Positions 1 through 64,000 of a stretch of DNA of 64,000 nt are shown piece by piece. How positions within the stretch are numbered: the first letter of the stretch is position 1; the number at the start of each line of letters is the position of its first letter. A program made the position numbers and the translations under genes. The notes under the pieces are model-generated. The model was not told where the DNA came from. It did no database searches and worked only from the letters and a program-made list of their open reading frames with translations. Origin of the DNA: Haliclona indistincta (lineage: Eukaryota > Porifera > Demospongiae > Haplosclerida > Chalinidae); NCBI GenBank assembly GCA_964017065.1, contig OZ024787.1, positions 7,392,996 through 7,456,995 on the forward strand. Reading direction: 5' to 3'.

Positions 1-104
1 ATTTTCCAGAAGTATACATAACTTAACAACGAGTACAATGAACTGTTTATACACAGGTTATATGAAACTACTATAGTATAGTGGTACATCTGCAGACATC
101 CTTT

Positions 105-1880
105 TCATTGAGTATCAGTGGACCCATAGTGTCTTGAAGTCATTCCCGAATCTGAGACTACGCTAACTGATTGCGTCTCCTTGCATTCTTTCTTGTACTC
201 TTCTGCCAGTCTCAACTCTCTATCATACACCTCCTCCACTAGATAGCGTTCATTGACTACCTCGTCTCGCAACCGATAGCGATAACGTTTAGCCACACAA
301 CAATAAAGCACTATTGACAGTAGAATAAGAGAGGCTTTCACTCCATAGAATATTAAGATAATGTTATCCATGTCAATAAAAAAGAGCAAGACAGCCTGTA
401 TTAAGTAGCGCAGAGAAGAGAGAGCATACCAGAAGGTGACAAGCACTCCTTTCATTTTGAGAGGAGCCTGAGCAGAGATGAACTCAAGAGCAGTCATGAA
501 CACTAGATTGTAAGCTATGGCATGGGTAGCAATTGGAACTAATGACCATAGAAACAACTCATCTCCGTGGCCACAATAATCATGCAAAGCTTCTTTTGTG
601 CAATTGTTTTCAACCACGAAATACATGTGAGAACCATAGCAGTCACCTATCGGAGCAAATAGGAATATTGAATGCCTGTTTGTGATTAGAGAAGGACATG
701 TGCCATAGTCCTCCCAGAAAGCCAACACAATCACCACTTTTGCTAACTCTTGAAAGAAGACCAGTACAACTCCTATCCCTAGTCTATGCAACATGTTTGG
801 AATGTACCGATGAAATCGTGGTAAGATGGCAAAGTGAAGAATTGGAACAGATACTAGTACTGTCACAGTTTGAAGAATATTAGGACTCACACTAACAACA
901 TCATGTACTATTACTGATGGACACAGCTTGAAGTTTACATGTAGGTGTTGAATAAGAGAATATCCATTGCCTGCTAGATGGAATCCAAAGAGAGAAAACA
1001 TTATTAGAAGTAAGAGAAGGAATGTCTTGACATCCTCTACTTCTTCAGTAGTGAATGGTCCTCCATACTTGCTCTTGCCCAGGTCAATACGAGGTGGAAT
1101 ATCCTCCTCCCAGTAGGTGAAGGCACTGCGTCTCTCAGGGCACTTGTGCTGCCAGGAATACTTGAGCACCTTGTAGACCATGGTAAAAGGATTGTTACCA
1201 GCTGGCTCAATAGTAAGATGTCTCTTGTATTTGTACAAAGAATACAATGCTGCTGATACAGTGACTACTTGAAATAGCATCATAGGTGACAAACTGTATA
1301 AAAAGGCATGAGCTTCCCATTCTCTTTTGTGAAAAATAGTTTTAACGTGAAATACGCACTGACTAAGTATTGGCAAAACACACAATAAAATTAGTGCTTG
1401 AACTCCAATGCCAATATTCATACTCCAGTAGTACCAGTGTGTGAATGCACTGATCTGGTCTGAGGAGGCCTCTATCATCTGGTCCATACCAAATTGGATA
1501 CCAACAGCATTAAACATACCCAGTGAGAGGATGAACAAACAAAACAATATTGCACTTATGGGCCAAGCATACGAAGGTATTGGATCAACCAACGATATAT
1601 TCACTTCAGATAGTATGAGAGCTGTAGCTATACCGAGGAGCATCAGCAAATTGAAGATAAACAAGAGAATAATCGACAGTTTTACAAAGTTGTATCTGTT
1701 GCATCGAAGATCAGCAACTCGTCCAAGTACTGGGTATAACAAGAGTGTTATACCTTGTACTATGTATACAAAAGCAGTCTGCAATGGAGTGCCTGCATGA
1801 GCAAGAGAAAAGTCAGCACTTAATGAAAAGTGGATGAAGAGGCAGCAAAGAATCACTACTCTAGCTCTGATATAGCCCAT
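105..1880 (-). CDS. POT/SLC15-like MFS transporter, array copy 1
   Basis: Intronless 591-aa reading frame. It has about twelve hydrophobic segments and a charged C-terminal tail from about residue 535, so it should be a multi-pass membrane protein. Family evidence is the FGMDQ motif at residues 130-134 followed by WYYWSMNIG at 149-157, which matches the POT (proton-coupled oligopeptide transporter) FGxDQ...F.WYYWS.N.G block. An MFS motif-A-like loop with VADLRCNR follows TM2. The POT proton-coupling ExxERFxYY motif expected in TM1 is not visible, so substrate and energy coupling are uncertain. The start MGYI is shared in position with copy 4. Relative to its sisters it has a two-residue insertion (HV) in the QHLHVNFKLC loop, and Arg replaces Leu in the GRVAD loop. 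It is the most 3' member of the array seen here. Confidence 0.8.
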   Translation of the reverse strand: MGYIRARVVILCCLFIHFSLSADFSLAHAGTPLQTAFVYIVQGITLLLYPVLGRVADLRCNRYNFVKLSIILLFIFNLLMLLGIATALILSEVNISLVDPIPSYAWPISAILFCLFILSLGMFNAVGIQFGMDQMIEASSDQISAFTHWYYWSMNIGIGVQALILLCVLPILSQCVFHVKTIFHKREWEAHAFLYSLSPMMLFQVVTVSAALYSLYKYKRHLTIEPAGNNPFTMVYKVLKYSWQHKCPERRSAFTYWEEDIPPRIDLGKSKYGGPFTTEEVEDVKTFLLLLLIMFSLFGFHLAGNGYSLIQHLHVNFKLCPSVIVHDVVSVSPNILQTVTVLVSVPILHFAILPRFHRYIPNMLHRLGIGVVLVFFQELAKVVIVLAFWEDYGTCPSLITNRHSIFLFAPIGDCYGSHMYFVVENNCTKEALHDYCGHGDELFLWSLVPIATHAIAYNLVFMTALEFISAQAPLKMKGVLVTFWYALSSLRYLIQAVLLFFIDMDNIILIFYGVKASLILLSIVLYCCVAKRYRYRLRDEVVNERYLVEEVYDRELRLAEEYKKECKETQSVSVVSDSGMTSRHYGSTDTQ

Positions 1881-2225
1881 TGCTAGTGAACAGTAAGCAT
1901 TGCCGATACGACTTGTTTCACTGACTATTAACTAGCAATTATAAGTTTTTAAAAGTGAGAATCTAATGTGTACATAACTTTACAATGTTGACCAATGCAC
2001 TCTATAGCAAACGGCAACCAGTATACACAGAACCATTTTTGCCAGCACAGTTGTAAATGACTTGGATCTTATTTTGACATGCTTGCATCTTTCAAAAATC
2101 CAAACCAAAATTTTGAAAAACTGGAACTATATTATGACAGCTGTTTTTAAAATAAAACAACAACTCCAAGTATTTAAAGTATAGTGATACAACTTGTTAT
2201 TATTTTTCTTTCTATGTACTAACAG
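1881..2225. other. 5' flank of transporter copy 1, shared with copy 4
   Basis: No gene seen. The stretch is nearly identical to 11766-12110 upstream of copy 4, differing by a handful of substitutions, so it belongs to the duplicated unit and probably carries the promoter. No core promoter element could be called with confidence. Confidence 0.6.
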
Positions 2226-2450
2226 TAGAGCCATAGTGACTACCTATCTCTACTGAGACTGATTGTGTTTCTTTATCTCTCTCATACTCTTGGTCTGCCA
2301 ACTGTTCGAGGATTTATTACAGACAGTACAAGAATGACAGTTACAAATATCACCATTAGTGAATTAGAGATAAAATTAATAAGAGAACCACTGACATTAC
2401 CATGAAATTGTATCGGTTGCACTTAAGGTCAGTCACTATAATACAACCAA
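2226..2450 (-). pseudogene. Broken transporter remnant (C-terminus fused to N-terminal region)
   Basis: Read on minus, this holds a piece of the transporter N-terminal region (around the CNRYNF loop and TM3, about 2330-2450). It runs directly into the extreme C-terminus (an LADQEYERDKETQSVSVE-like stretch followed by SHYGST, about 2226-2305). Everything between is missing, so it is an internally deleted pseudogene of the same family. A near-identical remnant lies at 12111-12337, so the deletion predates the copy 1/copy 4 duplication. Confidence 0.65.
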
Positions 2451-2534
2451 AGACTGAAGAGTGCAAGTGCTGTACAATAGTAATGGAAACTGGTAGTTGT
2501 CATCATAGTAAGGGACTCACTCTTAACAACTTAA

Positions 2535-3204
2535 GGTGGCGGGCACCCGTTCGCTATGAATATTAATGATATTTTTAGAGGGCTCAGAACGTCTGACTGA
2601 AAGATCCAAGCAGTGCAAAACTCGCTGCGAAGCATCATACTATGCGTCCTAGCATATAAAACAACTCTCGGCAAAATCTGTAGAGCGCGAAGTGCACGGC
2701 TTACACGAACGTTGTAGCAATTTTTCTCGCCAAATTTGTGAACGTGAGCGGCTAGCAGGACCACGATCAGCAGCCCAATAGTAAGCTATTACAATTTTCT
2801 AGGTCGTGTCGGATGCTTTTCGGAAAATTATTTCCTTCTTCTGATTTATGAGCTTTATATCGTCGAGAATACGCCAGTGGGCTACTCCCACAAAGCCAGA
2901 GCTACCTAAATTTTAAGAACGAATTTCCACAAAACCATCCGACATGACCTAGGAAATTGTAATAGCTTACTATTGGGCTGCTGATCATGGTCCTGCTAGC
3001 TGCTCACGTTCACAAATTTGGTGAGAAAAATTGCTACAACGTTCGTGTAAGCCGTGCACTTCGCGCTCTACAGATTTTGCCGAGAGTTGTTTTATATGCT
3101 AGGACGCATAGTATGATGCTTCGCAGCGAGTTTTGCACTGCTTGGATCTTTCAGAGCCCTCTAAAAATATCATTAATATTCATAGCGAACGGGTGCCTGC
3201 CACC
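2535..3204. repeat. 670-bp foldback (inverted-repeat) element
   Basis: Two arms of about 270 bp, 2535-2815 and about 2935-3204, are inverted copies of each other around a loop of about 120 bp. The ends read GGTGGCGGGCACC and GGTGCCTGCCACC. The arms translate to the same 60-plus-aa frame on opposite strands, which is a by-product of the palindrome. Compared with the paralogous spacers near 9690 and 12880, the element sits where those have about 33 bp of ordinary sequence, with no clear target-site duplication. It is probably a nonautonomous foldback or MITE. Confidence 0.75.
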
Positions 3205-3453
3205 TTTTTGTTATGTACTACATGTAGTCACATGTGAATAACATAGTCGCATAGTTGAAAACAAATAACTTTTCACTGACAGCTCTTTAAGGGGGCAACA
3301 AAATGAAACATAGTCTCATGAAAACTGACTGAGAACAACATTCAAAATTTGCAGAAGTATACACACTTAACGATGAGTACAATGAGCTGTTTATACACAG
3401 GTTATATGAAACTACTATAGTATACAGTAGTACATCTGCAGACATCCTTTTTA

Positions 3454-5214
3454 CTATGATGGAGTATCGGTGGACCCATAGTGTCTTGAAGTCATTCCCG
3501 AATCTGAGACTACGCTAACTGATTGCATCTCCTTGCATTCTTTCTCGTACTCTTCTGCCAGTCTCAACTCTCTATCATACACCTCCTCCACTAGATAGCG
3601 TTCATTGACTACCTCATCTCGCAACCGATAGCGATAACGCTTGGCCACACAACAATAAAGCACTATTGACAGTAGAATAAGAGAGGCTTTCACTCCATAG
3701 AATAGTAAGAGCACCTTATCTTTATCAATATAAAGCATAATCACAGCCTGAACTAGGTAGCGCTGAGAAGAGAGAGCATACCAGAAGGTGACAAGGAGTC
3801 CTTTCATTTCGAGAGGAGCCTGAGCAGAGATGAACTCAAGAGCAGTCATGAACACAAGATTGTAAGCTATGGCATGGGTAGCAATTGGAACTAGTGACCA
3901 TAGAAACAGCTCATCTCCGTGGCCACAATAATCATGCAAAGCCTCATTTGTACAATTTTTTCCAACCACAAAATACATGTGAGAACCATAGCAGTCACCT
4001 ATCGGAGCAAATTTAAAAAGGGAATGTCTGCTAGTGATTTCAGGACATGTGCCATAGTCCTCCCAATAAGCCAACACAATCACTATTTCTGCTAACACTT
4101 GAAAGAAGACCAGTACAACTCCTATCCCTAGTCTATGCAACATATTTGGAATGTAACGATGGAATCGTGGTAAGATGGCAAAGTGAAGAATTGGAACAGA
4201 TACTAGTACTGTCACAGTTTGAAGAATATTAGGACTCACACTAACAACTATTACTGATGGACACAGCTTACAGTTTAGATGTTGAACAAGAGAATATCCA
4301 TTGCCAGCTAGATGGAATCCAAAGAGAGAAACTAGTATTAAAAGTAAGAGAAGAAATGTTTTGACATCTTCTACTTCTTCAGTAGTGAATGGTCCTCCAT
4401 ACTTGCTCTTGCCCAGGTCAATACGAGGTGGAATATCCTCCTCCCAGTAGGTGAAAGCACTGCGTCTCTCGGGGCATTTGTGCTGCCAGGCATACTTGAG
4501 CACCTTGTAGACTATAATATATGGATTGTTACCAGCTGGTGCAATAGTAAGATGTCTCCTGTATTTGAACAAAGTATACAATGCTGCTGATAAAGAAACT
4601 GTTTGCAACACTACAACTGGAAGCAAACTGCACATGAACACATTAGATTGCCAATCCTGTTTCTGAACTATGCTTTTAGTGTGAAATACGCACGAACTGA
4701 GTATAGGCAAAACACACATCACTAGCAGTGCTTGAACTCCAATGCCAATATTCATACTCCAGTAGTACCAGTGTGTGAATGCACTGATCTGGTCTGAGGA
4801 GGCCTCTATCATCTGGTCCATACCAAACTGGATACCAACAGCATCAAACATGCCAAGCGAGAGGATGATGAAGCCTATTATTATAGTCAACAATGGCCAA
4901 ACAGATGAAGGGATGGGATCAACTGTATGAGGATTTATTAAAGACAGTACAAGAATGACAGTTCCAAATATCACCATTAGTGAACTGGATATAAATAAGA
5001 GAACTATCGATACTTTTATGAAATTGAATCGATTGCACTTTAGGTCAGCCACTAGTCCGAGCACTGGATAGAACAGGAGAGTGATGCCTTGTGCCAAGTG
5101 CATTAAACCAGTTAACTGTGGAGTTGCTCCTTGAACAATAGCAGTGTCAGCATTAAAAGCAAAATGAACAAAGAAGCAGCAGAGAATCACAACTCTAGCT
5201 CCTGGGTACGCCAT
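3454..5214 (-). CDS. POT/SLC15-like MFS transporter, array copy 2
   Basis: Intronless 586-aa multi-pass protein of the same family, starting MAYPGARVV like copies 3 and 5. The FGMDQ and WYYWSMNIG motifs are intact. It lacks three residues (HDV) after LCPSVIV that the other four copies have, an in-frame 9-nt deletion. The region around TM11 (YLVQAVIMLYIDKDK) and the EITSRHS extracellular loop match copy 5 rather than copies 1, 3 or 4. The TM1 region lacks the ExxER motif of classical POTs. The frame is open and the tail ends in the shared SRHYGSTDT motif, so it appears functional. Confidence 0.8.
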   Translation of the reverse strand: MAYPGARVVILCCFFVHFAFNADTAIVQGATPQLTGLMHLAQGITLLFYPVLGLVADLKCNRFNFIKVSIVLLFISSSLMVIFGTVILVLSLINPHTVDPIPSSVWPLLTIIIGFIILSLGMFDAVGIQFGMDQMIEASSDQISAFTHWYYWSMNIGIGVQALLVMCVLPILSSCVFHTKSIVQKQDWQSNVFMCSLLPVVVLQTVSLSAALYTLFKYRRHLTIAPAGNNPYIIVYKVLKYAWQHKCPERRSAFTYWEEDIPPRIDLGKSKYGGPFTTEEVEDVKTFLLLLLILVSLFGFHLAGNGYSLVQHLNCKLCPSVIVVSVSPNILQTVTVLVSVPILHFAILPRFHRYIPNMLHRLGIGVVLVFFQVLAEIVIVLAYWEDYGTCPEITSRHSLFKFAPIGDCYGSHMYFVVGKNCTNEALHDYCGHGDELFLWSLVPIATHAIAYNLVFMTALEFISAQAPLEMKGLLVTFWYALSSQRYLVQAVIMLYIDKDKVLLLFYGVKASLILLSIVLYCCVAKRYRYRLRDEVVNERYLVEEVYDRELRLAEEYEKECKEMQSVSVVSDSGMTSRHYGSTDTPS

Positions 5215-6807
5215 AACTCAAGATGTTGATCATAATAATTTTGTACTTATTAACTTTCAGTTCTTAAAAACATAATCATAGTAACATCACAACAAACATT
5301 TATTTAGAAATTGAAAACTAGATATATTTAATGTGGACTTTGTTTCAGGACAAATACAGTTGGTTGAATGCGGCAATTCCAAATTTGGGCAAAACTCAAG
5401 GACCTAGCTGGTAAATCACTTAAATAATTCTATCTATAGTGCTATTCTATCTTAAATAACCGTTTTGGTGCTTGTATCACTGCGCAAATTTTAGTTATAC
5501 ACATGTATCATACCATGTGTATAAATTTTGGTACTTAATATACACATGGTGTACACATGTATTTTTTAATTCTTACTTAAATCTACTTGCACTACCGTAC
5601 TGACGTATTATTAGGTGTAGCTCATATTTTGCTGCAGCGCATAATATACTTGCATTGAAGCTGCATTGAAGACGCTTTTTAATAAGCGCATCTCGCATAG
5701 AAGCGCTGTGGAAAGCGCATACACCAAATAACGCGCTTGTACGGTATTACAACGGCTTAGAAAATGCATGCTCCATGAGGTGCTGAATTATTCCTTAAAC
5801 TATAATGTGCTTTAAAACAACACAAGCATCTTCATAGTATAAGGCCAGATAATTTTGCATCTAGATTTAAAGCTGTGTTTATATAGTAACCAAACCGGAT
5901 TGGTTGCACCAGTACTGTTAGTCACAATGGTAGCAAATTAGACTAAGGCGGCATTTGCACTAAAACAATCAGAAACAATGTATGCGGATTCAACAGCACT
6001 GTTTTTGGCTGTTTACACTACCGCTTTTTGTCAACGAAAGTCAATTAGGGGGGAATACAGGTGTACCGTTTTCAGGTTGTTTTCAAATTTTCCCGGCAAT
6101 AGTGTGCAGGTTTAAAGGTATGTGGTTTCACTAAATAATTTTATCATTTTGTGAGCGGATTTGAGAAAAAGGTTCACTTCGTTCCTGCAATTTTTGAACG
6201 CACGCCTGTTTTCAAATGCCTGCTACTTGGTCAAACATTAATGAAACTCAATGACTTTTTTGTAACATTTGATCATTCTGCTTGCTGTAAATGAAATTTT
6301 AGAGCCATGGTACCAAATTTGAATGAATGGTTGCAGGTTGAAAACATGTGTGCGTTCGAAAATTACAGGTGCGAAGTGACCCCTTTTCTCAAATTCGCTC
6401 ACATTTTAGAGGATACACCACCTAACAATAAACTGCATGGTCACAAAAGCGAGAAGAAATTGCTGGAAGAGATTGATAGCCATCGCTCTTTTCTAGATAT
6501 ACACAACTTGTTGTAATAAATACAACCAAAGACAGAAGAGTGCAAGTGCTGTACAATGGTAATAGTGGAAACCTGGTAGTAGTCATTATTATTAAGGGAC
6601 ACACATAACATAGTCGCATAGTTACCGAACTTTTACTAATCTTCATGGGGCCAAAAAAATGAAACAAAGTCTACAAGTTATCATGAAAACAGACTGAGAA
6701 CAGATGCATTTAAAAATTCAAGATAAATGTTTGTATAATTATTAATACAATGAACTGTTTATACACAGGTTATCTATAGTATAGTGGTACATCTGTAGAC
6801 ATCCTTT
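5215..6807. other. Intergenic spacer of transporter array
   Basis: No gene supported. The block at about 5940-6170, and the pieces near 6410-6440 and 6500-6600, recur in the other spacers (about 9110-9370 and 12450-12840), so they are part of the tandem unit. 5340-5940 is AT-rich and unique within the window. Short frames at 6307-6516 and 6422-6667 sit in this repeated non-coding block and show no recognisable domain. Confidence 0.5.
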
Positions 6808-8574
6808 TTAAGTATCAGTGGACCCATAGTGTCTTGAAGTCTTTCTCGAAACTGAGAATATGCTAACTGATTGTGTCTCCTTACATTCTTTCTCGTACTC
6901 TTCTGCCAGTCTCAACTCTCTATCATACACCTCCTCCACTAGATAGCGCTCGTTGACTACCTCATCTCGCAACCGATAACGATAACGCTTGGCCACACAG
7001 CAATAAAGCACTATTGACAGTAGAATAAGAGAGGCTTTCACTCCATAGAATATTAAGATAAATTTATCTATGTCAATGAAATATATTATTACAGCGTGTA
7101 TTAAGTAGCGCAGAGAGGAGAGAGCATACCAGAAGGTGACAAGGAGTCCTTTCATTTTGAGAGGAGCCTGAGCAGAGATAAACTCAAGAGCAGTCATGAA
7201 CACCAGATTGTAAGCTATGGCATGGGTAGCAATTGGAACTAACGACCATAGAAACAACTCATCTCCTTGGCCACAATAATCATGCAAAGCTTCTTTTGTG
7301 CAATTGTTTCCAACCACAAAATACATGTGAGAACCATAGCAGTCACCTATCGGAGCGAAACTAAAAAGTGAATGTCTGCTAGTAATTTTAGAAGGACATG
7401 TGCCATAGCCTTCCCAATAAGCCAATGCAATTACTATTTCTGCTAACACTTGAAAGAAGACCAGTACAACTCCTATCCCTAGTCTATGCAACATGTTTGG
7501 AATGTAACGATGGAATCGTGGTAAGATGGCAAAGTGAAGAATTGGAACAGATACTAGTACTGTCACAGTTTGAAGAATATTAGGACTCACACTAACAACA
7601 TCATGTACTATTACTGATGGACACAGCTTACAGTTTAGATGTTGAATAAGAGAATATCCATTGCCAGCTAGATGGAATCCAAAGAGAGAAACTAGTATTA
7701 GAAGTAAGAGAAGAAATGTTTTGACATCCTCTACTTCTTCAGTAGTGAATGGTCCTCCATACTTGCTCTTGCCCAGGTCAATACGAGGTGGAATATCCTC
7801 CTCCCAGTAGGTTAAGGCACTGCGTCGCTCAGGGCACTTGTGCTGCCAGGAATACTTGAACACCTTGTAGACCATGGTAAAAGGATTGTTACCAGCTGGC
7901 TCAATAGTAAGATGTCTCTTGAATTTGTACAGACAACAGCAAGCAGCTAATACAGCTACTGCATGTAACAACATGACAGGAGACAAACCATACAAGAAGG
8001 CATGAGCTTGCCACTGCTCTTTAGGAAGAATGCTGTTAACGTGAAGCACACACGAACCAACTATTTGAGCAATGCATACCACTACTAATGCTTGAACTCC
8101 GTTGCCAATATTCATACTCCAGTAGTACCAGTGTGTGAATGCACTGATCTGGTCTGAGGAGGCCTCTATCATCTGGTCCATACCAAACTGGATACCAACA
8201 GCATCAAACATGCCAAGTGAGAGGATGATAGAGCTTATCAGTACAGCCGTCATTGGCCAAATATATGAAGGAATAGGATCCAACAGTGAAATCTGAACTT
8301 CTGACAATACAATAAGAGAAAAAATATATAGTACAGCTAACAGGCTTGAGGCAAACAAGAGAATTATTGATACTTTGATAAAATTGTATCGGTTGCACTT
8401 AAGGTCAGCCATTAGTCCAAGCACTGGATAGAACAGGAGAGTGATGCCTTGTACCAAGTGCATCAAACTAATCAACAGTGGAGTTGCTTCTTGAGCAATA
8501 ACAAGATCAGCATTGAATGCAAAGTGGACAAAGAAGCAGCATAGAATCACTACTCTAGCTCCTGGGTACGCCAT
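6808..8574 (-). CDS. POT/SLC15-like MFS transporter, array copy 3
   Basis: Intronless 588-aa multi-pass protein starting MAYPGARVV. FGMDQ and WYYWSMNIG are present. NIGNGVQAL replaces the NIGIGVQAL of its sisters, putting Asn in a membrane segment. The TM3-TM4 region (LLAVLYIFSLIVLSEVQISLLDP) closely resembles that of copy 5. The C-terminal tail diverges slightly (SIFSVSRKTSRHYGSTDT). It has the same lack of the ExxER motif and the same conserved central block (SVSPNILQTVTVLVSV to VLVFFQ) as the other copies. Confidence 0.8.
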   Translation of the reverse strand: MAYPGARVVILCCFFVHFAFNADLVIAQEATPLLISLMHLVQGITLLFYPVLGLMADLKCNRYNFIKVSIILLFASSLLAVLYIFSLIVLSEVQISLLDPIPSYIWPMTAVLISSIILSLGMFDAVGIQFGMDQMIEASSDQISAFTHWYYWSMNIGNGVQALVVVCIAQIVGSCVLHVNSILPKEQWQAHAFLYGLSPVMLLHAVAVLAACCCLYKFKRHLTIEPAGNNPFTMVYKVFKYSWQHKCPERRSALTYWEEDIPPRIDLGKSKYGGPFTTEEVEDVKTFLLLLLILVSLFGFHLAGNGYSLIQHLNCKLCPSVIVHDVVSVSPNILQTVTVLVSVPILHFAILPRFHRYIPNMLHRLGIGVVLVFFQVLAEIVIALAYWEGYGTCPSKITSRHSLFSFAPIGDCYGSHMYFVVGNNCTKEALHDYCGQGDELFLWSLVPIATHAIAYNLVFMTALEFISAQAPLKMKGLLVTFWYALSSLRYLIHAVIIYFIDIDKFILIFYGVKASLILLSIVLYCCVAKRYRYRLRDEVVNERYLVEEVYDRELRLAEEYEKECKETQSVSIFSVSRKTSRHYGSTDT

Positions 8575-9995
8575 AACTGATGCTTTTGTGGCTGGCGCAT
8601 TTGCTAGCGATTTGCTTGAAACAGTTCTTATAATTTAATCAACAAATGTGTACTTTCATTATTCATTTGCTGTAAATCAAGTTATACACCATGTGAAGGT
8701 GCATAGAGGTAAACATTATAGGAATTTGTGAACAAAACATAGTGTGCCCTTACACAGCTTTGATGGCAACTTGTAATACTTGTTTCTTTTCTATTGAGGA
8801 TAGTGAAAATATCACATCTTCATAAAAAATGTTTTCATGGTAAACAAATATCTGAATATGTCTCTTGTATTACCAAACTGGATACCAACAGCATCAAACA
8901 TGCTCAATGAGTGGATGATGAAGCTTATTATTATAGTCAACAATGGCAATACCGATGAAATGAGTGGATCAACTGTATGAGGATTTATTAAAGACAGTTA
9001 CAAATAATTAGTGAACTAGATAAAACTGACACTTTTATGTAATTGTATTGGTTGCACTCAAGGTCAGCCACTATAATTATTGCATCAATATTCAAAGCTG
9101 TGTTTATGAGAATGAGACAATGCATGTGGATTCAACAGCACTCAGTGTTGTTAGCTGTTTACACTACAGCTTTTTGACAAATGCAATATAGGTGTACAGT
9201 TTTTAGGTTTTAGGCAGATTCAAAATAATTATGTGCTTTCTCTTCCACTAGTACAAAAAGAGGGTCTAGAGCTCACCTGACATGTACATTCTACAGTAGT
9301 AGACTAGGCCAGGTTTCTCATTTTGGTGGAAACACCACCTAACAATAAACAGCATGGTCACAAAAATGTTCATTTTGTGACCATGCAGAAAAAGTTCACC
9401 TAGGACAGACCTAGGAAGACCTTAACAATAGCACTTGTGCTAGTTGGTTATTGCCTTGTTACTCATGTTGTAACAAAGATTAAAAAAAAAATTTATGGAA
9501 GAAAATTGTTGGAGGAGATTGATAGTCGACAGCAGTTATCGTTCTTTTGTAGCTAATACACAACTTGTTGTAATAAATACAACCAAAGACTGAAGAGTGC
9601 AAGTGCTGCATAATGGTAATAGTGGAAGCCTGGTCGTTGCCATTTATAGCAAGGGACTCACTTTAACAACTTAACCGAGCAAGAAGTAGACCACCACCAG
9701 TGTGTGGCTTTTAGTTATGTACTACATGTAGTCACATGTGAATAACATAGTCGCATAGTTGTAAACAAATATAATTGAATTAACTTTTCACTAACAGCTC
9801 TGCATGGGGCCAACAAAATGAAACATAGTCTACAATTTATTTATCATGAAAACTGACTGAGAACAGATGCATTTAACATTCCAAAACATAAATTTTCCAG
9901 AAGTATACATAACTTAACAACGAGTACAATGAACTGTTTATACACAGGTTATATGAAACTACTATAGTATAGTGGTACATCTGCAGACATCCTTT
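8575..9995. other. Intergenic spacer with transporter remnant at 8872-9075
   Basis: On minus, 8872-9075 is recognisably the transporter N-terminal third (TM2-TM4 region, resembling copy 2), broken by small deletions, so it is a pseudogene fragment. 9110-9370 and 9530-9990 are array-unit spacer shared with the other copies; 9890-9995 is nearly identical to 1-104. The rest shows nothing recognisable. Confidence 0.55.
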
Positions 9996-11765
9996 TCATT
10001 GAGTATCAGTGGACCCATAGTGTCTTGAAGTCTTTCCCGAATCTGAGACTACGCTAACTGATTGCGTCTCCTTGCATTCTTTCTCGTACTCTTCTGCCAG
10101 TCTCAACTCTCTATCATACACCTCCTCCACTAGATAGCGTTCATTGACTACCTCATCTCGCAACCGATAGCGATAACGTTTAGCCACACAGCAGTAAAGC
10201 ACTATTGACAGTAGAATAAGAGAGACTTTCACTCCATAGAATAGTAAGATAATGTTATCCATGTCAATAAAAAAGAGCAAGACAGCCTGTATTAAGTAGC
10301 GCAGAGAAGAGAGAGCATACCAGAAGGTGACAAGGAGTCCTTTCATTTTGAGAGGAGCCTGAGCAGAGATGAACTCAAGAGCAGTCATGAACACCAGATT
10401 GTAAGCTATGGCACGAGTAGCAATTGGAACTAACGACCATAGAAACAACTCATCTCCTTGGCCACAATAGTCATGCAAAGCTTCTTTTGTGCAATTGTTT
10501 TGAACCACGAAATACGTGTGAGAGCCATAGCAGTCACCTATCGGAGCAAATAGGAATATTGAATGCCTGTTTGTGATTGGAGAAGGACATGTGCCATAGT
10601 CCTCCCAATAAGCCAACACAATCACCACTTTCGCTAACTCTTGAAAGAAGACCAGTACAACTCCTATCCCTAGTCTATGCAACATGTTTGGAATATAACG
10701 ATGGAATCGCGGTAAGATGGCAAAGTGAAGAATTGGAACAGATACTAGTACTGTCACAGTTTGAAGAATATTAGGACTCACACTAACAACATCATGTACT
10801 ATTACTGATGGACATAGTTTGAAGTTTAGATGTTGAATAAGAGAATATCCATTGCCTGCAAGATGGAATCCAAAGAGAGAAAACAGTATTAGAAATAAGA
10901 GAAGGAATGTTTTGACATCCTCTACTTCTTCAGTAGTGAATGGTCCTCCATACTTGCTCTTCCCCAGATCAATACGATGTGGAATATCCTCCTCCCAGTA
11001 GGTGAAGGCACTGCGTCTTTCAGGGCACTTGTGCTGCCAGGAATACTTGAGCACCTTGTAGACCATGGTAAAAGGATTGTTGCCAGCTGGCTCAATTGTA
11101 AGATGTCTCTTGTATTTGTACAAAGAATACAATGCTGCTGATACAGTGACTACTTGAAATAGCATCATAGGTGACAAACTGTATAAAAAGGCATGAGCTT
11201 CCCATTCTCTTTTGTGAAGAATTGTTTCAACGTGAATAATGCACGACCTGAGTATTGGCAAAACACACAACACTAGTAGTGCTTGAACTCCAATGCCAAT
11301 ATTCATACTCCAGTAGTACCAGTGTGTGAATGCACTGATCTGGTCTGAGGAGGCCTCTATCATCTGGTCCATACCAAACTGAATACCAACTGCATTAAAC
11401 ATACCCAGTGAGAGGATGCTCAAACAAAACAATATTGCACTTATGGGCCAAGCATATGGAGGTAATGGATCAACCAACGATATATTCACTTCAGATAGTA
11501 TGAGAATTGCAGCTATACAGAGGAGCATCAACAAACTGATGATAAACAAGAGAATAATAGACAGCTTTACAAAGTTGTATCTGTTGCATCGAAGATCAGC
11601 AACTAGTCCAAGGACTGGATATAACAAGAGTGTGATTCCTTGTACTATGTATACAAAAGCAGTATGCAAAGGAGTGCCTGCATGAGCAAGAGAAAAGTCA
11701 GCACTTAATGAAAAGTGGATGAAGAGGCAGCAAAGAATCACTACTCTAGCTCCGATATAGCCCAT
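9996..11765 (-). CDS. POT/SLC15-like MFS transporter, array copy 4
   Basis: Intronless 589-aa multi-pass protein starting MGYIGARVV. It is almost identical to copy 1 along its whole length and in both flanks, so the two come from a recent duplication or have been homogenised. Differences include no HV insertion at QHLNFKLC, Leu instead of Arg in the GLVAD loop, and EEDIPHRIDLG where sisters have EEDIPPRIDLG. The family motifs FGMDQ and WYYWSMNIG are intact. The classical POT TM1 ExxER motif is absent. Transport of peptides is inferred from family only. Confidence 0.8.
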   Translation of the reverse strand: MGYIGARVVILCCLFIHFSLSADFSLAHAGTPLHTAFVYIVQGITLLLYPVLGLVADLRCNRYNFVKLSIILLFIISLLMLLCIAAILILSEVNISLVDPLPPYAWPISAILFCLSILSLGMFNAVGIQFGMDQMIEASSDQISAFTHWYYWSMNIGIGVQALLVLCVLPILRSCIIHVETILHKREWEAHAFLYSLSPMMLFQVVTVSAALYSLYKYKRHLTIEPAGNNPFTMVYKVLKYSWQHKCPERRSAFTYWEEDIPHRIDLGKSKYGGPFTTEEVEDVKTFLLLFLILFSLFGFHLAGNGYSLIQHLNFKLCPSVIVHDVVSVSPNILQTVTVLVSVPILHFAILPRFHRYIPNMLHRLGIGVVLVFFQELAKVVIVLAYWEDYGTCPSPITNRHSIFLFAPIGDCYGSHTYFVVQNNCTKEALHDYCGQGDELFLWSLVPIATRAIAYNLVFMTALEFISAQAPLKMKGLLVTFWYALSSLRYLIQAVLLFFIDMDNIILLFYGVKVSLILLSIVLYCCVAKRYRYRLRDEVVNERYLVEEVYDRELRLAEEYEKECKETQSVSVVSDSGKTSRHYGSTDTQ

Positions 11766-13205
11766 TACTAGTGAACAGTAAGCATTGCCGATACGACTTG
11801 TTTCACTGACTATTAACTAGCAATTATAAGTTTTTAAAAGTGAGAATCTAATGTGTACATAACTTTACAATGTTGACCAATGCACTCTATAGTAAACGGC
11901 AACCAGTATACACAGAACCATTTTTTGCCAGCGCAGTTGTAAATGACTTTGATCTTATTTTGACATGCTTACACCTTTCAAAAATCCAAACCAAAATTTT
12001 GAAAAACTGGAACTATATTATGACAGCTGTTTTTAAAATAAAACAACAACTCCAAGTATTTAAAGTATAGTGATACAACTTGTTATTATTTTTCTTTCTA
12101 TGTACTAACAGTAGAGCCATAGTGACTAGCTATCTCTACTGAGACTGATTGTGTTTCTTTATCTCTCTCATACTCTTGGTCTGCCAACTGTTCGAGGATT
12201 TATTACAGACAGTACAAGAACGACAGTTACAAATATCACCATTAGTGAATTAGAGATAAAATTGATAAGAGAACCACTGACATTACCATGAAATTGTATC
12301 GGTTGCACTTAAGGTCAGTCACTATAATATATTGCATCTAGATTTAGAGCTGTGTTTATATTCTAATCAAACCAGTTTGTTTGCACCAGTACTGATGTAA
12401 GTACTTAAAAAAATATATAACTTTAAGTTAGTCACATAATACTAAGGCGGCGTTTATACAGACAAGAATGAGACAATGTATGCAGATTCAACAGCACTGT
12501 TATTAGCTGTTTACACTACCACTTTTTGTCAACGAAAGTCAATGGAATGTAGGTGTACCGTTTTCAGATTGTTTTCAAATTTCCCCGACTTTAGTGCGCA
12601 GATTCAAAAGTATGTTTTCACTACTTTTATCATTTTCGTGGAAACACCACCTAACAATAAACTGCATGGTCACAAAAACGTTCATTCGATGAAAGAAAAT
12701 TGTTGGAGGAGATTGATAGTCGACAGCAGTTATCATTTTTTTGTAGATAATACACAACTTGTTGTAATAAATACAACCAAAGACTGAATGAAGAGTGCAA
12801 GTGCTGTACAATGGTAATAGTGGAATCCTGGTAGTTGTCATTAAAAAAAAACGGACTCACATTTAACAAATTAACCAAGCAGAAGTAGACCACCACCAGT
12901 GTGTGCCTTTTTGTTATGTACTACATGTAGTCACATGTGAATAACATAGTCGTATAGTTGAAAACAAATAACTTTTCACTAACAGCTCTTTAAGGGGGCA
13001 ACAAAATGAAACATAGTCTCATGAAAACTGACTGAGAACAACATTCCAAATTTTGCAGAAGTATACACACTTAACGATGACAAGAGTTCAAGAGTAGGTA
13101 CAAGAGTAGGTAATGTACTCTTGACGATGAGTACAATGAGCTGTTTATACACAGGTTATATGAAACTACTATAGTATAGTGGTACATCTGCAGACATCCT
13201 TTTTA
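11766..13205. other. Intergenic spacer of transporter array
   Basis: 11766-12110 repeats the 5' flank of copy 1. 12111-12337 is the sister of the deleted remnant at 2226-2450 (separate entry). 12450-12860 is the common spacer block. 12900-13205 matches 3210-3453, the 3' flank of copy 2, apart from a small tandem duplication near 13081-13125. The short frames in 12476-12896 are not supported as genes. Confidence 0.55.
12111..12337 (-). pseudogene. Broken transporter remnant, sister of 2226-2450
   Basis: This has the same fused C-terminus plus N-terminal-region structure as at 2226-2450, with only a few base differences. It lies at the same place upstream of copy 4 as the other lies upstream of copy 1. 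It is non-coding and useful mainly as a marker that the two units descend from one duplication. Confidence 0.65.
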
Positions 13206-14978
13206 CTATGATGGAGTATCAGTGGACCCATATTGTCTTGAAGTCATTCCCGAATCTGAGACTACGCTAACTGATTGCGTCTCCTTGCATTCTTTCTCGT
13301 ACTCTTCTGCCAGTCTCAACTCTCTATCATACACCTCCTCCACCAGATAGCGTTCATTGACAACCTCATCTCGCAACCGATAGCGATAACGCTTGGCCAC
13401 ACAGCAGTAAAACACTATTGACAGTAGAATAAGAGAGGCTTTCACTCCATAGAATAGTAAGAGCACCTTATCTCTATCAACATAAAGCATAATCACAGCC
13501 TGAACTAGGTAGCGCTGAGAAGAGAGAGCATACCAGAAGGTGACAAGGAGTCCTTTCATTTCGAGAGGAGCCTGAGCAGAGATGAACTCAAGAGCAGTCA
13601 TGAACACCAGATTGTAAGCTATGGCATGGGTAGCAATTGGAACTAGTGACCATAGAAACAGCTCATCTCCGTGGCCACAATAATCATGCAAAGCCTCATT
13701 TGTACAATTTTTTCCAACCACAATATACATGTGAGAACCATAGCAGTCACCTATCGGAGCAAAGTTCAAAAGGGAATGTCTGCTAGTGATTTCAGGACAT
13801 GTGCTATAGCCCTCCCAATAAGCCAACACAATCACCATTTCTGCTAACTCTTGAAAGAAGACCAGTACAACTCCTATCCCTAGTCTATGCAACATGTTTG
13901 GAATGTAACGATGGAATCGTGGTAAGATGGCAAAGTGAAGAATTGGAACAGATACTAGTACTGTCACAGTTTGAAGAATATTAGGACTCACACTAACAAC
14001 ATCATGTACTATTACTGATGGACATAGCTTACAATTAAGGTGTTGAACAAGAGAATATCCATTGCCAGCTAGATGGAATCCAAAGAGAGAAACTAGTATT
14101 AAAAGTAAGAGAAGAAATGTTTTGACATCTTCTACTTCTTCAGTAGTGAATGGTCCTCCATACTTGCTCTTGCCCAGGTCAATACGAGGTGGAACATCCT
14201 CCTCCCAGTAGGTGAAGGCACTGCGTCGCTCAGGGCACTTGTGCTGCCAGGAATACTTGAGCACCTTGTAGACCATGGTAAAAGAATTGTTACCAGCTGG
14301 CTCAATAGTAAGATGTGACTTGTATTTAAAGAAAGAAAACAGTGCTGCCGACACCACTACAGCTTGTAACAATATTACAGGACAAAATCCATACAATAAG
14401 ACATAAGCTTCCCATTGATGACTGTCGTGAATACTTTTCACATGAAGGGTGCACGAACTGAGTATATACAAACAACACATCACTAGTAGAGCTTGAACTC
14501 CAATGCCAATATTCATACTCCAGTAGTACCAGTGTGTGAATGCACTGATCTGGTCTGAGGAGGCCTCTATCATCTGGTCCATACCAAACTGAATACCAAC
14601 AGCATCAAACATGCCCAATGAAATGATTTCAAAGCTTATTAGTACTGCTGCCATTGGCCAAATATATGAAGCAATAATATGATCCAACAGCGAAATCTGA
14701 ACTTCGAAAATTACAATAACAGAAAATATATATAGCACACCTAACAGGCTTGAGACAAACAAGAGAATTATTGATACTTTTATGAAATTGTATCGGTTGC
14801 ACTTAAGGTCAGCCACTAGTCCAAGCACTGGATAGAACAGGAGAGTGATGCCTTGTGCTAAGTGAATCAAGCTAGTCAACAGTGGAGTTGCTCCTTGAAC
14901 AATAACAAGATCAGCATTGAATGCAAAGTGGACAAAGAAGCAGCAGAGAATCACTACTCTAGCTCCTGGGTACGCCAT
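13206..14978 (-). CDS. POT/SLC15-like MFS transporter, array copy 5 (mosaic)
   Basis: Intronless frame. I choose the start MAYPGARVV at 14978 (590 aa), which aligns with the starts of copies 2 and 3. An in-frame ATG eight codons upstream (15002) also exists. The N-terminal third resembles copy 3 (LLGVLYIFSV, EVQISLLD). The C-terminal half and 3' flank resemble copy 2 (EITSRHSL, GKNCTNEALHDYCGHG, YLVQAVIMLYVDRDK), which suggests recombination or gene conversion. FGMDQ and WYYWSMNIG are intact. It carries SHLTIEPAGNNSF where sisters have RHLTI.PAGNNP[FY]. It is the most 5' gene of the array. Confidence 0.8.
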   Translation of the reverse strand: MAYPGARVVILCCFFVHFAFNADLVIVQGATPLLTSLIHLAQGITLLFYPVLGLVADLKCNRYNFIKVSIILLFVSSLLGVLYIFSVIVIFEVQISLLDHIIASYIWPMAAVLISFEIISLGMFDAVGIQFGMDQMIEASSDQISAFTHWYYWSMNIGIGVQALLVMCCLYILSSCTLHVKSIHDSHQWEAYVLLYGFCPVILLQAVVVSAALFSFFKYKSHLTIEPAGNNSFTMVYKVLKYSWQHKCPERRSAFTYWEEDVPPRIDLGKSKYGGPFTTEEVEDVKTFLLLLLILVSLFGFHLAGNGYSLVQHLNCKLCPSVIVHDVVSVSPNILQTVTVLVSVPILHFAILPRFHRYIPNMLHRLGIGVVLVFFQELAEMVIVLAYWEGYSTCPEITSRHSLLNFAPIGDCYGSHMYIVVGKNCTNEALHDYCGHGDELFLWSLVPIATHAIAYNLVFMTALEFISAQAPLEMKGLLVTFWYALSSQRYLVQAVIMLYVDRDKVLLLFYGVKASLILLSIVFYCCVAKRYRYRLRDEVVNERYLVEEVYDRELRLAEEYEKECKETQSVSVVSDSGMTSRQYGSTDTPS

Positions 14979-15866
14979 AACCGAAGGTGCTGTTGTGATC
15001 ATAATGTGAATTAACTTTCAGTTCTAAAATGTAACAACTAACTTTTTTAGCAGTCAAAACAGATAGCAATTTTTGGTTTTGAATGTCTGGTTGTTTAAAT
15101 CGAGCAACTGATGTTGCTGTACACAGTTGAATTCACGTGACAATTATTTGAAAAACGGGCATTGGGTAAAAATTTTCCATTGGTTTTGATAATACAATGG
15201 GGCGGAGCTATGGTCAGGACGATCAATATAATAATGCAAAATGTTTGATTTCGATTATCTTCACTAGACTACGTCATGCTTCCGTCTTGTCTAGCCATTC
15301 ATACTATTCACTAAGTAGGTGTTAACTGTCTTTGGTTAGTTGTGTAGTTTTGTGTTATAGTATCATGGTCTTTAGTGGTGTGTTGTATCACTGATTGGAA
15401 TATTCTTAGTAAAATTTCGATTTGATAATGGGCCGAGTGGCTTGTACCGTATAGCCGGTTATTTTTATGTGATTCAAGACTCCAAAGCTGTCTAGTAGTT
15501 GTAGAGCTGATTGTAACAGTGGATTTCTGTAAGCTAACTACCTTTCCTTTGTTACTGGGAATGGAACTGAAACAGTCAGGAGCAGCCTCCGTGCTAACTA
15601 ATACAATTAATTTTGGGTTGGATTTTATTTCAACAGGCACGTGTGTCGAAAATTAGACCCAGCTAGAATTTAACCAATAAAAAAGACCAGCTATACGGGA
15701 AATACATCAGTGTGGTAAAGGTGCATGAGGTTTACAAATGTCAATACCATTTAAAATTTATGTGAGTCTATACTGAATTTGGGACTGGGACTTTTTTTAA
15801 GTAACATGTAGTTACTTTTTGAATTTTTGTTGTTCTGATGGATAGCTTTCATGGTAGCTAGTTAGT
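14979..15866. other. Upstream flank, no gene recognised
   Basis: 15000-15060 still resembles the copy 2 5' flank. The rest is AT-rich. A 109-codon minus-strand frame at 15311-15640 has no recognisable domain or signal and I do not call it a gene. Confidence 0.4.
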
Positions 15867-16050
15867 TAATTTTAACTCCTATCAAGGTAATGGATAGTTT
15901 TTGGGATGATGAATATCATTAAAGCCCCTGCGTAATAGGCAGGGTATGCTTATGGCTAATGCATACCATAGGTTGTAGGTTAACTCCTCCCATTCACTGG
16001 GAGGGTAATTAGAACCAATTAACACCAAACACATTAGCCACACTTAATCC
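15867..16050 (+). repeat. Duplicated 184-bp block A, first copy
   Basis: The 184 bp are identical, as far as I can read, to 16327-16510. The block starts at the TTAATTTTAACTCC junction and ends at CACACTTAATCC. It contains an internal imperfect palindrome around GTAATAGGCAGGGTATGC...GCATACC. It may be a nonautonomous element or part of one. Confidence 0.8.
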
Positions 16051-16135
16051 TTTTTAGATCCCAAAATTCACGTCGACTAAACTCATCCAAATGAGCTCGA
16101 CGGAGAAATAACAAGTTGTAGGGTGGGTGGGAGGC

Positions 16136-16327
16136 TGTTGAAGTAAGGTACAGTCCTTGGAGCAGCTGATTTGGTCCCACTGCTCAATATGGTGGCTGTC
16201 CCAGCCAGCTTCCTCGTGGTGATAGCTTTATACGCATGCGTAGTTGGTCATTGATGACACACCCCCATACCCTTTGCTAGTCGTACAATTAACTACGCTT
16301 AACTATGATCATAGTTAAACTGCATTT
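16136..16327 (+). repeat. Duplicated 192-bp block B, first copy
   Basis: This is an apparently identical copy of 19889-20080, 3.75 kb away. It ends in a short palindrome around TTAACTATGATCATAGTTAA. Block B abuts block A copy 2, giving the order A-spacer-B-A, and a lone B occurs later. Confidence 0.8.
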
Positions 16328-16510
16328 AATTTTAACTCCTATCAAGGTAATGGATAGTTTTTGGGATGATGAATATCATTAAAGCCCCTGCGTAATAGGC
16401 AGGGTATGCTTATGGCTAATGCATACCATAGGTTGTAGGTTAACTCCTCCCATTCACTGGGAGGGTAATTAGAACCAATTAACACCAAACACATTAGCCA
16501 CACTTAATCC
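16327..16510 (+). repeat. Duplicated 184-bp block A, second copy
   Basis: Second copy of block A (see 15867-16050), joined directly to the end of block B. Downstream sequence differs from that after the first copy, which fixes its right boundary at about 16510. Confidence 0.8.
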
Positions 16511-16734
16511 CACTGAGCAAAGCTCTCCCAAAATTCTCTCCACTACTCCATAATGATCACATACACCTTTTCCACACTTTCATAGAGCTGACTCTGTTAC
16601 ATTAGGTCTGCAACCTTTTCCTCACGATACGCCATAATGATAAGAGACAAAACGATTATGATATAATGTTGATAACCTTGCGGAGAATCACACTCCCGAA
16701 GGAATGGAGGTTTGTTTGATAAGTGAATACAAAA

Positions 16735-18030
16735 CTAGGCACCGAAGGTGCTTATGCCTCGGTGGAATGTTATGCATACATGCCTGTCTGACTAAATAAG
16801 CTGAACTGAAATACACAAGCAGTAATGAAAGTCTGCTGTTGCTAGTTGAACACTGTGTTACTGGTTGACAACTTATAAAATCATTACGAAGTTCACAAAT
16901 TAAAGTTACTGTTTTATCATGCTTAATTTTGCACCTCATGTGAGAGACATTAAATCTGACATGGTATTCAATAATGGCAAGGATTATTTTACATAATTAT
17001 ACTAGTGAGATATATAAGGAGTAGAGAAAAGAAGATAATTATAATGCTAGCAAGTTAATCATAGGAGTCATTCAACTTTAACTTGAAAAGCTGTTCATGA
17101 TCTTAAGACATCAAAAAAACATACACAGTAAACTGCAGCTATTATACCTTCTGTACAAAGCAATAGTTATGCAATCAGAAGCCAACCACAAGTACATGTA
17201 GCATGTATGGCATTCAATTAGCAGATGCATAATTATGACAGCACGTATATATGCATGCAGTAGATCCACGGAAGGATCAAAACAGTATCATATGAAAGCA
17301 TGCAATGTAAGCTGCAGTAGAAAGGACAGTAAACCAAAGGTGCAGATGCCTTGGTTGAATGCAACAATTTCACATACACAGCAACAAACTGCAGCTGTTG
17401 TACCTTTCTGTACAGCAATCACATTGCAGTACAATAGTTATGCAATCAGAAGCCAATCAGTGCTGACCACTAATTCAACTGGGCGTGTCTATATTGTTCA
17501 GGGCACAGCACGTACAACGAGCGAGATAGCTTGCTTAAACAATTTCTTTAGACATACGATGTAACCTATCAGCTTCTAGGTAGTCAACTGTGGATAGTTT
17601 TGTCTACGGAGAACTCCAGATCGCCAGCAATGGCCATCGATCGCGAGGTAAGCAAAGCTACGCCATAACTCTAGAACGCAGCTTCATATACAAGTCTGCC
17701 GTGCTGTTCTGAAGTAAAGGCGAACTCACTAGCTGTAAGGCAGCCAGCAATAGACAATTTCGTCTTTACATTAGCAACTAGATCGCCAGCCGGCGATCGC
17801 GAGGTAAGCAATCACGCTATAACTCACGAACAGATCCTTATAACCAAAATCCTTACAATTCATTTTCAAGCAAATATCGACTTTAGCTTGTGTTGCACGT
17901 TTCAGCGCTTAGTTTTCAGCGAGCGACGAGAAATCCTGCCGACAGACAGACAGACAGATACACACATACATACATACACAAACGGACTACCGGCCGTATG
18001 CCCCGTGGCTCCGCCCACCGAGGCATAATT
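16735..18030. repeat. Degenerate interspersed repeat
   Basis: The left part has ACCGAAGGTGC...GCCTCGGTGGAATG and the right end has CCACCGAGGCATAA in inverted orientation. The internal modules (about 17330-17600 and 17780-17960) recur at 33975-34515: GAAGCCAATCAGTG, CTATCAGCTTCTAGGTAGTC, TTTTCAGCGAGCGAC and a CAGACAGACAGA tract. It is a nonautonomous mobile element of unknown class. Frames at 16688-16939 and 17233-17564 are not convincing genes. Confidence 0.5.
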
Positions 18031-18212
18031 AATAGTAATGAATGATAATAAGTAAATCTTAATGAGAGGAAAAGACCTATTGCAGCACATCGGAATATTG
18101 TTGCTCTTGAAGTGTATGATTGAAATACCTTTCAATTATTTATCCACCATTCCAAATGCATTTACCAACCATATGGTTATCTTTCAGGACAAATAATTAT
18201 AGTAGATTCAAA

Positions 18213-18800
18213 TTGCCCAATCGGCACTTAACTGCTGCCCTTTTGGCAGGAATAGTCTACCACTCGTAGACTCAATTTTGCCCACTCGGCACTAAACTGC
18301 TGCCCTTTTGGCAGGAATAGTCTACCACTCGTAGACTCAATTTTGCCCACTCGGCACTAAACTGCTGCCCTTTTGGCAGGAATAGTCTACCACTCGTAGA
18401 CTCAATTTTGCCCACTCGGCACTAAACTGCTGCCCTTTTGGCAGGAATAGTCTACCACTCGTAGACTCAATTTTGCCCACTCGGCACTAAACTGCTGCCC
18501 TTTTGGCAGGAATAGTCTACCACTCGTAGACTCAATTTTGCCCAATCGGCACTAAACTGCTGCCCTTTTGGCAGGAATAGTCTACCACTCGTAGACTCAA
18601 TTTTGCCCAATCGGCACTTAACTACTGCCCCTTCGGCAGGAATAGTCTACCACTCGTAGACTCAATTTTGCCCAATCGGCACTTAACTACTGCCCCTTCG
18701 GCAGGAATAGTCTACCCACAAGTAGACTGAAGTTGCCCAATCGGCCGACTCAATTTTTCTTATCGGCACTTAACTCCTGCCCCCTTGGCAGTAATAGTCT
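18213..18800 (+). repeat. 65-bp tandem repeat array, about nine units
   Basis: Units of 65 bp begin TTGCCC(A/C)(A/C)TCGGCACT at 18213, 18278, 18343, 18408 and onward; the last one or two are diverged. Each unit contains two small inverted repeats, CTGCC-N5-GGCAG and GTCTAC-N5-GTAGAC. Later units change the first loop (CTTTT to CCTTC) while keeping that stem. It is a minisatellite; function unknown. Confidence 0.9.
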
Positions 18801-20317
18801 ACCCATGGGTGGGCATTGAGGCAGAATCAATCTTGGTTGGGCTATGCCTCATGCGGCAAATTAAATTTAAAAGTAATGGTGTTGTGTTTAGTAGACAACA
18901 CAATCATCACTGCTAGCTAAACAGGCCCATTTGTTCTAATAACACCACTCTTTTCAGTACTTGACTATACCTAGCATGCCACAACATCTCTTCATCGCAA
19001 AGTAAAACTAATTATTGGCCAAGCCGCTAATTTGAACCTCTAGGACTGATTTTCAAGGAGTATAGCCGCCTCATTTTTCTAATAAGCTGTAGTCTGTAAG
19101 CATGAAGCACTAATACATTAAAATGCCATGACGTATTCCCTTGTGTGGCTGAATACCAGTGACTTGACACATCAATAATGCTTTTTTACTCATATCTTTC
19201 TTGCAAGAAATAATAAAAATTCCTGTAACCTAGCTGTTAGTATGAGTCAAATATCTGAGACATAACAATCTGATGACTATAAGGCTCGACAAGACCTAGC
19301 TGTTAGTATGAGTTGATCATCCGAGGCCTAACTATCTGGTGAAAGCTCAATTCGACCCTACATTTATTATACCATTATCTATAATAATAATTCATGTACC
19401 TACCCTCCTCTTATCGGGTGATCAGCAAGTATAATTAGTAAGGTGAGAATAAGCTCATCTGCTATTCTAACAGCCCCTTAGGCTGACTTCTGCTGCCAAC
19501 ACGGCAGACTCTACACACACCCATGACTGGTTCATGGTTCTGTCACAGCCTAACAGACGTGTATGAAATAGTATGTATGTGGCGATGCGTCTGCGTGTGT
19601 AGAGTGTGAAAGGTACGTGTGACTACGAGTACATGTACATGTATGCGCGTGTGTGCGTGCGTAGTAATGTGTCTTACGGGCTGCAACAGAGTCAAGACTA
19701 TTGCTTCATGTGGTCTTGGCTCATGAGAAAGTTACACATCTTATTCACTAAAGTCCGAGCACGACTATAGTCCGGGGCACGGCCCGTCCCGACTGTCTCC
19801 TGATCATGACGCTCGCCCCTCACGAGCCCGCTTCAGCAAGCGCTGAAAGCCAATCGCCGATATTTGGAGACCCTCCAGACGGCATCGATGTTGAAGTAAG
19901 GTACAGTCCTTGGAGCAGCTGATTTGGTCCCACTGCTCAATATGGTGGCTGTCCCAGCCAGCTTCCTCGTGGTGATAGCTTTATACGCATGCGTAGTTGG
20001 TCATTGATGACACACCCCCATACCCTTTGCTAGTCGTACAATTAACTACGCTTAACTATGATCATAGTTAAACTGCATTTTTCTTGCTCTTTGATCAGTA
20101 GTAAGTAAGGATTGAAAGAAGCAGAATACGTTGAGGTGATACAGTTATGAAATTACTACACTTATGTTACATATCTCTGATACAACATGCACGAAAGCAT
20201 CATTTTGCAAATCAACACGTAAAAGTGCAGATGGGATAAATCTGTTATAATTATTGCACTTAGTGAGTGGTAGTAGCCTTAATTTAACAGTCAGCTACTA
20301 ATCCATCAGCAACTGTG
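18801..20317. other. Gene-free stretch with block B second copy
   Basis: No gene seen. 19889-20080 is the second copy of block B. 19250-19330 contains a short direct duplication (GACCTAGCTGTTAGTATGAGT and CTAGCTGTTAGTATGAGT). 19560-19670 is GT-rich with alternating purine-pyrimidine tracts. 19740-19880 is locally GC-rich, but I could not fold it into a tRNA. Confidence 0.5.
19889..20080 (+). repeat. Duplicated 192-bp block B, second copy
   Basis: Matches 16136-16327 without a visible difference. It is not accompanied by block A here, so B appears to be an independent mobile unit or the product of a local duplication. Confidence 0.8.
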
Positions 20318-22302
20318 TTACATGAAGAATCTTTTTCGATCGGTATCCATTTGCTTGCGCTAAGAGAGAAAGCAATGACTACGCTCCTCACAGTGATAGA
20401 CGTGGCACTCACCTTGTGTACCCAAACGTAGTCTCCATACAAACTATCAAACGTTCCTTTTTGGAGTGATCGTAACTTGAGAGTAAATCGTGGACCAATC
20501 TCCTGCAGCCCCACCTTCTCAGCATTCTTGAATATATACCTGTAAACCACAAACACGAAAAGCTGAAGCTAGTATGAAAGCTAATGCTGGTTGTAGCATT
20601 CTGTCCTGTGTTTAGAAAGCTGGTTGCGATTAGCTAAACTTTACTCTGGCTAGACTTTCAAGTGTACATCTATCAAGTTATAATCTAGCACATTCCTCAT
20701 ATAAATTCGGCACAAAATAAACTAGATTTGCTTGTCCAACATTTGGAAGCAATTATGGGTACATGTTTCAGAAAAGCCGAATAACAATTAATGGCGACAA
20801 ACATATGATTCCGAAGAAGAATGCATCTACAGCTCTGTTCTGAGGTGCAGTCACATTGGGCTGTTGGCTGACTGTGATGAAGAACTTAAATTTGGAGCTT
20901 TGACATGCAATTCAGTGAAAAGGTGCTAAAAGAGGCGTCAATTAGAAGTTATCGCTTACGTTTCAATGTACTTCAGGCATGCCTGATACTGGGCAGTTTA
21001 AAATTGAGGCAGTACAAAGCCTGAGAACATAGACAAAATCAATATTAAGTAACAATCATCTAGGATTGAACTTGTGCCTATAAACAGCGCTCTTGCCTAG
21101 CCCTAATCAAACAGCTAGAGTTATACCATCAAGCACTAACCTGTGATGTCTAAAGAATACAAAATCTCTCTGGTTATGAAATGTGACCACTCTACGGCCC
21201 ACAAACTGGGGGTCTTGAGGAAACAGAGCAGCCAACATGCGACCCACAGTGTGACCAAGTCTAGTGGTGAAGTGGTTCAGAATGACCTCTGGTTGGTGCG
21301 AGGTTGGTCGTCCATGACCTTTGATGTGTCGACCCTGACGGAAATTGCTTAGCTTGAAGTAAGCAGTGGGTCCCTCAGGAAGATGAATCAGCCACAAACC
21401 ATCTCCAGAAAGGTTAAGAAAACACACAAACCAATCATTGACAGAGAACTTCAAAGGCATAAACTTATTAAAGCCTTTATTGCACACAAACATGATACCT
21501 ATCAAGAGACTATGTTATACAGCTTATCTCAAGGATACTAGGATTCTTGACGTGTTCTTCCACTATTATCAAAGAGGTATAGTCTCTTTTCACAGCTTCC
21601 TGAATGATGGACTTGATTCGTGCTCCTTTTCTCCACTTGAACTCAGAGTTGGGTATACAAATACAAAGCTCCTTGAGCAGCAAGTTGGTTTTCTAAGAAA
21701 AGTGATAGAACACGGAAACATGAGTGTGTTTAGGTGGCGGGTGACCAAATTAATGATATTCATGACTTTGCAAGTAGCTATATTTGACTATCTAAGGATA
21801 TTCGTGCAGACAGAGTTGCTGCGTGCAGTTTGCTTGCCTAGCTACCTTAATATTGAGCTCTACGGTTGTTAAAAGGGAGAAAGACTATGTGCATAATGTT
21901 TATCACTCACTTGTGAAGCTCTTGTGAATGAAGTCAGGAGAACTTTAGGTGTGACTTGTCGGCTGAAATACGCTGACAATTCATCTGTTCTCTCATCCTG
22001 GAGCACTTCGTCATCATCGGGCAACACAATAGTCTCTTCTGGTAGACGAGTGCTTTCCAGTGTCTTTGGAACCTCCTTTGGCGGAGCCTAACAACAAAGA
22101 ACATAAAGACAGAAGTGGTTGCTTTGTACTATAAGCTTACCTCGTCTCCAAGACTTTCTCTTAGCTGTTTTCTTTGCTTGCGCCTGTCTCTTTTTTCTTT
22201 TGCTTTCTTCAGACGATCTTTGTGGTGCCAGGCCTGTCGTAGCTGCTTGTTCTTTGTGGAACGAGAGCAGTACAGGTTTTGAACAGCTCTGTGAGTTGCC
22301 AT
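20318..22302 (-). CDS. RPF1: Ribosome production factor 1 (Brix domain), 6 exons
   Basis: RPF1 acts in the nucleolus in 60S subunit assembly, binding pre-rRNA through a Brix domain. My exon model on minus is 22302-22141, 22087-21911, 21692-21539, 21402-21141, 20539-20413 and 20359-20318. All introns are GT-AG, and the total is 924 nt, 307 aa, in frame. Recognisable blocks are a basic N-terminus ([15 protein letters not shown]), [20 protein letters not shown], the Brix core ([40 protein letters not shown]), [38 protein letters not shown], and a C-terminal MDTDRKRFF. It is about 40 residues shorter than the human protein, all at the N-terminus. The start ATG at 22302 is supported by the short distance to the divergent RCHY1. 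Confidence 0.93.
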
Positions 22303-22388
22303 CGTGAGTGACACGTGGGTGGGTGTGACTATTTATCCTATCTCCGTGTATTTCCGTTCATTCTCGGCTCACGTATTCATTCCAAATA
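22303..22388. promoter_or_regulatory. Divergent promoter between RPF1 and RCHY1
   Basis: Only 86 bp separate the two start codons, so 5' UTRs and promoter elements must overlap or be very short. The segment contains an E-box-like CACGTG and a TATTTAT stretch. No element is proven. Confidence 0.65.
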
Positions 22389-23107
22389 ATGGCCGCTAAG
22401 GTGAGTAAGGATATCGATGAGCAAGAGTCTCTCCCCAACGGAATAAAGCCGTTCAGCGGGTGCAGGAGCCTCTGTAATCACTACAGCCGAGCTTGTTCAC
22501 TCGTGGTAAGGCACTGTGGTTGATTAAAGCATCCGATTCTTGTTGATTTACGACATTCTCTACAGTCTGCCTGTTGTAAAAAGGTCTATCCTTGCCGCCA
22601 TTGTCACGATGACAAAGAGTCTCACACGATCAACAGATTTGAAGTGACTGAGGTGGTGTGCCGCCAATGCAGCTTACAGCAACCGGTTAGTAAACACCAT
22701 AAATCGTATGAAAAACTTTTCTTTTATCATGCACTGTTTGGTGTCTGTATAATGTACTCACCGGTTTCCTTGTGTGTTGAACAATGTTGCCTCCGTGATC
22801 TTTGACAGTAATACACTGATTTGGTATGTCAAGAATGTCTGTTGCATGTACAGTCATTATTGGCTCTTGGTTATGTGAAATCCTATAAATGAAGACATCC
22901 TTTGCACTTTACAGCTTTTTCTCACCTTTTGGTACTAAATAACAATAGAACATTTATCACTTTCATGTTTTTGTATCAGAAGTAAATTTTTCATCTTTCT
23001 CTCTTCTCTCTCCCTCCTTCCCCCCCCCTCTCTCTCTCTCTCCCTCCCTTCCTCCCCCTCCCTCTCTCCCTCCCTTCTTCCCTCCCTCCCTCCCTCCCTT
23101 CTTCCCT

Positions 23108-23156
<49 letters not shown>

Positions 23157-23182
23157 TCTCTCCCTCCCTCCCTCCCTCCCTC

Positions 23183-23245
<63 letters not shown>

Positions 23246-25908
23246 CCCTCCCTCCCTCCCTCCCTCCCTCTCTCTCTCTCCCCTTTTCCTCACCAACTCT
23301 CAGGTTGCTGAGTCATGTGTGAAGTGCTCTATTCGGTTTGCTAGCTACTACTGCAGTGTGTGTCGTCTCTATGACGACACAGAGAAGGGACAGTTTCACT
23401 GCCAGGGCTGTGGAATATGTCGGTAAGGGTGAGCGAGAGAGAGAGAAGGTGGGATGATCAGAAGTTTTTAGTACAAGAAAGTGATGAAAATTGCGGCTGA
23501 TCTAGTGATCAGTTTGAACTAAAAACAGTGGTGTTGAACACAGGTTGTCAAGCCGTGAGACATTCAACAGAATTATCACAGAAATAAACTAAGTATTTCG
23601 AGTGAAGTGCCTATGATGTGTATTGTACATGTAGTACCGCATAGCGGGAAATTTTCTTCCGTTAATTTCACAAATTACAGACTACATGTATTCGCGAAAA
23701 TGTTATCTGCGAATGTCTTGTTTTAGTTGACAAAGATAGGGCAATAGCGCTGATTCCTGAAAATATTATTCGCGAAATGCTCTATCGCGCATTTGCAAAC
23801 ATTTTCTCCTGGTATACGGTATATTCTTGATAGGCATTGTTTTTTGTTTTGAAGTTGTCATGGTCTAATTGTTGTCCTCAGGATTGGCGGCAAGAGCAAC
23901 TACTTCCATTGTGATCGTTGTGGTCTGTGCATACCCATCAGTATGAAGGTGTCGCACACTTGTGTACAAGATGCCTCTCACTCAAACTGTCCCGTGTGCA
24001 TGGAGGTGAGGGATCTAACATGGTAGAAAGAGGAAGAGAGAAGTGTACTAGTTTGTACTGGTACAAATTGCCTTGACTTCCTAAGAATCTGTGTTCTCTT
24101 GTTTCAGGATATTCATTCATCTCGTGTTCCCGCCCATATTCCTAAATGCGGCCACCTTCTACACATGTGAGTGTGTTCATCTTCTCACTGTGTGTGCTTA
24201 GCAGTGAACTGAGTGAACTTGGCACTAGTACAACTAGGGAGACCTAGCAAATGCGAATAAAAGCTGCCAAGCATTGTTAGGATTTCTAAATAACTTGTGC
24301 CAAATAGTTATGTAGTGATCTTATGGGTTACTATTGTATCATGTTAGATATACTGGGAAGGGTGGGAACTATATTCACAGGTAGCTGAATGGGTCTAATA
24401 CTGTCAATCTAATACCATAGATTCATGGTTAGAGTCAGTCCTTGCAAAGAAAATTAAATGCGCATAATATTAACACAATCCGCATTCATATTATACGTGC
24501 AGCTAGCAACAAAAAAATTAAATAACACAAAACTTAACAGACGAAAATTTTGTGAACTAATATCTTCCGACCTAGGACGGTATTCATGAATTCTCATTAG
24601 ACTGCTGTTTTTTTCTTCCAATAGACCTATTATAGTTGTTATACCCAACCCATGTATGTGTATCATAACTGTTTACTTACTGTAGGGCGTGTTATCAAGA
24701 TATGGCTAAGAATGGGTGAGTACATGATTCACTACACGTTTAGATTATTTTTCTATTCGTTCTTGTCGTTCTTGTTGCTGTGTGTAGGTTGTATCAGTGT
24801 CCTCAGTGCCAGACTAGTCTAATGGACATGACCAGCCACTGGAGGAGCATGGACCAAGAGTTGCAGCGATGGATTCTACCACCACAACTGAAAGAATTCA
24901 AAGTAAAGGTATGTCAAGCTTTGATTAAAGAGCTACTGGATACTTGTGTGGGAATAAATCGATGCCCAACTTTTTCTTTTATACTGCTGCATGTGCTGTC
25001 TTTGTATGTGTGCACTTTGTCTGATAAATGTAATGTATATCCCATAAAGTTCACTTCCTGCCTTCTGTTGGTATGCACCTGTTGAGATGGTTATGAGCAA
25101 GAAAAATTTACTTAAGACACATTGTTATGAACCTGATTTTAAAAGCGCTTCACTTTATAGCCCCTACCTCTTGCATATTTTACCAATTCTTAACTCTACG
25201 CATGTGCTTTATCTCATTTCCTCTAATTTTTTCCTCACAGATCCAATGTAGAGATTGTCAGAAGGTATGTCACTCTATATAATGGTCCTCTAGACTTTAC
25301 TTACCCTATTTTTATCTTCTCAGGAAAGTCAAACACCATTCCACTTCATTGGGTTAAAGTGTCTCAACTGTTTCTCGTACAACACGGTACGTACTGGCAG
25401 CGAAGAGATGCCGCTAGAAGACGTAGATGCAACCGCCATCAGTACTTTGAACTTAGAAGATGACGAAGAAGATGGCGAAGAGGAAGAAGATGATGAGTCC
25501 GATTCAGACTCTTTTGCGACTCCACCGAGTGAAGATATGGAAATGTTTGCACACGGTCTACACAACATGCTGATGGGTGATAATGAGCCCATGCTACACC
25601 ACATTGAGCATTTGTTTGGTCTGCCGCACTATTTTGACCATCCTATTGGTCTGCCGTTTATACATGATCTAGACGCAGCGTTCCCTCCCGAGCTGGATGA
25701 ATTGAGTGAAGAAGATGAGCATGAAGGTGAAGCCAATGGAGGGACGACGATGTCGGACGGTTGGGAGACGTCAAGTGAGGAAGAAGTGATCGGAGGAGAT
25801 GAGGAAGATTTGGGACAGAGAAAAGTGATGGACAATGTCACAAGTAGCTCACAATCACCACCATCACCATCCCCACCTCCACAATTATCATCCCCACCAC
25901 CACACTAG
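22389..25908 (+). CDS. RCHY1: CHY/RING zinc-finger E3 ubiquitin ligase (Pirh2), 9 exons
   Basis: RCHY1/Pirh2 is a RING E3 ligase; in vertebrates it targets p53. Exons are 22389-22505, 22566-22685, 23304-23422, 23882-24005, 24108-24166, 24686-24715, 24788-24908, 25241-25264 and 25324-25908, all GT-AG. They sum to 1299 nt, 432 aa. In order there is a CHY zinc finger (from CNHYSRACSLV, with CCKKVYPCRHCHDDKESH), a CTCHY segment ([20 protein letters not shown]), a RING finger (CPVCMEDIHSSRVPAHIPKC then GHLLHMACYQDM and CPQC), and a C-terminal zinc ribbon (CRDCQK...LKCLNCFSYNT). Beyond this, about 165 residues follow that the human protein (261 aa) lacks: acidic Glu/Asp/Ser runs, a His-rich middle and a proline-rich end. 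The intron between exons 2 and 3 holds a long CT microsatellite. Confidence 0.93.
22992..23290 (+). repeat. CT/CCCT microsatellite in RCHY1 intron 2
   Basis: An almost pure pyrimidine tract of about 300 bp (CTCTCT and CCCT motifs) ends a few bases before the exon 3 acceptor at 23303, so it doubles as a giant polypyrimidine tract. The minus-strand 101-codon Arg/Glu frame here is an artefact. Confidence 0.9.
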
Positions 25909-26883
25909 GTGTCATCAAGTCCAAGTGTTTATTTATAATAACAATAATTATGTCTAAGCCATGTGTCCAGGCATACAATACAAGGAGATACGATTCCTTA
26001 TAACCAGCTGAAATTACAATTTTTAGTTGATCGAGATCACACGATCCCTTATAACCAGCTGAAATTATTTTTATTTTTTTTAGAATAATACTGATATGTA
26101 CAGGAAGTGTTAGGCTTGTGGCTACCGATGTATGTAGTACCAAACGCAGGACAATGTTAACCCTTTAGTTACTGAATTATTTTGGACAACGTATGGAATG
26201 TGGATAGATAATTAGATATGTATAGTAGTCTGTTCGTTCTACGAAATTACAATAAAATAGTTTAATAGTGATTTTGCATTGTAAGTTGAAACACAGGTAT
26301 CAAACACTGCTATGAGAAAGTACAAAGTAATTACTATTAAGAAAAAGTGGTTACAATTGACTTACAATTACAATTCATGATCATACAACTGTTAGGAATA
26401 ATGTATAAGATATTACAGGAGATTAGTTCATGTACAAGAATCATTCCGGCATTAGGCTTCACTTGACGTCTGCATCACTAGACATCACTGTAAGCAGAAA
26501 TCCCTTCAACATGCTAAAATCGATAGAAAGAGAAGCATATAATTGGACCGTTAATTTATTATTAATTTTTAACTGCACTTTAAAAATTATTTAGGATCAA
26601 GTCAATCTCATGCTAACTATATAGAGGCCTCATGTGTGTGAAGATCATAATATTATTAGAGTCTAAGGTCAAACTGTGATAGACATGCTGTGACAGGAGC
26701 CTGCTTGCAGCTACACTACATTCTATGTACAATTATAGGAAAGAGGATCTAGAATAAACAATAATGTTTACAGTTATTATAGTTGATTGATGGTATCATC
26801 AGTATGCACTATCAATAGCACATGTACAGTTGCAAGAGAATAAAACAGTAATCTTGCATGCCTATACCATGTCTCAGCTGCTA
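25909..26883. other. RCHY1 3' region and intergenic space
   Basis: A polyadenylation signal AATAAA lies at 26251-26256, with an alternative near 25938. A direct repeat CTTATAACCAGCTGAAATTA occurs near 25997 and 26050. At 26157, TTAACCCTTTAGTTACTGAATTATTTT matches the right end of the piggyBac-like element at 36680-37278 in inverted orientation, so an element end or relic lies here. No gene seen. Confidence 0.55.
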
Positions 26884-29130
26884 CTATATAACAGCTGCAC
26901 CTTCACTTTGATGCTGTACACATAGCATCAATGACAGTGATGAACTTACTGAGCCAGGTGGTGAAGTGGTGCACTTCTCTTGGTTGAGTAAGAGATCAGA
27001 TGGTGTACAATTAGCTTGCCTAAGTTTGTCATACTGTAAAAGACAGCTATAATTACTGCTCTTAAAAAAATTATGCTGACCACAGAATCGATTTCTTTCC
27101 CAGCAAAAGCATGCTTGTGCAACGTATTTGTGAGTGGAATAGCAGTGGAGTGTCGGACTTGTGGTTTCTGATTTAGTAAGGAGTCAATAGTGTCTGGCTC
27201 TGAGTCAGTGCGGGTTGATTCTGATCAGAGTACAATAATGGTGTGTTGTAACAATAATATTGATTACCCACTTGAGCTGGTCCTGTAGCAGCAATGAAAA
27301 TACTCGCGGTTGAAGTAGATGAAGACCAAAATTATGACAATGACGGCAGTAAATACTACTATACCAGTTAAGCTGACTGCTATTGAAGATAGAGTAGTTA
27401 TGGTGTCGACTGTTTGAACATAGATAAGTGACCTCATGATAAACCAACTTGTGTGCTTACATGATGAATTGGGTACCATAGTAGGAGTGACTTTGATGCT
27501 GATACTAGATGAGTCTGCTATACCGACTACTTCATAAACAAGCAACATAATTTGGACCTGCTTTGACTGAACAATATACCATCATACCTGAGCTAAGTGG
27601 AGTGGATGTTGACAAGGTGTTTTGACTAGGGACGGTTGCTGGTACGATTGTTATCAAGCCATCATGCACGTAAGCAGGACCCATGTTGAAAAGGAACTCC
27701 TCATACTGGTTATACACTCTCACAAGATATTCTCCAGTAGATAAGTCAGTAAAGTTGACAGATCCCTTTTTAAAACCTGACTCCTTCAGTTGTTTGATCC
27801 TTGTATTTTGGTTTACATGTACTAATGCTGCAACTCCTCGAACAGGTGAATTGATGGAGTACGTGCACTCCACTGATATACTGGCGAGATAAGAGTACAC
27901 AGCACAGCTTTGAACATCGTATGAATCTGCAGGTACACATAAAATAAATACATACAAATCAGTAACTTACTGAAAGGGACAGTCTTCATCTCAACTTTTC
28001 TATCTCCAACACCGATGTTAATGTCACACGCATAACGATGATTCTTCTCAACATAGATTGTGTAGTTCACTAGACCAGGTTGTGAAATAGCCACAGTAGT
28101 GTGTGGGGTCTTGTTTGAGCTGTTTGTCATTCGGTAAGTCACAGATGACAATTCTTGATCAGGACAGATGGTAAAGCTCCGCTAAAAAATAACATGAGTT
28201 ATTCATGTATTTTGAAATCTTTTAACTTGCCGGTTGTATATCAATCACAAAACTAACAGCTCGATGAGAATAATTGTAGTAGGCTACCACAGGCTGAGAC
28301 ACATTGACAAAGTGATAGTAATCTATAAATTTTGTTTAAGATATTATAATATGGTGTATAAAGTATAAAATACTCACCTCCTGGTGTTCTCTGCACAACG
28401 ACTACACCATGACCAAGCCGTTCTGATGAGAGTGCAGTCACATTAGCTTTGTAGAACTGACAAAATTGGAGATCATCCACTGGTAGAGGATACTGAGTGT
28501 TGGTGGTAGTGTCACTGATGATCACATCACCAGTGTTGTTGTTCACTACAGTCGCTATGTAAGAGAGATCACTGAGTACACCAGCAGTTACTGGAGGGTC
28601 CCATAGTAGAGTGTTGAATGAAGGATTGAATCTGACATTAGTGACTCGCATTGTACCAATACCTGTATGATAGCAATATGAGATAACTAGTCTACTAGTA
28701 TTGTTCACAACTCACCAGAGAGAACAGTCAAGGTTGCATTGTTACTAGTCACTTCACCAGGATACAATACACAGTGTACAGTAGTGCCATTGTTCTCTAT
28801 CGTTGCTGGTACAGTGAGAGAGGACTGTATCGTACCTGAAGCTGTCACTGTAGTGGTATGAAAAATGGCTCGATCTGTGATTCTGATGTCAGTAGCAAAT
28901 AAATCATCAACTTTCCACGCAATGATATCAGCACCAATGGCAGCACAGTGGAACTGAGTATTCTCTCCAATCAGTGCACTTACTGACACAGGACCCTCTG
29001 TGATAGCTACAAAATGAAACATAATGTAAATAGCATAAAGAAGCATTGTTTTCAACATACTGGCAGCACTAGCAGTTGTGATCAAGATAATCAAAATACA
29101 AACTTGCTTCTGACAGACAAAGAACGTCAT
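26884..29130 (-). CDS. Type I Ig/FN3 single-pass receptor, copy 1 (10 exons)
   Basis: Exons on minus: 29130-29061 (signal peptide MTFFVCQKQ...ILIILITTASA), 29006-28716 (Ig domain, Cys at FHCAA and VHCVL), 28662-28378 (FN3, LLWDPPVTAG), 28322-28231, 28181-27971, 27926-27588 (further beta-sandwich domains with many N-glycosylation sites), 27514-27461, 27409-27272 (TM, SLTGIVVFTAVIVIILVFIY), 27220-27081 and 27033-26884 (cytoplasmic). The total is 1770 nt, 589 aa, in frame. The intron after 28231 uses a GC donor; the donor at 27271 is GTGGGT. The tail contains SVYDKL, which fits the ITIM consensus across the last splice junction. It is a close paralogue of 40960-43562. Function is unknown; the layout suggests a cell-surface recognition receptor. 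Confidence 0.8.
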
Positions 29131-30577
29131 TTTAGCAGATTGCCAGGATAAGTTCTGGATCAGAGAAGCAACGTAACAACAGTCACATAGTACTTGAACT
29201 ATAAAGCTCTCATGAAATGGTATTTTCGTGCGTGCCAATCTGAAGCTGCAAAGGCGGGGCTCGTGATGTAATAACGTGGGCGGGCTGATCCGTTCCACGT
29301 GTGACAAGGTGTGCCTTATCAGAATCCATTCGTTTCTCCATGGTCGTTCCTCTTGATCATTTTTACCCGTGCGCACTATGCGCCAGGGTTATGCGTTTGT
29401 GTCCGTCTATATGTGTGTGTCGTCAAAAAACACGATTGTTTACTTCTCACCGTTCGAAATTCGCCACAAAAACGCAATTTGCTGCCTGTTTACTGAATTT
29501 ATAGTCCTGCGAAGACCTTTACAGCGTCCTGAGAGTCTTGATCGAGCGGCCAACGATGGCTTTCTATGGCCTTCTAAGAACAATATAAGGCAGAAGAGGT
29601 TGGATGATAAACGTGTCCAGGCATGAGGCTACACGACGAAGCTGTGAAACACCAGAGCAGCGTCGTCAGAAGAGACTGCTAGACTTGTCAACCCGTCAGG
29701 CAGATCGAATTGCCTCTGAAACACCAGAGCAGCATCACTAGAAGATATTGCTGGACAAGTCGGCACGTCAGAAAGACATGCCTCTGAAGCACCAGAGCAG
29801 CGTCAGAAGAGACTGCTAGACTTGTCAACCCGTCAGGCAGATCATGATCAGAATAGATAATAAGCGTGCATGAACAATTAAGTCTACACATCTGACTTCT
29901 TCAAACACTATTGTGTATATACTAAACAAATACATGCATGAGTCAGCGCACAGGTATGTGTTCCATTGAACTCTAGTTGTCCATGCAATATTGCTTAGTC
30001 TCTCTCACCATATGCATTTTTACAACATATGAAATTTCTTTATAGTTTGCTCAAAGTCACAGATGCTGTAGGGAGCTGCAATGCATGAGGTGATTGAATA
30101 TAGGTAGACTGAGCTACATCATTGTATAGTGTACCGTATTGCTGGCAATATTTGTGAATCCAAAATCGCTGGTTTTTGTTTGTGGGAATAAAGTTTACAT
30201 CTCCCTTTTGTGTATAATGTATCCTTCTCTCTATCCCTCCTTTCTTTCTCCCTTTGTCATCTCTTAGGTGTTTGTTACAGCCCGCATCAAGCAGTATTTG
30301 TGTGTTGCTCTCTCTAAGAACGGCGGCGTATCCAGCGTACCTGAAGTATTTGAGCTGTCACTGCCACTCCTTAATCTGTTCTCATCCTTTAAAACTCACC
30401 TGAAGATGCAGTATGTCAGATGTGTATTGCTATTCACAAAACAAAATGAAAATTTTCAATATGATCATGATCGGACATACATACGTAAAGCTAGTGTATC
30501 ATCACATGCAGATTTTAGATAAGATTTTTGATTACATCATCAAATTTTTACTTCACGTGAGTTTTTCTCTCTAACTG
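29131..30577. other. Intergenic region between type I copy 1 and type II copy 1
   Basis: 29131-29345 and 29985-30560 are homologous to 48809-49035 and 49045-49690, showing that a unit including both neighbouring genes was duplicated. Between them, 29360-29870 is absent from the other copy and holds a plus-strand coding remnant (separate entry). Confidence 0.6.
29540..29850 (+). pseudogene. Remnant of ETPEQ-repeat (STPR-like) protein
   Basis: Three repeats begin with the codons for ETPEQ or a variant, at 29646, 29718 and 29786 (spacing 72 and 68 nt). A related stretch (IRQKRLDDKRVQA) precedes them. The first repeat reads ETPEQRRQKRLLDLSTRQAD and continues RIAS. This 23-24-residue Arg-rich pattern resembles STPR-type repeats, which occur in DNA-binding proteins and in proteins linked to mobile elements. 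A stop codon and a frame change break it, so it is a dead fragment. Confidence 0.45.
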
Positions 30578-33500
30578 TTAAACTACAGTATTCAATCCAC
30601 TTGAGTATGCCTCACAGTCTTTTAGTTTAAATCTCTCATAAGCAGGATTGTCATGAGTAGTTAGTTGTGATGGTGGAAGTTGAGGAGGACCTGAGGGTTC
30701 AACGGTTTCTACAGTTTTCAATCCATTTGAGTATGCCTCACAGTCTTTTAGTTCAAATCTCTCATAAGCAGGATTGTCATGAGTAGTTAGTTGTGATGGT
30801 GGAAGTTGAGGAGGACTTGAGGGTTCAATGTAGTCATAAATATGTTCCTCTTCTCTGCTAGTCTTCTTAAAATGCTTACGATATAATACAGCTGACAGTA
30901 TAGCTGGAATTACAGTGAACAAGATAATTCCAATTATTGCTCCAGCTGTACGAAGATAAATAAATTAGCTATTACAAATTTACAGGGACAACTTCAGACA
31001 AACCAGCACATGATTTTTTGATGATGTGCACTGCACATCCCTCAGTGGACATTAGCTGGCTTTAACTTACCAGTTATAAATCCGACATAGCTAATTTTAT
31101 CAGCTGTGAATACTCCTGTACAGTAAGTAAAATGCATATGAAATCATTTAGCTTGGATAATAAATTAGACCATACTGCAAGTAATTCTGCAATTTGATCG
31201 GTCAGCCAGAGGTGGTCTAAGTTAAGTAGACCACCGCTGAGTTTACTTAAGGTTTTTACTCATTTCACCCGAGTACGTCACGTGCGCAAGTCGCCTTTGG
31301 CGGCTTATTTTATGGTTCCATTCTTATTCTTATGTTATGTTGTAGGAAAACGCAGTCCGATGAAGTAATTGACGGTTGTAAAAGGTATAGGATTCTATTT
31401 TCAGTTGTACGTCGTCACAGCAAGCCGCTGATGTAGGGATACTTGGAACTTTTACTCTTGCAAGCATTATTTTTTCATTATTCCATCTTGTTCCATTTCT
31501 TTTTCAAGTGTCATCCCTTCACTTTTAAGTTTTTTATTAAAACTTTTTTACTTTACTTTACTAATACTAATACCAAAATGGAATCTGGCTACTAAACCAA
31601 TACTAATCAATTTTATTTCATTGTCACAGAAGGATATACCAAAGCGACTTGTAAAAACCGCTAGTAAAAATAACAGGTAAAAATTAATTGAGTTATGCAC
31701 AACATGATAACTTACCAGAAAGTTCAGAAAAGTTATTAGTGAAGGGCGCTTTGACTTTAACCCGGAAAGGCTCCTGAGGAATACAGGAATCAGTTCTATT
31801 AATCACAAAATTTAGTGTCTGGTTGTCGAGTTCTGCTGTGTAGCTTCGATTTTCGCAGTTGACTTGAGCAGGTTCAAATTTCACAGTGACGTTGATTGTG
31901 TCAATAAATTTAGATAAAATTATATCATCTGGTAGACTACTGTAAAGCATCAAATTTCTATTTTCCATTTGACTTATTACTGGGCGCTTTAGCTTGTCCA
32001 CTGTACGAAGAGAAAAAGAAAGTACTTAATAATATGCAAAAGAAAAACCTAAAAGTGTCTGGATGAATCACAGCCATCCCTATGTTATTGCCTAGTGCCA
32101 ATGACAATACAACAAACAAACAATACAAACATTTTGGTTATCTCCCTTTTAGAAGGAGCTATATTGTACATATTAAACAAGCTGTGACGCTCCTTCACAC
32201 TCTGGTAGTAAGTCACACACTACTAAGGAATGAAACTAGGCAGCTGAAAAACCAGCTCAATTAAAACAGAATTGTTTAGATAACACAATTCTCTCACTGT
32301 TTCATTATACCTTGTCCTGAAAACTCATAAACATGCAAGCTATGCAAAATGTTTATAATTTTGTTTATCATAAACAAGCAAGAAGACTTTACCCCAAAGT
32401 CATAGAAACAGTGATGGAAGGACGTGGATGCTGCATGTTAAATCAGGCATGCATGAAACGGAGTCTGAGCATACTGCTCCATGAAATAGCAATCAATTCA
32501 CGTAGCAGCTATCATTCAGTGGCGTATCCAGGATTTGGAGTAGGAGGGTGCTTAATTGTATACATGTATTCATATAAACCACACCCATTATTTTTGACCA
32601 CGCTCAAATATTCATTAGGGAGGCACTGTTGACGGTAGTGCCTCCCTATGTAGGGTCTAACGAGAAAAAAGATGGCGGCTACATACAACGTATTAGCGTT
32701 CAAACGCTGATATTTCGCTGGTGATGAATTTTATACGTCAAAAGACACTTAAATCTGCTATCTGGCGTTGCCCCATCATACAGTAGCAAGGAGATTGCTC
32801 GAGATTGTTGCTAAAGTGACGAAACTAAAAACGGTGAAAATCGTGTTTCGTCATCTTCGTTTTCTTCTTCTTTCTTCAACTCGCCTAGCGCCTCTATGCG
32901 AGCAGTGCCGAGACCAAAACACCCACGAACAGTCGTGACATTCTCCTGGCATGTGCCTTTTGAGATTAGTTTTTAGCGAAACGGCGATATAAATTCCGCG
33001 ATTTCTCGATCGTGATCCATTGTCAGCTAAGTGTTAGACGCCATTAATGTGATTGCGCAATACGCACGTGACCAAGCAGTGGTTAGGGCACGTGACCAAG
33101 CACTAGCTTGAGTATCTCCACGCTGTATGGTTCACGGAGAACACATATCTGTATGGAGTCTTCAGTCTTCGAAGAACGGCAAGCTATAGGATCACCATTC
33201 TGCGCTTGCCAGATATAAATTATAACCGCCGTACAATACAGGTCAACAAACTAGTGTGGGCGGGGCTCGTATGCACTGCATGCATACATGCGTAGGCGAG
33301 CTGATGGTATAGCATAACAATTATTTTTTGCTACAAGTTTAAAATAAAGAAAAGCCATCAACAACAAGAAACTAAACAACGGTGGAACAAAGACGGCTCA
33401 GTACGTCCATGATAATTATTTGAACTGCACTTCACTAAAAAGTAAAAAGGACACAAACAAGAAAATTAAAAAGATTTCTATCGAAATCAAAAGGATGTAG

Positions 33501-36500
33501 GGTTGTGAAATCTACCACTGGTCCACAATGTAAACTAACATGGAACAAGCATGGAATGGTAACACAATTGACTTGCTAACAGACCATAGATCCCTACATC
33601 AGTGGCTGTACACAAGCTGAATGCACGTCAGGTGTCAGCAGTCAACAAGTAGGTCAACCACACCAGCCACTGATGTAGGGATCTATGGTCTGTTAGCAAG
33701 TCAATTGTGTTACCATTCCCATGTTAGTTTACATTGCGAACCAGTGGTAGATTTCACAACCCTACATCCTTTTGATTTCGATAGAAATCTTTTTAATTTT
33801 CTTGTTATTATAAATTCAAGCAAGGCTATGCATAATGCAGCTGTTCTCTGAGATAGTATAGTAACACATGCGTTCCTATGGCCAGCAACCTAACAATCAC
33901 CTTACTAAATATGGCAAGCATTAATTATTTCTGCTAAGCATGGTTAATTATTTGTTATGCTTTATTAAACTAGCTACCGAAGGTGCAGATGCCTCAGCTC
34001 GGTGGAATGACATACACAGTAAACTACAGCTATTATACTTTCTGTACAGCAATCATAGTTATGCAATCAGAAGCCAATCAGTGTTGACCACAACTGTAGT
34101 GAAATTCTAACCTATCAGCTTCTAGGTAGTCAACTGTGGATAGCTTTGCCTTTGAAGAACTCCAGATCGTCAGCAACATTCCTACAGCCATTATCAATCG
34201 CGAGTGAGCAAATTGCGCCATAACTCACGAACTATTAAGCTTCGTATAATGTTTTCACATGATTGAAAGCGAGATAATACCATGTTATACTTGCATTGCT
34301 AGTTTCAGAGCTTATAACTTTCAGCGCGCGCTACAAAACCGAACCAGGTGACACAGTAACTCACAAACAGAGCCTTATAACCAAAATCATTACAATTCAT
34401 TTTCAAGCAAACATAAACTTTAGGTACATGTTTCAGCGCTTAGTTTTCAGCGAGCGACAAGAAATCCTGCCAACAGACAGACAGACACAACACGACTACT
34501 GTATGGCCCTTGGCTCCTCCGAAATTGCTGGGCACAAGTTCTTAGGGGGGTGCTTATAAGCACTGAAGGCACCCTTGTATAAACGCTCCTGTCATTCATG
34601 TAGCATCATTCATGCAGTAGGCTAAACAATGCTTCCTTTTTATCACCAGGTTGCTATGTACAGTACCCTCAAGAACTTCTTCCTCAAGAAGGAGGAGGAG
34701 GATCGAGGAGGAGGAGAAGATGAACTGGCACTTCGCGTGGGCGGCGATTTCAGTTTACCGCTTTAGAAACTTCAGCCAGCTTCGCCAAAGGTATTTTCAT
34801 GCTCAGAACAATCGTCTGATCGATCCTAGATGACTGAAACCTCAAGAAACGTTAACTGAACAGCGAAGATCTGCAACGGCTCTCTGAGAGTCACTATCTT
34901 AATTTTCGTCGTCAAGCAAGCAGTCCCGGCGACTTTCATAGACTGCTTACACTACAGATTCACTTAGAAATAGTTAAAATACAGTAGAACTTGTATAACA
35001 GTAGAGATATGTGCGATAACTCATTTTCACACATGCATGAGTAGCCACCATCCGTTAGTTCGAGGTCATCTCTACATATCATTGCCGATCGGCAAAGATA
35101 ATACTACTACATTCTCACCAAAATTTAATTAGCATTGGCCCGTTATAGCAACAAACTAGCTTGATGACACAAAGGTATTGTACACACATGCACATTGTTT
35201 CTTTACCTTCAACAATCCTTCCAACAGTCTTGTTTGTCTCTACCATATTCCCATTCATAATCTTACAGGAAACATTGTTGGATTGACTTTCCATGAAGTT
35301 ATTTATACGCAGTGTACAGCTGATTTGGAATCCTACAGAGTAGTCACAGGTGAGTGTCACTGGATGGTCTTCAATAGAGTCAGTACAGATTTGGGTGGTT
35401 AAAGAAGTGTTGCAAGAATTTGATTCAGATGGTGATTTGATACTCCCTCCAAACACTTCAAACATCACTGTGCGCATTTGAGGTACAGAAGCAGTGCATT
35501 GGAACTCTGCACTATATCCAGCTTTGACTATGGATTTTAGAGGAGCTTCAACAATACTGGTTGACCCAGGACCATCTGTAACAGAGAGCGAAGTCAAAGT
35601 CATGACAGGTATAATTGACGTGCAATACTCACCGTTTGAAGTAATATTTTCAAGAAAGCCTCGTCGCATGACTATCTGGAATTGAAAACTTGGTATTCTA
35701 GATACTGTTACTATACAAACTAGTGACTGAACGAAAGGAGTGAATCTTGATATGTTGAGATTTGTGTTATTAAGTGTGTATTCTGTTGTGCTTGAATTCA
35801 GGATAACATTGTCACCAGTACTGTAACGTACAGTCCATGTGATAGAAAAAAGATCAGGGCGTTCCATAGCTATACATGTAGCTCCATAACTGTGTGGGCA
35901 TTTCGCTGTGTACATTTGTCCCCATGTACCATTCGGAGGGTTATTGATAAATATATCCGTGGGAGTAGAAGGAAATACTGTAGGGAAAATAGACATTTTA
36001 ACAAAGTAAGCTATATTTTTGATTATTCGTTCAATAATTGCATGATAGCGACACGTGAGTTCGCACCTTTCACACAAATTAATAAAGAAAGTGTACTAAT
36101 ACCAAAATGGAATCTGGCTACTAAACCAACACTAATTAACCCTCGGCGCATGCGCGAGGGTTACGGTACTTGCTCTGTCATTCATTCGTTCGTTCACTCA
36201 TTCGTTCGTTCTGTCCATCGAGCTGCAGAGACCATCGCTCACTTCTGAAACTCGGTAAAGGTATGAACAGGCTTAGCACGACAATGGCTTACAATGTGAC
36301 TCGTGGATTTTGCTAAATTGCTTTCGTTCTCGAGTTATGTATGGCTGGCTCACCTTGCATGACAGCCATCTTGAAGCTTTAATAAAAAACTGAAAAGTAT
36401 AGGGATATCAAGTCCAGGTATGATTTGACAACATGATACTTGTTAGTACCGTAATGGATGAGGAAGATACTAACACTGACAACTCATGATGCAGCCGGCA

Positions 36501-39500
36501 AGCCTATAATTAAATAGTAGGGGCACGCCTAGTAGAGTTGATGTATTCATATGGATAACACATTCATATTCATGCAGCAATCTCATCAATATCACACCCA
36601 CAGAGGCTTCTAGTCCTTTACAATATACGCTGCGTGGTGTATACGTAGGAACCTTACTGTGAGTAGAATCTTGCTGCCGTTAACCCTTTAAGCCCTAATG
36701 ACGCAATTTTGCGTCATACATACTTCAGACAGCATAACTTAATGAAAAAGTGCTAAAATATCCCAAAATTAAGCCAAATTGAAGAATACAAATAACCGCA
36801 AAAAATTGACCGGTTTTCGGTGCGCCCCCTGCGCTAAACGTATTCGGTTTGGCATTTCTATGGCTTCAGTGTATATTCCACAACATTTTAGGAAAAACAA
36901 AAATGGCCGCCAAGAAAATTTGGACATTTTATGGCTTCGGGTACTCGGAAAACACATTTTTGTGCATTCTCTATGATCTGGGCTACATTTTACATTGACC
37001 AAAACCACTGCTATTTACATGTACTTTTCAGTAGCCAGCCCCAAAGTACTAACTTTGAGCAAAATTTGATGAGGTCGCTGCACTTTATCGGCTTCACTTT
37101 CGAAGTGGGAGGGGCATATCGACCGATTTGAGTGTGAGCAATTGCGGCTACTCACTGGCGTAAAAGGACGCAAATTTGAGACCAGTAGCACAAAAGACTC
37201 ACGAGATATTCACGATAGAAGTGGTCAGCATTTACGAGGTTAAAATTTCAGCAAGATAATTCAGTAGTTAAAGGGTTAAGCTAGAATACTTGTTCACGTC
37301 TGGGACTCTAGGAATGTCAGTTTTAACCCGTCATCTGAGAACAGATCAGTGTTAATTATTTCAAAATGGCGTCTTCAGTCCAAAACGGCCCAAAGCCATG
37401 CTTTTCAAGGATTACTCGCTTCTGGTAGTGTTTAATGCCTATCTAAGAAGAAAATGCACTATTCCAGATATATACACGTGCGATTGTGCAGGTTTGGTAG
37501 TGATTCGTTCACTAAAGAAAGAAAGAAGAAGAAGAAAGATGACTCACGACAATTCGCGTGGGCGCGATTTTAGTTTACCACTTTAGAACGTCTGTCCGCT
37601 TCGCCAAAGGTATTTCCATGCTCAAAACAATCGTCTGATCAATCCTAGATGTCTGGAATCTCGAGAAATTCTAAAACAGCGAAGATCAGCTACGGCTCTC
37701 TGAGAGTCGCCATTTTGATTTTTTGTCGACGAGCAAGCAGTCCTGGCGACTTTCATAAACTTCCTACAAGCGCTGGTACTTCCAGATTAAGTAGAAATGT
37801 TTCACTTCACTAATAAAAATTCACTAGTAGAAATTCACTTCCAGATAGTAAATGTATAACAATAGCGATAATTATGTGCAAAAACTCATTTTGGCAATGG
37901 CGGTAATACCAAAGCGACTTGTAAAAACCGCTCAAAAATAACAGGAAAAATTGAGTTATGCACAAACACAATAACTTACCAATTAGATTAGAAAGTTCAG
38001 AAAAGTTATTAGTGAAGGGCGCTTTGACTTTAACCCGGAAAATCTCCTGAGGAATGAAGGAATCGGTTATATTAATCACAAAATTTATTTTTGTCTGGTT
38101 GTTGAGTTCTGCTGTGTAGCTTCGATTTTCACAGTTGACTGGAGCAGGTTCAAATTTCACAGTGACGTTGATTGTGTCAATAAATTTAGATAAAATTATG
38201 TCATCTGGTAGACTACTGTAAAGCATCAAATTTCCATTTTCCATTCGACTTGCTTCTGGTCGCTTTAGCTTGTTCCACTGCACGAGGAAAAAAAAGAAAG
38301 TACTTAACGACAGTGTGCATATACGGTAAAAATATGCAAAAGAAAAACCTAAAAGTGTAGGGATAAATTGCAGCCATCCCTACATGTTATTGCCTAGCGC
38401 CAATGCCAATACAACAAACAAACAAGACAAGCATTTTGGTCATTATGATTATCAATACTGTCATTATTAAATTATCACCAAAATTTAATTAGCATTGGCC
38501 CCTTACAGTGGCGTATCCAGGATTTGGAGTAGGAGGGTGCTTAATATTATATAACCACACCCATTATTTATTGACCACACCCGAAATTATTGTTACAGTC
38601 GAAATTCAACCAAAGGCTTTGCATAATGCAGCTGCATGTTCTCTGAGCTAGTAAAGTAAAATGTGCATTCTTATGACTAGCAAGCCACTAATCACCTTAC
38701 TAAATATGGCAAACATTAATTATAATTGCTAAGCATGGTTAACTACATCTTATGCCTCATTAAAAAAGAAATTTCTGGATCTTAGGGGGGTGCTCAAGCA
38801 CTGAAAGCACCCTTGTAAAAATGCCCCTGCCTGATGCCTTATAGCAACAAACTAGCTTGATGACACAAAGGTGTTGTACACACATGCACATTGTTTCTTT
38901 ACCTTCAACAATCCTTCCAACAGTCTTGCTTGTCTCTACCATTTTCCCATTCATAATCTTACAGGAAACATTGTTGGATTGACTTTCCATGAAGTTATCT
39001 ATACGCAGTGTACAGCTGATTTGGAATCCTACAGAGTAGTCACAGGTGAGTGTCACTGGATGGTCTCCAATAGAGTCAGTACAGATTTGGGTGGTTAAAG
39101 AAGTGTTGCAAGAATTTGATTCAGATGGTGATTTGATACTCCCTCCAAACACTTCAAACATCACTGTGCGCATTTGAGGTACAGAAGCAGTGCATTGGAA
39201 CTCTGCACTATATCCAGCTTTGACTATGGATTTTAGAGGAGCTTCAACAATACTGGTTGACCCAGGACCATCTGTAACAGAGAGCGAAGTCAAAGTCATG
39301 ACAGTGTATAATTGATGTGCAATACTCACCGTTTGAAGGAATATGTTCAAAAAAGCCTCGTCGCATGACTATCTGGACCGCTTGAAAACTTGGTATTCCA
39401 GTTACTCTTACTTCACAAACTAGTGACTGAATGAAAGGAGTGAATCTTGATATGATGAGATTTGTGCTATTAAGTGTGTATTCTGTTGTGTTTGAATTCA

Positions 39501-40044
39501 GGACAACATTAAGACCAGTACTGTAATGTACAGTCCATGTGATAGAATAAAGATCAGGGAGTTCCATAGCTAGAGCTCCGAAACTGTATGGGCATATCGC
39601 TGTGTAATTTAGTCCCCATGTACCAATCGGAGGGTCGTTGCTAGCTATAGTAGGAGGAAATGCTGTTGGGAAAATACATAGATAGATTAATGCTAAGCTA
39701 AGGTCTCTTCACTTACCATTAACAGGTTGTTCATTTATAGATCTTGAGTTATCTTTTTCGCAGTAATAAAGGCCTTCTGTGTTTTTGTCTATGATGAAGG
39801 TGTCTGAATTCAGTAGCGTTCCACTGGCGCCATTCTTGCGGTAGAAAGTTGCACCAGAGATGGCTGCACCATTCAGCTTGCACGATAACATGATATTGTT
39901 GTTGTCCGTGGCTGCACGAGATGCTTCTATGGTGTAAGAAGGCTGACAAGTAGAGCCAGGGATCCATAGCATAAATACTATAACAGCAACTACATGTACT
40001 ACAGAAACTCCGACGTGCAACATGGTTGCGTGCAGATTGATCAT
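30578..40044 (-). CDS. Type II multi-Ig receptor, copy 1, with duplicated exon cassette
   Basis: Exons on minus: 40044-39717 (hydrophobic leader plus Ig ending GLYYCE), 39662-39330 (Ig-a), 39271-38903 (Ig-b), 38277-37980 (FN3-like, frameshifted), 35977-35633 (Ig-a), 35575-35207 (Ig-b), 32000-31716 (FN3-like), 31115-31071 (15-codon stalk) and 30945-30578 (TM IIGIILFTVIPAILSAVLY plus tail). Every junction is phase 1. Skipping the frameshifted exon gives 2442 nt, 813 aa, in frame. The tail has EEHIYDYIEP, proline-rich PPQLPPSQL and NPAY motifs, the last two in duplicate. The second cassette is nearly identical to the first. That all exons form one gene is inferred from order, strand and phase. 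Introns hold several mobile elements. Confidence 0.7.
31716..32000 (-). other. FN3-like exon of type II receptor copy 1 (intact)
   Basis: 285 nt, phase 1 at both ends, beginning VDKLKRPVISQMENRN and ending in a KVKAPFTNNFSELS-like G strand. It lacks the three residues DPI seen at the end of its sisters (57563-57856 and 61009-61302, both 294 nt). It probably is the membrane-proximal domain. Confidence 0.75.
32605..33335 (+). repeat. Composite dispersed repeat, copy 1
   Basis: Homologous to 61505-62215 (same strand) and 50740-51145 (opposite strand). It begins with a hairpin, GGGAGGCACT...AGTGCCTCCC, followed by a CAAGATGGCGGCTACATA-like box. It is always followed by a foldback element. Short frames within it are broken by stops. 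Confidence 0.7.
33458..33804. repeat. Foldback element, copy 1
   Basis: Long inverted arms (AAGATTTCTATCGAAATC ... GATTTCGATAGAAATCTT) enclose a short middle beside the box CACTGATGTAGGGATCTATG. Related copies are at 50179-50570, 59740-60097 and 62345-62746. Confidence 0.8.
33975..34515 (+). repeat. Degenerate interspersed repeat, copy 2
   Basis: Shares ordered modules with 16735-18030 (CCGAAGGTGCAGATGCC, GAAGCCAATCAGTGTTGACC, TATCAGCTTCTAGGTAGTC, CAGACAGACAGA). No coding sense seen. Confidence 0.6.
34660..34960 (+). repeat. Dispersed repeat, pair with 37510-37790
   Basis: The segment with CAAAGGTATTTTCATGCTCA, CAATCGTCTGATCGATCC and CGGCTCTCTGAGAGTC recurs at 37510-37790 with about ten percent difference. 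Each copy lies about 300 bp or more before a type II exon in transcript order, so it may have moved with the cassette duplication. Confidence 0.6.
36680..37278. mobile_element. piggyBac-like nonautonomous element
   Basis: 599 bp bounded by TTAA on both sides, with ends TTAACCCTTTAA and its inverse AGTTAAAGGGTTAA. TTAA target sites and CCCT-type ends are the hallmark of piggyBac elements. There is no transposase frame. The interior frames at 36769-37131 are short and unrecognised. A related end occurs at 26157. Confidence 0.7.
37510..37790 (+). repeat. Dispersed repeat, pair with 34660-34960
   Basis: Second copy of the repeat described at 34660-34960; contains CAAAGGTATTTCCATGCTCA and CGGCTCTCTGAGAGTC. 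Non-coding. Confidence 0.6.
37980..38277 (-). pseudogene. Frameshifted FN3-like exon in type II receptor copy 1
   Basis: It aligns with the intact 294-nt exons at 57563-57856 and 61009-61302 but is 298 nt: one extra codon plus one extra A in TGGAACAAG where sisters have TGGACAAG. With phase-1 splicing the frame is lost at once and meets stop codons. The splice sites look intact. Because neighbours are all phase 1, skipping this exon would restore the frame. A sequencing error cannot be excluded. Confidence 0.65.
38506..38836 (+). mobile_element. hAT-like element, short copy, 5-bp TSD CCTTA
   Basis: The 331 bp begin CAGTGGCGTATCCAGG. CCTTA at 38501-38505 and 38837-38841 is the duplicated target. 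The empty site is preserved in paralogous introns at about 35140 and 58545 (GGCCC.TTATAGCAACAAAC). Ends match those of 32517-34591, apart from about seven extra bases at the right end. No transposase. Confidence 0.75.
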
Positions 40045-40959
40045 TTCAACTGAACGAATTTCTGACCAACCGGACTAATAAAATAATTTTTGTAGGTGTG
40101 GTATCACTTCAGTGGATCATGTGGTGGAAAAAACGAAAAATGTAAGGTCGAGCCACGCCTACAAAAGTAGGTTTTTATAATCAATAAAATTAATTTCACT
40201 GAATATCCCCGGCCTCAGCATGCATAAGCAGAGTTACATTTGTTTGTGAAAACTACTCATAAGATGAACAAAATTAATAATAATTAAAAATGCTTTTTAT
40301 GGTACATCAGTTCAGCATAGAAGGCTTTAGCAGCATTGATCATCCTTCACTGCACACATCCATCACAATATTGCGGCCTGGGGTGGGAACAAATAGACAA
40401 TGAGAATCAAGAGATGATTAGTGTTACACACTCAGACAAATTAGAACATGTTGTCTACCACTATTTGTATTCAGATGTTGCTAAACTCTTATATCTTAGA
40501 TCAGTAAGGCTCCTTGTGTATGTGCACTTCAAAGCTATAAAGAACATGGCTAACAGTACAACGTTGAAATTGAACATAGTTAAAAATAACGGCGTACTGA
40601 AAACACGTCTTGGTGACCTCTGAATAAACAGGAGCATGTAGATAATGTACACCATGTATTCAGGAATAAATAGAGTATTCTTCGATATTATACACAATAG
40701 GGTGCATATGACTCAGGATTCAAAAGAGCGGCTACATGTACTGTATAAACTGACCCTCAATTGCTTTTACAGTTAAAACACAGTTGGTAAGAACACACCA
40801 CCTGTAATTTTATAGAATACAAAATGCACAATCTTAGAACTCAATTATCATAACACTGTTGCAAAACATGCTTATACTACGTCTTAATAGGTAGATAAGC
40901 TACATAACCGCACTATTATGATTTGAAGAAGCCTGCTTAATAACATCGAAAATTTTCCC
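40045..40959. other. Intergenic region, nothing recognised
   Basis: This separates the 5' end of type II copy 1 from the 3' end of type I copy 2. It presumably holds the type II promoter and the type I 3' end. Frames at 40336-40697 are unsupported. Confidence 0.4.
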
Positions 40960-43562
40960 TTATGGTAAACTTACGGGGAAGGATGGTCGGGTATTGAGTT
41001 CAACAGGTTGAAGAGCAGCCGGTGTATTCCCAGAGTGCTGGTCTTGATCATACTGTAGTTCATTAACAGTATATTGAATGGAAAGAATACACGTTGTGAC
41101 TGACCTTTTCGGAAGTGGCTGATTTCTGGACGGTAGCGTAATTTACAGGCCTGTGTTCAACTGGAGGAGCAGGAGTGGGAGGGTTAGCAGAGAGTTGTAC
41201 TTGGGTGTAGTGTAGTGTCGGTTTCAGTGACCTGGATGAAGTAGTGCTGGGTGCTCCTGAATCAGAGCTGGTATTTGGTGGAGTGGGTAGAAAATTAGTG
41301 ATTGGCTCCATATAAGTGGGGTCAAGATCATTGTCTACCTGAAACAATAATTATGAGAAGGTCATGCTCATTATTAACATAATCAGAACACGACCACACA
41401 AACAGTTGTGAGTACTACTACAGACCCCATGATAGTCACATACTGTACACAATACATTCAAATGTAGCCAGGATGCTTTGGTGCCAGGACGCTTCAGTAC
41501 TCATGGCAGCGCCATGATGCTTCTGTACACATCCAGGAGCCAGGATGCTGGTTATTCTTACATGTGTTTGTTACATCTCAACATATCTAAAGAAAACAAT
41601 AAACATGAGAACCCACAAGTCACCTTGACAAACCTGGTGGACTCTTGTTCAATATCTGATGCTAGAATTAAAAGTACAAACCAGTTACTATAACAATAAT
41701 AATGATGAATTACTTGGACTGGTCTTGCTATGACAACGCGAATATTTGCGGTTAATGTACAACACCACGGTGATAATGATGATGGTAATCATCACAACAA
41801 GTGTCACACTACCTGTGATCAAGAGTGTAGCAGTGATATCGACTGCAAAAAAAGGAAAAAATAGTTCAACGATGCAAGTAGTGGTTGTACACTCACAAGT
41901 GGGTTCAGGCATGCTGCTGGGAGTGATGTTGATGCTGTTACTGATCATGTCTCCACTCACTGATGGAAATGTCAGGTCTGCAACTTCAACAGCACATGAT
42001 TTGGATGAACAATAAAGTCCCATACCTGACAATGTGTCGACAGGGCTGGAAGCAGTTGCTGCTATGATTGTTATTAGCACATCATGTTCATAAGCAGGAG
42101 CAATGTTGTTAAGGGGATCTTCCAACTGATCGAAAACTCTGGCACGATAATCTCCAGCTGGTAGACCCGTGATGTTGACAGATCCTTTGTTAGATCCACT
42201 CAATCGATCCAATACTCCAGTTGCTACAGTATCACCCTGTTCATTTTGTATCACCGCAACTCCTGGTCCAGTTGAATTGATAGCAAAAGTACACTGTACG
42301 ACAATGGCAGTGAGGTCAGACAGCACATCACAGCTTTGGACATCGTAAGAACCTACAAGTAAAGATGAAATGAGACAATACTATTATACAATTGAACTTG
42401 CTGAAAGATCTGGTCATCATCTCGATTATTCTATCTTCGACATTGATCTTGATGTCACAAACATAACGATGATCCTTTTCAACATAGATTGTGTAGTTCA
42501 ATAAACCAGGTTGTGCAGTAGCAATATCAATGAGCGGAGTCATGTTTGAATTATTTGTAGTTGGTTGAGTCACAGATATCAGTTTTTGATTAGGGCAGAC
42601 ATTGTGGCTAGGCTATAACAAACACTCACCACAACCTGCAGTTTATTCAATACCCAATATACCTGTTGAATTAAAATTGTGAGTGTAGCAATACAGTGAG
42701 TGATATTGTAGCTTGCTACCAAAGGTTGTGACACACTTGTCAGATCATAGTAACCTGTAGAAATGGATCAATATTTGTACCTGTGTTGTGTCTATTATAC
42801 TCACTCACCCCCTGGTGTTCTCTTTATAGCAACAGCACTTTCACCACGCTGTCTAGATGAGAATGCTGTTACATTAATAGTGAAGTACTGACAAAACGGG
42901 AGATCATTTACTGATAGCAGATACTGAGTGTTGGTGGTAGTGTCACTGACGATCACATCACCAGTGTTGTTGTTCACTACAGTCACTATGTAAGAGAGAT
43001 CACCGAGTACACCAGCAGTTACTGGAGGGTTCCATGATACAGTGCTCAACAATGGATTGAACATGAGCCTAGTAACTGGTCCAATGCCTGCATGTACAAT
43101 AACAACCAGCATAACAAGACCACGGTATTGTTCACAAATTACCTGGGAGAACAGTCAAGATTGCATCGCTGCTAGTCACTTCACCAGGATACAATACACA
43201 CTGTACAGTAGTGCCATTGTTCTCTATCGTTGCTGGTACAGTGAGAGAGGACTGCACTTTACCAGAAGATGACACTTGCAAGGGAACAATTCCTCGATTT
43301 GTGATGTTCATGTTAGTAGCAGATAGTTTATCTACTATCCAGACTATGGCAGCACCAGTGCCTGCACAGTGAAACACAGCATCCTCTCCAACTAGTGCAC
43401 TCACTGACACAGGACCTTCTGTGATAGCTACGCAACAGAGAATGACACATTGCACACGAGGCGAATGAATATAGACATGCATCACATACTGGCAGCAGCA
43501 CTAGAAAGTGCGATGAAGATAGCCAGAATACAAACTAGCTTCCGACGGACAGAGATCATCAT
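40960..43562 (-). CDS. Type I Ig/FN3 receptor, copy 2, with two ITIM-like motifs (11 exons)
   Basis: Exons on minus: 43562-43490 (signal peptide), 43427-43143 (Ig; Cys at FHCAG and VQCVL), 43087-42809 (FN3, VSWNPPVTAG), 42754-42663, 42612-42402, 42352-42026 (beta-sandwich domains), 41977-41897, 41842-41714 (TM, TLLITGSVTLVVMITIIII), 41661-41624, 41338-41105 and 41052-40960 (cytoplasmic). The total is 1842 nt, 613 aa, in frame, which strongly supports the model. The intron after 42402 has a GC donor. The 41105-41338 exon encodes YMEPI, then LHYTQV and VNYATV. The last two fit the ITIM consensus (I/V/L/S-x-Y-x-x-I/V/L), with tyrosines 23 residues apart in a proline-rich linker. Known ITIM receptors recruit SHP phosphatases; that is not shown here. 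Confidence 0.85.
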
Positions 43563-44065
43563 TTCAGGCTCAGCAGAATGTCAGGACAAGACTGAGAAGT
43601 TCGCATATTCAGCAACACCAATTGCCGTTCAGTAGCGCCAATAAGCTGTACTGTAGTAGTCTTTATAGACTAGCTAAGGGCTGTACAAATGCTGTCAATC
43701 TGTCACGAGGTATTGTCGAGTATTAGTTCAAAATAATAGCACATTAATTTTGTTCGCGTAATCGTGTACGAGATTGTAATTTTAAAAATTAAAACCCAGC
43801 TGTTGGTGGATATCTCAGTACTAACTTGGATTCTGCAGCTCATCGTTGCATGTTAACTTGCTTGTGGATTGCAGTTGCTAATACTATTAGCAACTGCAAT
43901 CCACAAGCAAGTGAACATTGCATTATACTAGCCCCACCCACTTTTAATAATTATTACTAGCATGCAGCATTAAATGTGGGTGGGGCTAGTATAGTGAATT
44001 TCAGCAACAACACTGGACATAGGGCACACAAACACATGACACACTACTCCTTAATGAAGTCAACA
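43563..44065. other. Intergenic region with inverted repeats
   Basis: There is a near-perfect palindrome at about 43860-43913 (centre near TAATACTATTAGCAACTGC). A second pair of arms is ACTAGCCCCACCCA (about 43928) and TGGGTGGGGCTAGT (about 43978). Otherwise nothing recognised. Confidence 0.55.
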
Positions 44066-44343
44066 TCAATTTGTATTGAATTTGGTTCTTGTGATAATGG
44101 GTCTTGTTCTCATAACCCAGTAGCAGTAAAATGTTGCCAGTAACTGAGTGGAGCAGTGGAACTGAACATTCTCTCCAACCAGTGCACTCACTGACACAGG
44201 CCTAGGACCTTCTGTGATAGCTACACAACAGAGAATGAAATGTTGCACACAAGATGAATGAATATAGACATACTGGCTGTACTTGAAACTGCGATGAAGA
44301 TAGTCAAAATGAAGACTTGCTTCCGACCGACGAAGATCATCAT
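44066..44343 (-). pseudogene. Truncated type I receptor: signal exon and start of Ig exon
   Basis: Exon 44343-44274 encodes a leader (MMIFVGRKQVFILTIFIA) with the usual phase-1 donor. The next exon starts at the normal acceptor (about 44221) with ITEGPRPVSVSALVGENVQF but diverges after about 25 residues and stops at 44066. The remaining exons are absent. It is either a dead gene or could yield a tiny secreted peptide. Confidence 0.65.
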
Positions 44344-44487
44344 TCCAGGCTCAGCTGAGCAGAATGTCAGGACGAGAGAAGTTAGTACATTCGGCAACAC
44401 AATTTGCTGTGGTATATTGTAGCCTTTGTCTCAAGGGCTGTACAAGTGCTACGAATAGATATGTAACACTGGGTAGCTCAAAATAGC

Positions 44488-45235
44488 ATAGATAAATACC
44501 CCATGTACAGGATTGGAAAAAGCTCACGTGAGCAAATGCCCTAATACATGTCCGCGTTCGGGTTATTAGCGCCTATGTTGGTCTTGACCTCCAGCTAGAT
44601 CGCCGCCAAAGAGGCAAAATACGGCTATTTCAGGCACCCAGGAACACTTTCGCTGGAGAGAAGCTCAGAGAACGTTGATAGATATGCCAGCTATCGTTTG
44701 GCAGTGCGTTAAATTGTGCTGGAGGCTTCACCGCAGCTGAATTGTCCTAGTCGCCGACGATCGCCGTTTCCACAGCTTAGTGTGGGACTAGAAGTCTCTT
44801 AGAAAAACAGCTACCCAAGTAAAAACACTGCTAGGATAACCATGTGGCATCGGTGCGATAGGATAACAGCCACATTAGCCGTTTGAACGTAGTTTGAGGA
44901 GCGTTTTGCTTGGTTTTACGCCTTGGCTGAGGTCGTAGATATGCTGTTTCTGTGGGACTGTAACTGTCCGAGTATACTTCTGTGCTCAGTTCTATTTATA
45001 CAGTTGGAAAGCCTGGTTCTTTGCGCGTTCGGTAACAGTACTATGATGAGTATAGCTATCTTAGTCTTGGAGTACTGCAAGCACAAACATGGCCAAGTAC
45101 GCGGGTTTTGTACAATTTTGACAAAAAAGTAACGACGTGGACAAGTTCAGAGTAATTCAGCCCGAACACGGAGTGCCCGCGCTAATGTGCAAAAATTTCA
45201 CTGTTTCCAATCCTGTACATGGGGTATTTATCTAT
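44488..45235. mobile_element. 748-bp element with 32-bp perfect terminal inverted repeats
   Basis: The left end ATAGATAAATACCCCATGTA and onward to GGATTGGAAA at 44519 is mirrored exactly at 45204-45235. TA dinucleotides occur just inside both ends, so the true ends may be GATAAATACC with a TA target duplication as in Tc1/mariner-type elements. There is no transposase; a 69-codon frame at 44923-45132 is unrecognised. Confidence 0.75.
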
Positions 45236-45369
45236 GAAAATAGTAAGCACATTAATTTTTTCGTGTACAGTCATGTGATAGTCATTGAAAAGTGAGGAAG
45301 AACTTACATGCTGGTCCAGGCGGCATGACACTGGGAGTGATGCTAATGCTGTTAGTAAATGACTCGTTG

Positions 45370-46232
45370 CTTGCTTGGATAACTTCAGCCGGCCTCTCTG
45401 TCAACCTGGCTAAGAGCACGCTTCTCCTCATCTCACGTATGAGATCCAAGCCTAGTCTTTCTATTCTCTTAAATTCCACTCCTGTTCCTATATCTGATTC
45501 GGTGAAGTATTTGGGAGTCACTATATCTAGCGACCTGACTTGGAACCGGCATGTCTCTAATATCTGCCTCTCTGCCAGCCAGTGCCAGGAAAAGGCTTGG
45601 TTTGCTCTACAGGACATTCAGCCAATGTGACAAGCAATCTTTGTCTCGATTATACAAATCTCTCATTTTGCCTAAGCTTGACTATGTTGTGGTGTTTGGG
45701 ATCCCTCTACGTCAGTCCTTAGAAACAAATTGGAGTCCACAAACAAATTTGCTGCTAAGATCTGCACTAAGCGTTGGTCCAGCCCTTCTCCTTTGTCTCA
45801 CCTTGGTTGGTCTGACTTAGCTACTCGTCGTAAGATCCAAAAAGTGTTGCTCTGTCACAGGATTCTAAGGAATCAATCTATAATTCTGCCGTCTGCCTAT
45901 TTCTTTTCTCCTCCCGTGAGTAATACTCGTTCTTCTACCCTCAAACACGCCGTCTCTATCCCATTTGCAAGAACTAAATCATTTCAATCTTCCTTTTTTG
46001 TTTCTGTATGTCATTTGTGGAACAGTCTTCCTTTCAATATCACCTTATTGTCTTATAATCGTTTGTTTAAGTTGTCTGTTACTCGGTTTTTTAATTAGTC
46101 GTATTTTTCTTGCCACCTGTATTTTGTAGTTTTACTTCTGGACAGTCTTATTCATTAGCATTAAGTTGTTATTTGTTCTGTTCCTTGCTCTGCTAAATTC
46201 TATTAAAGAAAAAAAACAAAAAAAACAACTCT
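45370..46232 (+). mobile_element. 5'-truncated LINE (non-LTR retrotransposon) 3' end
   Basis: It encodes the C-terminal part of a LINE reverse transcriptase (SVKYLGVTISSDLTWNRHVS, then LSRLYKSLILPKLDYV, then a C-terminal domain ending SVCHLWNSLPFNITLLSYN), in three frames because of two frameshifts. It ends in an A-rich tail at about 46203-46230. The class is CR1/Jockey-like by motif. It inserted into the type I pseudogene. Confidence 0.8.
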
Positions 46233-46507
46233 TTGTAGCCCAGGCGACCGTAAGATCAAAGGTGCCGCTCGGTGGTTATATCTCGTATACCATAGGAAAT
46301 ACGTGTATTTTCCAGGAAGTGATGTCACATGCAACACCGTAGCAACAAGATGGCATCGTCGAAAAACGCACGCAAGATTACACTGCCGTCTTTCAGCAAC
46401 ACGCTGTCATTCGCCTCTGGTGACTTCTATGGAGGCTCTACTACCTTGAGCACTTCGTTTAATAACCATAAAAGCAGCTTTTTGGGCTACAAAATGGTTA
46501 ACCCATG

Positions 46508-46780
46508 CAGTGGCGGATCTGAGTCTGAATTGATGCCTGGGCAGAAACATAAAGGGGGTCTGGGGGTTCTCCCCCAGGTAAATTTTTATAATTGGAGCTC
46601 TAAAACGTATAGTTTTGGTAACTTCTGGGAGGAAATCATTATAGCCAGCTATTAATTTGCACAGCACACGTGTTAAATCAACAATGAATATTATTATTAT
46701 TAATTTTTATGAATATAATTAAACTTCAGTTTGATGCCCGGGCAAATGCCCGGGTTTGCCCGTGTGCAGATCCGCCACTG
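46508..46780. mobile_element. hAT-like MITE with 8-bp TSD AACCCATG
   Basis: Ends are CAGTGGCGGATCTG and CAGATCCGCCACTG, an exact 14-bp inverted repeat. AACCCATG flanks both sides (46500-46507, 46781-46788). An 8-bp target duplication with CAGTGGCG ends is characteristic of hAT elements. Within the 273 bp there is no transposase. Confidence 0.88.
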
Positions 46781-46915
46781 AACCCATGGCACCTCGGCTG
46801 TACGCGATATAACCTCGGGGGTTAATTTTACTGCCCTCGTGCGCTTCGCGCCCTCGGGCGGTCAAATTAACCCCCTCGGTTATATCGCGTACCGCCTCGG
46901 TTGCCATGGGTTAAC
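46781..46915. repeat. GC-rich palindrome
   Basis: Arms AACCCATGGCACCTCGGC...ATATAACC and GGTTATATCGCG...GCCATGGGTT flank a smaller inner hairpin (GCCCTCGTGCGC...GCGCCCTCGGGC). Related sequence at about 46240-46505 (TCGGTGGTTATATC, ATGGTTAACCCATG) suggests a larger palindromic element into which the MITE inserted. Confidence 0.65.
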
Positions 46916-47609
46916 CGATACATATACTCACTGATGAAAATGTCATTAGAATGATGATCACATCATAAAGTGTTGACAGGGATGGCTGCAGTTGTAGCTA
47001 ATATGATAGCTAACAACTCATTGTGAACATATGCAGGATCTCTGTTGTCAATGTGATCTTCCAACTGATCAAACTCTCTCACATGATAATTCCCAACTGA
47101 TAGACCAGTGATGTTGACCGATCCTTCATTATTACCACTCAATTGATGCCGTGTTTTGACCCTGTTCATATTGTATCACTGCTACACCTGGTCCAGTTGA
47201 ACTGTACACTCCACTAGTATGGAAGTGATATCAGAATGAACATCACAATGTTGGACATCATAGGAACCTGTATAGGTGTGTAGGAAGGAAATCAACTTTA
47301 TTATTAAATAAATGAACTTACTGAAAATTAAAGAACTGTCATCATTTCGATGTTTGTATTACCAATTGCAATGCGATGACTGATTGTTCTTTTCGATGAA
47401 GATTGTAGAGTTCACTAGACCAGGTTGTGAAATAGTCACAACAGTGTGTGTGGTCTTGTTTGAGCTGTTTCTCATTGGGTAAGTCACAGATGACAATTCT
47501 TGATCAGGACAAATGGTAAAGCTCTGCTAAAACAAATGATCTGCGATGGACACAAGGTTGTATCTTGATTGCAGCACCTTGAGTGATATTGTAGTTGGCT
47601 ACCACAGGT

Positions 47610-47905
47610 CAGGCCCGGCGGAAGCAAATTTTCATTGGACCGGCAGCTCATTAATATTCATATTTATTGCGTATGACTCCGCCCCTTTCCAATTATTTTG
47701 TTGAATGTTTTGGTCGCGTGTGACGAGAGTCTCAGTCGGTCTCTGTCTACGAAACAAGTTTATTGACTAACTCGATAAACACTGAGTGAATCAACACGCA
47801 GCTCAAAGTGATTTTTGTAGGCGTGTGCAATGAATTATTAATCAGCTTTGCCGAAATGTTGGTCCGGCGGTTGCCGGGTCTGCCGGGCCTGTTCCGCCGC
47901 CCCTG
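47610..47905. mobile_element. hAT-like MITE, 5-bp TSD CAGGT
   Basis: It starts CAGGCCCGGCGGAA and ends TTCCGCCGCCCCTG, imperfect inverted repeats. CAGGT lies at 47605-47609 and 47906-47910. The uninterrupted target is seen in type I copy 1 near 28280 (CTACCACAGGCTGAGACAC), so it inserted into coding exon 4 of the pseudogene. 296 bp, no transposase. Confidence 0.78.
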
Positions 47906-48808
47906 CAGGTTGAGACACACTTGCTAGATCATAATAGTCTAGGGAACATATTTTTAATTTAGTGTATAAGCATAAGCCAGGCTTCCTGCAATGCTGAAGT
48001 AGAAATTGTAAAATGCTTCCAATGTGTTTAATAATTATTATCACTTCAATATTTTCGCTTACAGGAAACTGGCCTATTATTGCACTGTCACCATAATTTA
48101 TGGTCACATTAGTATGTAGTTTTGATATGGCTGAATGACGATCACTGATAGCAGACACTGAGTGTTGGTGGTAGGTGGTAGTGTCACTAACGATCACATC
48201 ACCAGTGTTGTTGTTCACTACAGTCACTATGTAAGAGAGATCACTGAGTACACCAGCAGTTACTGGAGGATCCCATAGTAGAGTGTTGAATGAAGGATTG
48301 AATCTGACATTAGTGACTTCCATAGTACCAATACCTGTATGATAGTAATATGAGATAATTAGTCTACTAGTATTGTTCACAACTCACCAGAGAGAACAGT
48401 CAGGATACCAGTGTTACTAGTCACTTCACCAGGATACAATACGTATACACACTTTACAGTAGTGCCATTGTTCTCTATCGTTGCTGGTACAGTGAGAGAT
48501 GACTGTATCGTGCCTGAAGCTGTCACTGGAGAGGTATGAAAAATGGCTCGATCTGTGATTCTGATGTCATTAGCAAATAAATCATCAACTTTCCACGCTA
48601 TGGCATCAGCACCAATGGCAGCACAGTGGAACTGAGTATTCTCTCCAATCAGTGCACTTACTGACACAGGACCCTCTGTGATAGCTACAAAATGAAACAT
48701 AATGTAAATAGCATAAAGAAGCATTGTTTTCAACATACTGGCAGCACAAGCAGTTGTGATCAAGATAATCAAAATAAAAACTTGCTTCTGACAGACAAAG
48801 AACGTCAT

Positions 48809-49701
48809 TTTAGCAGATTGCCAGTACAAGTTCTGGATCAGAGAAGCAACGTAACAACCGTCACATAGTACTTGAACTATAAAGCTCTCGTGAAATGGTT
48901 TTATTGCGCATTTTCGTGCGGGCCAATGTGAAGCTGCAAAGGCGGGGCTCGTGATGTAATAACGTGGGCGGGCTGATCCGTTCCACGTGTGACAAGGTGT
49001 GCCTTATCAGAATCCTCCATGGTCGTTCCTCTTCATCATTCTTGTCCATGAAATATTGCTTAGCCTCTCTCACCTCCTAATTTTTACAACATATGCAATT
49101 TCTTTATAGTTTGCTCAAAGTCACAGATGCTGCAATGCACGAGGTGATTGAATATAGCTAGACTGAGCTACATCATTGTATAGTGTACCATATTGAGGTA
49201 ATATTTGTGGGAATTGTCTTGTGCAGTTTCAATCTAAAATCGCTGGTTTTGCTTGTGGGAATAAAGTTTTACATCTCTCTTTTATGTACATGTATAATGT
49301 ATTTTCTCTCTATCCCTCCTTTCTTTCTCCCTTTGTCATCTCTTAGGTGTTTATTACAGCCATCAAGCAGTATTTGTATGTTGCTCTCTCTAAGAACGGC
49401 GTGTCTAGCATATCTGAAATATTTGAGCTGTCACTGTCTTAGCCTCGCCTCCAGTCCACACCCTTCAGTTAGTGGACTGGAGGCGAGGCTATCACTGTCT
49501 ACGCTCCTTACTCTGTTCTCACCCTCACCTCAAGATGCACAGCAGCAGTACATTTTTGTATGTCACATAATTATGTGTATTGCTAATCAAATCAAAATGA
49601 AAATTTTCAATATGATCATGATCAGTATCATCACAGATTTTAGATAAGATTTTGATCACAACATCAAATTTTTACTTCGGGTGAGTTTTTATCTCTAACT
49701 A
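48809..49701. other. Intergenic region homologous to 29131-30577
   Basis: Sequence upstream of the type I pseudogene and downstream of type II copy 2. It matches the corresponding interval between type I copy 1 and type II copy 1 but lacks the ETPEQ-repeat remnant. It contains a 52-bp hairpin insertion (49440-49491). No gene supported; the 154-codon frame at 49183-49647 is low-complexity. Confidence 0.6.
49440..49491. mobile_element. 52-bp hairpin insertion with 9-bp TSD
   Basis: A perfect 20-bp inverted repeat (TAGCCTCGCCTCC... / ...GGAGGCGAGGCTA) surrounds a 12-nt loop. TCACTGTCT is duplicated on both sides (49431-49439 and 49492-49500). The empty site exists in the paralogous sequence near 30356 (GAGCTGTCACTG). 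Confidence 0.85.
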
Positions 49702-52700
49702 TTAAACTTCCGTATGCACAGTTTTCAATCCATCTGAGTATGCCGCACAGTCTTCTAGTTCAAATGTCTCATAAGCAGGATTGTCATGAGTAGTTAGTCG
49801 TGGTGGTGGAAGTTGAGGAGGACTTGAGGGTTCAGCGTAGTCATAGACATGATTCTCTTGTCTGCTAGTCTTCTTAAAATGCTTACGATATAATACAGCT
49901 GACAGTATAGCTGGAATTACAGTGAACAAGACAATTCCAATTATTGCTCCAGCTGTAGATAAATAAATTAGCTATTACAAATTTACAGTGACAACTTCAG
50001 ACAAACCGGCACATGAATTTTTGATGATATGCACTGCATATCCCTCAGTGGACATTATTAGCTGACTTTGACTTACCAGTTATAAATCCAACATAGCTAA
50101 TTTTATCAGCTGTGAATACTCCTGTACAGATAGTAAAATGCATATGAAAATTATCATTTAGATTGGATAGTAAGAGTACAAGAAATTAAAAAGATTTCTA
50201 TCGAAATCAAAAGGATGTAGTGATGAAGAAATCTACCACTGGTTCACAATGTAAACCAACAAGGAACAAGCATAGAATGGTAACACGATTGACTTGCTAA
50301 CAGACCATAGATCCCTACATCAGTGGCTGCTATGGCCAGACTATAGCTAGTTAAGCTATTTACTGTTGACTGACACTTTGAATAGAATTCAGCTTGTGAC
50401 AAAATATTGATCTTATGTACAGCCACTGATGTAGGGATCTATGGTCTGTTAGCAAGTCAATCGTGTTACCATTCTATGCTTGTTCCTTGTTGGTTTACAT
50501 TGTGAACCAGTGGTAGATTTCTTCATCACTACATCCTTTTGATTTCGATAGAAATCTTTTTAATTTCTTGTTTGTGTCCTTTTTTCTTTTTAGTGAAGTG
50601 CAGTTCAATAGCATGCATGTACGGAGAAGTCTTTGTTTCCACCATTAGTTTAGTATTCCTGTTGTTGATGGCTTTTCTTAAACTTGTAGCTAAAATTGTT
50701 AAGCTGTACGTATATCAGGTCTGCCTAGTCGCCTAAGCATGCATGCAGTGCATACGAGCCCCGCCCACACTTGTTTGTAGACCTACAGTGTCCTACACGG
50801 CGGTTATATATAATGCAAGTGCAGAATGGCGATCCTACACGAGCTTAACGTTCTTCGAAGACTCCAGACAAATGCCGGGTGTGTGTTAGCCGTGATAGTG
50901 ATCCACACGGCGCAGCGATACTTTAGCTGCTAGGTCACGTGCGCTACCCATTGCTTGGTCACGTGCGTATTGCGCAATCACAATAATGGCGTCTAACACT
51001 AAGCTGACAATGGATCACGATCGAGAAATCGCGAAACTTAGATCGCCGTTACGCTAAAAACAAAGCTCAAAAGGCACATGCCAGGAGAATTTCACGACTG
51101 TTCGTGGATGTTTTGGTCTCGGCACTGCTCGCGTAAAGGCGCTAGGCGAGTGGAAGGAAGGAAGGAAGGAAGGAAGGAAGGAAGGAAGGAAGGAAGGAAG
51201 GAAGGAAGGAAGGAAGGAAGGAAGGAAGGAAGGAAGGAAGGAAGGAAGGAAGGAAGGAAGGAAGGAAGGAAGGAAGGAAGGAAGGAAGGAAGGAAGGAAG
51301 GAAGGAAGGAAGGAAGGAAGGAAGGAAGGAAGGAAGGAAGGAAGGAAGGAAGGAAGGAAGGAAGGAAGGAAGGAAGGAAGGAAGGAAGGAAGGAAGGAAG
51401 GAAGGAAGGAAGGAAGGAAGGAAGGAAGGAAGGAAGGAAGGAAGGAAGGAAGGAAGGAAGGAAGGAAGGAAGGAAGGAAGGAAGGAAGGAAGGAAGGAAG
51501 GAAGGAAGGAAGGAAGGAAGGAAGGAAGGAAGGAAGGAAGGAAGGAAGGAAGGAAGGAAGGAAGGAAGGAAGGAAGGAAGGAAGGAAGGAAGGAAGGAAG
51601 GAAGGAAGGAAGGAAGGAAGGAAGGAAGGAAGGAAGGAAGGAAGGAAGGAAGGAAGGAAGGAAGGAAGGAAGGAAGGAAGGAAGGAAGGAAGGAAGGAAG
51701 GAAGGAAGGAAGGAAGGAAGGAAGGAAGGAAGGAAGGAAGGAAGGAAGGAAGGAAGGAAGGAAGGAAGGAAGGAAGGAAGGAAGGAAGGAAGGAAGGAAG
51801 GAAGGAAGGAAGGAAGGAAGGAAGGAAGGAAGGAAGGAAGGAAGGAAGGAAGGAAGGAAGGAAGGAAGGAAGGAAGGAAGGAAGGAAGGAAGGAAGGAAG
51901 GAAGGAAGGAAGGAAGGAAGGAAGGAAGGAAGGAAGGAAGGAAGGAAGGAAGGAAGGAAGGAAGGAAGGAAGGAAGGAAGGAAGGAAGGAAGGAAGGAAG
52001 GAAGGAAGGAAGGAAGGAAGGAAGGAAGGAAGGAAGGAAGGAAGGAAGGAAGGAAGGAAGGAAGGAAGGAAGGAAGGAAGGAAGGAAGGAAGGAAGGAAG
52101 GAAGGAAGGAAGGAAGGAAGGAAGGAAGGAAGGAAGGAAGGAAGGAAGGAAGGAAGGAAGGAAGGAAGGAAGGAAGGAAGGAAGGAAGGAAGGAAGGAAG
52201 GAAGGAAGGAAGGAAGGAAGGAAGGAAGGAAGGAAGGAAGGAAGGAAGGAAGGAAGGAAGGAAGGAAGGAAGGAAGGAAGGAAGGAAGGAAGGAAGGAAG
52301 GAAGGAAGGAAGGAAGGAAGGAAGGAAGGAAGGAAGGAAGGAAGGAAGGAAGGAAGGAAGGAAGGAAGGAAGGAAGGAAGGAAGGAAGGAAGGAAGGAAG
52401 GAAGGAAGAAAGAAAGAAAGCAGGAAGCAACAAGCTGGTGAGACCGGTGAACAGTACATTCTGGCTCTCTACGCTCATGCAGCAAAGTGCGGCTACACAG
52501 ACCAGACGCAAAAGGAGAGAGATATCCGTGACCGTCTCGTGGTTGGAATTCGCGACACACAGTTGTCAAGAAGGATGCAACTAGACCCCAGGCTGGCGTT
52601 GGACAACGCGAAGAAGCATGTACTCCAGACAGAGGCTGTGCAAGAGACGCACAAGAAACTCGCTGCGGGTGACAGTCGCGACAATCCTGTGGAGGTTGAC

Positions 52701-55700
52701 TCAGTAACTTGGAAGAAGGACAAGCGTGGAACTCCTCGTGGTGGTGACAGACACGTTCAACGACATCGTCAACGTTCTCAATTTCGGAAGAACGACCGTG
52801 ACCAGAAGTCGTCGCCGTCCGTGTATACGAGATGCGGTAAAGAACCTCACAGCAGAAGAGTCTGTCCAGCTAGAGATGCGGAGTGCCACAAGTGCGGAAA
52901 GCGAGGACACTTCAGTGCACAATGCCGTTCCAAGAACGTCATCTCTAATGTCTCTTTAGAACCCAGTGCTGGACAGGGCAAAGATGTTCCAGTGGATACT
53001 GGTTTCCTCGATTCACTGACTGCTGCTGAGACTTCTGGACCTGCAGTTTGGAATGTGACAGTATATGTTGACAAGCAGGCAGTAACATTTAAAGTAGATA
53101 CTGGTGCAGAGGTTACAGCCATTTCTGATTTCTCCTATAGGCAACTCAAAGGGATCCACCTCAACACTGCAAGCAGAGTGCTGTGTGGACCTGACCATTC
53201 TCGTCTCAAGGTGCTGGGACAGTTCAAGTCGACTCTTGGAGTTAAGGAGAGGACAATACAACAAGACATCTTTGTCGTCAAAGGGCTCAAGAGTAACCTA
53301 CTTGGTCTACCTGCAATTCAAGGAGGAGCCACTGTTAGCATCTCTAAGCTCGATGCTAACAGTGGCTTCTGGCAAATTCCTTTGAGTCCTGAGTCCAGAC
53401 CACTTACTACATTTCTCACACCATTTGGGCGTTACCACTTCAATAAGTTGCCATTTGGTTTGTCTAGTGCCCCTGAGTTGTTCCAGAAACGTATGGGTAA
53501 ATTATTGGAGGGATTGGATGGAGTTGTTTGCTTGATTGACGATGTTCTCATTTTTGCAGCAGATAAGGAGGAACATGATCTCAGACTGAGAGCTGTGCTG
53601 AACAGAATGGCAGAGGCAGGCACTACCCTCAACATGGAAAAGTGTGTGTTTCAGCAGACGGAGTTAAAGTTCCTTGGTCATGTGCTCAACCAAGATGGAG
53701 TGTCTCCGGATCCTGAGAAAACAAGAGCGATCACTTTGATGCCAGCTCCTGATGGAGTTCCTGCTCTAAGACGCTTCATGGGGATGGTTAACCACCTTGG
53801 AAAGTTCTCTCATCGACTATCAGAGCTGACTAAGCCACTACGTGATCTGCTAAGCGCTAAGAACTCATGGAGTTGGGGTCCAGATCAAGATAGAGCATTT
53901 CAAGAAGTAAAAGAGGAGCTCTCTAGACCCACAGTGCTTGCTCTCTATAGTCCTCAGGTCGAGACCAAAGTTTCTGCTGATAGCTCATCATTTGGGCTAG
54001 GAGCCGTATTGCTGCAGCGCCAAACATCAGATTCTGCTTGGAAACCGGTGGCTTACGCCTCTAGAGCTCTTACTGAAACAGAGGGTCGCTATGCTCAAGT
54101 TGAAAAGGAGGCACTGGCATGTACTTGGGCAGCAGAGAAATTTTCGGACTATCTACTTGGTAAACATTTCACAATGGAGACAGACCACAAGCCCTTGGTG
54201 TCCCTTCTCGGAAACAAGAATTTGGACAATTTACCACCCAGGGTGCTACGATTTCGTCTACGTCTATCAAGATTTCTGTACTCTGTAGAACACGTACCAG
54301 GAAAGTCGATCTATACTGCCGATACTCTGTCCCGAAGTCTTGCTCCTTCTACTGACTCAGATGGAGCTGTATCCTCTAGAGATGTTAATTGTTTCATTGA
54401 TGCCATAATAACTTCCCTCCCAGCCTCTACAGATCGGTTGCAGACCTACAAGGCAGCTCAAGAGGAGGATCAGATCTGTAAGCAGATTATTACCTACTGC
54501 AAGCAGGGATGGCCGGAGAAACAAGTTCGTTCTAAGCAGTTCAACTCGTATTGGGGTGCTCGTCACAAGTTCACCATAGTGGACGGCCGATTGCTCCTAT
54601 ATGGCTCATGTATCGTCATTCCATCCTCTCTGCAGGCAGAGACACTTGACAAGATTCATACTGGTCATCTGGGAGTGCAAAAGTGCCTGTCGAGAGCTAA
54701 AGCGTCAGTGGTGGCCAGGCATGACTGGACAGTTGAAAAGAAAAATCCAGGAGTGTCGAGAGTGCAGAGAGCATCTTGTCCAGAGAAAGGAACCACTCAT
54801 TCCCTCAAAGCTACCAGCCTATCCTTGGGAAGAAGTAGGAGCGGATTTATTCCAACTGAGAGGTGTCACCTATCTGCTCGTGGTTGATTATTTTTCCAAG
54901 TTTCCAGAATTGATCAAGCTTACATCCACCACTGCATCAAATGTGATCAACGCACTGAAAGCTGTCTTTGCCAGACATGGCATTCCTTCCTGTTTGAGGA
55001 GCGATAATGGACCTCAATTTGACTGCTCTGAGATGGAAGCATTCGCCACTTCGTATGGATTCAAGCACCGTACAAGCAGTCCAAGATTTCCTCAGAGTAA
55101 TGGACAAGTGGAACGTGCCGTTCAGACCATCAAGAATCTTCTGAGAAAGTCAGATGATCTGTTCCTGTCACTATTGGTCTATCGTTCTACTCCTTTGAGG
55201 TGGTGTGGTAGGAGCCCTGCCGAGCTGTGTATGGGTAGGAAGTTGAGCACGAACCTTCCACAACTTCAGAGTGCCTTGATTCCTGAGTGGACTTACCTTG
55301 ACCAGTATCGTGAAGCAGACAAGATTTACAAGGATCGAGTCAAACAGGACTACGATCGACGACATGGTACTAACGTGCTACCTGAGCTACCGAACCACTC
55401 AGCAGTCTTAGTGGACGATCCAATGGGTCACAACAGAGAGCCTGGGGTTACCATTGATACGGCAGATGCTCCTCGGTCATATGTGGTTAAGACTTCTTCT
55501 GGTGGTATCATCAGACGCAATCGTCACCAGCTCATTACTAACCCCTCATCCTCACCACCTAAGAAGACAGTGAGATTTGCTGACCCACCTGCTGACTGTA
55601 TTGAGCCACCTGCTAATCATGATACTCCTCCTATCTTCAAGCGCAGTCCCATTGTTACAAGATCACGAACGAGAGCTCTCCAAACAAAGGGGGATGTGGA

Positions 55701-58700
55701 GAGTTGACCTCACTCTCTACTGTATTGTATCAATACTACTCTACATTGTTAATAATACGAGCCTTGTCGATTGTCACATGCCTACACGTCTCTGATATTG
55801 TTTACTGTAGTTTTGTCATATTGGTATATATAGACACTGCTCATTCTATTTTGTCACTCTTCTTCTCTGGTCCCTCTGTCATAATCCATACTAAGTATTT
55901 GGCTCGAACCTGTTGAACCCTGCGTTACGCTACAAAAACAGTATGTCTGTGATGCCTGCCTTCACTCCACCTGCAGCTGAGAGACCATGCCTGCCTAGAG
56001 GATTAACTAGATCATTGCAGTGGCGACAGGAATGCGGGCTGCAGATGGGAGTACCCAGACAGAGGAGTGTATCATCATCCATCCGAAGACCAGCTGATGA
56101 AATTGGGAGGGCATTTAGCCAGGCACCAGATTCCTTGCAGGAAGCAGCCAACAAGCGAGCTCTATCTTCTTCATCATAAGCATTATAAAGGAGTTGATCA
56201 GCTAGAGCTGCAGCTCTTGAATGGTCCCAAGCCTTTTGAGAGCAGGTAGTCTCGCTAAAGGGGGGGTGGTAAATCCGTGCCTGAGGACCACACTGACACA
56301 GCCTCTTGAACACTGGGAGAGGACAAGGGAAGATCTTGAAGGAAAAAAAGAGAGCGAGCTGAGAAGTTGCATAGACTGAAGATAAAAAAGCAAAATGAGC
56401 CACATATACAGCCAGGCAGACCCCCAAACCACCCGACCTCGCAGGCAAAGAAGCCTTGAGCCATACTGCACTATTGGTGCCCAAGAGGGTGTTGGTCACA
56501 TCACCCTAAACAGACATGAGGACTGAGTCAAACTCCATAAGAGAGGGAGAAGAAAACAAGGAGCCGACCGCAGGAAGTACATTAGCTTTGGAATTGCAAA
56601 GGAAGATCGAAAGAAGAAGAGCATCGTGAGCTGCAAGATGACAGAGGTGATTACCCATTCCCTGGAGGGCTTCGACTTTATCCATAATAGCAGCAGACGT
56701 ACAGATCTCATCACCCAAGGGAGAGCCCAAAAGAGATGCTTGAGATGGAGGAAGGAGCTGAGCACCAGGCAAATGAGAGAGGAGCAGAGACAAGGTGGAG
56801 TCACTGGCAGAAATTATTTCCAACTTGGAATTGTTTAAAATGAGGCCCTGAGATTCGGCACCTTTGATCAGCTCCAGATCTGACAAGATGCAGTCAAGGT
56901 TTCCCCCAAATGGTCACATCATCAAGGTACAGGATGCACAGGTCAGAACTAAGTGACCGAGATGGTATAATGTGAGACAAAACAGGAGAGGGCCCAGAGG
57001 GTCCTTCTGCTCAGCAGATAGAATTTGGTGTTCGCCCCAGAAGAGGCAAGAAAAAGATGAGTAGGCAGAATGGGCAAGATTGTAAATTTCCGGAGCAAGT
57101 TTACTCACAGCTTCCAGCATCCTATCCCTGTGAACAGAGTTAAACGCGTTCTTGAAATCAAGTTTTACTAGTGCATCTGATAGGGGCATTACAGAGAGGA
57201 ACAGCCTCGCTGCAGCAGCCTCTGCACCACCCCTAACACCATAACTCAGCTGTCTGGGGCTAAGAAGTCTAGACTTTATTTTACTAATACTAATACCAAA
57301 ATGGAATCTGGCTACTAAAACAACACTAATTCATTTCATTGTCACAGAATGCTATCATTCATGTAGCATCATTCATGCAGTAGGCTAAACATTGCTTCCA
57401 TAATTTTTATCACAATGAGGTTGCTAGGGACAGTGCCCTCAAGAACTATATCCACAAAATAAATATGCCTCTATGATATTTAGGAAGTACCAAAGCAACT
57501 TGTAAAAACCGCTTGTGAATATAACAGGTAAACTTGAGTTATGCACAAACATGATAACTTACCAATTGGATCAGAAAGTTCAGAAAAGTTATTAGTGAAG
57601 GGCGCTTTGACTTTAACCTGGAAGGATTCCTGAGGAATGCAGGAATCGGTTATACTAATCACAAAATTTAGTGTCTGGTTGTTGAGTTCTGCTGTGTAGC
57701 TTCGATTTTCACAGTTGACTTGAGCAGGTTCAAATTTCACAGTGACGTTGATTGTGTCAATAAATTTAGATAAAATTATATCGTCTGGTAGACTACTGTA
57801 AAGAATCAAATTTCCATTTTCCATTTTATTTATTACTGGGCGCTTTAGCTTGTCCACTGTATGAGGAGAAAAAAGAAAGTACTTAACAACAGTGTGCATA
57901 TAAGGTAATAATATGCAAAACTAAAGCCTAAAAGTGTAGAGGTGAATCATAGCCATCCATGTTATTGCCTAGCACCAATGACAATAAAACAAACAAACAA
58001 GACAAACATTTTGGTTATCTCCCTTTTAGAAAGAGTTAATATACATATTAAACAAGCTGTGACACTCCTTCACACTCTGGTAGTAAGTCACACACTACCA
58101 AGGAATGAAACTAGGCAGCTGAAAAACTACCTCAATTAAAACAGAATTGTTTAGATAACACAATTCACTCACTGTTTCATTATACCTTGTCCTGAAAACT
58201 CATAAACATGCAAAGCTGTGGAAAATGTTTATAATTTAGATTATTATAAACATGCAATAGTACAAGCCTGAACTAGTGAAAAATGGGACAAATCTAGTGT
58301 GACAGGAGCACATACAACTACTGTCACACTAGATTTGTCCCATTCTTCACTAGTTCAGGCTTTACCCTGGCCTGTTTATTCATGGATACTCTATCTATCA
58401 CAAATCTGTTTGTCTGTCAGAAACTTCCCCTGATTAGCCACACTCCATGCATGGCTCTTGTTATAGCCATGTAGCATATGGAGTTCAGAATGCACTATAA
58501 ATACTGCTACATTACCAAATTATCACCAAAATTTAATTAGCATTGGCCCATTATAGCAACAAACTAGCTTGATGACACAGAGGTATTTGTACACACATGC
58601 ACATTGTTTCTTTACCTTCAACAATCCTTCCAACAGTCTTGCTTGTCTCTATCATATTCCCATTCATAATCTTACAGGAAATATTGTTGGATTGACTTTC

Positions 58701-61302
58701 CATGAAGTTGTCTATACGCAGTGTACAGTTGATTTGGAATGCTACTGAGTAGTCACAGGTGAGTATTACTGGATGGTCTTCAATAGAGTCAGTACAGATT
58801 TGGGTGGTTAAAGAAGTGTTGCAAGAATTTGATTCAGATGATGAATTGATACTCCCTCCAAACACTTCAAACATCACTGTGCGCAATTGAGGTACAGAAG
58901 CAATGCATTGGAACTCAGCACTATATCCAGCTTTGACTATGGATTTTAGAGGAGCTTCAACAATACTGGTTGGCCCAGGACCATCTGTAACAGATAGTGA
59001 AGTCAAAGTCATGACAGTGTATAATTGATGTTCAATACTCACCTTTTGAAACAATATTTTCAAGAAAGCCTCGTTGCATGACTGTCTGGAATTGAAAACT
59101 TGGTATTCCAGTTACTGTTACTGTACAAACTAGTGACTGAACTAAAGGAGTGAATCTTGATATGATGAGATTAGTGCTATTAAGTGTGTATTCTGTTGTG
59201 CTTGAATTCAGGACAACATTGCCACCAGTACTGTAAAGTACAGTCCAGGTGATAGAATAAAGATCAAGGCGTTCCATAGCTAGAGCTCCAAAACTGTGTG
59301 GGCATTTCGCTGTGTACATTTGTCCCCATGTAGCACTCAGAGGGTTGTTGACAAATATATCCAAAGGAAATTCTGTTGGAAAAATGCATTAATTTTAACG
59401 AAGTAAGCTATATTTTTGATTTTCATGTAATAATTGCATGATAGCGACACGTGAGTGGCAGAATTGGCTAATAATTATTAAAAAAACCAGGCTTTATTTC
59501 GGGAAAACAATGCAACTGTATGTGAAGCACAAGAAGGCAATGTGTCTGTAGTATTATTCTCGTCTTTCTCAAGTTGCCGTTATCGCACATAGTGTACCTA
59601 ACGCTCGCCAGCAGGCGTCATCCGTCCTGCTAATGCTGTTTATGCAACAGCGCTCAGACTTGGAATAATAAGGGGAGACCACTTGGTGACTGTGCAACAC
59701 ACACAAGAATCCATAACTAAAAGTATTGCAAGCAAGAAATTATAAACCAACAAGGAACAAGCATGGAATGGTAACACGATAGACTTGCTAACAGACCATA
59801 GATACCTACACCAGTGGCTATACATAAGATTAATATTTTTTTCATAAGCTGAATTCAATTCAATGCACGTCAGGTGTCAGTCAACAGCAACCAGCTGAAT
59901 TAGCTATAGTCAGCCACAGCAGCCACTGATGTAGGGATCTATGGTATTTGCTAACATACCATAGATCCCTACATCAGTTACATCTGATTCAGTCAATCGT
60001 GTTACCATTCCATGCTTGTTCCTTGTTGGTTTACATTGTGGACCACTGGTAGATTTGTACATCCTTTGATTTCGATAGAAATCTTTTTAATTTTCTATAT
60101 TTTGAAATTGCTGGGATGACCTGTCACGAACAACATAGTGAAAGCCTTGTCAGTATTGTTAGCACCTGTTAGGCTCCAGTGGCACAGGATGACCCCTCAA
60201 GCTATGGTATTTGTTGATGCTTATCTTGAAGACATGGTTCATTTGCCAGATGAATGGTAAACTACATTTTGGTAAACTACATATTAAACAAGTCTCTTCA
60301 CACTCTAGTCACACACTACTAAGGAATGAAACTACGTAGGCAGCTGAAAAACCACCCTCAATTAAAACAGAATTGTTTAGATAACACAATTCACTCACTG
60401 TTTCATTATACCTTGTCCTGAAAACTCATAAACATGCAAAGCTGTATATACTTTTGCTTATCATAAACATGCAATAGTACAAACACACTGCTTAATAGTG
60501 AACTAGCCAAGACTTCAAGAGTACTGTCAATAAAAATGATTATGTAAACAAGAATAGCAGAGATCAGGAAGAGGGCATTCCCCTGGTCACTAAAAATAGT
60601 ACTATGAAAACACTACAGCTGCTGTAACCCAATCTCTTGGTAACTATTTAGATGCCAGATGGTGTGTTAGTACTTAGACTCCAGGAAATGTTTCTGCACA
60701 CCAAATTCATAGAAACAGTACTAATGATGGAAGTGGATGCTGCATGTTAAATCAGGCATGCATGCAATGGACTCTGAGCATACTGCTCCATGGAATAGCA
60801 ATCATATAGCAACTATCACTCATGTAGTAGGCTTCCCTTTAATGCGGGTAATTTTTATCACCAGGTTGCTAGGGACAGCACCCTCAAGAACTATATCCAC
60901 AAATTAATATGATATTCATTGTCACAGAAGGAAATACCAAAGCAACTTGTAAAACTGCTCGTAAAAATAACAGGTAAACTTGAGTTATGCACAAACACGA
61001 TAACTTACCAATTGGATCAGAAAGTTCAGAAAAGTTATTAGAGAAGGGCGCTTTGACTTTAACCCGGAAAGACTCCTGAGGAATGCAGGAATCAGTTCTA
61101 TTAATCACAAAATTTAGTGTCTGGTTGTTGAGTTCTGCTGTGTAGCTTCGATTTTCACAGTTGACTTGAGCAGGTTCAAATTTCACAGTGACGTTGATTG
61201 TGTCAATAAATTTAGATAAAATTATATCGTCTGGTAGACTACTGTAAAGCATCAAATTTCCATTTTCCATTTCACTTATTACTGGGCGCTTTAGCTTGTC
61301 CA
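49702..61302 (-). CDS. Type II multi-Ig receptor, copy 2 (5' end outside window)
   Basis: Exons on minus: 61302-61009 (FN3-like), 59372-59043 (Ig-a), 58984-58616 (Ig-b), 57856-57563 (FN3-like), 50121-50077 (stalk) and 49952-49702 (TM plus tail). All junctions are phase 1, and the lengths 294, 330, 369, 294, 45 and 251 keep one frame to the stop. The tail, EENHVYDYAEP-like with RQENHVYDYAEP, one proline-rich stretch and one NPAYETF, is a single-copy version of the duplicated tail in copy 1. A 7.4-kb intron between the stalk and the last FN3 exon contains the GGAA microsatellite, a Ty3 element and a LINE fragment; whether it is still spliced is unknown. Leader and further cassettes lie beyond the window or are missing. 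Confidence 0.65.
50179..50570. repeat. Foldback element, copy 2
   Basis: Same family as 33458-33804; arms of about 160 bp with AGATTTCTATCGAAATC ends and the CACTGATGTAGGGATCTATG box. It lies in the giant intron of type II copy 2. Confidence 0.8.
50740..51145 (-). repeat. Composite dispersed repeat, copy 2, truncated at microsatellite
   Basis: Reverse-strand relative of 32605-33335 and 61505-62215. It is intact up to the point where the sisters have a short TTCTTCTTTCTTC tract; there it passes into the giant GGAA array and the remaining third is missing. Confidence 0.75.
51152..52420 (+). repeat. 1.27-kb GGAA tetranucleotide microsatellite
   Basis: About 310 uninterrupted GGAA units, degrading to GAAA at the right end (52408-52420). 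It is open in several frames on both strands (KEGR- or FLPS-type polypeptides) simply because of its periodicity. It sits at the position of a short CTT-rich tract in the sister composite repeats, so it probably grew from there. Confidence 0.95.
52421..55707 (+). pseudogene. Damaged Ty3/gypsy retrotransposon gag-pol
   Basis: In order: the end of gag, a zinc-knuckle region (one intact CHKCGKRGHFSAQC; the first knuckle has lost its first Cys), protease (VDTGAEVTAIS, about 53096-53130), reverse transcriptase (SKLDANSGFWQIPL, then LPFGLSSAPELFQKR, and catalytic LIDDVLIF), RNase H (SADSSSFGLGAVLLQ) and integrase (HTGHLGVQKC, SDNGPQFDC, NGQVERAVQTIKN). Defects: most of gag is missing at the microsatellite, the N-terminal part of RT is deleted at about 53345, and a frame change near 54700 splits the integrase zinc finger. 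It is a dead copy; no 5' LTR was found. Confidence 0.88.
55695..55934 (+). mobile_element. Probable 3' LTR of the Ty3 element
   Basis: It begins TGTGGAGAGTTGACC just after a purine tract (AAACAAAGGGGGA) that fits a polypurine tract. It ends ACGCTACA, giving the usual TG...CA boundaries, 240 bp. A TATATATAG box lies near 55845. The right boundary is where LINE-derived sequence starts. Confidence 0.65.
55935..57280 (-). pseudogene. LINE reverse transcriptase fragment
   Basis: Read on minus from 57270: LSYGVRGGAEAAARLFLSV, then LVKLDFKNAFNSVHRDRML (RT motif), a YLDDV catalytic motif at about 56910-56930, and a C-terminal part with SGAWLNALPISSAGLRMDD followed by a Cys/His cluster (CSPHSCRHCNDLVNPLGRHG). 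Frames shift at least twice. This RT type is common in marine invertebrate genomes. It ends abruptly at the Ty3 LTR, which may have inserted into it. Confidence 0.8.
58265..58361. repeat. Hairpin insertion with 40-bp arms
   Basis: AGCCTGAACTAGTGAA... at 58265-58304 is inverted at 58322-58361 with one mismatch and a 17-nt loop. It lies in a type II intron; the paralogous introns near 32360 and 60480 lack it. Confidence 0.75.
59740..60097. repeat. Foldback element, copy 3 (partly deleted left arm)
   Basis: The right arm is complete to GATTTCGATAGAAATC; the left arm lacks its outer part. The central GATGTAGGGATCTATGGTAT box is itself palindromically duplicated at about 59920-59978. Confidence 0.75.
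60100..61008. other. Type II intron sequence
   Basis: This holds cassette-derived intron sequence (60290-60830) that recurs at 32160-32520, 58025-58230 and 62758-63270. No exon recognised. Confidence 0.6.
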
Positions 61303-61504
61303 CTGCACGAGGAGAAAAAAAGGAAAGTACTTGACGACAGTGTGCATATAAGGTAATAATATGCAAAACTAAAGCCTAAATGTGTAGAGATGAATCACAG
61401 CCCTCATGTTATTGCCTAGCGCCCTCAAGAACTAATGTTGAGGGTGCAACAAACAAACAAGACAAACATTTTGGTTATCTCCCTTTTAGAAGAAGTTACT
61501 ATAC

Positions 61505-62215
61505 ATATTAGGGAGACACGGTAGTGTCTCCCTATGTAGGGTTGAACGAGAAAACAAGATGGCGGCTACATACAATGCATTAGCGTTCAAACGCTGATAT
61601 TTCTCCTGGTGATGAATTTTATACGTCCAAAGACACTTAGATCTGCTCTCTGGCGTTGCCCCATCTTGCAGTAGCAAGGAGATTGCTCGAAATTGTTGCT
61701 AAAGTGACGAACCTGAAAACGGTGAAAATCGACTTTCGTCATCTTCGTCTTCTTCTTCTTTCTTTCTTCAACTCGCCTAGCGCCTTTACGCGAGCAGTGC
61801 CGAGACCAAAACACCCACGAACATTCGTGAAATTCTCCTGGCAGGTGCCTTTTGAACATTGTTTTTAGCGAAACGGCGATCTAAATTCCGCGAGTTCTCG
61901 ATCGTGATCCATTGTCAGCTAAGTGTTAGACGCCATTATTGTGATTGCGCAACACGCGCGCACGTGACCAAGCCGGCAGTGGCTAGCGCACGTGACCAAG
62001 CACTAGCTTGAGTATCGCCATGCCGTATGGATCATGGAGAACACATATTTGTCTGGAGTCTTCGAATAAGGGCAAGCTCGTGTAGGATCGCCATTCTGCG
62101 CTTGCCAGATAATTATAACCGGCGTACAGGTCTACAAATAAGTGTGGGCGGGGCTCGTATGCATGAATGCGTAGGCGAGCTGATATGTACCAGATAACAA
62201 ATATTTTTAGCTACA
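61505..62215 (+). repeat. Composite dispersed repeat, copy 3
   Basis: Same family as 32605-33335, starting with the hairpin GGGAGACACGG...GTGTCTCCC. It keeps the short TTCTTCTTCTTTCTTTC tract at about 61746-61768, which corresponds to the GGAA expansion of copy 2. Confidence 0.75.
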
Positions 62216-62344
62216 AGTTTAAAATTGTTAATAATAAACAAAAGCCATCAACAACAGGAAACTAAACCAATGGTGGAAACCATGACAAAGACGACTCAGT
62301 ACATGGATGATATTGAACTGCACTACACTGAAAAAGGACACAAA

Positions 62345-62746
62345 CAAGAAAATAAAAAAGATTTCTATCGAAATCAAAAGGATGTAGGGTTGTGAAATCT
62401 ACCACTGGTCCACAATGTAATCTAACAAGGAACAAGCATGGAATGGTAACACGATTGACTTGCTAACAGACCATAGATCCCTACATCAGTGGCTGTACAT
62501 AAGATCAATAATTATTTTGTCACAAGCTGAATCCATTTAATGCATGTCTGGTGTCAGTCAACAGCAACTAGCTGAACAAGCTATAACCAACCACAGCAGC
62601 CACTGATGTAGGGATCTATGGTCTGTTAGCAAGTCAATCGTGTTACCATTCCATGCTTGTTCCTTGTTAGATTACATTGTGGACCAGTGGTAGATTTCAC
62701 AACCCTACATCCTTTTGATTTCGATAGAAATCTTTTTTATTTTCTT
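62345..62746. repeat. Foldback element, copy 4
   Basis: Full-length member with both AGATTTCTATCGAAATC arms, directly downstream of composite repeat copy 3, the same arrangement as copy 1. Confidence 0.8.
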
Positions 62747-63900
62747 TTAAACTAGATATGACACTCCTTCACACTCTGGTAGTAAGTCACACACTACTAA
62801 GGAATAAAACTAGGCAGCTGAAAAACCACCTCAATTAAAACAGAATTGTATAGATAACACAATTCACTCACTGTTTCATTATACCTTGTCCTGAAAACTC
62901 ATAAACATGCAAAGCTGTATATAATTTTGCTTATCATAAACATGCAATAGAACAAACACACTGCTTAATAGTGAACTAACCAAGACTTCAAGAGTACTGT
63001 CCATAAAAAAGATGTGAACAGGTCAACAGGAAATAGCAATTCCAAACAGAGATCAGGAAGAGGGTACTCCCCTAGCCACTAAAATAGTACTATGAAGACA
63101 ATCTCTTGGAAAATATTTTAGATGCCAGATGGTGTGTTAGTACTTAGACTCCAGGAAATGTTTCTGCACCCAAAATTCATAGATGGAAGTGGATGCTGCA
63201 TGTTACTTCAGGCATGCATGCAACAAACAGAGTCTGAGCATACTGCTCCATGGAATAGCAATGATGTAGCAGCTATCTAGTCTTGCGGGCCAGACGTACC
63301 AGGGTGGGAACGTCTGGTCACTGATGCCATGTTTTCGTGACACAATAGAATGTAATCAATGTCACGTCACGGTTTGAAATCACGTGTTAATTCCACGTCA
63401 CCAGTCTAGTCTTGGCCCTGACTAAGATTTGTATGCATTTAATTTAGGAGAGGATAACACAACTGTTTTAGGGTAATTTGACCCCAAGGAATAAGATGTG
63501 ATATGTGCCAAATTGTCTATCAGCTGCGAAATACCCGAAAATGACCACACCCTTTTATTGGCAGTGCCACCAACAATAACACTATAGCTCTATCTTCTTA
63601 ACCATTATAGTAACCTACTTTCTAGCAACTGTTCTAAGGTAATATGACCCTAAGTAATGTATTGGGATGTGTACCAAAACCAATATTGACTGCAAAGAAA
63701 AATGGCTACACCTTTTCAGAAATGCATTAACATTTCTATTTTAAAGAGTTTAATATTTTAAGATTCTGATGGTTTGAAAACAGTACAAGTACAGCGTATT
63801 ACCAACAAAAAGACACAATTAATTTTATTAACTTGAGGAGTCACTTAAATATAAACTTGGCAGTATTTAGTATTAAAAAATGATGTTCACAGAAATTAAG

Positions 63901-64000
63901 TTATTCAGTGATAGGGTTTCTGCAGGATTCACCTCCTTTACACTTGCAGTATTTGCAACACTTGATTCCAGCTACCCTGCAGCGACATATCCATTCTTTG
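63901..64000 (-). CDS. Cysteine-rich C-terminus of an unidentified protein (partial)
   Basis: The last 32 codons before a TAA at 63901-63903 read EWICRCRVAGIKCCKYCKCK followed by GGESCRNPITE. The spacing CxC-x6-CCxxCxC-x5-CxNP resembles CXC-type cysteine motifs that end some DNA-binding and transposase-related proteins. Gene identity cannot be decided, and it continues beyond the window. Confidence 0.45.
   Translation of the reverse strand, partial: KEWICRCRVAGIKCCKYCKCKGGESCRNPITE

What the first reader, a model, noticed from the sequence alone, without database searches (positions are those of the whole stretch)
26884..61302. Alternating cluster of two receptor types: candidate recognition locus
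On one strand, type I (Ig-FN3-TM, ITIM-like tail) and type II (multi-Ig cassette-TM, NPxY/proline tail) genes alternate at least twice. They have homologous intergenic regions, near-identical domains, decayed members and length changes in tails. This birth-and-death pattern resembles known invertebrate allorecognition and vertebrate paired-receptor loci. I do not know of a described family with these two architectures; novelty is unproven.
Basis: partly seen in the sequence, partly recalled or inferred. Interest (0 to 1): 0.9.

Follow-up and report, generated by a model that had tools for sequence, protein, structure and literature searches.

The report
Sponge ITIM-tailed Ig receptor complex
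A sponge chromosome carries a cluster of fast-changing antibody-domain-like cell-surface receptors with the inhibitory signalling tails known from immune cells; the cluster belongs to a family of at least 150 gene copies, which makes it a strong, still untested candidate for self/non-self or microbe recognition.

Summary
Confirmed and extended. The window lies in a 144-Mb genome with silicatein-type exons, so probably a siliceous sponge. Its minus strand holds two type II genes (SP-Ig | G | H | F cassettes | TM-tail) and three type I copies (SP | Ig | FN3 | C | D | TM-tail), the left end of a ~214-kb complex of 16 type I copies and 7 type II loci. The usual unit is II – Ib – Ia; seven of eight Ib copies are broken. 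All six Ia tails found keep two ITIMs. The D exon has at least 150 copies genome-wide, about two thirds in one ~1.1-Mb array. Elsewhere type I genes carry ITIM cassettes (57 matches) or an NPAY/YETV tail (120): one ectodomain family, two tail classes. Two SH2-SH2-PTP genes, the expected ITIM effectors, exist. Outer modules are swapped between copies. Pfam did not recognise the type I sequences scanned. It works like a paired-receptor family; expression, polymorphism and allorecognition are untested. Ten literature searches listed no such sponge family.

The parts
41063..43562 (-). I-B (type Ia), model of 9 exons: SP 43562-43490, Ig 43427-43143, FN3 43087-42809, small 42754-42663, C 42612-42402, D 42352-42026, stalk 41977-41897, TM 41842-41714, tail 41334-41063; 582 aa
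   Evidence: model, frames; one donor (after C, GC-AG) and the tail acceptor are inferred without transcripts
41063..41334 (-). I-B cytoplasmic tail exon with two ITIMs (LHYTQV, VNYATV)
   Evidence: six such tail exons found in the complex, both motifs in 6 of 6
26884..29388 (-). I-A (type Ib, the only Ib copy with an uninterrupted D exon and a TM match): Ig 29010-28720, FN3 28645-28376, C 28169-27966, D 27924-27625, TM about 27500-27279; no ITIM tail found
46966..49003 (-). I-C (type Ib) relic: Ig 48688-48392 open, FN3 truncated 48317-48153, C partial 47514-47380, D 47265-46984 with 2 stops, no TM or tail match
44126..44430 (-). signal-peptide-like and partial Ig relic between I-C and I-B (Ig query residues 1-31 only)
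30578..40044 (-). II-A: SP-Ig 40044-39717, G 39662-39330, H 39271-38903, (F1 38274-37981, one base extra, left out of the model), G 35977-35633, H 35575-35207, F 32000-31716, TM-tail 30945-30578; 798 aa as modelled; the six introns of the model are phase 1
30583..30828 (-). 126-bp tandem duplication inside the II-A tail (two NPAYERF blocks with proline-rich stretches)
49705..61303 (-). II-B: F 61303-61010, G 59382-59044, H 59012-58614, F 57857-57564, TM-tail 49956-49711; no SP-Ig match upstream, so 5'-truncated or pseudogene
29977..30363 (-). block between the II-A tail and I-A, homologous to 49042-49436
   Evidence: 83% over 415 columns
49042..49436 (-). the matching block between the II-B tail and I-C

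Best explanation
This is one cluster of a large, fast-turning family of single-pass cell-surface recognition receptors of a sponge. Type I proteins place a variable outer Ig-FN3 pair on a more conserved inner D module. In this complex the Ia copies end in a tail with two ITIMs; relatives elsewhere carry repeated ITIM cassettes or a NPAY/TAYETV tail. Proposed working: outer Ig modules bind a ligand (self, allogeneic or microbial), a Src-type kinase phosphorylates the tail tyrosines, ITIM copies recruit tandem-SH2 phosphatases (SHP type) and dampen the response, and copies with the other tail give a different, possibly activating or endocytic, output. Type II proteins, with a variable G module, a V-set-like H Ig and NPxY/proline tails, are co-duplicated and may be partners or counter-receptors. 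Shown from sequence: architecture, clusters, tail classes, module swapping, presence of SHP-type genes. Inferred: expression, phosphorylation, SHP binding, ligand, role of type II.
Confidence: 0.68

Rival explanations
1. Homophilic or heterophilic adhesion proteins of ordinary tissue building. The arrays give adhesive diversity and the ITIM/NPxY tails tune junctions, without a self/non-self role.
For: Ig+FN3 ectodomains and NPxY tails are typical of adhesion proteins (recalled). The D core is nearly invariant in the nine C3/C4 copies aligned and largely shared with diverged ENA copies. pN/pS of the type I Ig stays below 1.
Against: At least 150 copies with broken members, swapping of outer domains and two tail classes is more than adhesion families that I recall show; G reaches pN/pS about 1.
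Confidence: 0.15
2. Microbe- or symbiont-sensing receptors: the diversity tracks bacteria, not conspecifics.
For: Sponges filter bacteria (recalled) and carry other expanded sensor sets, e.g. 135 NLR domains reported for Amphimedon (PMC9505182, passage). Two tail classes fit threshold setting against microbes.
Against: Nothing here points to a microbial ligand; clustered Ig receptors with ITIMs in Hydractinia and Botryllus are tied to allorecognition (PMC12065747, passages).
Confidence: 0.3
3. A largely decaying, self-propagating tandem array with few working genes; the motifs are leftovers.
For: Seven of eight Ib copies have broken or partial D exons, several type II loci are partial, an integrase ORF lies inside II-B.
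Against: Both ITIMs are kept in 6 of 6 Ia tails found while neighbouring residues change; 56 of 57 ITIM-cassette and 116 of 120 NPAY-tail matches have no stop inside; pN/pS below 1, bootstrap range included, in D, C, H and F.
Confidence: 0.07
4. Ectodomains of receptor tyrosine kinases, as in known sponge Ig-type RTKs (recalled), with kinase exons missed.
For: A type II H exon also occurs at C2:14.376 Mb, about 66 kb from SH2-kinase frames.
Against: No PF07714 match inside C5:7.39-7.65, C3:2.85-3.98 or C4:0.99-1.11 Mb among the matches listed (133 of 1135 candidates scored; the list is cut); in the two models the TM exon leads to a short tail with a stop codon.
Confidence: 0.02

Closest known systems
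Hydractinia allorecognition complex, Alr family (cnidarian)
   Same: Clustered multigene Ig-type receptors with V-set and I-set domains (PMC11999971, passages) and ITIM/ITAM motifs (PMC12065747, passages).
   Different: Alr has 41 members as cited there; here at least 150 D exons. Here an Ig-FN3-C-D ectodomain, two linked gene types in a mostly three-gene repeat, two tail classes. No Alr sequence was compared here.
Botryllus fester co-receptors (FcoR) at the fuhc locus
   Same: Receptors of 520-610 aa with Ig domains and ITIM or hemITAM tails, encoded beside a partner gene of another type (PMC12065747, passages).
   Different: FcoR ectodomain is V-Ig, sushi, two C2-Ig; no sushi match was listed for the models here. 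Polymorphism there is known; here it is not.
Vertebrate paired-receptor clusters (KIR/LILR, NITR, chicken CHIR; recalled)
   Same: Tandem arrays, one ectodomain family with inhibitory ITIM tails and other tails, pseudogenes, domain exchange (recalled).
   Different: Vertebrate ectodomains are Ig only (recalled); the second tail class here is an NPAY/YETV tail rather than a short tail with a charged TM residue (charged-TM forms were not searched for).
Sponge aggregation factors (AF)
   Same: A sponge gene family tied to cell recognition (PMC5450542, passages). That paper reports no enrichment of AF-mediated adhesion genes in Amphimedon grafts.
   Different: AFs are extracellular Calx-beta/Wreath proteins (recalled); these are Ig-type membrane receptors with signalling tails.
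Geodia sponge Ig-type RTK and SAM molecules (recalled)
   Same: Sponge Ig domains with reported polymorphism (recalled).
   Different: No kinase match listed in the arrays; family size and ITIM tails not described for those, as far as I recall.

Membership tests
ITIM-bearing paired Ig receptor family (functional class) | Ig-type ectodomain, signal peptide, single TM | tested here: met
   Models I-B and II-A: hydrophobic N-terminus and one further TM segment; Ig fold matches for the type I Ig half and the H exon, on models of low mean confidence
ITIM-bearing paired Ig receptor family (functional class) | cytoplasmic ITIM(s) | tested here: met
   Two ITIMs in 6 of 6 Ia tails found; 57 ITIM-cassette matches elsewhere; each of the three L031 stretches scanned holds at least one VQYxxV/I
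ITIM-bearing paired Ig receptor family (functional class) | same ectodomain family with two opposite signalling outputs | tested here: inconclusive
   Two tail classes on one ectodomain family; that the NPAY/YETV tail activates is not shown
ITIM-bearing paired Ig receptor family (functional class) | SHP-type tandem-SH2 phosphatase in the genome | tested here: met
   Two SH2-SH2-PTP open frames of 581 and 572 aa on C9; a third, split set on C2:12.786-12.788 Mb
ITIM-bearing paired Ig receptor family (functional class) | phosphorylated ITIM recruits SHP | not testable with these tools
   needs biochemistry
Invertebrate allorecognition locus | extreme allelic and gene-content polymorphism | not testable with these tools
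   one assembly only
Invertebrate allorecognition locus | segregation with fusion/rejection | not testable with these tools
   needs grafting and crosses
Hydractinia Alr family | sequence homology to Alr proteins | not tested
   no Alr sequence was compared
Receptor tyrosine kinase | kinase domain in the gene | tested here: not met
   no PF07714 match listed in the arrays (133 of 1135 candidates scored, list cut); the two modelled tails end in stop codons
Sponge aggregation factor | Calx-beta or Wreath domains | tested here: inconclusive
   no Calx-beta match to the I-B or II-A model in Pfam at E <= 1; Wreath was not tested
Known Pfam Ig or FN3 families | score above the curated cut-off | tested here: not met
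   six sequences scanned; best Ig score is Ig_3 on II-A, 23.1 bits against a cut-off of 30; no type I sequence reaches a cut-off

The most novel reading that the evidence does not exclude
The C5 complex, with the ~1.1-Mb C3 array, is the sponge's own ITIM-based self/non-self receptor system: a paired-receptor repertoire of at least 150 members whose outer Ig modules are reshuffled between copies and whose inhibitory copies signal through SHP. That would carry ITIM-type recognition back to Porifera, deeper than the cnidarian-to-mammal span now stated, and give sponge allorecognition a receptor-side candidate besides the aggregation factors.
Probability: 0.3. Interest if true: 0.95.

Novelty: new variant of a known kind. 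Interest (0 to 1): 0.76.

Why it matters
A 2025 review states that in the three main invertebrate models the candidate allorecognition proteins are unrelated, and that ITIM/ITAM signalling is shared from cnidarians to mammals (PMC12065747, passages); [quoted passage not shown] A sponge family with the anatomy of ITIM paired receptors would extend this signalling logic to Porifera and make it testable in animals that can be grafted. That Pfam did not recognise the type I sequences scanned could explain why domain-count surveys would miss it.

Tried and rejected
Receptor tyrosine kinase ectodomains: disfavoured. Known-family orthology: a single-protein search with I-B gave one partial hit, 97% over 7% of the query; Pfam at E<=1 gave nothing above cut-off in the six sequences scanned; PDB sequence search gave only weak hits, an RPTP FN3 (E 0.022) and TCR V-alpha (E 0.2) for Ig-FN3, nothing meaningful for D. 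Rfam on the window, gathering scores: none. ITAM reading of the YADL...YATV cassette: rejected by eye because the spacing is too long for the recalled ITAM rule. Homogenising of D alone as the explanation: the D core is also largely shared with diverged ENA copies, but the S1 set did not show D under stronger constraint than Ig. Names that Foldseek or VIA-align do not list are not thereby excluded (notes). No silicatein-type serine in three of the five C10 exons read.

Dropped rows: for pN/pS only matches covering at least 75% (S1) or 80% (S2) of the module query were kept, which removes partial copies. S2 kept 15 Ig, 9 FN3, 11 C, 9 D, 6 tails, and for type II 10 G, 10 H, 9 F, 4 SP-Ig and 6 TM-tails; there are 16 D sites in the complex. 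S1 holds nine C3 loci; 9 gave Ig and FN3, 8 gave D (L037 missing), 6 gave C (L034, L037, L039 missing). L029 and L030 hold several genes and the best match per module was taken, so modules of one locus need not be one gene.

Full report
What it lies in. Of five cathepsin-like exons read on its C10, two (L051, L052) carry, by eye, serine where the catalytic cysteine should be and three (L049, L050, L053) carry cysteine. That serine is the mark of silicateins, which I recall only from sponges. I therefore treat it as a siliceous sponge. The species is not established; the genome size brings Amphimedon queenslandica to mind, but that is a recollection.

Anatomy in the window. Frames, splice signals and paralogue comparison give two gene types on the minus strand. 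Type I: signal peptide, Ig, FN3-like, a small exon, C, D, stalk, TM, tail; model I-B has 582 residues. Type II: signal peptide with Ig, then cassettes G, H, F, then TM with tail; model II-A has 798 residues. The six introns of the II-A model are phase 1, so cassettes can be skipped or duplicated without frame loss; I-B has seven phase-1 and one phase-0 intron as modelled, and two of its splice choices are uncertain. Both models have a hydrophobic N-terminus and one TM segment, with 11 and 18 N-glycosylation sequons in the stretches counted.

Beyond the window. Adding C5 up to 7,654,999 (3,300 N in the 262 kb joined) shows a complex from about 27k to 241k in window-based coordinates, minus strand up to about 130k, plus strand from about 197k, with two stretches (about 69-95k and 130-197k) in which no module matched. 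It has 16 type I copies by the D exon, eight Ia (D like I-B) and eight Ib, and seven type II loci, some partial. The order mostly repeats as II - Ib - Ia, with exceptions (two Ia in a row near 106-113k; Ib followed directly by II near 229k). Of the eight Ib copies only I-A has an uninterrupted, whole D exon; one has two stops, five fall into pieces, one is partial. Of six Ib downstream regions read by eye, only I-A shows a TM frame, and in four (b103, b114, b199, b215) the next frame recognised is a signal peptide or Ig of the following gene.

Genome-wide. The D exon query scored 150 of 203 candidates and all 150 match: by my count about 100 on C3:2.85-3.98 Mb, the rest on C3:16.18-16.28, C4:0.99-1.11, C5:7.42-7.61, C6:10.84-10.97, C7:2.08-2.10, C9:5.61, C10:2.945 and one on C1. 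Ig+FN3 queries give 201 and 183 matches, exons counted separately, 150 of 508 and 150 of 386 candidates scored. So at least 150 type I copies, broken ones included; the true number is probably higher. Type II H has 11 close copies (91% or more) and 18 diverged matches (43% or less). Seven sites outside the complex that I read (L040-L046) keep G and H together, and five of them also show the preceding Ig exon (L040, L043-L046). The type II TM-tail query has 63 matches of 70 candidates, several per gene, also on contigs where no H match was listed, e.g. C7:0.92-0.96 Mb, which suggests tail sharing by exon shuffling.

Signalling tails. The I-B tail has LHYTQV and VNYATV. Against the recalled ITIM rule ([SIVL]xYxx[IVL]) two such motifs arise in 1.5% of shuffles of that tail, weak on its own. 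But both motifs recur in all six Ia tail exons found while other residues change; the two remaining Ia copies (65k, 129k) have no TM or tail match. A cassette of the same make, YADLxHSTNPPAPPLPVEPVQYATVK, has 57 matches of 79 candidates, which I group by hand into 32 sites, 29 on C3 and three on C7. A second tail class, DNPAYITM...NTAYETV...VYETVL, has 120 matches of 132 candidates on C3, C4, C6, C7, C9 and C10; TAYETV fits the recalled ITSM rule. In the four loci read (L029-L032) tails of both classes follow type I ectodomains: ITIM in L029 and L031, NPAY in L029, L030 and L032. The type II tail has NPAY and proline-rich blocks and no ITIM.

Effectors. PTP and SH2 searches place two SH2 and one PTP domain in single open frames of 581 and 572 residues, side by side at C9:7,649,661-7,653,885, and a third, split set on C2. 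So SHP-type phosphatases exist in this genome. Many tyrosine kinases exist too, but no match listed lies inside the type I arrays (133 of 1135 candidates scored, list cut).

How it evolves. Modules move between copies. The Ig of the type I copy at 108k is 93-98% identical to seven Ib Igs and 73-77% to the seven other Ia Igs; its FN3 is 92-94% identical to five Ia copies and 82% to I-A. I-B and the copy at 217k, about 175 kb apart and on opposite strands, share Ig, FN3 and C at 96-100%, while the remaining Ia copies (108k included) differ from them at 73-80, 70-72 and 51-57% there; at D the five remaining Ia copies with a whole D are at 78-88% to I-B and 75-83% to the 217k copy. In type II, G is 69-97% identical between ten copies and the next exon H 89-99%. 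Pooled pN/pS with codon bootstrap: G 1.05 (0.71-1.63), SP-Ig 0.96 (four copies, 0.61-1.70), H 0.46 (0.28-0.81), F 0.48 (0.26-0.96), type II TM-tail 0.98 (0.49-2.37); type I Ig 0.64 (0.45-0.94), FN3 0.86 (0.56-1.44), C 0.56 (0.42-0.77), D 0.49 (0.37-0.62), tail 0.83 (0.44-1.83). None exceeds 1 with confidence, and conversion between copies makes such values rough. The pattern fits a fast G against constrained H and F in type II, and less clearly outer against inner modules in type I; in the second set (S1, C3) Ig 0.65, FN3 0.36, C 0.72 and D 0.63 do not fit that order.

Outside this genome. Searching with D profile A1 gives 331 proteins, 120 listed, all from ENA contigs without names. Some are 99-100% identical to the loci that I hold, others down to 52%; as I hold only part of the family, low identity alone does not prove another species, but a recurring consensus with a distinct start (P0057, P0058, P0064, P0068, P0072) on contigs up to 632 kb suggests one. 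For H, 31 proteins were found; P0145 is 63% identical at best to the regions that I hold, and the H search of this genome listed no match between 43% and 91%, so P0145 is probably from another species.

Known or new. Closest in working are the Hydractinia Alr complex and Botryllus FcoR (PMC12065747, passages) and vertebrate paired receptors (recalled). Ten paper searches listed no paper that, by title and start of abstract, describes an ITIM-tailed Ig family in a sponge; Amphimedon and ITIM occur together in three papers, none about such a family by title. I saw passages only of PMC9505182, PMC11999971, PMC12065747, PMC12909245 and PMC5450542, and search listings of the rest; most subscription journals are not held and the AF family paper PMC5400394 was not either, so a description may exist. 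Hence 'new variant of a known kind': a new family, in a phylum where this kind was not seen in my searches, rather than a new kind.

Noticed in passing
105-15017 (-): Five tandem ORFs of 587-608 aa without stops, 84-96% alike at DNA level; the first matches the POT/PTR2 transporter family just over cut-off (27.8 against 27 bits).
   Followed up: partly
51152-52420: A GGAA microsatellite of about 317 units (1,269 bp) inside the II-B intron region.
   Followed up: no
54580-55707 (+) and 56917-57330 (-): Retroelement remains inside II-B: an integrase core (rve) ORF and a reverse-transcriptase-like fragment (by eye).
   Followed up: no
33456-33806, 50178-50571, 62346-62746, 2533-3206: Palindromic (self-inverted) elements, 83-88% arm identity, the first three related to each other; probably non-autonomous transposons.
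   Followed up: no
18202-18745: A 65-bp tandem repeat, 8.4 copies, 96% matches.
   Followed up: no
25294-25908 (+): ORF with a zinc_ribbon_6 match (RCHY1-like, name recalled) next to the left end of the cluster.
   Followed up: no
G000:C9:7649661-7653885: Two SH2-SH2-PTP genes in single open frames side by side, a tandem pair of SHP-type phosphatases.
   Followed up: partly
G000:C7:962225-963097: A type II-like TM-tail with six NPAY-block matches in one open frame, an extreme form of the tail length change seen in II-A.
   Followed up: no
L031:7860-9020: Eight ITIM-cassette matches within 1.2 kb downstream of one C3 type I gene.
   Followed up: partly
G000:C1:16375264-16376664 and G000:C3:2871133-2872533: A type I copy on C1 and one on C3 score identically in two searches, so they look like one sequence present twice: a recent duplicate or an assembly duplicate.
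   Followed up: no
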